A stretch of DNA of 41,728 nucleotides from Gemmatimonadota bacterium (GTDB lineage: Bacteria; Gemmatimonadota; Gemmatimonadetes; Gemmatimonadales; GWC2-71-9). How positions within the stretch are numbered: position 1 is the stretch's first letter; every line of letters begins with the position of its first letter. Positions 1 through 41,728 of the stretch are shown here, piece by piece. Position numbers and translations under genes: made by a program. The notes under the pieces were generated by a model. It was given only the letters and a program-made list of their open reading frames with translations. It was not told the DNA's origin and did not search any database. The stretch lies in contig JACQVB010000261.1 of assembly GCA_016209985.1 (NCBI GenBank), positions 1 to 41,728 on the forward strand. The letters are read 5' to 3'.

Positions 1-2789
1 ACTTCGTCGAGCGGGACCGGACTGGGGGAAGGGCGGAGCTGCATCAAACCACGCAGGGTCGCGCGCTTCTGGTTCTGATCGTCGACCAGGCGGGTGTATT
101 CGCGGAAGAGCGAGTACTGCCCCGATCGCGTGGCATGCTGGAGTTTGAAGACTGTGTCGGGGTTGAAGAGGTGATACTCACCATCCCGCCGCCATTGATA
201 CTCCCCGCCTTCCGGCAAGTGCGGAGCGTGGAACGCGGAGCGCGGAACGGTCGTCCCGCCAACAACGCTTTCCTCGGGCCCGGGGGGTGGCCCTGATGCT
301 CCGCGTTCCGCGTTCCGCGTTCCGGACTCGTGTCGCCGTCGTATCTCCTCGGCGATTACATCGAGACCTATCCCACCAATCCGTGAAGCCGTGCCCGTGA
401 AATACCGATTGATGAGGGCGCTGCCGAGCCCGATGGCCTCGAAGATCTGCGCCCCGCAGTAACCCTGCAGGGTGGAGATGCCCATCTTGGACATCACCTT
501 GAGCACGCCCTTGTTCAGCGCCTTGAGGTAATGCCTGACAGCGGTGGCCTGGTCCAGCGCACCGAGGAGCTGCTGGCGGGTCATCTGCCGGATGGTCTCG
601 ATGGCGAGCCAGGGCGTCACCGCATTGGCGCCATAGCCGATCAACAGCGAGACGTGGTGCACCTCGCGCGCGTCGCCGCTCTCGACCATCAGGCCGCAGC
701 GCGCCCGCAGGCCCTCGCGAATCAAGTGATGATGCACCGCGGCAGTGGCCAGCAGGCTGGGGATGGGGGCGAAAGCCGGCGGGTCGGCGGGTCGGCGGGT
801 CGGCGGGTCGACGACCCGATCTGTAATCACGATGATCGAGTATCCCGCGTCGATCGCACGGACGGCGCACTTGGCCAGTGCGTCCAGCGCCTGACCGAGG
901 CCGGCTGCGCCGCCCGCAAGTTGGTAGCAGGCCGGCAGCGTCGCCGCGCGCAGTCCGTGGGTGTCCACGCTCGCCAGCCGAGCGAAGTCCCCATCGTCCA
1001 ACACCGGATGCTTCAACCGGATCCGGCGACAGGACTCGGGTTCCGGCGACAGGAGATTCGCTTCCGGACCGATCCAGCTCTCCAGCGATGTCACCAGCTC
1101 TTCCCGGATGGCATCCAGCGGCGGGTTGGTCACCTGGGCAAACAGCTGCTTGAAGTAGTCGTAGAGCAGGCGCGGGCGGTCGGAGAGCACCGCGAGGGCG
1201 GTATCGGTCCCCATGGAGCCGAGAGGTTCCTCGGCATTTTGAGCCATGGGGGCCAGGAGGATGCGCAGATCCTCTTGCGTGTATCCAAAGGTGTGCTGCG
1301 CGAGCGCTGATGGCTGATGGCCGATGGCTGATGGCTCCGGCAGGTCCTCCACCACCAGCCGGTTCTCTCTCAGCCACTGCTCATAGGGCTTCTCCGCAGC
1401 CAATGCCGTCTTGATCTCGTCGTCGGAGATGATCCTGCCTTGTCCGGTATCGACCAGCAGCATTCGGCCGGGCCGCAGCCGTGCTTTGGTGACGATTGTT
1501 TCGGGCGGGATATCCAGGACGCCCACCTCGGAACCCATGATGACGAGGTCGTCCGTGGTCACGTAGTAGCGTGAAGGTCTCAGGCCGTTCCGGTCCAAAA
1601 CCGCTCCGATCACAACGCCGTCGGTAAAGGCGATCGAGGCGGGACCGTCCCACGGTTCGAGCAGTGCGGAGTGGTATTCGTAGAAGGCTTTGCGCTCGGG
1701 GGGCATGCTCTCGTGCCCGCTCCAGGGCTCCGGGATCATCATCAAGACCGCGTGGGGGAGCGACCGGCCAGTCATCACCAGGAACTCGAGCACGTTGTCG
1801 AAGATGGCGCTGTCGGATTGGCCGTCCCCGGTCACCGGCAGAACTTTCTGCAGGTCGTCACCCAGGATGTCCGAGCGGCAGAGCGACTCGCGCGCCCGCA
1901 TCCAGTTCAGATTCCCGCGCAGGGTATTGATCTCGCCGTTGTGCGCGATGTAGCGGTAGGGGTGGGCCAGCGGCCACGAGGGGAATGTGTTCGTGCTGAA
2001 CCGCTGGTGCACCAGTGCCAGGGCGGACTGGAAGTCCGGCTCGGTGAGATCGGGATAGACGGCCTCGATCTGGTCCGCCGAGAGCATGCCTTTGTAAATC
2101 AGGGTGCGGGATGAGAGGCTGGAGACGTAGGTCGGCGGGTCGGCGGGTCGGCGGGCCGGCGGGTCATTCATCTCCCGCTCGATCCGCTTCCGGATGACGT
2201 AGAGTTTTCGCTCGAACTGCTGCTGATCGCCGATCGAGGGGCCCCGGCCGACGAAGACCTGTTCCCCGCGCGGTGCGGCGGCCCGGGCGGCCTCGCCGAC
2301 GGCGGTGAGGTCGGTGGGAATCGGTCGCCAGCCAAGGGGTTCCTGGCCCTCTTCCTTTATCAGTCGCTCGAGGGTGTGGCGCGCGCCGGCAGCCGCCACC
2401 GGGTCCGGCGGCAGGAAAACGGATCCGACCCCGTAGTGTCCGGGGGCCGGAAGGGCCATGCCGATGTCATGGCACACCCGCTGGAAGAAGACGTCCGGCG
2501 TCTGAATCAGGAGGCCGGCGCCGTCTCCCGTATCGGGCTCGGCCCCGCGGCCACCGCGGTGGGCGAGGTTGCGCAAGATCTGCAGACCCTGGGCGACAAG
2601 ATGATGAGACCGATGTCCCTTGATGTTGACGATGAAACCGACTCCGCAGGCGTCGTGTTCGTGACGGGGATGGTACAGACCCTGGCGTTGCGGGCCGGGA
2701 GCCGGAGAGCGGTCGAAGGACCGGTGTGTCACCTGGACGTCATCGGCTCGGCGTTCCTCCGGTGAGGGTCGGACCAAGCTACGTGGCAT
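1..2789 (-). CDS. gltB: Glutamate synthase large subunit (5' part, runs off left edge)
   Basis: Ferredoxin/NADPH-type glutamate synthase alpha chain, which transfers the amide of glutamine to 2-oxoglutarate in cytosolic ammonia assimilation. The frame is open from ATG at 2789 to the window edge (about 929 codons of a protein usually near 1500). It opens with a class II glutamine amidotransferase domain: the nucleophile is Cys48 in DACGVGF, so about 47 residues would be a removable propeptide. Other family blocks are LAHRGGRGAEPDTGDGAG, HQRFSTNTFPSWPLAHPYR, HNGEINTLRGNLNW and DRNGLRPSRYY, followed by the central domain (KALNKGVLKVMSKMGISTLQ). The FMN/Fe-S part lies outside the window. Three kinds of 7-8 bp tandem repeat sit in frame inside linkers (see repeat entries). 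No clear Shine-Dalgarno precedes the ATG. It is divergent from a LysR gene, recalling the gltC-gltAB arrangement. Confidence 0.96.
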   Translation of the reverse strand, partial: MPRSLVRPSPEERRADDVQVTHRSFDRSPAPGPQRQGLYHPRHEHDACGVGFIVNIKGHRSHHLVAQGLQILRNLAHRGGRGAEPDTGDGAGLLIQTPDVFFQRVCHDIGMALPAPGHYGVGSVFLPPDPVAAAGARHTLERLIKEEGQEPLGWRPIPTDLTAVGEAARAAAPRGEQVFVGRGPSIGDQQQFERKLYVIRKRIEREMNDPPARRPADPPTYVSSLSSRTLIYKGMLSADQIEAVYPDLTEPDFQSALALVHQRFSTNTFPSWPLAHPYRYIAHNGEINTLRGNLNWMRARESLCRSDILGDDLQKVLPVTGDGQSDSAIFDNVLEFLVMTGRSLPHAVLMMIPEPWSGHESMPPERKAFYEYHSALLEPWDGPASIAFTDGVVIGAVLDRNGLRPSRYYVTTDDLVIMGSEVGVLDIPPETIVTKARLRPGRMLLVDTGQGRIISDDEIKTALAAEKPYEQWLRENRLVVEDLPEPSAIGHQPSALAQHTFGYTQEDLRILLAPMAQNAEEPLGSMGTDTALAVLSDRPRLLYDYFKQLFAQVTNPPLDAIREELVTSLESWIGPEANLLSPEPESCRRIRLKHPVLDDGDFARLASVDTHGLRAATLPACYQLAGGAAGLGQALDALAKCAVRAIDAGYSIIVITDRVVDPPTRRPADPPAFAPIPSLLATAAVHHHLIREGLRARCGLMVESGDAREVHHVSLLIGYGANAVTPWLAIETIRQMTRQQLLGALDQATAVRHYLKALNKGVLKVMSKMGISTLQGYCGAQIFEAIGLGSALINRYFTGTASRIGGIGLDVIAEEIRRRHESGTRNAERGASGPPPGPEESVVGGTTVPRSAFHAPHLPEGGEYQWRRDGEYHLFNPDTVFKLQHATRSGQYSLFREYTRLVDDQNQKRATLRGLMQLRPSPSPVPLDE
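221..321. repeat. Inverted pair of heptamer arrays inside gltB
   Basis: Four 7-bp units (GCGGAGC, GTGGAAC, GCGGAGC, GCGGAAC) at 221-248 face three CCGCGTT units at 301-321, which are the same heptamer in opposite orientation. Together they make a degenerate inverted repeat with a loop of about 52 bp. In the gltB frame the segment encodes a stretch (SGTRNAERGASG and onward) just before the conserved GGEYQWRRDGEYHLFNPDTV block, so it looks like an in-frame insertion into a linker. Confidence 0.8.
778..809. repeat. Octamer tandem repeat (4 x GGCGGGTC) inside gltB
   Basis: Four perfect tandem copies of an 8-bp unit. Read in the gltB direction they encode a DPPTRRPADPP segment between the conserved VITDR and the AFAPIPSLLA stretch. 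The same octamer occurs at 2134-2165 and in the hairpins at 27033 and 35140. Confidence 0.9.
1306..1333. repeat. Heptamer tandem repeat (4 x GCTGATG) inside gltB
   Basis: Four consecutive 7-bp units; the third is GCCGATG. They encode AIGHQPSALA in the gltB frame, between VVEDLPEPS and the conserved AQHTFGYTQEDLR. This resembles the short tandemly repeated heptamers known from cyanobacteria and other groups. Confidence 0.85.
2134..2165. repeat. Second octamer repeat (GGCGGGTC family) inside gltB
   Basis: Four 8-bp units; the third is GGCGGGCC, the others are GGCGGGTC. In frame this gives NDPPARRPADPP between the conserved VIRKRIEREM and YVSSLSSRTLIYKGM blocks, a known linker in the amidotransferase domain. 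Confidence 0.88.
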
Positions 2790-2819
2790 TAGTAGAAATG
2801 CAACAGATGCCGCTATTCT

Positions 2820-2834
2820 ATTAGCACTGCTAAT
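2820..2834. promoter_or_regulatory. Palindrome in gltB-LysR divergent promoter (LysR-box candidate)
   Basis: ATTAGC-ACT-GCTAAT is a perfect 6-bp inverted repeat with a 3-bp spacer. It contains a T-N11-A core (T2821 to A2833), the form LysR-type regulators bind. It lies 30 bp from the gltB start and 19 bp from the LysR start. On the minus strand TAGAAT (2820-2815) overlaps its edge and could be the gltB -10 box. A second weaker repeat, GCATT...AATGC (2787-2802), covers the gltB start. Confidence 0.6.
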
Positions 2835-2853
2835 ACTGTAAGTTGGTGCCTCC

Positions 2854-3780
2854 ATGCACCTCGAGACGCTCCGGCTGTACTGCGACGTCGTCCGGCTGCG
2901 GAGCTATTCGCGGGCCGCCGAACAGAACCACGTGTCGCAGTCGGCGGCGAGCCAGGCCATCGGGAAGCTCGAGGAAGAGCTCGGTGCCGCCCTGATCGAC
3001 CGGACCCAGCGACCGTTCGTGGTGACGCCTCAGGGGCAATCCTTCCACGAGGCGTGTCTCGGGTTACTGGGAGCGTGGGAGCGGGCCAAGGCGGCCGTGG
3101 GAGCCGCGGAGGCCCGGATTGATGGCACCGTGCGGCTGGCCGCGATCTACTCGGTCGGGGTCTACGAGGTCAGCCGTTACTTGCAGGAGTTCGCCTCAGC
3201 CTACCCCGCGGCCACGGTCCAGCTCGAGTGCCTGCATTCGCACAAGGTGGTGGAGGCGGTGCTGGGGGGTGAGGCGGATGTGGGGATCCTCTCCTTTCCA
3301 CCCAACGACCGGGAGCTGGTCGTCATCGATCTTCCGGCCGAGACCATGGTGTTCGTCTGTGATCCCAACCACCGCCTGGCTCGGCGCAAGACCATCAAGC
3401 CCTCCGACCTGAACGGCGAGGGCTTCGTCGCCTTCGAGCCGGCGCTCATGATCCGGAAGGCCATCGATCGCACGCTCCGGCATCAGGGCGTGCAGGTCCA
3501 GACGGTTCTCGAGTTCGATAACATCGATACCATCAAACAGGCGGTCGCCGGAGGGCAGGGCGTGAGCATCCTGCCCCGGCCGACCATTCAGGCCGAAGTG
3601 GAACTGGGGACCCTGGTGGCGATTCCGATTGCGATTCCCGATCTGGTAAGGCCGCTGGGCATCATCCGGGCCCGGCACCGCGCGTTGACCCCGACGGTCG
3701 AGCGGTTCATCGAGGTCGTCCGCGGGAGTGGAGCGATGAAGCCCGCGAAACGGACCCGGTCACGCGGCCGCGCGCGCTGA
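2854..3780 (+). CDS. LysR-family transcriptional regulator
   Basis: 308 residues, normal family length. The N-terminal winged helix-turn-helix is clear (about residues 1-60: LETLRLYCDVVRLRSYSRAA, then VSQSAASQAIGKLEEELGA). The periplasmic-binding-like effector domain follows (about 90-295) with the usual RLAAIYSVGVYEV strand. The C-terminus is a basic tail (KPAKRTRSRGRAR). It is divergent from gltB with 64 bp between starts and a LysR-type palindrome between them. By analogy with GltC of Bacillus it probably controls gltB and its own expression; this is inference. The effector cannot be told from sequence. Confidence 0.93.
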   Translation: MHLETLRLYCDVVRLRSYSRAAEQNHVSQSAASQAIGKLEEELGAALIDRTQRPFVVTPQGQSFHEACLGLLGAWERAKAAVGAAEARIDGTVRLAAIYSVGVYEVSRYLQEFASAYPAATVQLECLHSHKVVEAVLGGEADVGILSFPPNDRELVVIDLPAETMVFVCDPNHRLARRKTIKPSDLNGEGFVAFEPALMIRKAIDRTLRHQGVQVQTVLEFDNIDTIKQAVAGGQGVSILPRPTIQAEVELGTLVAIPIAIPDLVRPLGIIRARHRALTPTVERFIEVVRGSGAMKPAKRTRSRGRAR

Positions 3781-3841
3781 GGCTGGACGGCGGACCTGGA
3801 AGGGGCCGGGCAGCCGCTCTGGCCGAGCGCTGCAGGCCCTG

Positions 3842-4345
3842 ATGCTGTCCGCGAAGATCGTCGATATCACGACGCTTGCGGTCGATGCCATCGTCAACGC
3901 CGCGAATTCCCGGCTGGCGCCGGGAGGTGGTGTGTGCGGAGCGATTCACCGGGCGGCCGGACCTCAGCTGGCCCAAGTGTGCGCCGCGATCGGCGATTGC
4001 CCGCCCGGCGATGCTCGCACCACACCCGGCTTTCGCCTTCCCGCGAGGTTCGTCATTCATGCGGTCGGCCCGGTCTGGCAGGGTGGGGACGCGGGCGAGG
4101 CAGAGGTGCTGGCGTCGGCCTATCGATCGGCACTGCGCGAGGCTGAAGCGCATTCGGTAAGGAGTATCGCGTTCCCGGCGATCAGTACCGGGATCTATGG
4201 TTATCCGCTCCGAGCGGCCACCGAAATTGCGGTGTCCACGGTTCAGGAGGTCCTGGGAAAGGGCTCGACAGTCGAGCGAGTGGTGTTTGCCTGCTTCAGC
4301 CCCGGCGTCCTGGCGGCATATCGAGAGGCAGGTGTGATGGTCTGA
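3842..4345 (+). CDS. Macro-domain protein (ADP-ribose / O-acetyl-ADP-ribose binding)
   Basis: 167 residues, one complete macro domain of the YmdB/MacroD type, which binds ADP-ribose and often deacetylates O-acetyl-ADP-ribose or removes mono-ADP-ribose. Visible motifs: DAIVNAANSRL (adenine/ribose Asp and active-site Asn) near residues 15-25, GGGVCGAIHRAAG near 28-40, FVIHAVGPVW, and the phosphate loop FPAISTGIYGYP near 115-126. The residue after GGGV is Cys, whereas the usual catalytic enzymes have Asp there, so hydrolase activity is doubtful while binding should persist. It is 61 bp after the LysR gene, same strand. The ATG at 3842 has only a weak ribosome site. It converges on the aldo/keto reductase with a 9-bp gap. 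Confidence 0.92.
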   Translation: MLSAKIVDITTLAVDAIVNAANSRLAPGGGVCGAIHRAAGPQLAQVCAAIGDCPPGDARTTPGFRLPARFVIHAVGPVWQGGDAGEAEVLASAYRSALREAEAHSVRSIAFPAISTGIYGYPLRAATEIAVSTVQEVLGKGSTVERVVFACFSPGVLAAYREAGVMV

Positions 4346-4354
4346 TCGTCATCG

Positions 4355-5317
4355 CTACGCCGGCGGGTTTCGCTTGAAGAATTGGGCGTCCGCCGCGTAA
4401 CTCTCGGTCAGGCTTTCCAGACGGGCCATTTCGGCCTGGGATAGCGGCTCGAATGCGGCCGCGATCCCCACGTTCTCCTCGAGCTGGGCTACCGTATCGC
4501 AGCCGACTATGACGGTGCTGACCGGCAGTGAGAGCGTGTAGCGCATCGCATCCCGCATCATGGTGATGCCGCCGGGCCGGAACATGCGACCGCGAGCCGG
4601 GATCTTCATCGCGATCACGCCCATTCCTTTCTTGTTGGCCAGCGGCAGCAGCGCGTCGGCAAAGGAAAAGCGGTGACGATCCGCGGCATTCAACGCCATC
4701 AGGATCGTGTCGAACTCGAACTGGTTGATACCGCGCATCAGGGGAGCAGGGTCGTAGTGACCGGTAATGCCGAGGAACCGAACGATTTTCTCGTCGCGGG
4801 CGCGGATGAGCGCGTCGATCGCGCCGCGCCGGGCGAAGATCTGATCGATCTCCTCATTGGTCCGCACGTTGTGCAACTGCCAGAGATCGATGTGATCGGT
4901 CTTCAGCAGCATGAGGCTCTCGTCCAGGTGGCGGAGAGCACCGTCGCGCGTCCGGTCCATCGTCTTGGTGGCCAGGAAAACTTCCTTGCGGCGGGCGGCC
5001 ATGACTTCACCGAGGTGGCGCTGGCTGACCCCCCTGCCGTAGGCCGCCGCCGTATCGAGGTAATTCACGCCGCGGTCAATGGCGCGATTGATGATCGCGA
5101 TCGATTCGTCGTGCTTCTCGGGCTTCTCCAGGGCGGCCTGCCCACCGAGACTGAACAGCCGGACCCGGTGACCGGTGCGGCCGAGAGGCCGCTCCGGCAT
5201 GTCGGGATAGTTTGTGCCGGCGACGCTATTGCCGGGGACTCTATTGAGGAATAAGGCGGCCGCGCCGGTGCCGGCGCTCGCGACAAACTCACGTCGGCTG
5301 AGGGTATGATCGCTCAT
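4355..5317 (-). CDS. Tat-exported aldo/keto reductase
   Basis: 320 residues from ATG at 5317, chosen because AGGGAGG lies just upstream and the protein then begins with a twin-arginine signal (SRREFVASAGTGAAALFL). A longer open frame upstream is not homologous. The body is an AKR TIM barrel using NAD(P)H. The catalytic tetrad is visible: Asp and Tyr in YLDTAAAYG, Lys in FLATKT, His in LWQLHNV. The C-terminal STVIVGCDTVAQLEENV block is the usual cofactor-binding segment. The substrate is unknown. Tat export of a folded, cofactor-loaded reductase fits other periplasmic AKRs. It is divergent from the esterase gene with a 191-bp gap. Confidence 0.93.
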   Translation of the reverse strand: MSDHTLSRREFVASAGTGAAALFLNRVPGNSVAGTNYPDMPERPLGRTGHRVRLFSLGGQAALEKPEKHDESIAIINRAIDRGVNYLDTAAAYGRGVSQRHLGEVMAARRKEVFLATKTMDRTRDGALRHLDESLMLLKTDHIDLWQLHNVRTNEEIDQIFARRGAIDALIRARDEKIVRFLGITGHYDPAPLMRGINQFEFDTILMALNAADRHRFSFADALLPLANKKGMGVIAMKIPARGRMFRPGGITMMRDAMRYTLSLPVSTVIVGCDTVAQLEENVGIAAAFEPLSQAEMARLESLTESYAADAQFFKRNPPA

Positions 5318-5508
5318 GCGGACCTCCCTGCGGGAGCCGTAATCAGCGGAAATCGTACATGACGTTTCGGCCATGAAGGGAGCGTGAAGCGACCAGTAAG
5401 CTTCCGGTGCGGTGATGGCTGGCGCCGTGGTGATGCAATTTCCGGTACTGCTGGTAGCGTTAGGGGTGCAACGACGTCCCTGCATCCCTCGCAACGGAGG
5501 AATCTTCC

Positions 5509-7125
5509 ATGCGATGGTGGTCGTATCCGGCACTGCCCGCGCTCCTGGTTGTCCCGGCCGTCGCCGTCGCGCAGCGACCCGCGGCGGTCCGGTTCGAGAT
5601 CTCGGTTCCGCAAGCCGTACATGGCGAGCCGATCACCGGGCGGGTGTACCTGATGATCACGAGGAATGGTGAGCGAGAGCCGCGGCTGCAGATCAATCAG
5701 GTAGATGGAATTCCGTTCTTCGGTCGCGACGTGGAGCGGCTGGCGCCGGGCACGGCGGCGGTCATTGATCAGACCGATCTGGGTTATCCCGTGAATAGCC
5801 TGCGAGATATTCCAGCCGGTGATTATTTCGTGCAGGCTTTCGTCAACATCTATTCGGAGTTCAAGCGCGCCGACGGGCACCTGGTCTGGATGCACGACGA
5901 CCAGTGGGAAGGGCAGCACTGGCCCGCTTCTCCGGGGAACCTGTACAGCCGCCCACAGAAGCTGCGGGTGGACGCCACTACCGGTTACCGCATCGTGCTG
6001 GTGGCCGACCAGAAGATCCCTCCGGTGACGATTCCGCCTGACACCCGCTACGTGAAACGGATCAAGTTCCAGAGCGCCATACTCACCCGGTTCTGGGGCC
6101 GCCCCGTGTACCTCGGCGCCACGCTGTTGCTCCCGCGCGATTACGACACCGAGAGCATCACGTATCCCGTGCTGTATAACCAGGGCCACTTCGGCCTGAA
6201 CCCGCCGCTCGGATTTGCCGAGGGCAACGAGCTGTATCAGGCATGGATGAAGCACGACTTTCCCCGAATCGTGGCGGTGACCTTCCAGCACCCGAATCCG
6301 TACTATGACGACTCGTACGCCGTGAACTCCGCGAACGTCGGGCCGTACGGCGATGCCATCATGCAGGAGCTGATCCCCGAGATCGAGCAGCGCTTCCGGG
6401 TGATGCGGGAGCCGTACGCCCGGCTGCTCTCCGGCGGGTCCACCGGTGGCTGGGAGTCGCTGGCGCTGCAGCTCTTCTACCCGGATTTCTTCGGGGGCAC
6501 CTGGACCGCATGTCCCGACCCGGTCACGTTCGCCGGGTACGAGGGCGTGGACATCTACCAGGACGAAAACGCCTTTTACAAGCAGCACGAGTGGTACCGG
6601 GTGCCTACTCCCAACATGCGCGATACGTTCGGTGAGCCGCGCATCACGGTTCAGCAGAAGAACCAGTTCGAGCGGGTGAACGGCACCCACGGGCGGTCCG
6701 GCCGCCAGATGGACATCTGGAGCGCGGTGTTCGGCCCACTCGGGCCGGATGGTTATTTCGTTCCGCTCTTCGACCAGCTCACCGGCGTCATCGATCAGAA
6801 GGTGGTGCAATACTGGAAGGAAAACTACGACCTGCTCTATTACCTGCAGCGGAACTGGGCGACTCTCGGTCCGAAGATTGTCGACAAGCTGCATGTCGCC
6901 GTTGGCGACATGGACACCTACCAGTTGGACAAGGGCGTGGTACTCATGGAGCAGTGGATGAAGACCACGACCAATCCGCACTATCCGGGGTCATTCATCT
7001 ACGGCGATCGGAAGCCGCACTGCTGGAGCGGGCCGGAGACGCAGGCGGAGCGCCTGAAGGTGATGGCGCGACACGTCATGCAGAAGAAGCCCGAGGGCGC
7101 CACCACGCCGTGGTGGCGGTACTGA
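5509..7125 (+). CDS. Secreted esterase-like alpha/beta hydrolase
   Basis: 538 residues with a signal peptide (about 1-21, ending AVAVAQ). Residues 22-190 are a beta-rich N-terminal region; the rest resembles the putative-esterase (Fes/esterase D-like) alpha/beta hydrolase fold. The nucleophile elbow is LLSGGSTGGWES (Ser311). Asp467 or Asp469 (VGDMDTYQLD) and His504 (GDRKPHCW) are in the right order to complete the triad. A strong ribosome site (GGAGG) precedes the ATG. It converges on the DUF3175 gene with a 3-bp gap. The substrate is unknown; a carbohydrate or peptide ester is possible. Confidence 0.85.
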   Translation: MRWWSYPALPALLVVPAVAVAQRPAAVRFEISVPQAVHGEPITGRVYLMITRNGEREPRLQINQVDGIPFFGRDVERLAPGTAAVIDQTDLGYPVNSLRDIPAGDYFVQAFVNIYSEFKRADGHLVWMHDDQWEGQHWPASPGNLYSRPQKLRVDATTGYRIVLVADQKIPPVTIPPDTRYVKRIKFQSAILTRFWGRPVYLGATLLLPRDYDTESITYPVLYNQGHFGLNPPLGFAEGNELYQAWMKHDFPRIVAVTFQHPNPYYDDSYAVNSANVGPYGDAIMQELIPEIEQRFRVMREPYARLLSGGSTGGWESLALQLFYPDFFGGTWTACPDPVTFAGYEGVDIYQDENAFYKQHEWYRVPTPNMRDTFGEPRITVQQKNQFERVNGTHGRSGRQMDIWSAVFGPLGPDGYFVPLFDQLTGVIDQKVVQYWKENYDLLYYLQRNWATLGPKIVDKLHVAVGDMDTYQLDKGVVLMEQWMKTTTNPHYPGSFIYGDRKPHCWSGPETQAERLKVMARHVMQKKPEGATTPWWRY

Positions 7126-7128
7126 GCG

Positions 7129-7437
7129 CTATCGCCTGCGAGAGCGCGTCCGGGCATGCGGTGCCTTTCCGTACAGGCGTCGCAGCTCGGACTTCGCTCG
7201 CTCGAGCTTCTGCAACCTGCCCTGGGGGAGGTTCTTTCCAGCGCGATTGATGTAGAAGGTGAGCATCGACATGGCAGAGCGGTACGGATCGCTCTTCCGC
7301 CGGCGGCTCCGTTCCGCGGATCGCTTCCAGGATCGGGCAATACTCGCGGGGTCCTGCCTGGAGAACACTCCCGGCTCCAGGTCCAGCGCATTACTCGTTT
7401 CGGTCACCCGTCGTGACCAGCGCTCGTTCGTAGTCAT
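7129..7437 (-). CDS. DUF3175 family protein
   Basis: Small basic protein of 102 residues. The core (WSRRVTETSNALDLEPGVF, IARSWKRSAERSRRRK, YRSAMSMLTFYINRAGKNL) matches the DUF3175 family, whose function is unknown. ATG at 7437 is preferred over GTG at 7443 because AAGAGAG sits 5 nt before the ATG. No signal peptide; the Arg/Lys richness would allow nucleic-acid binding, but this is only a possibility. Confidence 0.85.
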   Translation of the reverse strand: MTTNERWSRRVTETSNALDLEPGVFSRQDPASIARSWKRSAERSRRRKSDPYRSAMSMLTFYINRAGKNLPQGRLQKLERAKSELRRLYGKAPHARTRSRRR

Positions 7438-7604
7438 CAACACTCTCTTACCCCGGTCCTGGGGCTATACCCCGTCCTCACCACCCATTGGAGGGACTAC
7501 CCGTCTACGAGTCAACCTACCTCGTAATTCAGCGTAGGCGGCCGGGGTAGCGACCGAGGACCGGGCGCTACACATCGATCGGAAAGGGGTTCTTCCAGAA
7601 GTAG

Positions 7605-8378
7605 GTGAATCCGTCCCAGCAACTCGCCGCTGAGTATTCCGCCAAGGCCAGCGCATACGCCCATGGCGCATCCGCTATTGACCGCATTGCCGTTGCGCGA
7701 CGCAGGCCGGGTGCTCGAAGTCGCCTGTGGGACCGGGGGCCTTCTTGCGGACCTGCGGGCCGCCGCATCCCGAGCCGGGGTCACAGGTGTTGACCGGGCA
7801 GCCGGTATGCTTCGGGTCGCCCGGGCGGTGCAGCCCGCAGGGCTCGCCGCCATAGACGCCCAGCAGCTCGCCGCTCGACCAGGAGCTGTCGATGTCGCGG
7901 TGGTCGCGTTTGCTCTATTCCACTTTCAGGATCCTCTCGCCGGTCTCGCAGAGATGCATCGCGTGCTCCGGGAGGGTGGCTCCATCGGGATCGTCACCTG
8001 GGGAAAGGACGACGCGGTCCCGGGATTGGAGATCTGGACCGAGGAGCTGGATCGTGCGGGCGCGCCTCCCGATTCCCGGGATGCCAGCATCATGCTTCGG
8101 GAGCTCATGGATACGGAGCCCAAGCTGCGAGGGCTCCTGGACCGGTCGCGATGGGAAGATGTGAGCGTCTGGAGCCGGACCTTCGAGTATTCCTGGACGC
8201 TGCCGAGTTGCTCGCGATGCAACTCGGCTGCGGTCTCGCCGCGAGACGGCTGGCCGGCCTCGACGAGTCGTCGCGGGCTGCGTGCGTGGGGCGGGTTTCG
8301 GACCGCCTTTCGCTATTCCCCCGCCGGGCGCTGGTCTTCCGGCCGGAGATTCTGTATGTGGTCGCCCGGCGTTACTAA
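7605..8378 (+). pseudogene. Class I SAM methyltransferase, broken by two frame changes
   Basis: The SAM-binding core is intact (RVLEVACGTGGLL near 7708, then VDVAVVAFALFHFQDP and MHRVLREGGSIGIVTWG), as in ubiE/Methyltransf_11 enzymes. Its flanks are in other frames. A plausible N-terminus starts at GTG 7605 (MNPSQQLAAEYSAKASAYAH) but meets the core in another frame near 7660, where about ten expected residues are missing. The expected C-terminus (FLDAAELLAMQLG to RPEILYVVARRY, stop 8376-8378) lies in a third frame that takes over near 8190. The core frame instead runs on into an unrelated Ser/Arg-rich tail to 8412. It is either a decaying gene or carries sequence errors. ATG 7663 has no ribosome site. 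Confidence 0.75.
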
Positions 8379-8468
8379 GGCCTCCTTAGGTGTTGCTTTA
8401 CCAGTCCTTTAGCCGGTCCCCTCTAGCTTCGTCCGACCATCTCAATTGCGAGCCTTTTTGTGCCACAA

Positions 8469-8497
8469 TTGACACTGTCGGGCAGCGGTGCGAAAGT
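8469..8497 (+). promoter_or_regulatory. Possible promoter upstream of fhs
   Basis: A perfect TTGACA (8469-8474) is followed 17 bp later by GAAAGT (8492-8497), a weak -10 match. It is correctly placed about 60 bp before the fhs start. The -10 is poor, so confidence is low. Confidence 0.3.
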
Positions 8498-8558
8498 TGC
8501 CGGCGCTAAGTTGGATGCCATCGGGAGCGCGGTGGCGCTCCCAGCACGGGGGAACGCG

Positions 8559-10235
8559 GTGCTAGAGTTTCCATCCGACATCGAGATCGCCCACAGCGTC
8601 AAGCCCTGTCCCATCGTGGACGTCGCCGCGGATATCGGGCTTCATGCGGACGAGCTGGACCTTTACGGCAAAACCAAAGCCAAGCTGCCGCTGGAGATTG
8701 CGAGCAGGCCGATCCGGGGTCGGCTGGTGCTGGTGACGGCGATCAACCCCACGCCCGCCGGCGAAGGGAAGAGCACGGTGAGCGTGGGCCTGGCGCAGGC
8801 GCTCAGGCGTCTTGGCAAGAACGCGATTCTCTGCATGCGGGAGCCGAGCCTCGGCCCGGTCTTCGGCATCAAGGGAGGTGCCACCGGCGGCGGATACTCC
8901 CAGGTGATTCCGATGGAGGACATCAACCTCCATTTCACCGGCGATTTCCACGCCATCTCCAGCGCGCATTCGCTGCTGTCGGCCATGATCGACAATCATC
9001 TGCAGCAGGGAAACAGCCTGGGCCTCGACACGCGGCGGATCAGCTGGCCGCGCACCATCGACATGAACGACCGCGCGCTGCGACACGCGGTCATCGGACT
9101 CGGCGGCCCGGCCAACGGAGTGGTTCGGGAGGAGCACTGGGTCATCATTCCGGCCAGCGAGATCATGGCGATCGTGGCCCTGGCTACCAGTCTGGAAGAT
9201 CTGCAGGACCGCCTGGGGCGGATCATCGTGGGCGCCACGACGGGTGAGGCCCGCTCCCCGGTGCGCGCGCGCGATCTGAAGGCTACCGGCGCCATGGCGC
9301 TCCTCCTTCAGGAGGCCTTGCGCCCGAACCTGGTCCAGACCCTGGAGCACGGACCGGCGTTGGTCCATGCAGGTCCGTTCGGCAATATCGCGCACGGCTG
9401 CAACAGCATCCTGGCCACCCGCTCGGCGCTGGCGCTGGGCGATATCGTGGTCACCGAGGCGGGCTTCGGTTCGGACCTGGGCGCGGAGAAGTTTTTCGAC
9501 ATCAAGTGCCGGTTCGGCAATCTCAAGCCGGAAGCGGCGGTGCTGGTGGCCACGGTGCGGTCGTTGAAAATGCAGGGCGCCGCGGACAAGCGGATGCTCG
9601 GCAAGGAGGACCTGGGCGCGCTCGAGCGCGGGCTGCCCCATCTCAAGCACCACGTCGAGAACGTCCGACAGTTCGGCGTGCCGGTGGTGGTCGCGATCAA
9701 CCGTTTCGTGGCCGACACTGAGCGCGAGCTCACGATGCTGAACGACTACGCTTCCCGTATCGGTGTGAAGGTCGCCCTCTGCGAGGTATGGGCGAAGGGC
9801 GGTGCGGGAGGGGAGGAGCTGGCGCACGACGTGCTGGACCTCCTCGACGGCAAGACCGCGGCCTACAAACCGCTCTATGACGTCAACCTACCGATCAAGG
9901 AGAAGATCGAGACGGTCGTGACGAAGGTGTATGGTGGCGCCGGAGTGGAATACACCGCGGCGGCCGAGAAGGCGATCGACTACCTCGCCGGCATTGGTCT
10001 GGAGCACACCCCGGTCTGCATCGCGAAGACGCAGTATTCCCTGACTGATGACGCCTCCCGTTTGGGCACGCCGAGCGGTTTCCGCATTCGCATCAACGAG
10101 GTGTACGGGAGCGCCGGTGCGGGGTTCGTGGTGGCCAAGGCGGGAGACATCATGACGATGCCGGGATTGCCCAAGGTGCCGGCGGCGGAGCGGATGGTGG
10201 TGAGGCCCAACGGCGAGATCGTCGGACTGTCCTAG
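8559..10235 (+). CDS. fhs: Formate-tetrahydrofolate ligase
   Basis: Cytosolic enzyme that joins formate to tetrahydrofolate with ATP, giving 10-formyl-THF for purine, Met-tRNA and one-carbon metabolism. It has 558 residues from GTG at 8559, the usual family length. That start is preferred over an upstream GTG (8460) because GGGGGAA lies directly before it and the protein then begins VLEFPSDIEIA like relatives. The P-loop is TPAGEGKST (residues 65-73). Other signatures are REPSLGPVFGIKGGATGGGYSQ (split: REPSLGPVFG and IKGGATGGGYSQ), FTGDFHAISSAH, EAGFGSDLGAEKFFDIKCR and the C-terminal GDIMTMPGLPKVPAA. It appears monocistronic, between a broken methyltransferase and a terminator. Confidence 0.98.
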   Translation: MLEFPSDIEIAHSVKPCPIVDVAADIGLHADELDLYGKTKAKLPLEIASRPIRGRLVLVTAINPTPAGEGKSTVSVGLAQALRRLGKNAILCMREPSLGPVFGIKGGATGGGYSQVIPMEDINLHFTGDFHAISSAHSLLSAMIDNHLQQGNSLGLDTRRISWPRTIDMNDRALRHAVIGLGGPANGVVREEHWVIIPASEIMAIVALATSLEDLQDRLGRIIVGATTGEARSPVRARDLKATGAMALLLQEALRPNLVQTLEHGPALVHAGPFGNIAHGCNSILATRSALALGDIVVTEAGFGSDLGAEKFFDIKCRFGNLKPEAAVLVATVRSLKMQGAADKRMLGKEDLGALERGLPHLKHHVENVRQFGVPVVVAINRFVADTERELTMLNDYASRIGVKVALCEVWAKGGAGGEELAHDVLDLLDGKTAAYKPLYDVNLPIKEKIETVVTKVYGGAGVEYTAAAEKAIDYLAGIGLEHTPVCIAKTQYSLTDDASRLGTPSGFRIRINEVYGSAGAGFVVAKAGDIMTMPGLPKVPAAERMVVRPNGEIVGLS

Positions 10236-10256
10236 GCCAGCCAGCGGCGCTCAATG

Positions 10257-10284
10257 AAAAAGGCCCGGACTGTCCGGCCTTTTT
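10257..10284. terminator. Rho-independent terminator after fhs
   Basis: AAAAAGGCC and GGCCTTTTT flank a short loop, with one bulged C in the left arm. A-run and T-run make it usable in both directions, so it can end fhs and also the converging SARP-type regulator gene. Confidence 0.88.
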
Positions 10285-10363
10285 GCTGACGGTGTCGTCC
10301 GTCGCGCGATGAACGTGGCTGTGGCCTCGGTAGGGGATGGCAACCTAGCTGTCGCCTCTGGTG

Positions 10364-12472
10364 CTATGGATGGAACTCGGCCAACTGGTATTCCATCCGC
10401 CGCATGAGGGCGGTGAAGCCGGCATCCGTCCGCAGTGAGTGAAGGTGAGGATCCCGGTTGCTGAAAAATGGGTAGTTGATAAAGCCCAGTCGAGCGGCGT
10501 TCTGGAGCCATTCAACCGCCTCGGCGGCGAGGCCGACCAAAGCGTGGCAGGCGGCCAGCTCCCATGAGAGGTGGTCCACATGCCGGGCGGCTGCAGTCAG
10601 TTCCGGTGTGGTAGCGCCCTGCACACCGGCTGGGTCTCCCTGAAGCGCGGCCTGATACGCCCGGGACAGTTGCTGAACCGCGGGATTGGTTGCTCGCGCC
10701 AGGATGAGTTCCCCGAACTCCTGATCGGCTGCTTCTCGCTCTCCGCTTCTGGCCAGTGCGCATGCCAGCACGAACCGGCTCGCCGGGTGCCCTTCGAGTT
10801 GACAAGCCCGGCGATAGAAGCTAATCGCGTCGCCGAATCTCCCGGTGACGAGTTCCACAAAGCCCGCGGCCGCGAAGTTCTGCCCGCTCAAGGGATCGAT
10901 TTCCAGCAGGGTGCGAATGAGCGGCGCCGCCAGTTCCTCCCGGCCGGTCAGGCCGTAGATGAATGCGAGCCACGCGAGGGCCTCGGGCTCTTGCGCATTG
11001 AGCGCCAGGGCGGCCTTCAGATGAGGAACCGCCTGGAGCGAGGAGCCAGTGATCCGGCATACTCTGGCGGCGAGGACGTGGGCAGGCGCGCAGAAACGGT
11101 CCAGTGCCATTGCCTTTCGGGCGCAGTCGGCCGCCCGTTCGAGATAGCCGGTGTCGGCTCGGGCGCCGGATTCGACCATCCAGACATAGGTCGTGCCTAA
11201 CGCTGATTCAAGCAGCGCGTTGCCCCCGAACACTTCGAGGCCGTGGGTGAGTAAGGCGGCCGCGCGATCCAGGTCCTCCGCATTGAATCGCCACATCGCG
11301 TACCTGGCGCGGAGGTAGCAATCATATGCCCGCGGGTCCTCAATTGGACGCGTGGAGCGTGTGGGAGCCACCGCAGGGCCGTGGAGCGTCCGCACGATAC
11401 CGTCCGCCAGATGTTCCTCGATCTGGAACACCTGGGCGGACGCCACGCGGAGGATGTCAGACCACAATTCGGTTTCACTTTCGAGGTCGATCAGCCGAGC
11501 GGCGACTTCATGAGCGGACTCACGCACATGCAGCGTTCCCTCCACGGCGTACCGTGCACCGAGATCGCGGGCAAGTGTGCGGAGAGTCCCACCGTTCCTG
11601 TGGAATCGGGTGATCGAATTGCGGGCGATCACCCTGACCCGGGCCCTGCGGGAGAGATCGAGCGCGAGTTGATCCGCCAGCCCTTCGGCGAGGTACTGAT
11701 GGCCTCCATCGCCGACATTGATGAACGGCAGGACCGCGAGCAGCGGGCCGGATCGGGAGTCGGTCCGGATGGCATCGGTCAGGGCGATAGTTTCCGTAGC
11801 GGGGCCGACGCCGTAATCGCGCGATTGACGGCGGCTGAATTCATCATATTCGCGCAGCGCGCCGGCCCGATCCCCCATCCGAGTCAACACTCCCATGAGT
11901 TGCCGGAGAGTCGGTTCGTCCGGCTGAAGCGCCAGCGAGCGGCGGGCGGCCTCAGCGGCCCCGGCAAGATCGGTGGCTTCCATGCACTGCGCGAGCAGGC
12001 GGCGCCACGCTCCGGCCGCTTGAATGCGCAGGACGGCTCGTTCCCCCTCGACCCATTCCTCGAAGGCCGGCGCGTCGCTCACGAAAACGCCATCCAGCAG
12101 ATCGCCCCGGTACAGGGCGAGGGCATCCTGGTAGCGGCCCGCCGAGAAGGCCTCGCGAAAAGCGGTCACATCAGACGAAATCACTCCGTGGTTCAGCGAG
12201 ACCTCGGAGGTTCCTCGGGTCACTACTGCCTGAGGCCCAAGCATCCGGCGCAAGCCGTGGAGGGATTTCCGGAGGGAGGCCCGGGCGTGTCCGGTGTCGG
12301 CCTCGGGCCAGAAAAGTGCGAGCAACTTGTCCCGTCGATGGAAGCGAGCCGGGTGTGCGACTGCGAGATAGGCGAGCAGCGCAAGCCGCTTGGGCTGGGC
12401 CACCAGTGACGTCAGCACGGAGCCGTCGTCAGACCGCAAATCAGTCGCACCCAATACCCGGAACTCGATCAC
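10364..12472 (-). CDS. SARP/BTAD-type regulator with TolB-like domain and TPRs
   Basis: 702 residues from GTG at 12472, preferred because AGGAG sits 6 nt upstream and the protein then begins IEFRVLGATDLR, the usual start; the longer frame adds a non-conserved leader. Residues 1-95 are an OmpR-like DNA-binding domain (KRLALLAYLAVA, RRDKLLALFWP, ARASLRKSLHGLRRMLG). Residues 100-230 are a bacterial transcriptional activator domain. About 244-355 is a FlgO/TolB-N-like domain (LLAVLPFINVGDGGHQYLAE), and the rest is TPR repeats. This architecture is typical of adenylate-cyclase-like signalling proteins without the cyclase. It is divergent from a six-gene secretome operon that it may control (inference). 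Confidence 0.9.
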   Translation of the reverse strand: MIEFRVLGATDLRSDDGSVLTSLVAQPKRLALLAYLAVAHPARFHRRDKLLALFWPEADTGHARASLRKSLHGLRRMLGPQAVVTRGTSEVSLNHGVISSDVTAFREAFSAGRYQDALALYRGDLLDGVFVSDAPAFEEWVEGERAVLRIQAAGAWRRLLAQCMEATDLAGAAEAARRSLALQPDEPTLRQLMGVLTRMGDRAGALREYDEFSRRQSRDYGVGPATETIALTDAIRTDSRSGPLLAVLPFINVGDGGHQYLAEGLADQLALDLSRRARVRVIARNSITRFHRNGGTLRTLARDLGARYAVEGTLHVRESAHEVAARLIDLESETELWSDILRVASAQVFQIEEHLADGIVRTLHGPAVAPTRSTRPIEDPRAYDCYLRARYAMWRFNAEDLDRAAALLTHGLEVFGGNALLESALGTTYVWMVESGARADTGYLERAADCARKAMALDRFCAPAHVLAARVCRITGSSLQAVPHLKAALALNAQEPEALAWLAFIYGLTGREELAAPLIRTLLEIDPLSGQNFAAAGFVELVTGRFGDAISFYRRACQLEGHPASRFVLACALARSGEREAADQEFGELILARATNPAVQQLSRAYQAALQGDPAGVQGATTPELTAAARHVDHLSWELAACHALVGLAAEAVEWLQNAARLGFINYPFFSNRDPHLHSLRTDAGFTALMRRMEYQLAEFHP

Positions 12473-12565
12473 CAGCCACTCCTGGTGGCACGACGGTTCG
12501 CTCAGGTAACGCTCGAGTAACGCCCGGGGAACGGGCATCGAGCAAGTTTCAAACACTAGACCCTG

Positions 12566-12674
12566 GACCAACGCTCGGCAACTAGCCGCCTTCCATGGCT
12601 GGACCGGGGCGGCCGGCCCGACGTTGATCGCCAATTGGCCGGGAAGCCCGAGGTTATCCCTCCGAGCGTTGGTC
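12566..12674. repeat. 13-bp perfect inverted repeat in divergent promoter
   Basis: GACCAACGCTCGG (12566-12578) and its exact reverse complement CCGAGCGTTGGTC (12662-12674) are 83 bp apart. They lie within the 277-bp gap between the SARP-type regulator and the TPR-protein operon. One arm lies on each promoter side, so this is a candidate pair of regulator sites. Confidence 0.7.
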
Positions 12675-12749
12675 AGGCACCCCGTAACGCCGCTTGCGTG
12701 CCGGATTGCTGCTAGGCCGGTCAGAACGGCGCGGAACCCAGGAGGTTCT

Positions 12750-14228
12750 ATGAAGTGCGCACCCTACACCTTGGTCGTAGCTGTTATCCTCTCTCATGCC
12801 CCCGCGGTTCTCGCGCAATCAGCCGCGCCGCCCACCGCCGGCAAGCGACTCGAGCTGACGTCAACCTCCGAACAGGCCAAGGTGGAGTTCCGGACGGCCT
12901 GGTGGCACGCCCAACACGCCTTCGCCACAAGGGCGGTAATCCACCTGGAGCGAGCCCTGCTGCTGGATCCCCAGTTCGGCCTGGCCCGGATTTTCTACGG
13001 CAACCTCAAGACGGGGCTCAGTGCCGCCCAGCGTCAGGAGGAATACAGCCAAGGACTGGCCGCCCTGGTACGAGCCACGCCGGCGGAACAGTTGCTGGGT
13101 CTCAGCTGGCGGGAGCGCTTTTCCGGCCGTCAGCCGATCGCGAGAACGGTGATCGAGCTGCTGCAACCGATGGTGCCCGGCGATCTGGACGTCGGACTCG
13201 ACTACTACACCCTGAAGAACTTCGGGAAGTCCCGGGACGAGATCATCGCCAACTGGCGCGAAGCGACCACCAGGTACCCGGCGATATCCGTCGCGTGGCG
13301 GGGCCTGGGATACTCGCTGTTCGCGGCGGGCGACCACGCCGGCGGGATCGCAGCCATGCGCGAGCACGTCCGAACGGAGCGCAACCACCCGAATTCTCAC
13401 GAGTCGCTGGCCGAGGTGCTCGGAAACGACGGCCAATTCGAGGAGGCCATACAGGAGGACCAAAGGGCTCTGGCGCTCGATTCCTCGTTCAATGGTCCCT
13501 ACGCCCACATGGCCGACATGCGGATCGTCCAGGGCGATCTCCCCCAGGCCCGTGCGCTCTGGCAACAGGCCACGGCTCACGCCATGAGCACTGGCGACAC
13601 GTTGGCCTTCGCGTTTTCCACCGGATTGAGCTACCTGCTGGAGGGGGCCGCGAAGACGGCCATCGTCCAACTCTCGGACGTCGCCAGGCGGGCTGAGCCC
13701 ACGCGGCCGGCGGTGGCGGGCGGCGCGATCGCGCAGCTCTCGCACCAGGTCCTGGCGGGCATGGAGGCCCTCTACGGGGATGCGGCTGCCGTGTCGGGCC
13801 ATCTGGCTCGTGCCGCCCAGCTCGGCGACTCGAACACCGCGAACCAGCACGCGTACGCGGCGTTTGCCTTTGCGGCCATGCGCCGGCTGGAAGAAGCCAG
13901 ACAGTCGGCGGAGCGGTTCTCGAAGGTAGCCAATAATGGATCGGCGTTTGCCACCAACGTCCTGTTCCGGCACACGCTGGACGGGTTTATCGCGATGCAG
14001 TCCAATGACGCCGCGATGGCTACACGCGAATTCGGGCAGGCGGGAAGGAACGACGTCCTGGCCAAGGAGCTGCTGGCCGAGGTGCACGTAAAGGCCGGCC
14101 AGCCGGCCGAGGCGAAGGCGTTGCGCGAAGAGGTTCGCAGGGCGCCGACCATGATCTACGCCGGGGCGATCGAGAACTTCTGGGCGATTCTGGCCCGGCA
14201 GCGGGCGAAAGAGGCGAAGGTGTCGTAG
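12750..14228 (+). CDS. Exported TPR protein
   Basis: 492 residues from ATG at 12750, with AGGAGG just upstream; the open frame extends further but without homology. It has a signal peptide (about 1-22, ending AVLAQS). The mature part is alpha-helical tetratricopeptide repeats, for example AVIHLERALLLDPQFGLARI, AWRGLGYSLFAAGDHAGGI and SHESLAEVLGNDGQFEEAI. It is the first gene of a six-gene operon of exported proteins with 25-37 bp gaps. It probably acts as a periplasmic protein-protein scaffold; no catalytic motif is seen. Confidence 0.87.
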   Translation: MKCAPYTLVVAVILSHAPAVLAQSAAPPTAGKRLELTSTSEQAKVEFRTAWWHAQHAFATRAVIHLERALLLDPQFGLARIFYGNLKTGLSAAQRQEEYSQGLAALVRATPAEQLLGLSWRERFSGRQPIARTVIELLQPMVPGDLDVGLDYYTLKNFGKSRDEIIANWREATTRYPAISVAWRGLGYSLFAAGDHAGGIAAMREHVRTERNHPNSHESLAEVLGNDGQFEEAIQEDQRALALDSSFNGPYAHMADMRIVQGDLPQARALWQQATAHAMSTGDTLAFAFSTGLSYLLEGAAKTAIVQLSDVARRAEPTRPAVAGGAIAQLSHQVLAGMEALYGDAAAVSGHLARAAQLGDSNTANQHAYAAFAFAAMRRLEEARQSAERFSKVANNGSAFATNVLFRHTLDGFIAMQSNDAAMATREFGQAGRNDVLAKELLAEVHVKAGQPAEAKALREEVRRAPTMIYAGAIENFWAILARQRAKEAKVS

Positions 14229-14253
14229 TGGCCACAAACGAAAAGGAGCGGCG

Positions 14254-14748
14254 ATGCGCGCGTTAACCATGGTCGCGGCGGCCGGGATGGCGGCCGCTTG
14301 TGCGGCGGCGTCGGCGGAGTTGTCTCCGTCTGATGTCACAGCCATCGGCCAGGTGCTCGATGTGATGCCCCGCGAGTTCAAGGCGAAGAATGCCGAGGCG
14401 GTGGCAGGCGTCTTTGCCGACCAGGCGCTGTTGGTGGAGGACGGTCGGATCAATCGCGGTAAGGCCTCCATTCTGAACGATCACGTCAAGCTCGAAGCGC
14501 AGGCCATGGAGGTCGTGACCTTCCAGAGCAAGGAGCGGGTCATCGAGGGTCGTGGGGGGATGGCGTATACCCTCGAGCGGTTTGTTCTCAAGGCCAACGA
14601 CGCGCAGGGACGGTTGATGTATCAGGCCGACAGCGCCTGGTACTCGACCGTGCAGGAGAAGCAGCCTGATGGGTCGTGGAAGATCGTGCTGGGCCATTGG
14701 TCATCCCCCATGCCGCCGGCCCCACCGCCGGCTAGCGCTGGCAGGTGA
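14254..14748 (+). CDS. Exported SnoaL/DUF4440-like protein A
   Basis: 164 residues. It begins with a hydrophobic export signal (MRALTMVAAAGMAAACAAAS); MAAAC could be a loose lipobox. The mature part has the NTF2-like cone-fold pattern of DUF4440 proteins: AIGQVLDVMPREFKAKNAEAV, VAGVFADQALLVEDG, and WKIVLGHWSSP at the end. AAGGAG precedes the ATG. It is the second gene of the operon. Family members bind small ligands or act as isomerases; the function here is unknown. Confidence 0.82.
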   Translation: MRALTMVAAAGMAAACAAASAELSPSDVTAIGQVLDVMPREFKAKNAEAVAGVFADQALLVEDGRINRGKASILNDHVKLEAQAMEVVTFQSKERVIEGRGGMAYTLERFVLKANDAQGRLMYQADSAWYSTVQEKQPDGSWKIVLGHWSSPMPPAPPPASAGR

Positions 14749-14785
14749 AGTGAACGAAGTCCGAAACTCTCTTCGTGAGGTGAAC

Positions 14786-15268
14786 ATGATCCGCTTTGGG
14801 CCTGCAGTACTAACTGGCTGTGCGTGCGCTCTCCTTTCGGTTAGCGGTGCCCAGGCGCAGAAGTGGAGTGCCGCCGAGCAAGAGATCATAGATAGAGTGA
14901 GGCAATGCTCCGATCTGTGGGAGACACAAGGGTTCGGCAAGGCATGGATTCAGGAGTGTGCCCACCCGGAGTTCCGCTATTGGGGCGGGAACACCCTCGC
15001 TCCCGAGAGCAAGGGCTGGATAGAGAAGCTGGCTCGCCCACGCACCGGAAAGGGGTTTGCCGAACAACGTCCGGTCTACGTCGCGGTGTACGGCGACATG
15101 GCCTACATGTTCTCCCACTGGGTGTTTGCGACTGAGACTTCCTCAGGCGAGCGGACTAATGGCCAGCGCCAAACGACGGATGTCTTCCGCCGGGAAGGCG
15201 GTAAATGGCTCTTCTTGGCGGAGTACGAGAGCCCGAACCTCACGGTAGCCCCGAGAACGCCAAACTGA
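14786..15268 (+). CDS. Exported SnoaL/DUF4440-like protein B
   Basis: 160 residues from ATG at 14786, chosen because a signal peptide follows (MIRFGPAVLTGCACALLSVS, cleaved after GAQA) and GAGGTG is upstream. The mature part is NTF2-like: EQEIIDRVRQCSDLWETQ, a conserved-looking YWGGNTLAPESKGW, YGDMAYMFSHW and FRREGGKWLFLAEYES. It is the third gene of the operon, 37 bp after the previous stop. Function unknown. Confidence 0.82.
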   Translation: MIRFGPAVLTGCACALLSVSGAQAQKWSAAEQEIIDRVRQCSDLWETQGFGKAWIQECAHPEFRYWGGNTLAPESKGWIEKLARPRTGKGFAEQRPVYVAVYGDMAYMFSHWVFATETSSGERTNGQRQTTDVFRREGGKWLFLAEYESPNLTVAPRTPN

Positions 15269-15297
15269 CCCGGAAGTACCTATCCGAGGAGGCAATC

Positions 15298-15738
15298 GTG
15301 CGGCATTACGGAATCACGCTCATCGCGGCGCTATTCCTGGGGCTGCCGTCTTCGCTGCAGGCCCAGACGTACAAGTACTACAGCCCAGGCTCGGTTTGGG
15401 CAGTCCAGCTCGTCAAAATCAAGTATGGGCAAGATCAGAACTATCTCGCCTACCTGGACGGCACGTTCAAGAAGAGCCAGGATGCCCAAGTGAAGGCCGG
15501 CATCATCAAGTCGTACAAGGTGCTGCGAACCTTCGATGATCACGATCAATCCTGGAATATGATGCTCATGTATGAGTACCCGAGCCTGGCCGCCTTCGAG
15601 GCCAGCAGGCAGCGGGAGGACTCAATTCAAGCTCAGGTGTTCGGCAGTGAAGCCGCGGTGGCGGAGGCGGCGGAGGACAGGCTGAGGATGCGGGAACCGA
15701 TGGGGCAGCGAATGATGCGGGAGTTGCTTCTGAAGTAG
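15298..15738 (+). CDS. Small exported protein, family not recognised
   Basis: 146 residues from GTG at 15298 with GAGGAGG 5 nt upstream. The signal peptide ends near SSLQAQ (about residue 23). The mature part (VWAVQLVKIKYGQDQNYLAY, KYG/AGIIKSYKVLRTFDDHD, WNMMLMYEYPSLAAFE) has the strand-helix spacing of a ferredoxin-like alpha/beta-barrel subunit, as in NIPSNAP or ABM domains; that reading is tentative. The tail is Met/Arg rich. It is the fourth gene of the operon. Confidence 0.75.
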   Translation: MRHYGITLIAALFLGLPSSLQAQTYKYYSPGSVWAVQLVKIKYGQDQNYLAYLDGTFKKSQDAQVKAGIIKSYKVLRTFDDHDQSWNMMLMYEYPSLAAFEASRQREDSIQAQVFGSEAAVAEAAEDRLRMREPMGQRMMRELLLK

Positions 15739-15766
15739 AGCACGCTGGTTTATCGGGGAGGAAAGG

Positions 15767-16597
15767 GTGCGACAATACAAAGCTGTGCTACTCATGACAG
15801 CCGTGATAGTGTCGGGAGGGCCACGAGCCTGGGGGCAGACCACCGCCGACGAAAAGGCGGTAATGCAGGTGATCGACCGCATCAACCAGGCCTACCAGCA
15901 GCGTGACGTGAAGGCCTACGGTGAACTGATCACCGCGGACTTCGTCCGAGTCACCCCCAACGGGACGGTGTTTGATCGAGGCGAATGGCTCAAGGCCGTC
16001 GGCGCCCCAGGAACTGAACGGCCGTCTCCGCGGTTCGACGAGCTCAGCGTGCGAGTGTACGGGAACGCAGCGCTTGTTACGTATCGCAGTCTCTCGACGG
16101 GACCCGACGGTCGCGCCGCCGCCCCGAGCTATCTCACTCGTGTACTCGAAAGGCAGGGCACCCAGTGGAAGCTCGCGTTTGCTCAGAGCACCGATACGGA
16201 AGCGGCGGCACCGGCTACGGTTCCGGAACGACCGGCGCCTCCCCCCTGGTCTTCCACAACTGCCGCGGAGCGCGAAGCCCTTGCCGCTTTCCGGGCCATT
16301 CAACAGGCCAACCGTAAGCGGGATATCGTGTCGTGGGAAAGACTATCTGCGCCGGAGCATACGATCATTTCTGCCACCGGGCGCATGTCGCCGGCTGAAC
16401 GTGTAGCCGAACTGCAGGCAAGCACAGAGGATGTGCCGGTGACGATCGAGCGGGACCTCCGCCTGGTGATCAAGGGCAATCTGGCGCTGGTGCAGTGGCG
16501 GAGCGACACGGCACGCTCGCTAAAGGTGTTGGCGCTCAGGGAAGGGCGATGGCAGCAGGTGCTTCATCAGACGTCGCCGATCGTAGCGGCAAAATAG
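15767..16597 (+). CDS. Exported tandem DUF4440-like protein
   Basis: 276 residues from GTG at 15767 with an AGGAAAGG ribosome site. The signal peptide ends at RAWGQT. Two NTF2-like domains follow in tandem: residues about 27-145 (VMQVIDRINQAYQQRDVKAY, YGELITADFVRVTPNG, WKLAFAQS) and about 163-270 (ALAAFRAIQQANRKRDIVSW, GNLALVQWRSDTA, WQQVLHQTSP). A Pro-rich linker joins them. The second copy looks more divergent. It is the fifth gene of the operon. No function can be assigned. Confidence 0.82.
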   Translation: MRQYKAVLLMTAVIVSGGPRAWGQTTADEKAVMQVIDRINQAYQQRDVKAYGELITADFVRVTPNGTVFDRGEWLKAVGAPGTERPSPRFDELSVRVYGNAALVTYRSLSTGPDGRAAAPSYLTRVLERQGTQWKLAFAQSTDTEAAAPATVPERPAPPPWSSTTAAEREALAAFRAIQQANRKRDIVSWERLSAPEHTIISATGRMSPAERVAELQASTEDVPVTIERDLRLVIKGNLALVQWRSDTARSLKVLALREGRWQQVLHQTSPIVAAK

Positions 16598-16622
16598 ATC
16601 CCTACACTATCAAGGACCCGCT

Positions 16623-17081
16623 ATGCGCGCCCGCAATGTGATACTTGCTTCGGTCATTCTAGTCATGGTTTCCTCAACCATGCGAGCGCAGACTGCGCAA
16701 CAGCTGGTCGGCGCATGGAAGCGGGTCTCCTGGCGGGATTCGTCGGGAGCGAGTCTCCAGCCGCCCGGTCCTCCCACCGTGGCGGTGTACAGTGCTGAAG
16801 GCTACTTCGCTCAGACAGGGTTCCCACCCGGGCGACCAAAGAAGCCTCTAGCGGACATGACCAGGGAAGAACTCCTCGCCGTCATCCAGTACGGCGACGC
16901 GTGGAATGGCACGTATAGGCTGTCTGGGAACAAGCTCACGCGTCACATTCTCTCTTACATCGATGCCGATAGCGAGGGGGCTGACGTGGTGCAACTCTTC
17001 CGGATAGTTGGTGATACCCTGATCCTCTCCAACCCCAACCCCGCCAACAAGCGCGAAGCACGTTTCATGCGGTTGAAGTAG
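16623..17081 (+). CDS. Exported lipocalin-like protein
   Basis: 152 residues with a signal peptide (about 1-22, ending TMRAQ). The rest matches the lipocalin-like domain pattern: QLVGAWKRVSWRDSSG, VAVYSAEGYFAQTGFP, DAWNGTYRLSGNKLTRHIL and a final REARFMRLK. Such proteins form a small beta-barrel that may bind lipophilic ligands. It is the sixth and last gene of the operon; a strong terminator follows 23 bp after its stop. Confidence 0.83.
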   Translation: MRARNVILASVILVMVSSTMRAQTAQQLVGAWKRVSWRDSSGASLQPPGPPTVAVYSAEGYFAQTGFPPGRPKKPLADMTREELLAVIQYGDAWNGTYRLSGNKLTRHILSYIDADSEGADVVQLFRIVGDTLILSNPNPANKREARFMRLK

Positions 17082-17104
17082 GTCCACGCGCCCCCTGAAA
17101 ACAG

Positions 17105-17130
17105 AGGCCCGGGACTTTCCCGGGCCTTTC
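17105..17130 (+). terminator. Rho-independent terminator ending the secretome operon
   Basis: A 10-bp perfect GC-rich stem (AGGCCCGGGA / TCCCGGGCCT) with a 3-nt CTT loop and a following TTTCTCTT run. It also separates the operon from the converging lipoprotein gene. Confidence 0.92.
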
Positions 17131-17153
17131 TCTTACGCGATCCCAAGTCAGAG

Positions 17154-17957
17154 TTAGTGGCAGTTGCTCACCACATGCGTCACCAGGTTCAGGTTGCACG
17201 TCTTGTCATTCACCTTGAGCACCACGTTTCCCTGCGCGTCCGCCGGGAACGTGACCTCGACCCTGCGCACCACGTCTCGGCTCTCCGTGGTGCTGCCCTT
17301 GGTGAAGGTCGCATGGACGGAATCGACCCGCACGATGGATCCGGACACCGGGAAGGGATTGGAGGACCGGGGCAGGTTCCAGGTCACTCCCTTGACCGAA
17401 TCACGCGCCGCCTCGGCGTGCGTGCGGCTGATGCTGTCATTGGCAAACTGGGTCGTATCGTGCGCCACCGACAGCCCTACATGAGTACGCGACTGCTCGA
17501 CCGGTGGTTGGGCGGTATTGAAGTTCCTGGTTACGGTGTCGTCGGCCACCCGGTGAACGGCGCCGCTCCACGTGGCGGTTCTCCCGCCGGTGGTGCTGGC
17601 GGTTCCACTCCGATCGCCGGACACGGTCACGTGGGTGACGATCTTCCGGACCGAGGAGAACGGGGCGCATCCCGCGACTACCGCGCCGTTGGCGTCATAG
17701 CAGGTCCGGGTCCGGCTGACCGTCAACGAAGACGGTGAGCCCGGGCTTAGGGCGGCGGGGGCGGGCATCGCCGCGTCCTCGTTGCCCGCCATGGTCTCGA
17801 TGGAGGTCGCGATCGCGTCGCCGGCGATGTTTGCCACGTCGGCCGTGACGGTGGAGTCGCTGTACAGTAATGCGGCCACAGAGGTGCCGTCGTTGCACGC
17901 CGAAAGGCCGAGGACCGCCGCCGCCGCGATCAGGGAGAATGAGGAAATCGTTTTCAC
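17154..17957 (-). CDS. Putative lipoprotein of unknown function
   Basis: 267 residues from GTG at 17957 with AAGGAG 7 nt upstream. The signal ends in a lipobox (VLGLSAC, Cys21), so the protein should be lipid-anchored. The mature part is rich in Thr, Ser, Val and Ala and looks all-beta (RTATWSGAVHRVADDTVTRN, VRRVEVTFPADAQGNVVLKV). It has two close Cys residues near the middle (TCYDANGAVVAGC) and two at the C-terminus (TCNLNLVTHVVSNC), which could form disulfides. I do not recognise a family. It has its own promoter region and converges on the six-gene operon. Confidence 0.8.
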   Translation of the reverse strand: MKTISSFSLIAAAAVLGLSACNDGTSVAALLYSDSTVTADVANIAGDAIATSIETMAGNEDAAMPAPAALSPGSPSSLTVSRTRTCYDANGAVVAGCAPFSSVRKIVTHVTVSGDRSGTASTTGGRTATWSGAVHRVADDTVTRNFNTAQPPVEQSRTHVGLSVAHDTTQFANDSISRTHAEAARDSVKGVTWNLPRSSNPFPVSGSIVRVDSVHATFTKGSTTESRDVVRRVEVTFPADAQGNVVLKVNDKTCNLNLVTHVVSNCH

Positions 17958-18141
17958 TGCTTGCTCCTTGTGGCTGGATTGGCCGCATCAGGCTCTATTG
18001 CGATTGACGCCCGCCCGGCGCGTTCGTTAATACGAACCTTCCAGTCGTGCTCCACCGGTGAGCGGCATCACCAATGTGAGCCGCGTCACACCGAACTCCA
18101 TGCTCGCGTCCTTTCTTCGCCGTCTCGAGGGTAACGTACTG

Positions 18142-19201
18142 ATGATGAACTCACCGCAGGTCGGGATGCTTGCTGGCGCAGCGCTGCTCGGGCTTTCGAT
18201 CGCCGCGTGCAATGGCGCATCCACCGCCCCTGGCCCGGCAGGCAGCAGCCGCATTCCGCTCCCGGAACTCGCGACCGGAACCTACAAAGGATTCTCCGGC
18301 GGTCTCTATCCGAATGAGTCCAACGTCGAGCCCTCCGCGCACGCGGCCGCCGGGCTCAGTCGTGCGCAAAGCCTCACCGCGCTCGATACCGCCGGGAAGC
18401 CGAGTCCCAATGGGAAGATCGTGCTGCTCTCGGTGGGAATGTCCAATACCACTCAGGAATTCTGTGCTGCGAGTTCCACCACGACCAATTGCTCCAGCTG
18501 GACCTTCATGGGCCAGGCCGCCACTGATGCAGCCGTGAACCACGGCACGCTCGCCCTGGTGAACGGCGCGCGCGGTGGCCAGGATGCGACGACGTGGGAT
18601 TCCCCCAGCGATGCCAACTACGATTCGGTTCGGGTCAACCGGCTGCAGCACACAGGGGTTCTCCGAAAAACAGGTGCAGGCCGCCTGGGTCAAGCAAGCG
18701 AACGCGGGGCCGAGGGACTCGCTGACCTCTGTTCAGGCCGACGCTTACCAGCTCGAGACCGCACTGGGCAACACCGTGCGCGCGCTGAAGACCCGGTATC
18801 CCAACTTGAAACTGATATTCCTCTCGAGCCGGATCTACGCCGGCTACGCGACCACTACGCTCAACCCCGAACCCTTCGCCTACGAGAGCGGATTCTCAGT
18901 GAAATGGCTGATCGAAGCGCAAATACGCCAGATGGCCAGCGGGACCACCGACGCACGCGCGGGGAATTTGGATTACGAGTCAGGGGTCGCGCCGTGGCTG
19001 GGTTGGGGGCCCTACCTCTGGGCCGACGGGATGACCCCGCGCTCGACCGACGGGCTTACTTGGGCGCGGGCGGACCTCGCGAGCGACGGCACGCACCCGT
19101 CCCAAACGGGGCAACAGAAGGTCGGGACGATGCTCCTGACGTTCTTCAAGACTTCACGATTCACCAAATGCTGGTTCATGATTGGCGGGGCCTGCTCGTA
19201 A
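18142..19201 (+). pseudogene. SGNH-hydrolase-like lipoprotein, frameshifted
   Basis: The N-terminal part (ATG 18142 or 18145, lipobox GLSIAAC, then GKIVLLSVGMSNTTQEF and LALVNGARGGQDATTW) and the C-terminal part (VRALKTRYPNLKLIFLSSR, then LASDGTHPSQTGQQKVG) are clearly one SGNH-type esterase-like protein. They lie in frames one base apart. The switch falls near 18650-18665 (RVNRLQ, then GFSEKQVQAAW) and looks like one extra base. Likely catalytic residues are the Ser of GMSN and Asp/His of SDGTHPS. The N-terminal frame otherwise continues as Arg-rich nonsense to 19224. Either a recent pseudogene or a sequencing error; a single protein of about 350 residues would result. Confidence 0.78.
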
Positions 19202-19305
19202 GAATCGTCTTCCTGCACCACTAACCACGCCTCTGGCACAACCGGCCGTTCAGTACTAGCGTCCTCCAGTAGTCATCCTTACCGCTGTCCGACAGGAGGA
19301 ATTCC

Positions 19306-20742
19306 ATGAATTGCCGAGTGCCGACTGGTTTGTGGTTCGCTCTCGCCACGCTCACCGTTGCGACGTGGCGCCTTGGGCTGGCCCAGCAGCCGAATACGTC
19401 AGGCAAGTACGCGCCCGGCATGCAAGGAAGCAGCAACGTGCACGTGATGTCACACGTCCCGCTCGGCCGCATGTTCACGGTGGGCGACATCGAGGCCGAG
19501 CAGGAGCTCTCCCGGCCGTATGTTTACGTGCCCCGGATGCAGGGGACCACGCACTCGACCGGATTTACCATCGTCAGCGTGAAGGACCCCCGGCGCGCCA
19601 AAGCGATCTTCACCTGGACCATGGAGAAACCCGAGCTGCTGCGGGCGTACGGCGGACTCCAGGGCAAGTATTTCAAGCTCAATAGCCGCTATTACTACGC
19701 GCAGTCCTTTCAGATCCTGCAAGGCTCGCCGAACACCGAGGTCGGCGCGATCGTGTTCGACGTAACCGGTCTGCCCGACACGACGACCGTCAAGGAAGTG
19801 CGCCGCCTCAGCACGCCGGAGAATCCTGGCGGCTTCCACAATCTGTTCACCTACAAGCACTCCGACGGCCGCGTCCTGTTGTTCACCACTAGCACCGGCC
19901 CGTTCGCCACGATCTGGGATATGCAGCGCTTCGTGAGTGGCGCCGCGGACCAGGGATTCATCAGTCGCGTCCCTATTCCGGACGTGGCTCAAGTGGCGTC
20001 CGGTCCGACTCAGGGGCGCTCGGGGACGCTCAACACGACCGGCACCTATCATGATTTCTACGTGGGGTACGATCCCGCCACCCATCAGGACAAGTTCTAT
20101 GGCGCGGCGTGGTCACAGGGCTACTTCATCTTCGATGTGACCCGGCCGGAAGAGCCCAAGCTGATTACCTCGATCACGGGTACAGCCGGCGCCGGCAGCT
20201 ATCACACCTTCACACCGACGCCGGACGGCCGATACGCGGTGGGGGAACAGGAGTACGTCTACGCCCCTCTCCGCATGTATGACCTGAAGCCGGGGCTCGA
20301 TGGGACCGTGAAAACCATCTCCCGTCCGATCGGCGCGTGGACCTCCGACTGGAAGAATCTTCCACACAATCACGAAGTGCGCTGGCCCTACGTCTTCGTC
20401 TCGGCCTACGAGGATGGATTGCAGGTCCTCAACATGATGGACCCGACGAATCCCTATACCGTCGGTTACTTCTACACGTACGAAGGACGGCGGCAGCGCG
20501 GCTGGGGCGGAGTGGACAAGCCGGAGGAGGGGACCGGCAACGCGAACGGCGCTTTTGGGGTCGAGGTGCGGAACGCCGACGGCATGATCTTCATCAGCGA
20601 TATGAGCGAAGGGCTCTACGTGCTCAAGATGGATGGGTTCGACGGGTGGAACGGGCACCAGTGGGGGATGCCGAATATCTCGTCGGCTCAGGATTGGGAT
20701 AGCGGGCCGGAGGGGGCGCCGAAGCCGGGCAAGGTGAGTTAG
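19306..20742 (+). CDS. Secreted LVIVD-type beta-propeller-like protein (paralogue 1)
   Basis: 478 residues, strong AGGAGG ribosome site, signal peptide ending GLAQQ. The body is a series of beta-strand repeats of LVIVD type (FTIVSVKDPRRAKAIFTW, AIVFDVTGLPDTTTVKEV, LQVLNMMDPTNPYTVGYF, MIFISDMSEGLYVLKMDGF), as in cell-surface beta-propellers. It shares its N-terminal GSSNVHVMSHVPLGR, the HNHEVRWPYVFVSAYEDG segment and the C-terminal DGWNGHQWGMPNISSAQDWD / KVS tail with three paralogues in this window. Conserved His residues recur about once per repeat: GGFHN, KHSDG, YHD, YHTF and HNHE. No enzymatic motif is recognised. It converges on the DadA-like gene with a 12-bp gap. Confidence 0.85.
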   Translation: MNCRVPTGLWFALATLTVATWRLGLAQQPNTSGKYAPGMQGSSNVHVMSHVPLGRMFTVGDIEAEQELSRPYVYVPRMQGTTHSTGFTIVSVKDPRRAKAIFTWTMEKPELLRAYGGLQGKYFKLNSRYYYAQSFQILQGSPNTEVGAIVFDVTGLPDTTTVKEVRRLSTPENPGGFHNLFTYKHSDGRVLLFTTSTGPFATIWDMQRFVSGAADQGFISRVPIPDVAQVASGPTQGRSGTLNTTGTYHDFYVGYDPATHQDKFYGAAWSQGYFIFDVTRPEEPKLITSITGTAGAGSYHTFTPTPDGRYAVGEQEYVYAPLRMYDLKPGLDGTVKTISRPIGAWTSDWKNLPHNHEVRWPYVFVSAYEDGLQVLNMMDPTNPYTVGYFYTYEGRRQRGWGGVDKPEEGTGNANGAFGVEVRNADGMIFISDMSEGLYVLKMDGFDGWNGHQWGMPNISSAQDWDSGPEGAPKPGKVS

Positions 20743-20754
20743 AAGGACCGCCGC

Positions 20755-22002
20755 CTACCGTCTTTGGAATCGTCCCGGATCAAACGGCTTCAAATCGAAG
20801 CTGCTGGTTTGTCCCGTCACCAACTCGGCGACCGCCAGTCCGGTTACGGGTGCCATCGTCATGCCGAGCATCGCGTGGCCGGTCGCAACGTACAGATTGT
20901 CGAACCCCGGAGCGCGGCCGATCGCCGGTAGACCGTCCGGTGTCAGTGGACGCATGCCGGTCCATTCCACCTCGGCCGCGCCGCGCGTCGAGCCCGGGAG
21001 GTAACGGGCCGCGGCGCGACGAATCGCCGCCACGCGCTCGGGAACGATGCGATCGTTCAAACCCGACAGCTCCATCGTGCCACCTAATCGCATGGCGCCG
21101 TTGAACGGACTGACCCCAACTCGCATCTCGTAGAGATACACGGCATGGGAGGGGGCAGCTTCCGGGCCGGTAATCGTGATGCTGTATCCCTTACCGGGTT
21201 GAATGGGAAGCGAGAATCCAAAGCTTTTCGCTAAGTGTCCCGACCAGCTGCCGGCGGCGAGCACAAAGGCGTCGGCTTCCAACCTGCCCTCAGCCGTTTC
21301 GACCATGGTGGCCCGGGTCCCACGTCTGGTCATGCCCGTGATGCTCACTCCGGATCGAACCTCGCCGCCCAATGCCTGGACCCGCGCCAGGAGGCCGGCG
21401 CAGAGGGTCTCCGGTCGCACCCGCCGTTCGTGCAGGACCCGAACTCCTCCTCGCACGTCCGGCGCTAATCGTGGCTCGGCTGCACGGACGCCCTCGCGGT
21501 CCAGCCGTGAGGGGACCGCGAGACCCAGCTCCGCGAAGGCCTGAAACTCGGCAAACGATCGCTCGATTCCCTGGTCCGTCAGGAACAGGAAGAGCATGCC
21601 GTCCTCATGCATCTCGAACTGCACGCCGTCGGCGCGCAGCTCGTTGTAGAGCGCGAACGCACGGCGATTGAGCTCGCTCAGCGCGCCCATGCCGTGGTGA
21701 TAATCATGCTGGTTGCAGTGCCGCCAGAAGCGCCAGAGCCAACCGGCCGAGGAGAGCGCAAAGGCGGGGTCGATATAGAGCGGGCTATCGCGATGCAGCA
21801 TCCATTTAAGGGACTGCACAGTGAGACCGGGAGCCGGCACCGGGTGGGAGAGCGAGGGGCAGATCCAGCCGAGGTTCCCTTTCGAGCATGCGTCGCCCGG
21901 GCGGCCACGGTCGATCACGGTCACTGCTGTGCCACGACGGGCGAGGTGGTAGGCTGTCGCAAGACCCACCACTCCTCCGCCGATAACCACTACGCGAGAC
22001 AT
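20755..22002 (-). CDS. DadA-like FAD-dependent D-amino-acid dehydrogenase/oxidoreductase
   Basis: 415 residues, DAO superfamily. The N-terminal Rossmann motif for FAD is RVVVIGGGVVGLATAYHLA with the acidic end of strand 2 in VTVIDR. Then SKGNLGWICPSLSHPVPAPG matches the DadA-type block after the FAD site. The C-terminal WTGMRPLTPDGLPAIGRAPG and LYVATGHAMLGMTMAPVTG close the FAD site. These enzymes oxidise D-amino acids (or hydroxyproline, or sarcosine-like substrates) to keto acids and pass electrons to the respiratory chain. Placed between two propeller-protein genes, it may use amino acids released by this locus; that is inference. GAGG precedes the ATG. Confidence 0.9.
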   Translation of the reverse strand: MSRVVVIGGGVVGLATAYHLARRGTAVTVIDRGRPGDACSKGNLGWICPSLSHPVPAPGLTVQSLKWMLHRDSPLYIDPAFALSSAGWLWRFWRHCNQHDYHHGMGALSELNRRAFALYNELRADGVQFEMHEDGMLFLFLTDQGIERSFAEFQAFAELGLAVPSRLDREGVRAAEPRLAPDVRGGVRVLHERRVRPETLCAGLLARVQALGGEVRSGVSITGMTRRGTRATMVETAEGRLEADAFVLAAGSWSGHLAKSFGFSLPIQPGKGYSITITGPEAAPSHAVYLYEMRVGVSPFNGAMRLGGTMELSGLNDRIVPERVAAIRRAAARYLPGSTRGAAEVEWTGMRPLTPDGLPAIGRAPGFDNLYVATGHAMLGMTMAPVTGLAVAELVTGQTSSFDLKPFDPGRFQRR

Positions 22003-22033
22003 GGCGCCTCACCTCACCCCTGCCTCACCCCTG

Positions 22034-22059
22034 TCCCCTCTCCGTTACCGGAGAGGGGA
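22034..22059. repeat. REP-like palindrome
   Basis: An 11-bp perfect stem (TCCCCTCTCCG / CGGAGAGGGGA) with a TTAC loop, preceded by two direct copies of CCTCACCCCTG at 22012-22033. This resembles the CCCTCTCC...GGAGAGGG intergenic palindromes spread through many bacterial genomes. No T-run, so it is not a classic terminator. It lies in the divergent gap between the DadA-like gene and paralogue 2. Confidence 0.75.
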
Positions 22060-22105
22060 ACCGAAGTGCTGCGCTGGGGGCTTGAAGACGTGTGGTACTC
22101 CTCAA

Positions 22106-22135
22106 TTGACGCCGAGACAGCCAGGGGGATATTAG
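22106..22135 (+). promoter_or_regulatory. Candidate promoter for propeller paralogue 2
   Basis: TTGACG (22106-22111) followed after 17-18 bp by ATATTA/TATTAG (22129-22135), about 40 bp before the ATG at 22172. The -35 matches five of six bases; the -10 is a fair match. Confidence 0.4.
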
Positions 22136-22171
22136 CTGGAGGTTCCTTCAAAACTCCAGCCAGGAGCCAGG

Positions 22172-23602
22172 ATGAAGCCGCTCGCGTTACTTACCGCTCC
22201 TCTGCTCTTCGCCGCTTCGACAGTGGCCGCCCAGTATCACGAGCCGGGGGCGATGTCTCCGCCAGGGGGCCAGGGAAGCTCCAACGTTCAGGTGATGTCG
22301 CACGTGCCACTGGAGCGGGTGTTCACGGTCGGTGACATCGAGATCGAGCAGGAGCTGTCCCGGCCGTACGCCTATGTTCCGCGACTCGATGGTACCACGC
22401 ACAGCGCCGGGATGAACATCATCAGCCTGAAGGACCCCACCAGAGCGAAAAGCATCTATTACTGGCGGATCGAGCAGCCGGAGCTGCATCAGGGGATCGG
22501 TGCGCTGCAGAACAAGTACTTCAAGGTGAAGAACCGCTACTACGACGCCCAGTCGTTCCAGTTTTCCGCCGGCAGTCCCGATAACGATCTCGGGGCGGTG
22601 ATCCTGGACGTGACCTCGCTGCCCGACACCGCCGGCATCAAGGACGCCGGCCGGGTGCGCGCTCCGGAAACGCCCGGCGGCTTCCACAACATCTACAACT
22701 ACAAGCATTCGGATGGCCGGGTGCTGATGTTCGCGACGGTGTCCGCTCCGCGGGCCAACGTCTACGACATGGAAAAGTTTCTGGGCGGAGATCCGGGTCA
22801 GGGGCTGGTGGGCAGCGTTCCGGTGCCGAGTCCCGGCACGGCGGGCGGAATGCGCGGCTACCATGACTTCTATGTGGGCTACGACCCCGCCACCCATCAA
22901 GACAAGTTCTACGGGGCCGGAGCGGGCGGGTACTATGTCTACGACGTGACCAACACCAGCGCGCCGAAGCTTCTGGTTTCGGTCACCGGAGTCGCGGGGA
23001 TCACCGGAGGACACACGTTCACACCGACGCCCGACGGCCGCTACGCGGTTGCGGAGACTGAATACCAATACGCCCCGCTTCGGATCTTCGATCTCAAGCC
23101 GGCGCTGGACGGCCAGGTCCAGACGATCTCCCGGCCCATCGGCGCCTGGATATCGGATTGGACCACCAACCCTCATAACCACGAGGTGCGCTGGCCGTAC
23201 GTCTTCGTCTCGGCATACGAAGAAGGTCTTCAGGTCTTCAACATGATGGATCCCAGCAATCCCTACACGGTGGGGTTCTACGACACCTATGACGGCCCCC
23301 ATCGGATGGGTCGGGCCCCCAGCGGCGATCCGGAGCAGCGCTGGAATGACCGGACCTACCCGATCATTCCCGCGTCCGAGGTCGTCAATGGTGCATTTGG
23401 AGTAGACGTGCGGAACGCCGACGGTCTGATCGTGATCAGCGATCTGGCGACCGGGTTCTGGGCCTTCAAGATGGATGGGTTTGATGGATGGAACGGCCGC
23501 CAGTGGGGAGTGCCGAACATCAGCTCCGCGCAGGATTGGGACAACGGGCCCGAAGGGGCGGCGAAGCCGGTGAGGGTGAGCGGATTGCACGGCAACCCTT
23601 AG
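22172..23602 (+). CDS. Secreted LVIVD-type beta-propeller-like protein (paralogue 2)
   Basis: 476 residues, signal peptide ending TVAAQ, CAGGAG-type ribosome site. Same layout as paralogue 1: GSSNVQVMSHVPLERVFTVG, GDIEIEQELSRPYAYVPR, MNIISLKDPTRAKSIYYW, GGFHNIYNYKHSDGR, YHDFYVGYDPATHQDKFYG, GGHTFTPTPDGRYAV and NPHNHEVRWPYVFVSAYEEG. It differs in its end: after the shared tail it reads VRVSGLHGNP, seven residues longer than the KVS ending of the others. An extra loop (HRMGRAPSGDPEQRWNDRTY) is also found in paralogue 3. It converges on the CnrX-like gene with a 3-bp gap. Function unknown. Confidence 0.85.
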   Translation: MKPLALLTAPLLFAASTVAAQYHEPGAMSPPGGQGSSNVQVMSHVPLERVFTVGDIEIEQELSRPYAYVPRLDGTTHSAGMNIISLKDPTRAKSIYYWRIEQPELHQGIGALQNKYFKVKNRYYDAQSFQFSAGSPDNDLGAVILDVTSLPDTAGIKDAGRVRAPETPGGFHNIYNYKHSDGRVLMFATVSAPRANVYDMEKFLGGDPGQGLVGSVPVPSPGTAGGMRGYHDFYVGYDPATHQDKFYGAGAGGYYVYDVTNTSAPKLLVSVTGVAGITGGHTFTPTPDGRYAVAETEYQYAPLRIFDLKPALDGQVQTISRPIGAWISDWTTNPHNHEVRWPYVFVSAYEEGLQVFNMMDPSNPYTVGFYDTYDGPHRMGRAPSGDPEQRWNDRTYPIIPASEVVNGAFGVDVRNADGLIVISDLATGFWAFKMDGFDGWNGRQWGVPNISSAQDWDNGPEGAAKPVRVSGLHGNP

Positions 23603-23605
23603 ACC

Positions 23606-24067
23606 CTATCGTGGTCGGTTGGGGGCGCCCGCGCGGATCTCGCCCAGGATGTCCTGCTGTTCCGCGGTCAGCGCATTCTTGATTTTGATCAAGAGTCCGA
23701 GATGCGCTTTCTTGACCTGTCGCTCGACGTCCAGCAGGCGGTCTACCTGTGCCAACGCGGCCACCGCATCGACCGAGGGCCGGTCGAGCAGCGCGCTCAA
23801 GCGCTGCTCCTCGTCCTGCATTCGCCATTGCAGGTCGATGACCTGCCCTTGGAGCTCCTTGATCCCGGCGGTAATGACCTCACGTTGCTGGGCTGTGAGT
23901 CCCAGACGCCGCTGCTGCTGCATCACCAATTCAGGGGGAAACAGGTGCATGCCGAACCCGGAATCCGGGGGAGGCTGGGGAGGGGGGGGCGCCGGCGCCG
24001 GTTGCTGAGCCAGGCCGGTGGACGCCATCGACACGATGGCCATGACGATCAGGGCGAAGCGGTTCAT
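23606..24067 (-). CDS. Periplasmic Spy/CpxP/CnrX-like metal-sensor-type protein
   Basis: 153 residues from ATG at 24067 with AAGGAG 7 nt upstream. The signal peptide ends TGLAQQ, followed by a Pro-rich linker. The mature part is a helical hairpin with repeated LT-x-x-Q signatures (RLGLTAQQREVI, KNALTAEQQDIL) as in Spy/CpxP and CnrX-like periplasmic proteins. It lies downstream of an anti-sigma-like gene and an ECF sigma gene in one operon, matching the CnrYXH logic in which the periplasmic protein senses metal or envelope state. The sensed signal is unknown. Confidence 0.85.
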   Translation of the reverse strand: MNRFALIVMAIVSMASTGLAQQPAPAPPPPQPPPDSGFGMHLFPPELVMQQQRRLGLTAQQREVITAGIKELQGQVIDLQWRMQDEEQRLSALLDRPSVDAVAALAQVDRLLDVERQVKKAHLGLLIKIKNALTAEQQDILGEIRAGAPNRPR

Positions 24068-24092
24068 GAGTGACTCCTTCCGTCGAAGGTCT

Positions 24093-24452
24093 TCATCGGT
24101 CAATCGGCATCGCGCGGATCCGGGCGACATCAGCGATCCCGATTTGGGGGACCCGGCGCAAGAGATCGGTCCCGGGGGTTTCCAGGAGAAAGTCCGTCGG
24201 TACCACCCAGGTGCTCGCGCGGTAGAGTGCCAATTGATTCCGGGCGGCCGTGTCACGCCGCTGCCTGAGCCACAGGGTGGTGGCGCCGGCCCCCACCAGC
24301 AGTCCGATGGCCGCGGCGGCGCGCAGGAGGCGGGGCCAGGACGAAACCAGAGGCCGTTCCGGAACCGCAAACGGCGGCGCCTGTGCCGCTTCTTCGCGAC
24401 GGAGCGACCGGAAGCGCGCGCTCAGCTCTTGATCATCCATACTATCCTTCAT
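24093..24452 (-). CDS. Small membrane protein, probable anti-sigma factor
   Basis: 119 residues. The N-terminal 35 residues are charged and cytosolic (DDQELSARFRSLRREEA), followed by one transmembrane helix (LLRAAAAIGLLVGAGATTLW) and a short periplasmic part. Size, topology and position fit an anti-sigma factor; it lacks the zinc HxxxCxxC motif. Its ATG overlaps the sigma stop (ATGA), which indicates translational coupling. The assignment rests on context and topology, not on a recognised domain. Confidence 0.75.
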   Translation of the reverse strand: MKDSMDDQELSARFRSLRREEAAQAPPFAVPERPLVSSWPRLLRAAAAIGLLVGAGATTLWLRQRRDTAARNQLALYRASTWVVPTDFLLETPGTDLLRRVPQIGIADVARIRAMPIDR

Positions 24453-25027
24453 CCCGCGTCCTCCTGCAGCCGCTCTCGCAAACGGCGTTTCCCCCGTTGG
24501 TAGTGTGTCCGTGCCGTTCCCACTGATATGCCCAACACGGCCGCCGCCTCCTCGATCGTCAGGTCCTGGTAGAAGACGAGATGAAGAAGTTCGCGCTGGC
24601 GTCTCGGCAGGGACCGCAGTTGCGAGACCAATCGCGCGTTCGATTCCGCATGGGTCAACCCGCTTTCGGCGTCGTCACCGGAGGGGATCTCCTTGTCGTG
24701 CCCGTCGAGCGATGCCAGCGGTACGAATCGTCGCCACATCCAGCTACGGTAGTGTTCCGCTGCGGTCCGCCGGATCACCCCGAAGATCCAGGTGCGAAAG
24801 CCGGAGTGGGCGAGAAAGTGCGCCCGTCCGTCCAGAATCTTGAGATAGCTCGCTTGCAGCACGTCTTCCGCCATGCTTCGATCCCAGCGACAGCAGGAGA
24901 GCGCCCAGCCGAACGCCGCACGGTGGTGCTCTTTGAGCTCCGTTTCCAGCTCGATCGGTCTCATCGGAATGGTCCGGGGCCGGCCGCCCTCCGCCTTGGT
25001 ATCAATGAGTGCATTTGGCGCCATCAT
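24449..25027 (-). CDS. ECF-type RNA polymerase sigma factor
   Basis: 192 residues if started at ATG 25027. Region 2 is HHRAAFGWALSCCRWD, AEDVLQASYLKILDG and FRTWIFGVIRRTAAEH. Region 4 is LVSQLRSLPRRQRELLHLVF and LTIEEAAAVLGISVGTARTH. Homology begins only near residue 25. A TATAAT overlaps the first ATG (25031-25026), so the true start may be the ATG at 24964 (171 residues). Neither start has a clear ribosome site. It heads an operon with the anti-sigma-like and CnrX-like genes, and is probably autoregulated and released under envelope or metal stress. Confidence 0.9.
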   Translation of the reverse strand: MMAPNALIDTKAEGGRPRTIPMRPIELETELKEHHRAAFGWALSCCRWDRSMAEDVLQASYLKILDGRAHFLAHSGFRTWIFGVIRRTAAEHYRSWMWRRFVPLASLDGHDKEIPSGDDAESGLTHAESNARLVSQLRSLPRRQRELLHLVFYQDLTIEEAAAVLGISVGTARTHYQRGKRRLRERLQEDAG

Positions 25028-25095
25028 TATATGACTGGACCGTCTTCACCGAGCCGTCCTTGCGTCTGCCACTCCGCAGTCCGCAGCTTAGCTCG

Positions 25096-25560
25096 ATGCC
25101 CTCCACGCAGTCGTTGACCCGGACCGACCTCCTGGCCTTTCTTCGCAGTCACCGCTACGCTGTCCAGGCCTCGGTCGCGCCGGTGACGGGCGTGCAGGCT
25201 GCGGTGGTTGGCATAGCGGTCGCCGACAACTTCGATATCGTCTTCGATACTATCGAGACCAGCCGGAAGGCGCGAAACCTGGTTCGCGATCCGCGTATCG
25301 CCCTGGTGATCGGTGGCACGCTGGACGGCGAGGAACGGACCGTCCAGTACGAGGGGCTGGCCGAGCGGCTGCGGAGCGCCGACAAGCGGGTGGTGGAGGA
25401 GCTGTACTTCCGGATCTTTCCGGAGGGGCGTGACCGGTTGAGCTGGGAGGGGATCATGCACGTGCGGGTGCGCGCGCGGTGGCTGCGGTACAGCGACTTT
25501 CGGACGGCCCGCCCGACCGTGGTCGAGTTCGACGCGGCCGCCCTCGCCGCATTGCGGTGA
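25096..25560 (+). CDS. Pyridoxamine 5'-phosphate oxidase-family (FMN split-barrel) protein
   Basis: 154 residues from ATG at 25096; the frame extends upstream to 25009 without homology. It has a split-barrel pattern: LLAFLRSHRYAVQASVAP near the N-terminus, FDIVFDTIETSRKARNLVRD and PRIALVIGG, which are the characteristic PPOX/general-stress-protein-26-like strand and phosphate-contact segment. Such proteins bind FMN, F420 or heme and reduce small molecules. It is the first gene before propeller paralogue 3 (73-bp gap) and may be co-transcribed with it. It is divergent from the sigma gene. Confidence 0.83.
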   Translation: MPSTQSLTRTDLLAFLRSHRYAVQASVAPVTGVQAAVVGIAVADNFDIVFDTIETSRKARNLVRDPRIALVIGGTLDGEERTVQYEGLAERLRSADKRVVEELYFRIFPEGRDRLSWEGIMHVRVRARWLRYSDFRTARPTVVEFDAAALAALR

Positions 25561-25633
25561 GCAACGCGGCGCGCCACTTTCAGTGCCGCACATCCCGGTG
25601 CACCGCTACCCGCAATCGCTTATGAGGTATCAC

Positions 25634-27031
25634 ATGTTGCGAGAGATCGTGCTGATATCGGCAGCTCTGCCAGGAGCCACGACCCTGTTAGCCCAGTTTG
25701 CACCCGGCATGCAGCGTAGCTCGAACGTTCACGTCATGTCGCACGTTCCGCTCGGCCGCATCTTCACGGTCGGGAACATCGACGTCGAGCAGGAGCTGTC
25801 GCGGCCGTACGTGTATGTCGGACGCACTGAAGGGAAGGTGCCGGAGTCCGGGTTCACCATCGTCAGCGTCAAGGATCCGGCGCACGCCAGGATTCTCTAC
25901 GAGTGGCGCATCGAGAACCCGCAGTTGCACAAGACCGGCGGTGGCGGTGGCTGCCTAAGTGGCAAGTACTTCAAGGTGAACAGCCGATACTACTACGCCC
26001 AGGGATGCCAGTTCCCCCGGAGCGGTCCAGACCACGAGGTCGGCGCGATCGTATTCGACGTCACCGGCCTGCCTGACAGTTCCACGATTCGCGAAGTGGG
26101 TCGGGTCCGCACGCCGGAGGCGCCCGGCGGCTTCCACGAGATGTTCACGTACAAACACTCGGATGGTCGGGCGCTGATGTTCGTGACCGGCGGCCGGCCC
26201 TATGTCATCATGTATGACATGGGCAAGTTCGTGAGCGGTGACGCCGCCGGCTCGGTGGCCGGGAAGATTCCGGTACCCGAAGGCCCGGCGCAGGGGGCCA
26301 CCCGTACCTACCATGACATGTACGTGGGCTATGACCCGGTGTCCCACACCGATCGGTTTTACGGAGCCGGCACCGGGGGGTATTACGTGTTCGATATCAC
26401 CCGGCCGGAGGAGCCCAAGCTGCTGACCTCGGCGACCGGCATCGCCGGCATGGAGCGCGGTCACACATTCACGCCGACGCCGGACGGACGCTACGCGGTG
26501 CTGGAATCGGAGTACCAGTATGCGCCGCTCAGGATCATTGACCTCAAGCCTGGACTGGACGGCGCGGTGAAGACAGTCTCCCGGCCGATCGGCGCCTACA
26601 CGCCACGGTGGAAGGGAGAGCCGCACAACCACGAGGTGCGCTGGCCCTACGTATTCGTTTCGGGATATGAGGATGGGCTCTACGTCTTCAACATGATGGA
26701 TCCGACCAATCCCTACACCGTGGGCTATTACGACACCTATGAGGGACCGGATGGGCGCGGGAAGGTTTCGGGCGACGCCGAGCGAGCCATGGAGGACCGG
26801 AGCTTCGTACCGGATCCGCCGTCCGCGGGCGTGAATGGCGCCTTCGGCATCGACGTGCGCAACGCCGACGGTCTCATTGTGATCAGTGATGAGGCGACGG
26901 GGTTCTGGGCGCTCAAGATGGATGGGTTCGATGGCTGGAATGGCCACCAGTGGGGAGTGCCGAATGTCTCTTCGGCGCAGGATTGGGATAACGGGCCGGA
27001 AGGAGTGCCAAAAGCGGCGAAGGTGAGCTGA
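25634..27031 (+). CDS. Secreted LVIVD-type beta-propeller-like protein (paralogue 3)
   Basis: 465 residues from ATG at 25634, preferred because GAGGT lies 6 nt upstream and a signal peptide follows directly (MLREIVLISAALPGATTLLA). Shared blocks: SSNVHVMSHVPLGRIFTVGN, FTIVSVKDPAHARILYEW, GGFHEMFTYKHSDGR, YHDMYVGYDPVSHTDRFYG, GHTFTPTPDGRYAV, PHNHEVRWPYVFVSGYEDG and LYVFNMMDPTNPYTVGYY. A Gly-rich loop with one Cys (KTGGGGGCLSG) and a second Cys (YYYAQGCQF) are peculiar to this copy and could pair. Its 3' end and the following hairpin are duplicated after SusD. It converges on the first S9-like gene. Confidence 0.85.
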   Translation: MLREIVLISAALPGATTLLAQFAPGMQRSSNVHVMSHVPLGRIFTVGNIDVEQELSRPYVYVGRTEGKVPESGFTIVSVKDPAHARILYEWRIENPQLHKTGGGGGCLSGKYFKVNSRYYYAQGCQFPRSGPDHEVGAIVFDVTGLPDSSTIREVGRVRTPEAPGGFHEMFTYKHSDGRALMFVTGGRPYVIMYDMGKFVSGDAAGSVAGKIPVPEGPAQGATRTYHDMYVGYDPVSHTDRFYGAGTGGYYVFDITRPEEPKLLTSATGIAGMERGHTFTPTPDGRYAVLESEYQYAPLRIIDLKPGLDGAVKTVSRPIGAYTPRWKGEPHNHEVRWPYVFVSGYEDGLYVFNMMDPTNPYTVGYYDTYEGPDGRGKVSGDAERAMEDRSFVPDPPSAGVNGAFGIDVRNADGLIVISDEATGFWALKMDGFDGWNGHQWGVPNVSSAQDWDNGPEGVPKAAKVS

Positions 27032-27177
27032 AGGGCGGGTCGGCGGGTCGTTCCTCCCCGTTTCGCGACCCGTCCACCCGCCCAGCTGCCTCTACTGCCG
27101 CCCAAATGTCGTCGCCGCCGCCGGCCCTGCGACGCTGGTCTTCAGGTACTGGTCGAAGAAATCCAGCATATCCAGCA
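27000..27177. repeat. Duplicated 178-bp block, copy 1
   Basis: This block aligns without gaps to 35107-35284 (constant offset 8107) with about seven mismatches by eye, roughly 96% identity. It covers the last codons of propeller paralogue 3, the intergenic hairpin and the last 86 bp of the S9-like gene. Beyond 27180 similarity drops to ordinary paralogue level. Confidence 0.93.
27033..27083. terminator. Long GC hairpin between convergent genes
   Basis: Arms 27033-27050 and 27066-27083 pair over 18 bp with two mismatches, around a 15-nt loop. No T-run follows. Lying between converging stops, it likely ends transcription from both sides. The left arm contains two tandem copies of the GGCGGGTC octamer found in gltB. 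Confidence 0.7.
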
Positions 27178-29077
27178 ACAGTTGCCGGGCGTTCCCACGG
27201 CTTGAAACGTAGTAGTTCTCGCCGGAGTAGACCTTGGAGCGAAGGACCTTGTAGTTCCGTTCGAGTTCCGCCACATAGCGTTTGGAGTTCTCGGATCCCG
27301 GCCACTTGCCCTCGCCCCAAACGACAAACATCGGCGTATTGACTTCTCGAGCGAAATAGAACGGGGACACGTAGCGGTAGACCTCCTCGTTGCCTTTGAG
27401 GGGACCGAACTCGTTCTCTGCCTGCTTGATGTGGCGGAGCTCCTGGGTGTTGTAATAGTAGATGCGATCGGCCGTCCCGCCGTGCGGGATGGATGCCTGG
27501 AAGACGCCGGGAGCGAACGTGGCGGCCGCCATGCTGAGGAGCCCGCCGTGACTGGTTCCGGTTATGCCGATCGCCGTGGCGCTTACATAGGGCAGAGTTC
27601 TCAGGTATTGCGCCCCAGCGACCAGGTCCTTGAGGTCGCAATGGGCCCAGCACTTGTTGTTCAGGTCGGCGAACGCGCGCCCGTAGCCGGACCCGCCGCG
27701 AAAATTGGGCGCCAACACGACATAGCCCTGCCGAACGAAAAACTGCATTTGCGCGTCGTACGTGTCGTTGTATTGGGACGTCGGGCCGCCATGGGCGAAA
27801 ACGATTGCTGGAAGGCGTTCTCCCGGGCGGGAGGCCGGGGGCCGATACAGGTAGGCGTGAATCGTAAGCGAATCGCTGCGATACGTGATCTTCTCCGGAA
27901 TCACCAACGACGCCTCGACGTTTCCTCCAGGTGCCGAGAACGTGAGTTGTTTTGATGTTCCGTCCTGGAGTGAGACGACATACAGATCCGCCGCGCGGGT
28001 GGGTGTCGTGAGCAGGTAAGTCAGCCGCTTGCCATCGGGGGACCAGGCAAAATTGGATACGACGCCAAGCTTCGGGGCGACCAGCACGCGCGGCGCGCCG
28101 CCACCAGCCGGGACGACTCGGAGATCGTGGGTGCCGTCATGGTTCGAGCTGTAGGCGATGAAGCGGCCGTCCGGCGACCACAGCGCCCGGTCCTGATCCG
28201 CCGACTCGGGGGTGAGGGCGCGGGGCTCTCCTCCGGCGACGGGAACCATCCAGTAGTTGACCCAGCCGCTTCGCCATGAGCGGAAGAGCAGCAGGCGCCC
28301 GTCCGGGGAGATGACTGGTGGTCCGAATGCTGGTGTGCCGGCGGTATTGTAGTCGAAGAAATCCGTCTCCTGGATGATCAGGCGCTGGCCCCTGCCATCG
28401 GCACCCATTTCCATGATCTCATGATCCACCCAACGGTCATCCAGCCGACTGTACACGATCTTCGTCCCATCGGGCGCCCAGGTCGGGGTGACCTCATATC
28501 GATCGTCCGAAGTGAGTCGAGACACTTCACCGCTCGGTACTGAGACCTTCCAAATGTCGTAGTTGCCGCCCGCGCCTCCAGAGAACGCAATCCACTTGCC
28601 ATCGGGTGACCAGCTGAAGGACCCGACCCGCGCCCCTAACCTGGTGAGCTGAACCTCCTGTGCGTTCTGCGCTGACCAGAGCCAGATGTCGGTAGGGCCC
28701 GGTTGGTCGCTGGGGGCGGCGGGCCCGCCTTTGTTGGACACGTAGGCGATCCACTCGCCGGTCGGGGACCAGCGAGGGCTTTGGGCCGTGAGGAAAGGAA
28801 CCCCACCGAGGTCGGCCACAAGCGGGGTGGGGAACCCACCCTCGGCGCTCACACTCCAGAGTCCGCTGCCACCGCCGAGGCTGGACATGAAGGTCAAGCG
28901 CCCGCCGTCGGGAGACCATTGCGGCGCATCAGCGCCGACCAGCGAACGGACGGAGAGCACGCGATCCGCGGTGGTACCCGGAGACTCCGAACGCTGCTGC
29001 GCGGCCACCGGAGTAATTGCCGGGAGACAAGCGAGGAAGACCACCGTCGTCAGGTTGGGCTTCAGGTGTCGGTTCAC
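27092..29077 (-). CDS. Exported S9-family (prolyl-oligopeptidase-like) protein, triad incomplete
   Basis: 661 residues from GTG at 29077 (AAAGGTGA upstream), with a signal peptide ending ITPVAAQQ. Residues about 40-380 are TolB/WD40-like propeller repeats (QWSPDGGRLTF, RWSPTGEWIAYVS, SWSPDGKWIAFSG, ALWSPDGRFIAYSS, AWSPDGKRLTYLL). Residues about 400-650 are an alpha/beta hydrolase with FAHGGPTSQYNDTYDAQMQF, APNFRGGSGYGR and the nucleophile GITGTSHGG (Ser509). Where S9C enzymes have Asp (HGxxDxxVP) this protein has WGEGKWPG, and where they have His (xGEGHGF) it has SGENYYV. Peptidase activity is therefore doubtful. It is divergent from paralogue 4. Confidence 0.9.
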   Translation of the reverse strand: MNRHLKPNLTTVVFLACLPAITPVAAQQRSESPGTTADRVLSVRSLVGADAPQWSPDGGRLTFMSSLGGGSGLWSVSAEGGFPTPLVADLGGVPFLTAQSPRWSPTGEWIAYVSNKGGPAAPSDQPGPTDIWLWSAQNAQEVQLTRLGARVGSFSWSPDGKWIAFSGGAGGNYDIWKVSVPSGEVSRLTSDDRYEVTPTWAPDGTKIVYSRLDDRWVDHEIMEMGADGRGQRLIIQETDFFDYNTAGTPAFGPPVISPDGRLLLFRSWRSGWVNYWMVPVAGGEPRALTPESADQDRALWSPDGRFIAYSSNHDGTHDLRVVPAGGGAPRVLVAPKLGVVSNFAWSPDGKRLTYLLTTPTRAADLYVVSLQDGTSKQLTFSAPGGNVEASLVIPEKITYRSDSLTIHAYLYRPPASRPGERLPAIVFAHGGPTSQYNDTYDAQMQFFVRQGYVVLAPNFRGGSGYGRAFADLNNKCWAHCDLKDLVAGAQYLRTLPYVSATAIGITGTSHGGLLSMAAATFAPGVFQASIPHGGTADRIYYYNTQELRHIKQAENEFGPLKGNEEVYRYVSPFYFAREVNTPMFVVWGEGKWPGSENSKRYVAELERNYKVLRSKVYSGENYYVSSRGNARQLLLDMLDFFDQYLKTSVAGPAAATTFGRQ

Positions 29078-29193
29078 GTGCGGTTCACCTTTCCCGGCGC
29101 TTTTTGCGGCGCCGGAGCATGGAAGCGGCGACTCATATTGCGCCGGAGTGCGGGCGCGCGCCACATCAGTCGTTCTGGGTATGCAATCCACTC

Positions 29194-29222
29194 TTGACAC
29201 TCTCCAGCATGGGCCGTATATG
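29194..29222 (+). promoter_or_regulatory. Sigma-70 type promoter for the propeller4-SusC-SusD operon
   Basis: TTGACA (29194-29199) and TATATG (29217-29222) are separated by exactly 17 bp. Transcription would start near 29229, leaving an 85-nt leader before the ATG at 29314. This is the best promoter match in the window. Confidence 0.72.
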
Positions 29223-29313
29223 AACCGAAACCATTCCCGCCCTGTGCCGCCTAATCTCCGACTCGGGGTTGCCGTCGCCGCCCAGTAGGTCGTCACCCGC
29301 AGGAGATCCCCAG

Positions 29314-30672
29314 ATGAAACCGACGTTGTTAGGTCTGTGTCTCATTGCCGCGATCCCGTCGCTGGGTCGTTCGCAGTACGCTCCGGGCCACAATTTCAGT
29401 CCCAATGTCAAGCTCGTCGCCCATGTTCCGCTGGATGCCCAGGATCTCGTGGCTGACATCGAGATCGAGCAGGAATTGTCCCGGCCGTACGCGTACGTCA
29501 CCCGCGAGCGCAAGCAGAAGGACGGATTTCAGATCATCGACCTGAGAGATCCAAGCCGGGCCCGCCTGCTCTACACCTGGTTCATCGAGAACGCGCCGCT
29601 CCATACCGGTTACGGCGGCGGCAAGGCGGGAAAGTATTTCAAGCTCAACGGTCGCTACTACTACGCCCAGTCGTTCCAGTTCGGGAGGGAGGGGGTGGAC
29701 GCCGATTTGTCTGTCATCGTGTTCGACGTCACCGGGCTTCCGGATACCAGTAAGGTCAAAGAGGTAGGTCGCATCCGGGTACCCGAGGCGGTGGGTGGGG
29801 GCCACAATCTGTTCGCGTACAAGCACTCCAACGGCAGCGTGCTGCTGTTCATCACGGTGGAGGCGCCACCCAATCACCCCTACGGCGCGCACATCTACGA
29901 CATGGAGAAGTTCGTTGCCGGCGCTCCCAATTCCGGTTTGGTAGGTGGAGTACCGCTGCCGGAGCCCCGGGGTGCGCCGCGCGGATACCACGATGCCTAC
30001 GTAGCCTATGAGCCGGTCAGCAAACAGGACCGGTTTTACGGGGGTGGTCCGGAGACCAGTCCACTGGGCGGCAACTTCGTCTACGACGTGACCGATGTGA
30101 AGAACCCGAAGCTGCTGGCGTCCGTCGTCGCCCAGTCGTCGATGCAATCCGGCGGGCACACCTTCGTGGCGACGCCCGACGGACGGTACGGGCTGACCAT
30201 CATGACCTCACCGGCGCACCAACCCGTGCGCCTCTGGGACCTCAAGCCCGCGCTCGACGGGACCATACCCGTGATCAAGCAACCGATCGGTGAATGGACC
30301 GCCGACCCGAAAAAGACCGGTCACATGATCGAGGTCCGCTGGCCCTATGCCTTCATCGCCGATTATCAGAATGGGCTTCGAGTCCTGGACATTCGCAATC
30401 CGACCGACCCGGTCGAGGTGGGATTCTACGACACCTTCAACTACCGCATGCCCTTCGAGCCCGGCGGTGTCGCGATGGGCGCCTATGGGCTTGATGTGCG
30501 CAACAGCGATGGACTGATCGTCATCGGCGACGACACCGGGGGGTTCTTCGCATTCAAGATGGATGGATTCGACGGTTGGAATGGCCATGACTGGGGGATG
30601 CCGAATGCCTCGAGCGCCCAGGATTGGGATAACGGCCCGGATGGGGCCCCGAAACCTGCCAAAGTGAGCTGA
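29314..30672 (+). CDS. Secreted LVIVD-type beta-propeller-like protein (paralogue 4)
   Basis: 452 residues from ATG at 29314, with AGGAG upstream and a signal peptide (MKPTLLGLCLIAAIPSLGRS). It is the most divergent copy: FSPNVKLVAHVPLDAQDLVA, FQIIDLRDPSRARLLYTW, GGGHNLFAYKHSNGS, YHDAYVAYEPVSKQDRFYG, GGHTFVATPDGRYGL, HMIEVRWPYAFIADYQNG and LRVLDIRNPTDPVEVGFY. The His pattern is kept except that HNHE becomes HMIE. The C-terminal DGWNGHDWGMPNASSAQDWD and KVS ending are shared. It lies 29 bp before SusC in what looks like one operon, so it is the best candidate of the four to work with the SusCD transporter, perhaps as a surface or periplasmic partner (inference). Confidence 0.86.
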   Translation: MKPTLLGLCLIAAIPSLGRSQYAPGHNFSPNVKLVAHVPLDAQDLVADIEIEQELSRPYAYVTRERKQKDGFQIIDLRDPSRARLLYTWFIENAPLHTGYGGGKAGKYFKLNGRYYYAQSFQFGREGVDADLSVIVFDVTGLPDTSKVKEVGRIRVPEAVGGGHNLFAYKHSNGSVLLFITVEAPPNHPYGAHIYDMEKFVAGAPNSGLVGGVPLPEPRGAPRGYHDAYVAYEPVSKQDRFYGGGPETSPLGGNFVYDVTDVKNPKLLASVVAQSSMQSGGHTFVATPDGRYGLTIMTSPAHQPVRLWDLKPALDGTIPVIKQPIGEWTADPKKTGHMIEVRWPYAFIADYQNGLRVLDIRNPTDPVEVGFYDTFNYRMPFEPGGVAMGAYGLDVRNSDGLIVIGDDTGGFFAFKMDGFDGWNGHDWGMPNASSAQDWDNGPDGAPKPAKVS

Positions 30673-30701
30673 TTGTTTCTCCAGAGCAGGAGGTGATCTC
30701 C

Positions 30702-33689
30702 ATGGTGTACAGACCAGGTTTGCTGGTGAGCATCTTCTCGTTGGTCGTTGTCGCAACGGCGCCGGCACAGACCCGGATCGTCACTGGCCGGGTGACCGAC
30801 TCACTCACCAGCGAGACGATTACGTCCGGTCAGGTGTCGGTCCAGGGGATGACGCTCGGAACGACGATCAAGGAAGACGGAACGTTCACGCTGGCGGTGC
30901 CGGATCGCGACGTCACGCTTTCGGTGCGGAGCATCGGGTTCAAGCGGAAGGACCTCCAGCTTCCCGTCAACACGAGCTCGGCTCAAGTGGAGCTGGCGCG
31001 GGACTATTTCCAGCTCGAGGCCATCATCGTAACGGGTCAGGCAACCGGCGTGGAGCGAAAGAATCTCGCGAACGCGGTGGCGACGGTCTCGGCGCAACAG
31101 CTCTCCGCGGTGCCGGCCGCCAGTCTGGACCAGGCGCTGCAAGGCAAGATGGCCGGTGCCGAGATCATCCGGAGCTCCGGTGCCCCCGGTGGTGGTGAAG
31201 TGGTCCGGTTGCGGGGCCTCACCTCGATCAACGGCGCGTTCACGCCGCTCTACGTCATCGATGGCGTCATCGCGAGCGACGTGGCCCTTCCGCGTGGCAC
31301 CAACTTCGTGACCCAAGCCTCCCGCGGCTCGACGATCGCGACTCAGGGCGAGAACGCGGTGAACCGCATCGCCGACCTGAACCCCAACGACATCGAAAGC
31401 GTCGAGGTGCTGAAAGGTGCAGCGGCGTCGGCGATCTACGGATCCAAAGCCTCGAATGGTGTCATCATGGTCACGACGAAACGTGGCCGGCTCGGAGCGC
31501 CGCAATTCACGGTGAGCCAGAAGGTGGGTGTCTCGGCGGCAAGCAAGCTCCTGGGCTCGCGGGTGTTCCAGTCCCAGGCGGACGCCGTGGCGGTATATGG
31601 CGCCAAGGCGCTGGACCCAGCCACCGGGTGGGTCGCCGGCCAAGTGTTCGATAACGAGCGAGAGCTTGCCGGGTTCAAGCCGCTCTCCTATCAGACCACG
31701 GCAAGCATGAGCGGCGGAACTGAAACGACCCGGTATTACACCTCCGCGCTGGTCAAGCACGATGGAGGAATCGTCAAGAACACCTACGCCGACCAACGAT
31801 CGCTTCGGGTCAACGTCGATCAGAACGTGGCGCGCCGGCTGGACATCTCGCTGGGGGCCGATCTGGTCAACACGGCGGGCGACAAAGGTGTCACCATCAA
31901 CGAGAACAACAACACGAGCTATTGGGCGGGATTTTCCAACACGCCGAACTTCTTCGATATGCGCGCGGTGTGTCCCGGTGGTAGCCGTAAGGCCTTTTGC
32001 GAAGGCGGCATCTATCCGGTGAATCCGTACGTGCAGGTCAACCCCCTGCAGACGGCATCGCTGTTCAAGAACCGGGAAGATGTTTGGCGGATGATCGGGA
32101 CCAGTCGTGTCACGCTCGATGCGATCGCGACTTCACAACACACGCTGCGGTTCATCGCCAACGGCGGGATGGACTTTTTCAACCAGGAGAATCTGGTCTA
32201 CTCGCCGCCCGAGCTCCAGTTTGAATCGCTGGACGGTCTGCTCGGCACGTCCATTGCCTCGAGTGCCAATAACCTCAATTACAACATCAACGCCAATGCC
32301 GTCCATACCCTGAAGACCGGGGGCGGGTCCTCGGCCACTACCCAGATAGGGATTCAGTACGAAACCAGGGAGCTCAAGGTGAACCGTATCCTGGCGGCCA
32401 ACCTGGTGGGCGGGCTGCAGACGGTGACGAGCGGAACCACTATCGGAATCGACGGCAGACACGAGCTCGTCAAAGACCTGGGATTTTTCGCACAGGAAGA
32501 GTTCCTGACCTTTGGGGAGCGGCTGCTGCTGACGGCCGGGATCAGGGCCGACCGGAGTAGCAGCAACGGTGACCCGCACAAGCTGTTCTACTACCCCAAG
32601 GCATCAGCGTCCTACCGACTGACGGGCCTCGCACGGGGCTTGGTGGACGAGCTCAAGCTTCGCGCCGCGTTTGGTGAATCGGGCAACCAGCCCTTGTACG
32701 GCCAGAAGTTCACCGAGCTGGTGGGGCAGAACGTCGAGGGCGTTCCCGCGGCACTGATCTCCGCCTCGCATGCGGCGTCGGACATCGTGCCCGAGCGCCA
32801 GCGCGAAATCGAGCTGGGGTTCGACGGGACCCTCTTTGCCGGTCGTGCGCATCTGGAGGCGACCGGCTATGAGAAGCGCATTACGGACCTGTTGCTGGCG
32901 AGGAGCCTGGCTGCGTCCTATGGGTTCACCTCCGAGTTTCTGAATGGAGGGGTTCTCCGCACCCGCGGGGTGGAGCTGACGCTCAGCGGAATGCCGATAC
33001 GTGGTCGCGCCCTGCAATGGAGCCCTCGTGTGATCTTCCAGGCCTATCGCAGCGTGATCGTCGAGCTGCCGGTGCCCACGTTTGGGGGTGGAGGTTTCCC
33101 CGGCGGGTCGGTGCGGATTGAGGAGGGCAAGTCGGCGACCCAGGTCATCGGCGACGACTCGTTGCCCGACGGTACCAAGACCCTGGGGTATATCGGCGAG
33201 ACCCGTCCCGACTACACCCTGCAACTCGGCAGCGATCTCAAGTTCCGGGCCCTGAGCTTCTCCTTCCTGTGGGATCGCCAGAAGGGCGGGACCGTTTCCG
33301 CCCGCACGGCCCAGAAATACGACCTCAATAGGAACAGCGCGGACTATGATGACCCGGCTCCCGTCGCGGGACGCAAGCTGGGCGAGTGGCGGGCGACGAC
33401 CGCGGTAAAGCAAGCGCGGCTCTTTCTCCAGGACGCCTCCTTCTGGAAGCTCCGGGAAGTCACCCTGGGACTGGATGTGCCGCAGTCGATGGTTCGGAAA
33501 ATGTGGAGCGGGGCGCGATCGGTCAGGCTGAGCCTGGGCGGACGCAATTTGCTCACGTTCACGAAATATCGCGGCACCGATCCCGAACAACGGTGGCGTC
33601 CCGATCTGGGCCTCACCACCCTACCGATCGAGCTCTGGGGGTACCCGCCCAGCCGGAGCTTCTGGTTCTCTGTCGACCTGGGTCTCTGA
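30702..33689 (+). CDS. SusC/RagA-type TonB-dependent outer-membrane receptor
   Basis: 995 residues from ATG at 30702 with GGAGGTGA 5 nt upstream. The signal peptide ends APAQT. Residues about 28-105 are a carboxypeptidase-D-like regulatory domain (IVTGRVTDSLTSETITSGQV). The plug domain starts near 115 and has the SusC signatures LDQALQGKMAGAEI, LRGLTSINGAFTPLYVIDGV, NDIESVEVLKGAAASAIYG and KASNGVIMVTTKRG. The 22-strand barrel fills the rest and ends in an aromatic strand (SRSFWFSVDLGL). With SusD it imports oligomers (glycans or peptides) through the outer membrane using TonB energy. The substrate is unknown; peptidase neighbours hint at peptides. Confidence 0.95.
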   Translation: MVYRPGLLVSIFSLVVVATAPAQTRIVTGRVTDSLTSETITSGQVSVQGMTLGTTIKEDGTFTLAVPDRDVTLSVRSIGFKRKDLQLPVNTSSAQVELARDYFQLEAIIVTGQATGVERKNLANAVATVSAQQLSAVPAASLDQALQGKMAGAEIIRSSGAPGGGEVVRLRGLTSINGAFTPLYVIDGVIASDVALPRGTNFVTQASRGSTIATQGENAVNRIADLNPNDIESVEVLKGAAASAIYGSKASNGVIMVTTKRGRLGAPQFTVSQKVGVSAASKLLGSRVFQSQADAVAVYGAKALDPATGWVAGQVFDNERELAGFKPLSYQTTASMSGGTETTRYYTSALVKHDGGIVKNTYADQRSLRVNVDQNVARRLDISLGADLVNTAGDKGVTINENNNTSYWAGFSNTPNFFDMRAVCPGGSRKAFCEGGIYPVNPYVQVNPLQTASLFKNREDVWRMIGTSRVTLDAIATSQHTLRFIANGGMDFFNQENLVYSPPELQFESLDGLLGTSIASSANNLNYNINANAVHTLKTGGGSSATTQIGIQYETRELKVNRILAANLVGGLQTVTSGTTIGIDGRHELVKDLGFFAQEEFLTFGERLLLTAGIRADRSSSNGDPHKLFYYPKASASYRLTGLARGLVDELKLRAAFGESGNQPLYGQKFTELVGQNVEGVPAALISASHAASDIVPERQREIELGFDGTLFAGRAHLEATGYEKRITDLLLARSLAASYGFTSEFLNGGVLRTRGVELTLSGMPIRGRALQWSPRVIFQAYRSVIVELPVPTFGGGGFPGGSVRIEEGKSATQVIGDDSLPDGTKTLGYIGETRPDYTLQLGSDLKFRALSFSFLWDRQKGGTVSARTAQKYDLNRNSADYDDPAPVAGRKLGEWRATTAVKQARLFLQDASFWKLREVTLGLDVPQSMVRKMWSGARSVRLSLGGRNLLTFTKYRGTDPEQRWRPDLGLTTLPIELWGYPPSRSFWFSVDLGL

Positions 33690-33715
33690 CCATGACATAT
33701 CCACGGGAAGCACTC

Positions 33716-35083
33716 ATGACAACCATTCGACGGCTGCTCCCGCTCTGCGCGCTGCTCGTCGCGGGCGGCTGCAACTTCGATGTTCCGGATTACAACGCGC
33801 AGAGCATCAACGCGCTCGAGCAAGGGGCGACCCCGACGGCCATCAATACGGCGTCGGTCGGTCTCCTGGTCGCTTCGCGCAACTTCAACAGTTCGTTTCT
33901 GACTTCGTATGTCGTGTCTGCAGGGGAATTCGGACGCGAGGGAATGGAGCTTGATCCCAGTAACGCCCAGCACCCGGTGGACCGCCTCAATCAGATAGGG
34001 TCCAGTGAGCCGGATTACGCGGGGTATGGGCGGGCCTACATCCTGATCAAGCAGGCCAACGCGATTCTGACTGCGTTGCCAGGCGTCACCGGGATGACCG
34101 ACCAGCAAAAGGAAGCGGTGCGGGGGTTCGCCAAAACCTTCCAGGCCCTGGCATTCCTGCGTCTCAATGCGGTGTTCGACAACTCCGGGGTCCCGATTGA
34201 CGTAGACATCCCGACCAGTGCCCCTTTGGCGCCCATTGCGTCCAACGCCGAGGTGAAAGCGCGGATCGTGCAATTGCTCGATCAGGCGAAAACCCACCTG
34301 ACCAGCGGCGGGACGGCCTTCCCATTCAAATTGAGCTCGGGCTTCGCCGGTTTCGACACGCCGCTTACGTTCTTGAAGTTCAACCGGGCCCTGCGCGCGC
34401 GGATAGCGGTGTACCAGCAGGACTGGACCGGCGCATTGACGGCCCTGGGCGAGTCGTTCATCTCGACCACCGCGTCACTCAGGTTGGGCGTATCCGACAC
34501 CTACAGCCCCAACCAGGGCGAACTGTCGAATCAACTCTACGACCCGACCTGCCGGCAGTTGTTCAGCATTTCGCAGAATGAGACGGACGCGCAGCTTCAG
34601 GCGGACGGCGTGACGTTGGACCAGCGGTATCTGGACAAGATCCAGAAGATTACGCCGAAAGTGGTGGTCGGAATCCCCGTAGCGCACTGCTTCAAGATCT
34701 ACAGCACGTCGTCGACGCCGATTCCGATCATTCGCAACGAGGAGCTCATCCTGCTCCGGGCCGAGGCGGAACTGCAGACCGGAGCGCGGGCCAGCGCACT
34801 CGCTGACATCAATGTTATTCGGGTGAACTCCGGACGGCTGGCGCCACTTGCGGCCGATCCCGGCGATCCCGGATTGCTGGACGAGTTGTTGTACCATCGG
34901 CGCTACTCCTTGATGTGGGAAGGCGGCCACCGCTGGATCGACGCGCGGCGGTACAATCGGCTGGCGCAGCTGCCCAAGGCGCTGCCGGCACATTTCATCT
35001 TTCCGTACCTGCCGCTTCCCTTGAACGAATGCAACCCGCGTCAGAACGTGCCCGCCGGCTGCAAGGCCCCGCCGGGGATTTAA
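33716..35083 (+). CDS. SusD/RagB-like substrate-binding outer-membrane lipoprotein
   Basis: 455 residues from ATG at 33716 (GGGAAG upstream; ATG 33692 is an alternative). Lipobox LVAGGC gives a lipid-anchored mature N-terminus CNFDVPDYN. The body is the SusD helical TPR-like fold (YAGYGRAYILIKQANAIL, VRGFAKTFQALAFLRL, NEELILLRAEAELQTG, LLYHRRYSLMWEGGHRWIDARR, split at W). It forms the lid of the SusC channel and captures the substrate at the surface. It starts 26 bp after the SusC stop, so is co-transcribed. No separate terminator follows until the duplicated hairpin at 35140. Confidence 0.93.
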   Translation: MTTIRRLLPLCALLVAGGCNFDVPDYNAQSINALEQGATPTAINTASVGLLVASRNFNSSFLTSYVVSAGEFGREGMELDPSNAQHPVDRLNQIGSSEPDYAGYGRAYILIKQANAILTALPGVTGMTDQQKEAVRGFAKTFQALAFLRLNAVFDNSGVPIDVDIPTSAPLAPIASNAEVKARIVQLLDQAKTHLTSGGTAFPFKLSSGFAGFDTPLTFLKFNRALRARIAVYQQDWTGALTALGESFISTTASLRLGVSDTYSPNQGELSNQLYDPTCRQLFSISQNETDAQLQADGVTLDQRYLDKIQKITPKVVVGIPVAHCFKIYSTSSTPIPIIRNEELILLRAEAELQTGARASALADINVIRVNSGRLAPLAADPGDPGLLDELLYHRRYSLMWEGGHRWIDARRYNRLAQLPKALPAHFIFPYLPLPLNECNPRQNVPAGCKAPPGI

Positions 35084-35106
35084 TGAAGGTGAGAGTGCTC
35101 CCGTGA

Positions 35107-35138
35107 AAGGAGTGCCAAAAGCGGCGAAGGTGAGCTGA
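35107..35138 (+). pseudogene. Relic 3' end of a propeller-protein gene
   Basis: The nine codons GVPKAAKVS plus the TGA stop of paralogue 3 (27002-27031) recur exactly at 35109-35138. No propeller gene precedes them: SusD ends at 35083. The relic is continuous with the duplicated hairpin and S9-like 3' end, so a fifth propeller gene once lay here, or recombination placed its tail here. Confidence 0.88.
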
Positions 35139-35139
35139 A

Positions 35140-35190
35140 GGGCGGGTCGGCGGGTCGTTCCTCCCCCTTTCGCGACCCGTCCACCCGCCC
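35140..35190. terminator. Long GC hairpin between convergent SusD and S9-like genes
   Basis: Same structure as at 27033: arms 35140-35157 and 35173-35190, 18 bp with two mismatches, 15-nt loop. It probably terminates the propeller4-SusCD operon and the converging M20-S9 operon. Confidence 0.7.
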
Positions 35191-35198
35191 ATCTGCCT

Positions 35199-37145
35199 CT
35201 ACTGCCGCCCAAATGTCGCCGCAGCCGCCGGCCCCGCGACGCTGGTCTTCAGGTACTGATCGAAGAAATCCAGCATGTCCAGCAGGAGCTGGCGGCTGTT
35301 CTCCCGGCCGGAGACGTAGTAGGTCTCGCCCGGATAGGTCTTGTACTTCACCACCTTGAATTCCTTCTCCAGCGCCAGGGCGTATTCCTGCGACGCGATG
35401 ATCGGCGGTACGCCTGGCCGCCAGGCGGTCTCCTTGCCGATACCGTGCACCAGGAAGACCGGCGCCTTCACGTTCTTCACTTCGAAGATGGATGAGTTGC
35501 GGCGGTACACCGCGGCGCTGTCGGGATAGGGCCCCCATTCGTACGCCAGCAGCTTAGTGTGTTGCAGCTCCGCGTTGTAATCCTGGAAGCTGATCCAGTT
35601 GGCGTATCCGGACTGCGGCATCGAAGCCTGGAACACGTCGGGCGCCCTCACCACCGCGGCCAAGCTCATGATGCCGCCGTAGCTGATCCCGGTGATGCCG
35701 ATGGCCGAGGAGTTCACATAGGGTAGTGCCTTGAGGTAGTCCGCCGCGGCGACCACATCGTTCAAGTCGCACCGGGTCCAGCAGGGATTGTTGGCGTCTT
35801 CAAACGTCTTTCCGTAGCCCGAGCTGCCGCGAATGTTGGGCAGAATCACGACATACCCCATGTGCGCCAGAAACTGTGGTTGCAGCGCGTAGGTGTCGCT
35901 GAATTGGCCGGTGGGGCCGCCGTGGACGTAGACGATGCCGGGAACGCGATCGCCCGAGCGCAGCGCGGGCGGCCGGTATACGTACGCCGAGATGGTGAAC
36001 TGGTCGCTCTGGTACGTGATCTTCTCCGGCTTGAGCAGCTCCTGTTCAGTATTCGCGGTAATGGATGATGTGAGCTGCACCGGCTTTGCGGCGCCGTCTG
36101 CGGCTACCACGTAGAGATCGGCTGGGTGGGTCGGGGTAGCCAGCGTGAAGGCCACACGTTTGCCGTCGGGCGACCACTCGGGATTGGCGGCGACCCCGGT
36201 CTCGAGCGGGACGACCGCCCGCGGACGGCCGCCCGCAACCGCACCGACCTGCACCTGCTGGGTGCCGTTGCGGTTCGCGATGTAGACCACGGACTGGCCG
36301 TCAGGCGACCAGCGCGCGTCACTCTGGTCGGCGTCTTCGGCCGCGAGCTGCCGCACCGGGCCGCCCGCCATCGGCGCGATCCAGTAGTCGAGCCAGCCGC
36401 TGCGATGGGAGCGAAAGAGGACGCTCTTGCCATCCGGTGACACCAACGGATAGCCGAAGCGGCTGCGGGTGCCCAGCGTTCCATAATCGAAGAGATCCTT
36501 GTCGCTCGTGAGCACGCGGGCAGTGCCGCCGCTCGCGGGCACGATCATCACATCGTGATCGGCCCAGCGGTCGTCGGCCCGCACGTAAACGACGTTCCGC
36601 GAGTCGGGCGTCCAGGTGGGATAGACCTCGTAGCGCTGGTCGGTGGTGAGGCGTTTGATCTCCCCGCCGGGACCGGCCACGGTCCAAACATCGAACTGGC
36701 CGTAGCGCAGGGCGGAGAAGGCGATGGCGCTGCCGTCCGGCGCCCAGGTGAAGGAGTTGATCCGGGCGCCGAGCCTGGTAAGCTGAACGTCGCGCTTGTC
36801 CGGTACCGACCACACCCAAAGCTCGGGCGATCCGCCCTTGTCGGAGAGGTAGGCGATCCGATCGCCACGGGGCGAGACCCGGGGGATTTGGGGGCTGATG
36901 TTCTCGGTGACGCGGGTGGCCGCGCCGCCCTCGGGCGACACGCTCCAGATGGCGAGCCCGCCTCCCTGGCTCGAGGGAAACAGGATGCGCGAGCCGTCCG
37001 GCATCCACTGCGGGCCGTCTGCGCCGACCAGCGAGCCGATCGACGTCAGCCTTGCTGCCGCGTCGCGGGGCGCGGATGGCTGTTGCGCCTGGGCGAATAC
37101 GGCCGACAGGCTCAACGCGATCACCAAGGTGCCTGCGTGTTTCAT
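35199..37145 (-). CDS. Exported S9-family (prolyl-oligopeptidase-like) protein 2, triad incomplete
   Basis: 648 residues with a signal peptide (MKHAGTLVIALSLSAVFAQA). Propeller repeats in residues about 35-350 (QWMPDGSRILF, RVSPRGDRIAYLSDKGG, TWAPDGSAIAFSA, RWSPDGQSVVYIA, EWSPDGKRVAFTL). Alpha/beta hydrolase about 375-635: YVHGGPTGQFSDTYALQPQF, LPNIRGSSGYGK and the nucleophile GITGISYGG (Ser488). As in its paralogue, the Asp position reads HGIGKETAW and the His position YPGETYYV, so the canonical triad is missing. Its ATG overlaps the M20 stop (ATGA) with GGAGGAAATAG as ribosome site, so the two are translationally coupled. The end TSVAGPAA..TFGRQ is nearly identical to paralogue 1. Confidence 0.9.
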   Translation of the reverse strand: MKHAGTLVIALSLSAVFAQAQQPSAPRDAAARLTSIGSLVGADGPQWMPDGSRILFPSSQGGGLAIWSVSPEGGAATRVTENISPQIPRVSPRGDRIAYLSDKGGSPELWVWSVPDKRDVQLTRLGARINSFTWAPDGSAIAFSALRYGQFDVWTVAGPGGEIKRLTTDQRYEVYPTWTPDSRNVVYVRADDRWADHDVMIVPASGGTARVLTSDKDLFDYGTLGTRSRFGYPLVSPDGKSVLFRSHRSGWLDYWIAPMAGGPVRQLAAEDADQSDARWSPDGQSVVYIANRNGTQQVQVGAVAGGRPRAVVPLETGVAANPEWSPDGKRVAFTLATPTHPADLYVVAADGAAKPVQLTSSITANTEQELLKPEKITYQSDQFTISAYVYRPPALRSGDRVPGIVYVHGGPTGQFSDTYALQPQFLAHMGYVVILPNIRGSSGYGKTFEDANNPCWTRCDLNDVVAAADYLKALPYVNSSAIGITGISYGGIMSLAAVVRAPDVFQASMPQSGYANWISFQDYNAELQHTKLLAYEWGPYPDSAAVYRRNSSIFEVKNVKAPVFLVHGIGKETAWRPGVPPIIASQEYALALEKEFKVVKYKTYPGETYYVSGRENSRQLLLDMLDFFDQYLKTSVAGPAAAATFGRQ

Positions 37146-38596
37146 CTATTTCCTCCTGCCTTCGCCAGAGTGACCACGACGTCAAAGTTGAAGCGGACGA
37201 ACCGATGCAGCTCGCTCTCCAGAATACGCTCCTGATCGCTGTGGGCGCCGAAGCCTTTCGGGCCATCCTCCACGTCGATCGCCGGCCCGATCCCGTAGCA
37301 CTGCACACCCCTGGCACGAAGGTAAGCCATGTCGGTGGCGCCGGTGCCCATGGTGGGCAGCGTTACGGTCTGGTAATGCCGGGTCACCGCAGCTTCCACG
37401 GCCTTGAACCCGTCGGAGTCGAGTCGCGCGTTCGGCGTCGGGGACCGGACGTCGCGCTGTCCGTACGTCACGTCTACGGTCGTGTCGTTGATCACCCGCC
37501 GCACGGTCTCGAGGAATGCCGCCGGGTCCTCATCGGGGAGAGTGCGCACATCCAGCGTGGCCTTTGCTTCCGAGGGAATCACGTTCACCCGATAGCCCGC
37601 CTGCACCATGACCGGAGCTATGGAGCTGCGGAGCATGGAGGAGTGGCGCGGCTCGTGCTCGAACAGATACTCATCGGCGCTCGCCGCGGCCGGCGAGTTG
37701 GTGGCCAGCACGGCCCGGTAGCGCGCCGCGTCCTCGGGTGGAGAGATCCCGGCCAAGCGGTCGAAGTAGGTCTGGGTCGTGCCGTTCAGGCGGATCGGCG
37801 CCCGCCAGGTTCCGATCGTGGCTATTGCCCGGGACAGATGGACCACCGGATTAGTCTTGAGCGGAATCGAGCCGTGGCCCGCCACGCCCCGCGCGGTGAG
37901 CTGGATCGCGCGGGGAATCTTCTCCAGAGTCTGAACCGTGGCGTAGCGTACCTTGCCGCCTACCCGCTCGATGTTGCCGGCCTCGGCCAAGCAATACTCG
38001 GCATCGATCTCCGGAAAGTGCTCTTTCACCATGAACTGGATGCCGACGCCGCTGGAGCCCTCTTCGCCGGCTTCGGCGAGGAAAATGACGTCGCGATCCA
38101 GCGGGACGTTCAGCCGCTTGAGCAGCAGCATCACCATCAGGCTGGAGGTCACGTTGTCCTTGTCGTCGACCGAGCCGCGGCCGTAGACGTAGCCGCCGTC
38201 GCGGGTGGCGCTGAAGGGCGGAAAGGTCCACTTGGCGGGATCCACGTTGACCACATCGGTGTGCGCCATCATGAGGAGCGGCCGCTGCCTGCCGGTTCCC
38301 TTGAGTCGGGCGACCACGTTGGGGCGATTCGGCTGGAGGGCGAACAGCTGGACGGGAATGCCGTCTTTCTCCAGGACGTCCTTGAGATAACTCGCCGCCG
38401 GCAGCTCGTTTCCGGGTGGGTCGCTGGTATCCATGCGAAGGAGCGCCTGGAAGTGCTGCATGGTTTCCCGCTCGACAGAGGCCCAGTCGGGACTCGCGGG
38501 CATCGGTGCGGGGCGGGCCTGGCCGAGCAGCAGGGAAGGTGCCAGCGCGGCAAGAACGAGCGAGACGGCCACGAGGTCACGAGGGCTGGGTCGCAT
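37142..38596 (-). CDS. Exported M20-family metallopeptidase
   Basis: 484 residues with a signal peptide ending LLLGQA. The M20 di-zinc site is complete in what can be seen: His112 and Asp114 (MMAHTDVV), the bridging Asp in YGRGSVDDKDN (144/145), the general base/ligand Glu pair in LAEAGEEGSSG (178/179), the lid-domain His in GVAGHGSIPLKTNP and the late His in KGFGAHSDQER. Such enzymes cleave C-terminal or dipeptide bonds. Coupled with the S9-like gene, it suggests final breakdown of peptides in the periplasm. It is divergent from the SDR gene with a 96-bp gap. Confidence 0.94.
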   Translation of the reverse strand: MRPSPRDLVAVSLVLAALAPSLLLGQARPAPMPASPDWASVERETMQHFQALLRMDTSDPPGNELPAASYLKDVLEKDGIPVQLFALQPNRPNVVARLKGTGRQRPLLMMAHTDVVNVDPAKWTFPPFSATRDGGYVYGRGSVDDKDNVTSSLMVMLLLKRLNVPLDRDVIFLAEAGEEGSSGVGIQFMVKEHFPEIDAEYCLAEAGNIERVGGKVRYATVQTLEKIPRAIQLTARGVAGHGSIPLKTNPVVHLSRAIATIGTWRAPIRLNGTTQTYFDRLAGISPPEDAARYRAVLATNSPAAASADEYLFEHEPRHSSMLRSSIAPVMVQAGYRVNVIPSEAKATLDVRTLPDEDPAAFLETVRRVINDTTVDVTYGQRDVRSPTPNARLDSDGFKAVEAAVTRHYQTVTLPTMGTGATDMAYLRARGVQCYGIGPAIDVEDGPKGFGAHSDQERILESELHRFVRFNFDVVVTLAKAGGNR

Positions 38597-38692
38597 AGGT
38601 CCCGATGCTCACGAGGAATGTGGCTCTATGTTAACGTCCGGTCACATGATTCGCCTGTTGGACGACCCACCCAAGGAGGCGTCGCGAGCCGA

Positions 38693-39445
38693 GTGACCGA
38701 GCCTCAGGACTTCACCGGCCGTGTTGCCATCGTCACCGGCGCGGCACGCGGCCTGGGACACGCCATCGCGGCCCGGCTGCTGGACCGCGGCGCTTCGGTT
38801 GCTATCCACGTGCATGACCCCGCGAAGGCGGATGCAGCGGCAGCGTCACTCGGCAGCGAAGTGCTCGCGATTGCCGGCGATCTCACCGATGAGGAAGTGA
38901 TCGCGGCCATCGTGGCCCGAACGCTCATTCGATTCGGCAAGATCGACATCCTGATCAACAATGCCGCGCTCGCGTTGCCGACTCGGTTCGAACAGATCAC
39001 CCCAACCGAGTGGCGGCGGGCGGTCGAAGTGAATCTGACCGCTCCATACCTACTGACCCAGGCGGCCCTCCCCGGCATGAAGTCCCAGCATTACGGCCGG
39101 ATCGTCAACGTGTCCTCCACCGCTGGCCGGAGTGTCAGCACTCTGGGCGGCGCTCATTACACCGCCACCAAAGCCGGTCTGCTGGGCCTCACCCGGGCTG
39201 CCGCGAAGGAACTGGGCAAGTACGGAATTACCGTGAACGCGGTCTGCCCGGGAATGATCAATACCGAGCTGACCCGGGAGACGGCGACCCCGGATCAGCT
39301 GCAACGCATTGTGGATGGCTTTCCGATACCGCGATTGGGCACGCGGCTCGAAGTAGCAGACCTGGTCTGTTTTGCGGCATCGGAGCGGGCCGGCTACATC
39401 ACCGGCGCCTCACTCGACATCAACGGCGGGGACCTGATGATGTGA
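38693..39445 (+). CDS. FabG-like short-chain dehydrogenase/reductase
   Basis: 250 residues from GTG at 38693; AGGAGG lies upstream but with a long spacer, so a slightly earlier non-ATG start is possible. The longer open frame upstream is antisense to the M20 gene and not coding. Classical SDR motifs: TGAARGLGHAIA (NAD(P) binding), ILINNAALA, Ser in VNVSSTAG, YTATKAG (Tyr-x-x-x-Lys) and NAVCPGMINTELT. The C-terminal GYITGASLDINGGDLMM is typical of 3-oxoacyl-ACP reductase-like SDRs. The exact substrate is unknown. Confidence 0.94.
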   Translation: MTEPQDFTGRVAIVTGAARGLGHAIAARLLDRGASVAIHVHDPAKADAAAASLGSEVLAIAGDLTDEEVIAAIVARTLIRFGKIDILINNAALALPTRFEQITPTEWRRAVEVNLTAPYLLTQAALPGMKSQHYGRIVNVSSTAGRSVSTLGGAHYTATKAGLLGLTRAAAKELGKYGITVNAVCPGMINTELTRETATPDQLQRIVDGFPIPRLGTRLEVADLVCFAASERAGYITGASLDINGGDLMM

Positions 39446-39460
39446 GAGCTGGATCAATCC

Positions 39461-39483
39461 TACCAACGGTATTACCATTCGTA
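39461..39483. promoter_or_regulatory. Palindromic operator candidate of the toxin-antitoxin pair
   Basis: A 23-bp imperfect palindrome centred on 39472. The inner arms AACGGTA / TACCATT differ at one position, and the outer TACC / CGTA adds three more pairs. It ends 2 bp before the antitoxin ATG, where autorepressing antitoxins normally bind. Confidence 0.62.
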
Positions 39484-39485
39484 GT

Positions 39486-39788
39486 ATGACTGAATACCGG
39501 CTTCCTCCCAAGCGGCTGACGCGGGTGAGCGAGTTGATCGCCTCGTCCGGAACCAAGGCAAGGGCCTCGGTCACGATTTCTCGTGGTTTGCTTGCCGCTG
39601 CCGACCATGTCGCCGGAGAGGCCGGCCGCTCGGCGCTGATCGAGCGGGCCCTGCGTTCCTACTTGCGGCGCCTGGTGCGGCGGGCGCGCAATGAACGAGA
39701 GCGCGCCTTGCTCGACGCTCATGCCGTACGCCTCAACGCTGCGGCCGCCAGGGCACTGGCGGATCAGGCCGAGCCTGACGCCGAGTGA
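39486..39788 (+). CDS. MazE-like / ribbon-helix-helix antitoxin
   Basis: 100 residues. The central ASVTISRGLLAAADHVAGEA plus SALIERALRSYLRRLVRRAR has the strand-helix-helix pattern of RHH antitoxins, followed by a charged helical tail that would wrap the toxin. Its TGA overlaps the toxin start (GTGA), the usual coupling of type II toxin-antitoxin operons. A palindrome immediately upstream suggests autorepression. Family assignment rests on pattern and context. Confidence 0.78.
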   Translation: MTEYRLPPKRLTRVSELIASSGTKARASVTISRGLLAAADHVAGEAGRSALIERALRSYLRRLVRRARNERERALLDAHAVRLNAAAARALADQAEPDAE

Positions 39789-40111
39789 TTCGGGGCGAGA
39801 TTTACCGACTAGTCTCGCCGCCAGGGGGCGACCCTAGGCGTTCACGCTGTTATGTCGTCGTGAGTCGTCAGACCCTGTTGGACTCGAAAGCGGATAAGGT
39901 GATTTGCGCCCCCGTGAATACGGCGTTTGTGGGGCTGGAAACGCAGGTGGCAGTCGGTGAAGAGGAGGGCCTCAAGCACGCCTCGTGCGTGAACTGCGAC
40001 CAACTCGTCCTGATCGAGAAGTCGCGGCTTACCAACTATGTCGGAAGTCTGCCGGCAGGGAAGTTGCCCGCATTGCGGCGAGCGCTCCGGGTGGCACTCG
40101 AGGTCGACTAA
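39785..40111 (+). CDS. MazF/PemK-family toxin (endoribonuclease)
   Basis: 108 residues starting with GTG at 39785. MIRGEIYRLVSPPGGDPRRSRCYVVVSRQ (N-terminal strand and loop, in RGEIYRLVSPPGG then RCYVVVSR), KVICAPVNTA, and CDQLVLIEKSRLTNYVGSLP match the MazF/PemK fold; the last segment is the conserved D-x-x-x-x-x-x-K-x-R-L block. These toxins cut mRNA at short sites. It overlaps the antitoxin by 4 nt and converges on the TPR gene with a 29-bp gap. Confidence 0.88.
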   Translation: MIRGEIYRLVSPPGGDPRRSRCYVVVSRQTLLDSKADKVICAPVNTAFVGLETQVAVGEEEGLKHASCVNCDQLVLIEKSRLTNYVGSLPAGKLPALRRALRVALEVD

Positions 40112-40140
40112 CGGACCACCCACTTTCGCCGCGACTGCTC

Positions 40141-41136
40141 CTACTCTCCCTGAACCGCCGCGGCGCGCTGCCTCATTTCGTCGGCGCGTGAATGGGCGCC
40201 GAGCTTCTGGAACCCGGCTGCGGCCTCGGTCCAGCAGGCCGCCGCTTCCGACCCCCGTCCAGTAACCGCGAACAGCTCGCCCAGATCACGCTGTACCTCC
40301 GCCACCGACCAGGGGTGGGCCAGGGTGGTGGCCAGGTCCAGCGCCGCGCGTCCCATCCGCTCGGACTCCGCGACGCGTCCCGCCCGCCGCTCGAGGTTGC
40401 ACAGGATCCGCAGCGCCTCGACCTCGGCCAGCCGGTCTTCGCGTTTGCGCGCCAGCGCCAGCGCGCGCTCGACCTGCGCGCGGCCCAGCGGCAGGTCGCC
40501 CAGCAACGCCATCGCCTCGCCTCGCATCGCGAATGCCTGGGCGGCAAGCCGCCAGGTCTCGTCCCGCTCGGCGATCTCCAGGGCCCGTTCCGCCGCATCC
40601 TGGCTCTGTTCCAGATTGCCCAGGTCCCGCCAGACGATGCCGGTATTGATCAGCGTCTCGGCCACACCATAATCGAAGCCGACCTTCTCGAACCGGCTGG
40701 CGGCCAGCCGGTAAAAGCTGAGCGCGGTGGTGTGACGGGCGAGGTAGGACGCCACGTTGCCCAGGTTGTTGGCGCAGCGTGCGAGCATGAGCTCGTCGGA
40801 TAACCGGTCGGCGAGGGCCAGGGCCCGCGCAAACCCGCGCTCCGCCTCACGCAGCTCGCCCAGAGCAAAGGCGCCGGCGGAAGCCACGTTCTCGGTCCGC
40901 ATTTCGCCGTCCACGTCTCCCAGCGCGCGGTAACCGTCCCGGGCCTGCAGTGCGGCCGACCGGCTGCTGCTGAAATCGCCAAGCCGCCAGCGTGCCATGG
41001 CCGAAAGCAACAGCCATTCCGGCGACTGCCGTATCGGTAACGGCTGGGCGTCGAGCGACTCCCACGCCTCGCGGAAATGGCCCGCGTGGACCGCCCGGCG
41101 CGCGGAGCGGAGGGGATCTTCAAGTGCTGCCGTCAT
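40141..41136 (-). CDS. TPR-repeat protein coupled to a sigma-54 regulator
   Basis: 331 residues from ATG at 41136, chosen because homology begins at MTAALEDPLRSARRAVHAGH and GGAGCGG is upstream; a longer frame continues antisense-like through the regulator gene. It consists of tetratricopeptide repeats (EWLLLSAMARWRLGDFSSS, RCANNLGNVASYLARHTTAL, TLINTGIVWRDLGNLEQSQ, ALRILCNLERRAGRVAESE). No signal peptide, so cytosolic. Its start overlaps the 3' end of the sigma-54-dependent regulator by 17 nt, so the two are made together; it may serve as a sensing or scaffold partner. Confidence 0.87.
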   Translation of the reverse strand: MTAALEDPLRSARRAVHAGHFREAWESLDAQPLPIRQSPEWLLLSAMARWRLGDFSSSRSAALQARDGYRALGDVDGEMRTENVASAGAFALGELREAERGFARALALADRLSDELMLARCANNLGNVASYLARHTTALSFYRLAASRFEKVGFDYGVAETLINTGIVWRDLGNLEQSQDAAERALEIAERDETWRLAAQAFAMRGEAMALLGDLPLGRAQVERALALARKREDRLAEVEALRILCNLERRAGRVAESERMGRAALDLATTLAHPWSVAEVQRDLGELFAVTGRGSEAAACWTEAAAGFQKLGAHSRADEMRQRAAAVQGE

Positions 41137-41728
41137 CCGCCCGCTCCAGAATGCGCTGTAACCGTTGCCGCGAAATCCCCAGCCGGCGTGCCGCCATGGT
41201 GCGATTGCCGCTACACGCTTCGACGGTGGCTTTGACCGCCGCGAAAATGATCTCTGCCAGCCGATCGCCATGCGGCGTCGGGGCTTGAGACCCATTGCCC
41301 CGGCCCAGGGCGAGCTGCGCCGGATCGATCGTGCCGGGATCGGAAAGGAGCAGCGCGCGCTCGATGGCGTGACGCAGCTCCCGGACGTTGCCAGGCCATT
41401 CATGGGCGCGCAGGGCGCTGCGCACCGCCGGCGTGAGTGCCGGCGCCGGCACCCCATACCGCACGGCGAGCGAAGACACGAACGTGGCAGCCAGCAGCTC
41501 GATATCGTCGCCGCGGTCCCGCAGTGGCGGCAAGGTCAACGCCACGACGTTCAGTCGGTAAAAGAGGTCTTCCCGGAATTCTCCCCGCTTCACGGCCGCC
41601 GCAAGATCGACGTTGGTGGCCGTGATGATGCGTACGTCCACCGTCCGGCTCTGCGTGCCACCGACACGGCGAATCCGTTTCTCGTCCAGGACCCGCAGCA
41701 GTTTTCCCTGGAGCGGCAGCGGCAGATG
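41120..41728 (-). CDS. Sigma-54-dependent Fis-family regulator (3' part, runs off right edge)
   Basis: 203 codons to the window edge, including the stop. The frame reads LPLQGKLLRVLDEKRIRRVG and VDVRIITATNVDLAAAVKRG, then FREDLFYRLNVVALTLPPLR and EWPGNVRELRHAIERALLL; these are the C-terminal half of the AAA+ sigma-54 interaction domain (sensor I and II, arginine finger region). A Fis-type helix-turn-helix ends it (CSGNRTMAARRLGISRQRLQ). It activates RpoN promoters with ATP; the signal-receiving N-terminus is outside the window. Confidence 0.95.
   Translation of the reverse strand, partial: HLPLPLQGKLLRVLDEKRIRRVGGTQSRTVDVRIITATNVDLAAAVKRGEFREDLFYRLNVVALTLPPLRDRGDDIELLAATFVSSLAVRYGVPAPALTPAVRSALRAHEWPGNVRELRHAIERALLLSDPGTIDPAQLALGRGNGSQAPTPHGDRLAEIIFAAVKATVEACSGNRTMAARRLGISRQRLQRILERADDGST

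Follow-up and report, generated by a model that had tools for sequence, protein, structure and literature searches.

Several described systems resemble parts of the locus considered here, which lies in a window of 41,728 nucleotides making up one whole contig (C229) of a Gemmatimonadota genome (4.64 Mb in 289 contigs, 95% complete, 2.5% contaminated). Like the SusC/SusD pairs of Bacteroidota, the SusC and SusD proteins encoded in the window exceed their family cut-offs, their genes are in the usual order, and SusD is a lipoprotein. The two cases differ in the partner, which here is a family of secreted propeller proteins and not a set of glycan-degrading enzymes. As regards a polysaccharide utilization locus, no glycoside hydrolase family was found among the window proteins scanned.

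BtuG, the B12-binding partner of BtuB, is a seven-bladed propeller that caps a TonB-dependent transporter as a stable lid (PMC10404256). The propellers described here likewise have seven predicted blades and are encoded near a TonB-dependent transporter. They differ from BtuG in lacking a lipobox, in having a SusC-type partner, in numbering ~70 paralogues, in their invariant ring of histidines, and in being partnered with an oxidase elsewhere. BtuG was absent among the fold matches listed for the propeller model, which excludes nothing.

The haloalkylphosphorus hydrolase/phosphotriesterase of Sphingobium sp. TCM1 carries a binuclear metal site. This seven-bladed enzyme (PDB 5hrm, 5ioj) is the closest solved relative of the propellers by profile and by fold, at only ~15% identity. 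The DFPase/DrSOD-type lactonases (PMC12362111), a six-bladed calcium family belonging to a different group, were considered as relatives and ruled out. With regard to named families, the description of the propellers as LVIVD-type in an earlier note on this DNA holds for propeller 4, which scores 39.6 bits against LVIVD (PF08309; cut-off 20.2), but not for propellers 1-3, which fall below that cut-off and match no Pfam family. All four are weak matches to TIGR04312 (choice-of-anchor B), at 22-44 bits against a cut-off of 100. LVIVD matches (E 0.01) were found for 22 of 96 propeller relatives, and most members are without any Pfam family.

Gene Content of the Window

The earlier note had listed four secreted propeller paralogues, two S9-like exported proteins, an M20 peptidase, a DadA-like oxidoreductase, a PPOX-like protein, and one SusCD pair, and all of these are present. 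The propellers are all encoded on the + strand and have 50-62% identity to propeller 1. Propeller 1 itself (19306..20742), which has a type I signal peptide without a lipobox, is separated from propeller 2 (22172..23602) by the oxidoreductase gene on the - strand (20755..22002). The product of the latter is a DAO-family protein (PF01266, 1.2e-74) that scores 285 bits against NF001933, under the cut-off of 383. The PPOX-like gene (25009-25560, + strand) precedes propeller 3 (25622..27031). The first of the S9 peptidase-like proteins, comprising a PD40 propeller and an S9 catalytic domain (27092..~29080, - strand; PF00326, 1.4e-35), is encoded divergently from propeller 4 (29314..30672), with a gap of ~230 bases between the two genes. 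Three gene starts were corrected: that of propeller 3, to the ATG at 25622 from the GTG at 25583 given in the list of open reading frames; that of propeller 4, to the ATG at 29314, which has AGGAG directly upstream; and that of the first S9 gene, to ~29080. The second S9 gene (35199..37145, - strand; PF00326, 2.8e-38) is overlapped at its start, by 4 bases, by the end of the gene for the exported M20 family peptidase (37142..38596, - strand; PF01546, 1.2e-24). Both S9-like proteins have signal-like N-termini and the G-x-S-x-G-G nucleophile motif, as GTSHGG in the first and GISYGG in the second.

Four homologues side by side are not a matter of chance. Because the propeller family is very abundant in this genome, however, four copies alone mark no special locus.

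Between propellers 2 and 3, on the - strand (23606-25027), genes for an ECF sigma factor, a putative anti-sigma factor (short, with one membrane-spanning stretch), and an exported Metal_resist protein (PF13801) stand in a row. We take this trio to resemble modules made of an ECF factor, an anti-sigma factor, and a periplasmic metal sensor, e.g., CnrHYX.

Propeller 4 is followed on the same strand by SusC (30693..33689) after ~20 bases, and SusC by SusD (33692..35083) after 2 bases. The SusC/RagA-type receptor scores 447.8 bits against TIGR04056 (cut-off 368) and exceeds the cut-offs of PF07715 (plug) and PF13715 (carboxypeptidase-like N-terminal domain), and the SusD/RagB-type lipoprotein scores 29.7 bits against PF07980 (cut-off 23.1) and has the lipobox LLVAGGC. 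This spacing fits the earlier proposal of a propeller gene upstream of SusC in the same operon, and propeller 4 is probably the first gene of one operon with SusC and SusD. The "clean sigma-70 promoter" that had been placed before it is plausible, although not clean. The promoter-like sequence in the gap between the S9 gene and propeller 4 (29194..29222, + strand) consists of TTGACA (29194), a spacer of 17 nt, and TATATG (29217), agreeing at 10/12 positions; the -35 element is perfect and the -10 element imperfect. As TATATG is without the final T, a strict scan that requires this base reports no promoter before propeller 4.

Expansion of the Propeller Family

A profile built from the four window proteins gave 82 matches at E 1e-20 or better in the genome of the window, and 28 in the nearest relative used for comparison, a Baikal sister species of the same genus. 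The 82 matches fall in 46 groups, the largest with seven members, and total ~100 kb or 2.1% of the assembly. Several contigs end within a propeller copy, so some of the short matches are halves of one gene. In the regions read, 68 copies were full-length, with identities to each other of 41-83% (median 57%); none of these 68 has a lipobox. Given this maximum of 83%, the copies do not come from mixed strains, and duplication during assembly was ruled out on the same ground and because the sister genome has 28 copies. Internal stop codons are present in a few copies (on contigs C217 and C94 of the window's genome and on Baikal C17), which may therefore be decaying.

Across the phylum, with the best four candidates per genome scored, 122 of 395 genomes had a propeller match, and 16 other Gemmatimonadota genomes that were searched in full had 1-5 copies each. 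The expansion, to about 70-80 copies in the genome of the window, is known from this genus only, with two genomes. By the same method, the genome of the window has ~45 strong ABC ATPases, 19 SusD proteins, 23 SusC-size receptors, and 18 credible S9 domains. A single secreted family that takes up 2% of a genome and outnumbers its ABC transporters points to something central to the feeding of these lake bacteria. Within the collection of papers searched (LVIVD, choice-of-anchor B, propeller with multicopper oxidase), there was no description of the propeller family or of the cassette described below, and propellers and SusD go without mention in the Gemmatimonadota genome papers that were searched by term.

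Adjacency of Propellers and SusCD Within the Genus

Counts in both species support a non-random adjacency of propeller and SusCD genes in this genus. When each SusC is taken with its SusD as one block, a propeller lies within 2 kb of 10 of the 23 SusC blocks in the genome of the window, where at most 11% would be expected (binomial p 7e-5); these statistics assume uniform placement in a fragmented assembly, and part of the signal comes from one 72 kb contig, C64. Leaving out this contig, with its five SusC genes, a propeller was near 7/18 blocks (p 0.002). Among controls, 1/25 other TonB receptors and 0/35 ABC genes were within 2 kb of a propeller. About two thirds of the propellers lie away from SusCD genes.

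Recurring arrangements are propeller-SusC-SusD on one strand, in the window and on contig C196, and SusC-SusD-propeller, on C64 and at the Baikal locus L043; divergent pairs also occur. A stretch of C64 at ~1-60 kb (L100-L102), with five SusC-size receptors and ~eight propellers, is richer than the window. The adjacency is repeated in the Baikal sister, where 3 of the 11 loci have SusCD (L040, L043, and L045). L043 reads SusC-SusD-propeller-propeller-S9-propeller, followed by another SusC; one of its propellers is a 68% relative or ortholog of propeller 4, and the adjoining S9 gene (L043:12673-14649) is 57% identical to the first S9 gene of the window. Judging from this neighborhood, the S9-propeller 4-SusCD part was probably already in place when the two species separated, although it has been rearranged. 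Propeller 1 has an 81% ortholog in the Baikal genome (L039:10004-11407), whose neighbors include two other propellers; the SusCD, S9, M20, and DAO genes of the window are all missing from that locus. On the family tree, the SusCD-adjacent propellers are scattered (25 changes vs. 27.9 for shuffled labels), so the adjacency was not passed on as one inherited block, and a SusCD-linked subfamily of propellers was ruled out. The earlier note had named a scattering of propellers without SusCD, S9-like, or M20 neighbors as grounds for rejecting a common system; half of this was borne out, in that outside the genus 0/41 propeller loci have SusC or SusD, while inside it the adjacency stands.

A Multicopper Oxidase Cassette in Other Lineages

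The loci outside the genus belong to a set of 52 propeller loci from GTDB genomes, 11 of them Baikal and 41 from other genomes. A three-domain multicopper oxidase lies within four genes of the propellers in 21 of the 41; at the Baikal loci the oxidase is absent (0/11). Many of the propeller arrays that lack an oxidase are cut off by a contig end. At 14 of the 41 loci, a small secreted protein that belongs to no Pfam family is matched by its profile or nearly so (13 over threshold). Typically, 1-8 tandem propellers are followed by the small secreted protein and then by the multicopper oxidase, and this cassette occurs in Rhodothermales, in Gemmatimonadota, and in one Acidobacteria record. When 12 other genomes were checked whole, the oxidase adjoined a propeller in 11, within ~1.7 kb. 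In the two members of the genus, the oxidase is present about 7-10 kb from the nearest propeller; the ortholog in the window's own genome (C101:30802-32382) is 6.9 kb away, and in the window no multicopper oxidase or small partner is found within a few genes of the propellers. The expansion in the genus and the oxidase cassette in other lineages are the most solid new facts of this analysis.

The cassette oxidase has all three MCO domains and the HCHxxxHxxxxM motif. It falls below the CueO and CopA cut-offs, and differs from oxidases of those types in being partnered with a propeller array and a small protein that has no Pfam match. The small proteins (L065:11317-11931, L074:15622-16188, L073:11302-11859, and others), usually encoded beside the oxidase, share a conserved SxSxxMHTxxGHGP...C end and match neither Pfam nor NCBIfam. 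In the genome of the window, the reading frame of the oxidase also takes in a segment that matches the small protein (29.7 bits), a sign that the two belong together. A model of the small partner was weak (pLDDT 69), with the copper-binding proteins FetP/P19/FtrA listed first by Foldseek, at a similarity too low for assigning the fold (TM 0.3, E 2.6e-3). As the combination of propeller, small protein, and multicopper oxidase is common to three phyla, it offers a defined and cloneable test set.

Predicted Structure and the Histidine Ring

An AlphaFold prediction based on 96 relatives gave a confident model of propeller 4 (pLDDT 90.2, pTM 0.90), with seven blades as assigned by DSSP and an N-terminal strand that closes the last blade. 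In each of blades 3-6, the innermost strand A has a histidine at its start, and these four residues, H164, H226, H282, and H337 (numbered from the M at 29314), hardly vary among the 68 copies. The ring of four histidines may bind a metal. The face that bears the ring has the most variable loops (DA loops 1.83 bits, BC loops 1.78 bits) and takes most of the insertions, and the AB loops of the opposite face are nearly fixed (0.61 bits). A conserved center within a diversified face would be expected of an enzyme or binder family whose substrates have changed.

The Sphingobium TCM1 phosphotriesterase was the only credible sequence match in a PDB profile search (E 1.2e-5) and the top Foldseek match (5hrm, E 5.7e-13). 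The list returned by a second structure aligner was filled by WD40 proteins (Z ~32). Since WD40 proteins match the fold as closely as the phosphotriesterase does, likeness of fold does not show function.

A Proposed Role for the Propellers

The reading that we favor, with about even confidence, is that of an exported family of metalloenzymes or binders with a histidine ring that multiplied in this genus and was recruited to SusCD import. The propellers belong to one exported family, predicted to be seven-bladed, in which four invariant histidines ring the mouth of the central channel. By binding a metal, the ring would make the protein a metal-dependent enzyme or ligand binder outside the inner membrane, and the variable loops around it would determine which substrate or ligand is recognized. 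The family would in most lineages act alongside a small secreted partner and a multicopper oxidase of the laccase type, all three probably directed at one class of extracellular compounds. Within this genus, its genes would have increased in number to about 70-80, parted from the oxidase, and been recruited repeatedly to SusCD, each such propeller capturing or trimming a ligand for import by the neighboring SusCD. The window would then hold one propeller 4-SusC-SusD unit beside three further copies, and the nearby S9, M20, and DAO proteins may use the imported material without being fixed parts of the unit. If the ring were catalytic, the family would add many new members to the known extracellular metalloenzymes, and the SusCD system would be one organized around propellers in place of glycan-degrading enzymes. 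A wider form of the proposal, which we regard as speculative and somewhat unlikely, holds that in one freshwater genus ~70 paralogues of an exported family of histidine-ring metalloenzymes, through SusCD pairs, play the part for non-carbohydrate organic matter that polysaccharide loci rich in enzymes play for glycans, the ancestral family having worked with a laccase-type oxidase.

The propellers could also be non-catalytic ligand-capture partners of SusCD that, in the manner of BtuG, bind a small molecule on top of the propeller and pass it on to the transporter. Such a role, which we nevertheless consider unlikely, would agree both with the conserved center set in a variable top face and with the SusCD adjacency seen in two species. 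BtuG is a surface lipoprotein, whereas the propellers have no lipobox; SusC is already lidded by SusD; the partner outside the genus is an oxidase and not a transporter; and an invariant ring of four histidines is more suggestive of a metal than of simple binding.

The earlier note had proposed one locus of SusCD, propellers, S9, M20, and an oxidoreductase that would take up and process peptides or other material containing D-amino acids. Of this uptake-and-processing system, the adjacency of propellers and SusCD has held up, and DAO genes are moderately enriched: 4/11 are within 1.5 kb of a propeller (p 0.004, uncorrected for the number of families tried). On C64 and C6, DAO occurs with a sarcosine-oxidase alpha subunit, a propeller, and SusCD, and on Baikal C17 DAO, propeller, and M20 genes are direct neighbors. 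Further combinations that would suit the proposal are S9, two propellers, and M20 on C244, SusC, S9, and three propellers on C84, and the partly kept S9-propeller 4-SusCD neighborhood of Baikal L043. Across the window's own genome, however, S9 genes (4/18 within 5 kb, p 0.24) and M20 genes (1/12 within 5 kb) are no closer to propellers than by chance. S9 and M20 are therefore ruled out as fixed partners, and a single peptide-uptake system is not established. The full set of the window is repeated nowhere among the loci seen, no second PPOX neighbor of propellers was seen, and other propeller loci are beside transporters, housekeeping genes or, as elsewhere on C64, tannase/feruloyl esterase, amidohydrolases, and a mandelate-racemase-type enzyme. 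In a family count over 111 propeller neighbors, DAO came first with three members, all other families having one or two. These neighbors hint at amino-acid-like or aromatic material without proving it, and we judge the peptide proposal unlikely.

That propellers and SusCD gather in the same variable regions through genome layout alone, with no shared function, is quite improbable: propellers do occur everywhere in the genome, in tandem runs and often at contig ends, and their SusCD-adjacent copies are scattered on the tree, but other TonB receptors and ABC genes show no such closeness, and same-direction propeller-SusC-SusD or SusC-SusD-propeller units, often within tens of bases, recur in the window, C196, C64, and L043.

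Flanking Genes

On the + strand upstream of propeller 1, a lipoprotein-like gene (18058-19224) seems to read on in another frame (18575-19201), probably as a result of a frameshift or sequencing error. On the far side of the M20 gene, the region 39486-40111 (+ strand) includes a MazF/PemK-like toxin gene (PF02452, 39785-40111), and the 100-aa open reading frame just upstream of it could encode an antitoxin.
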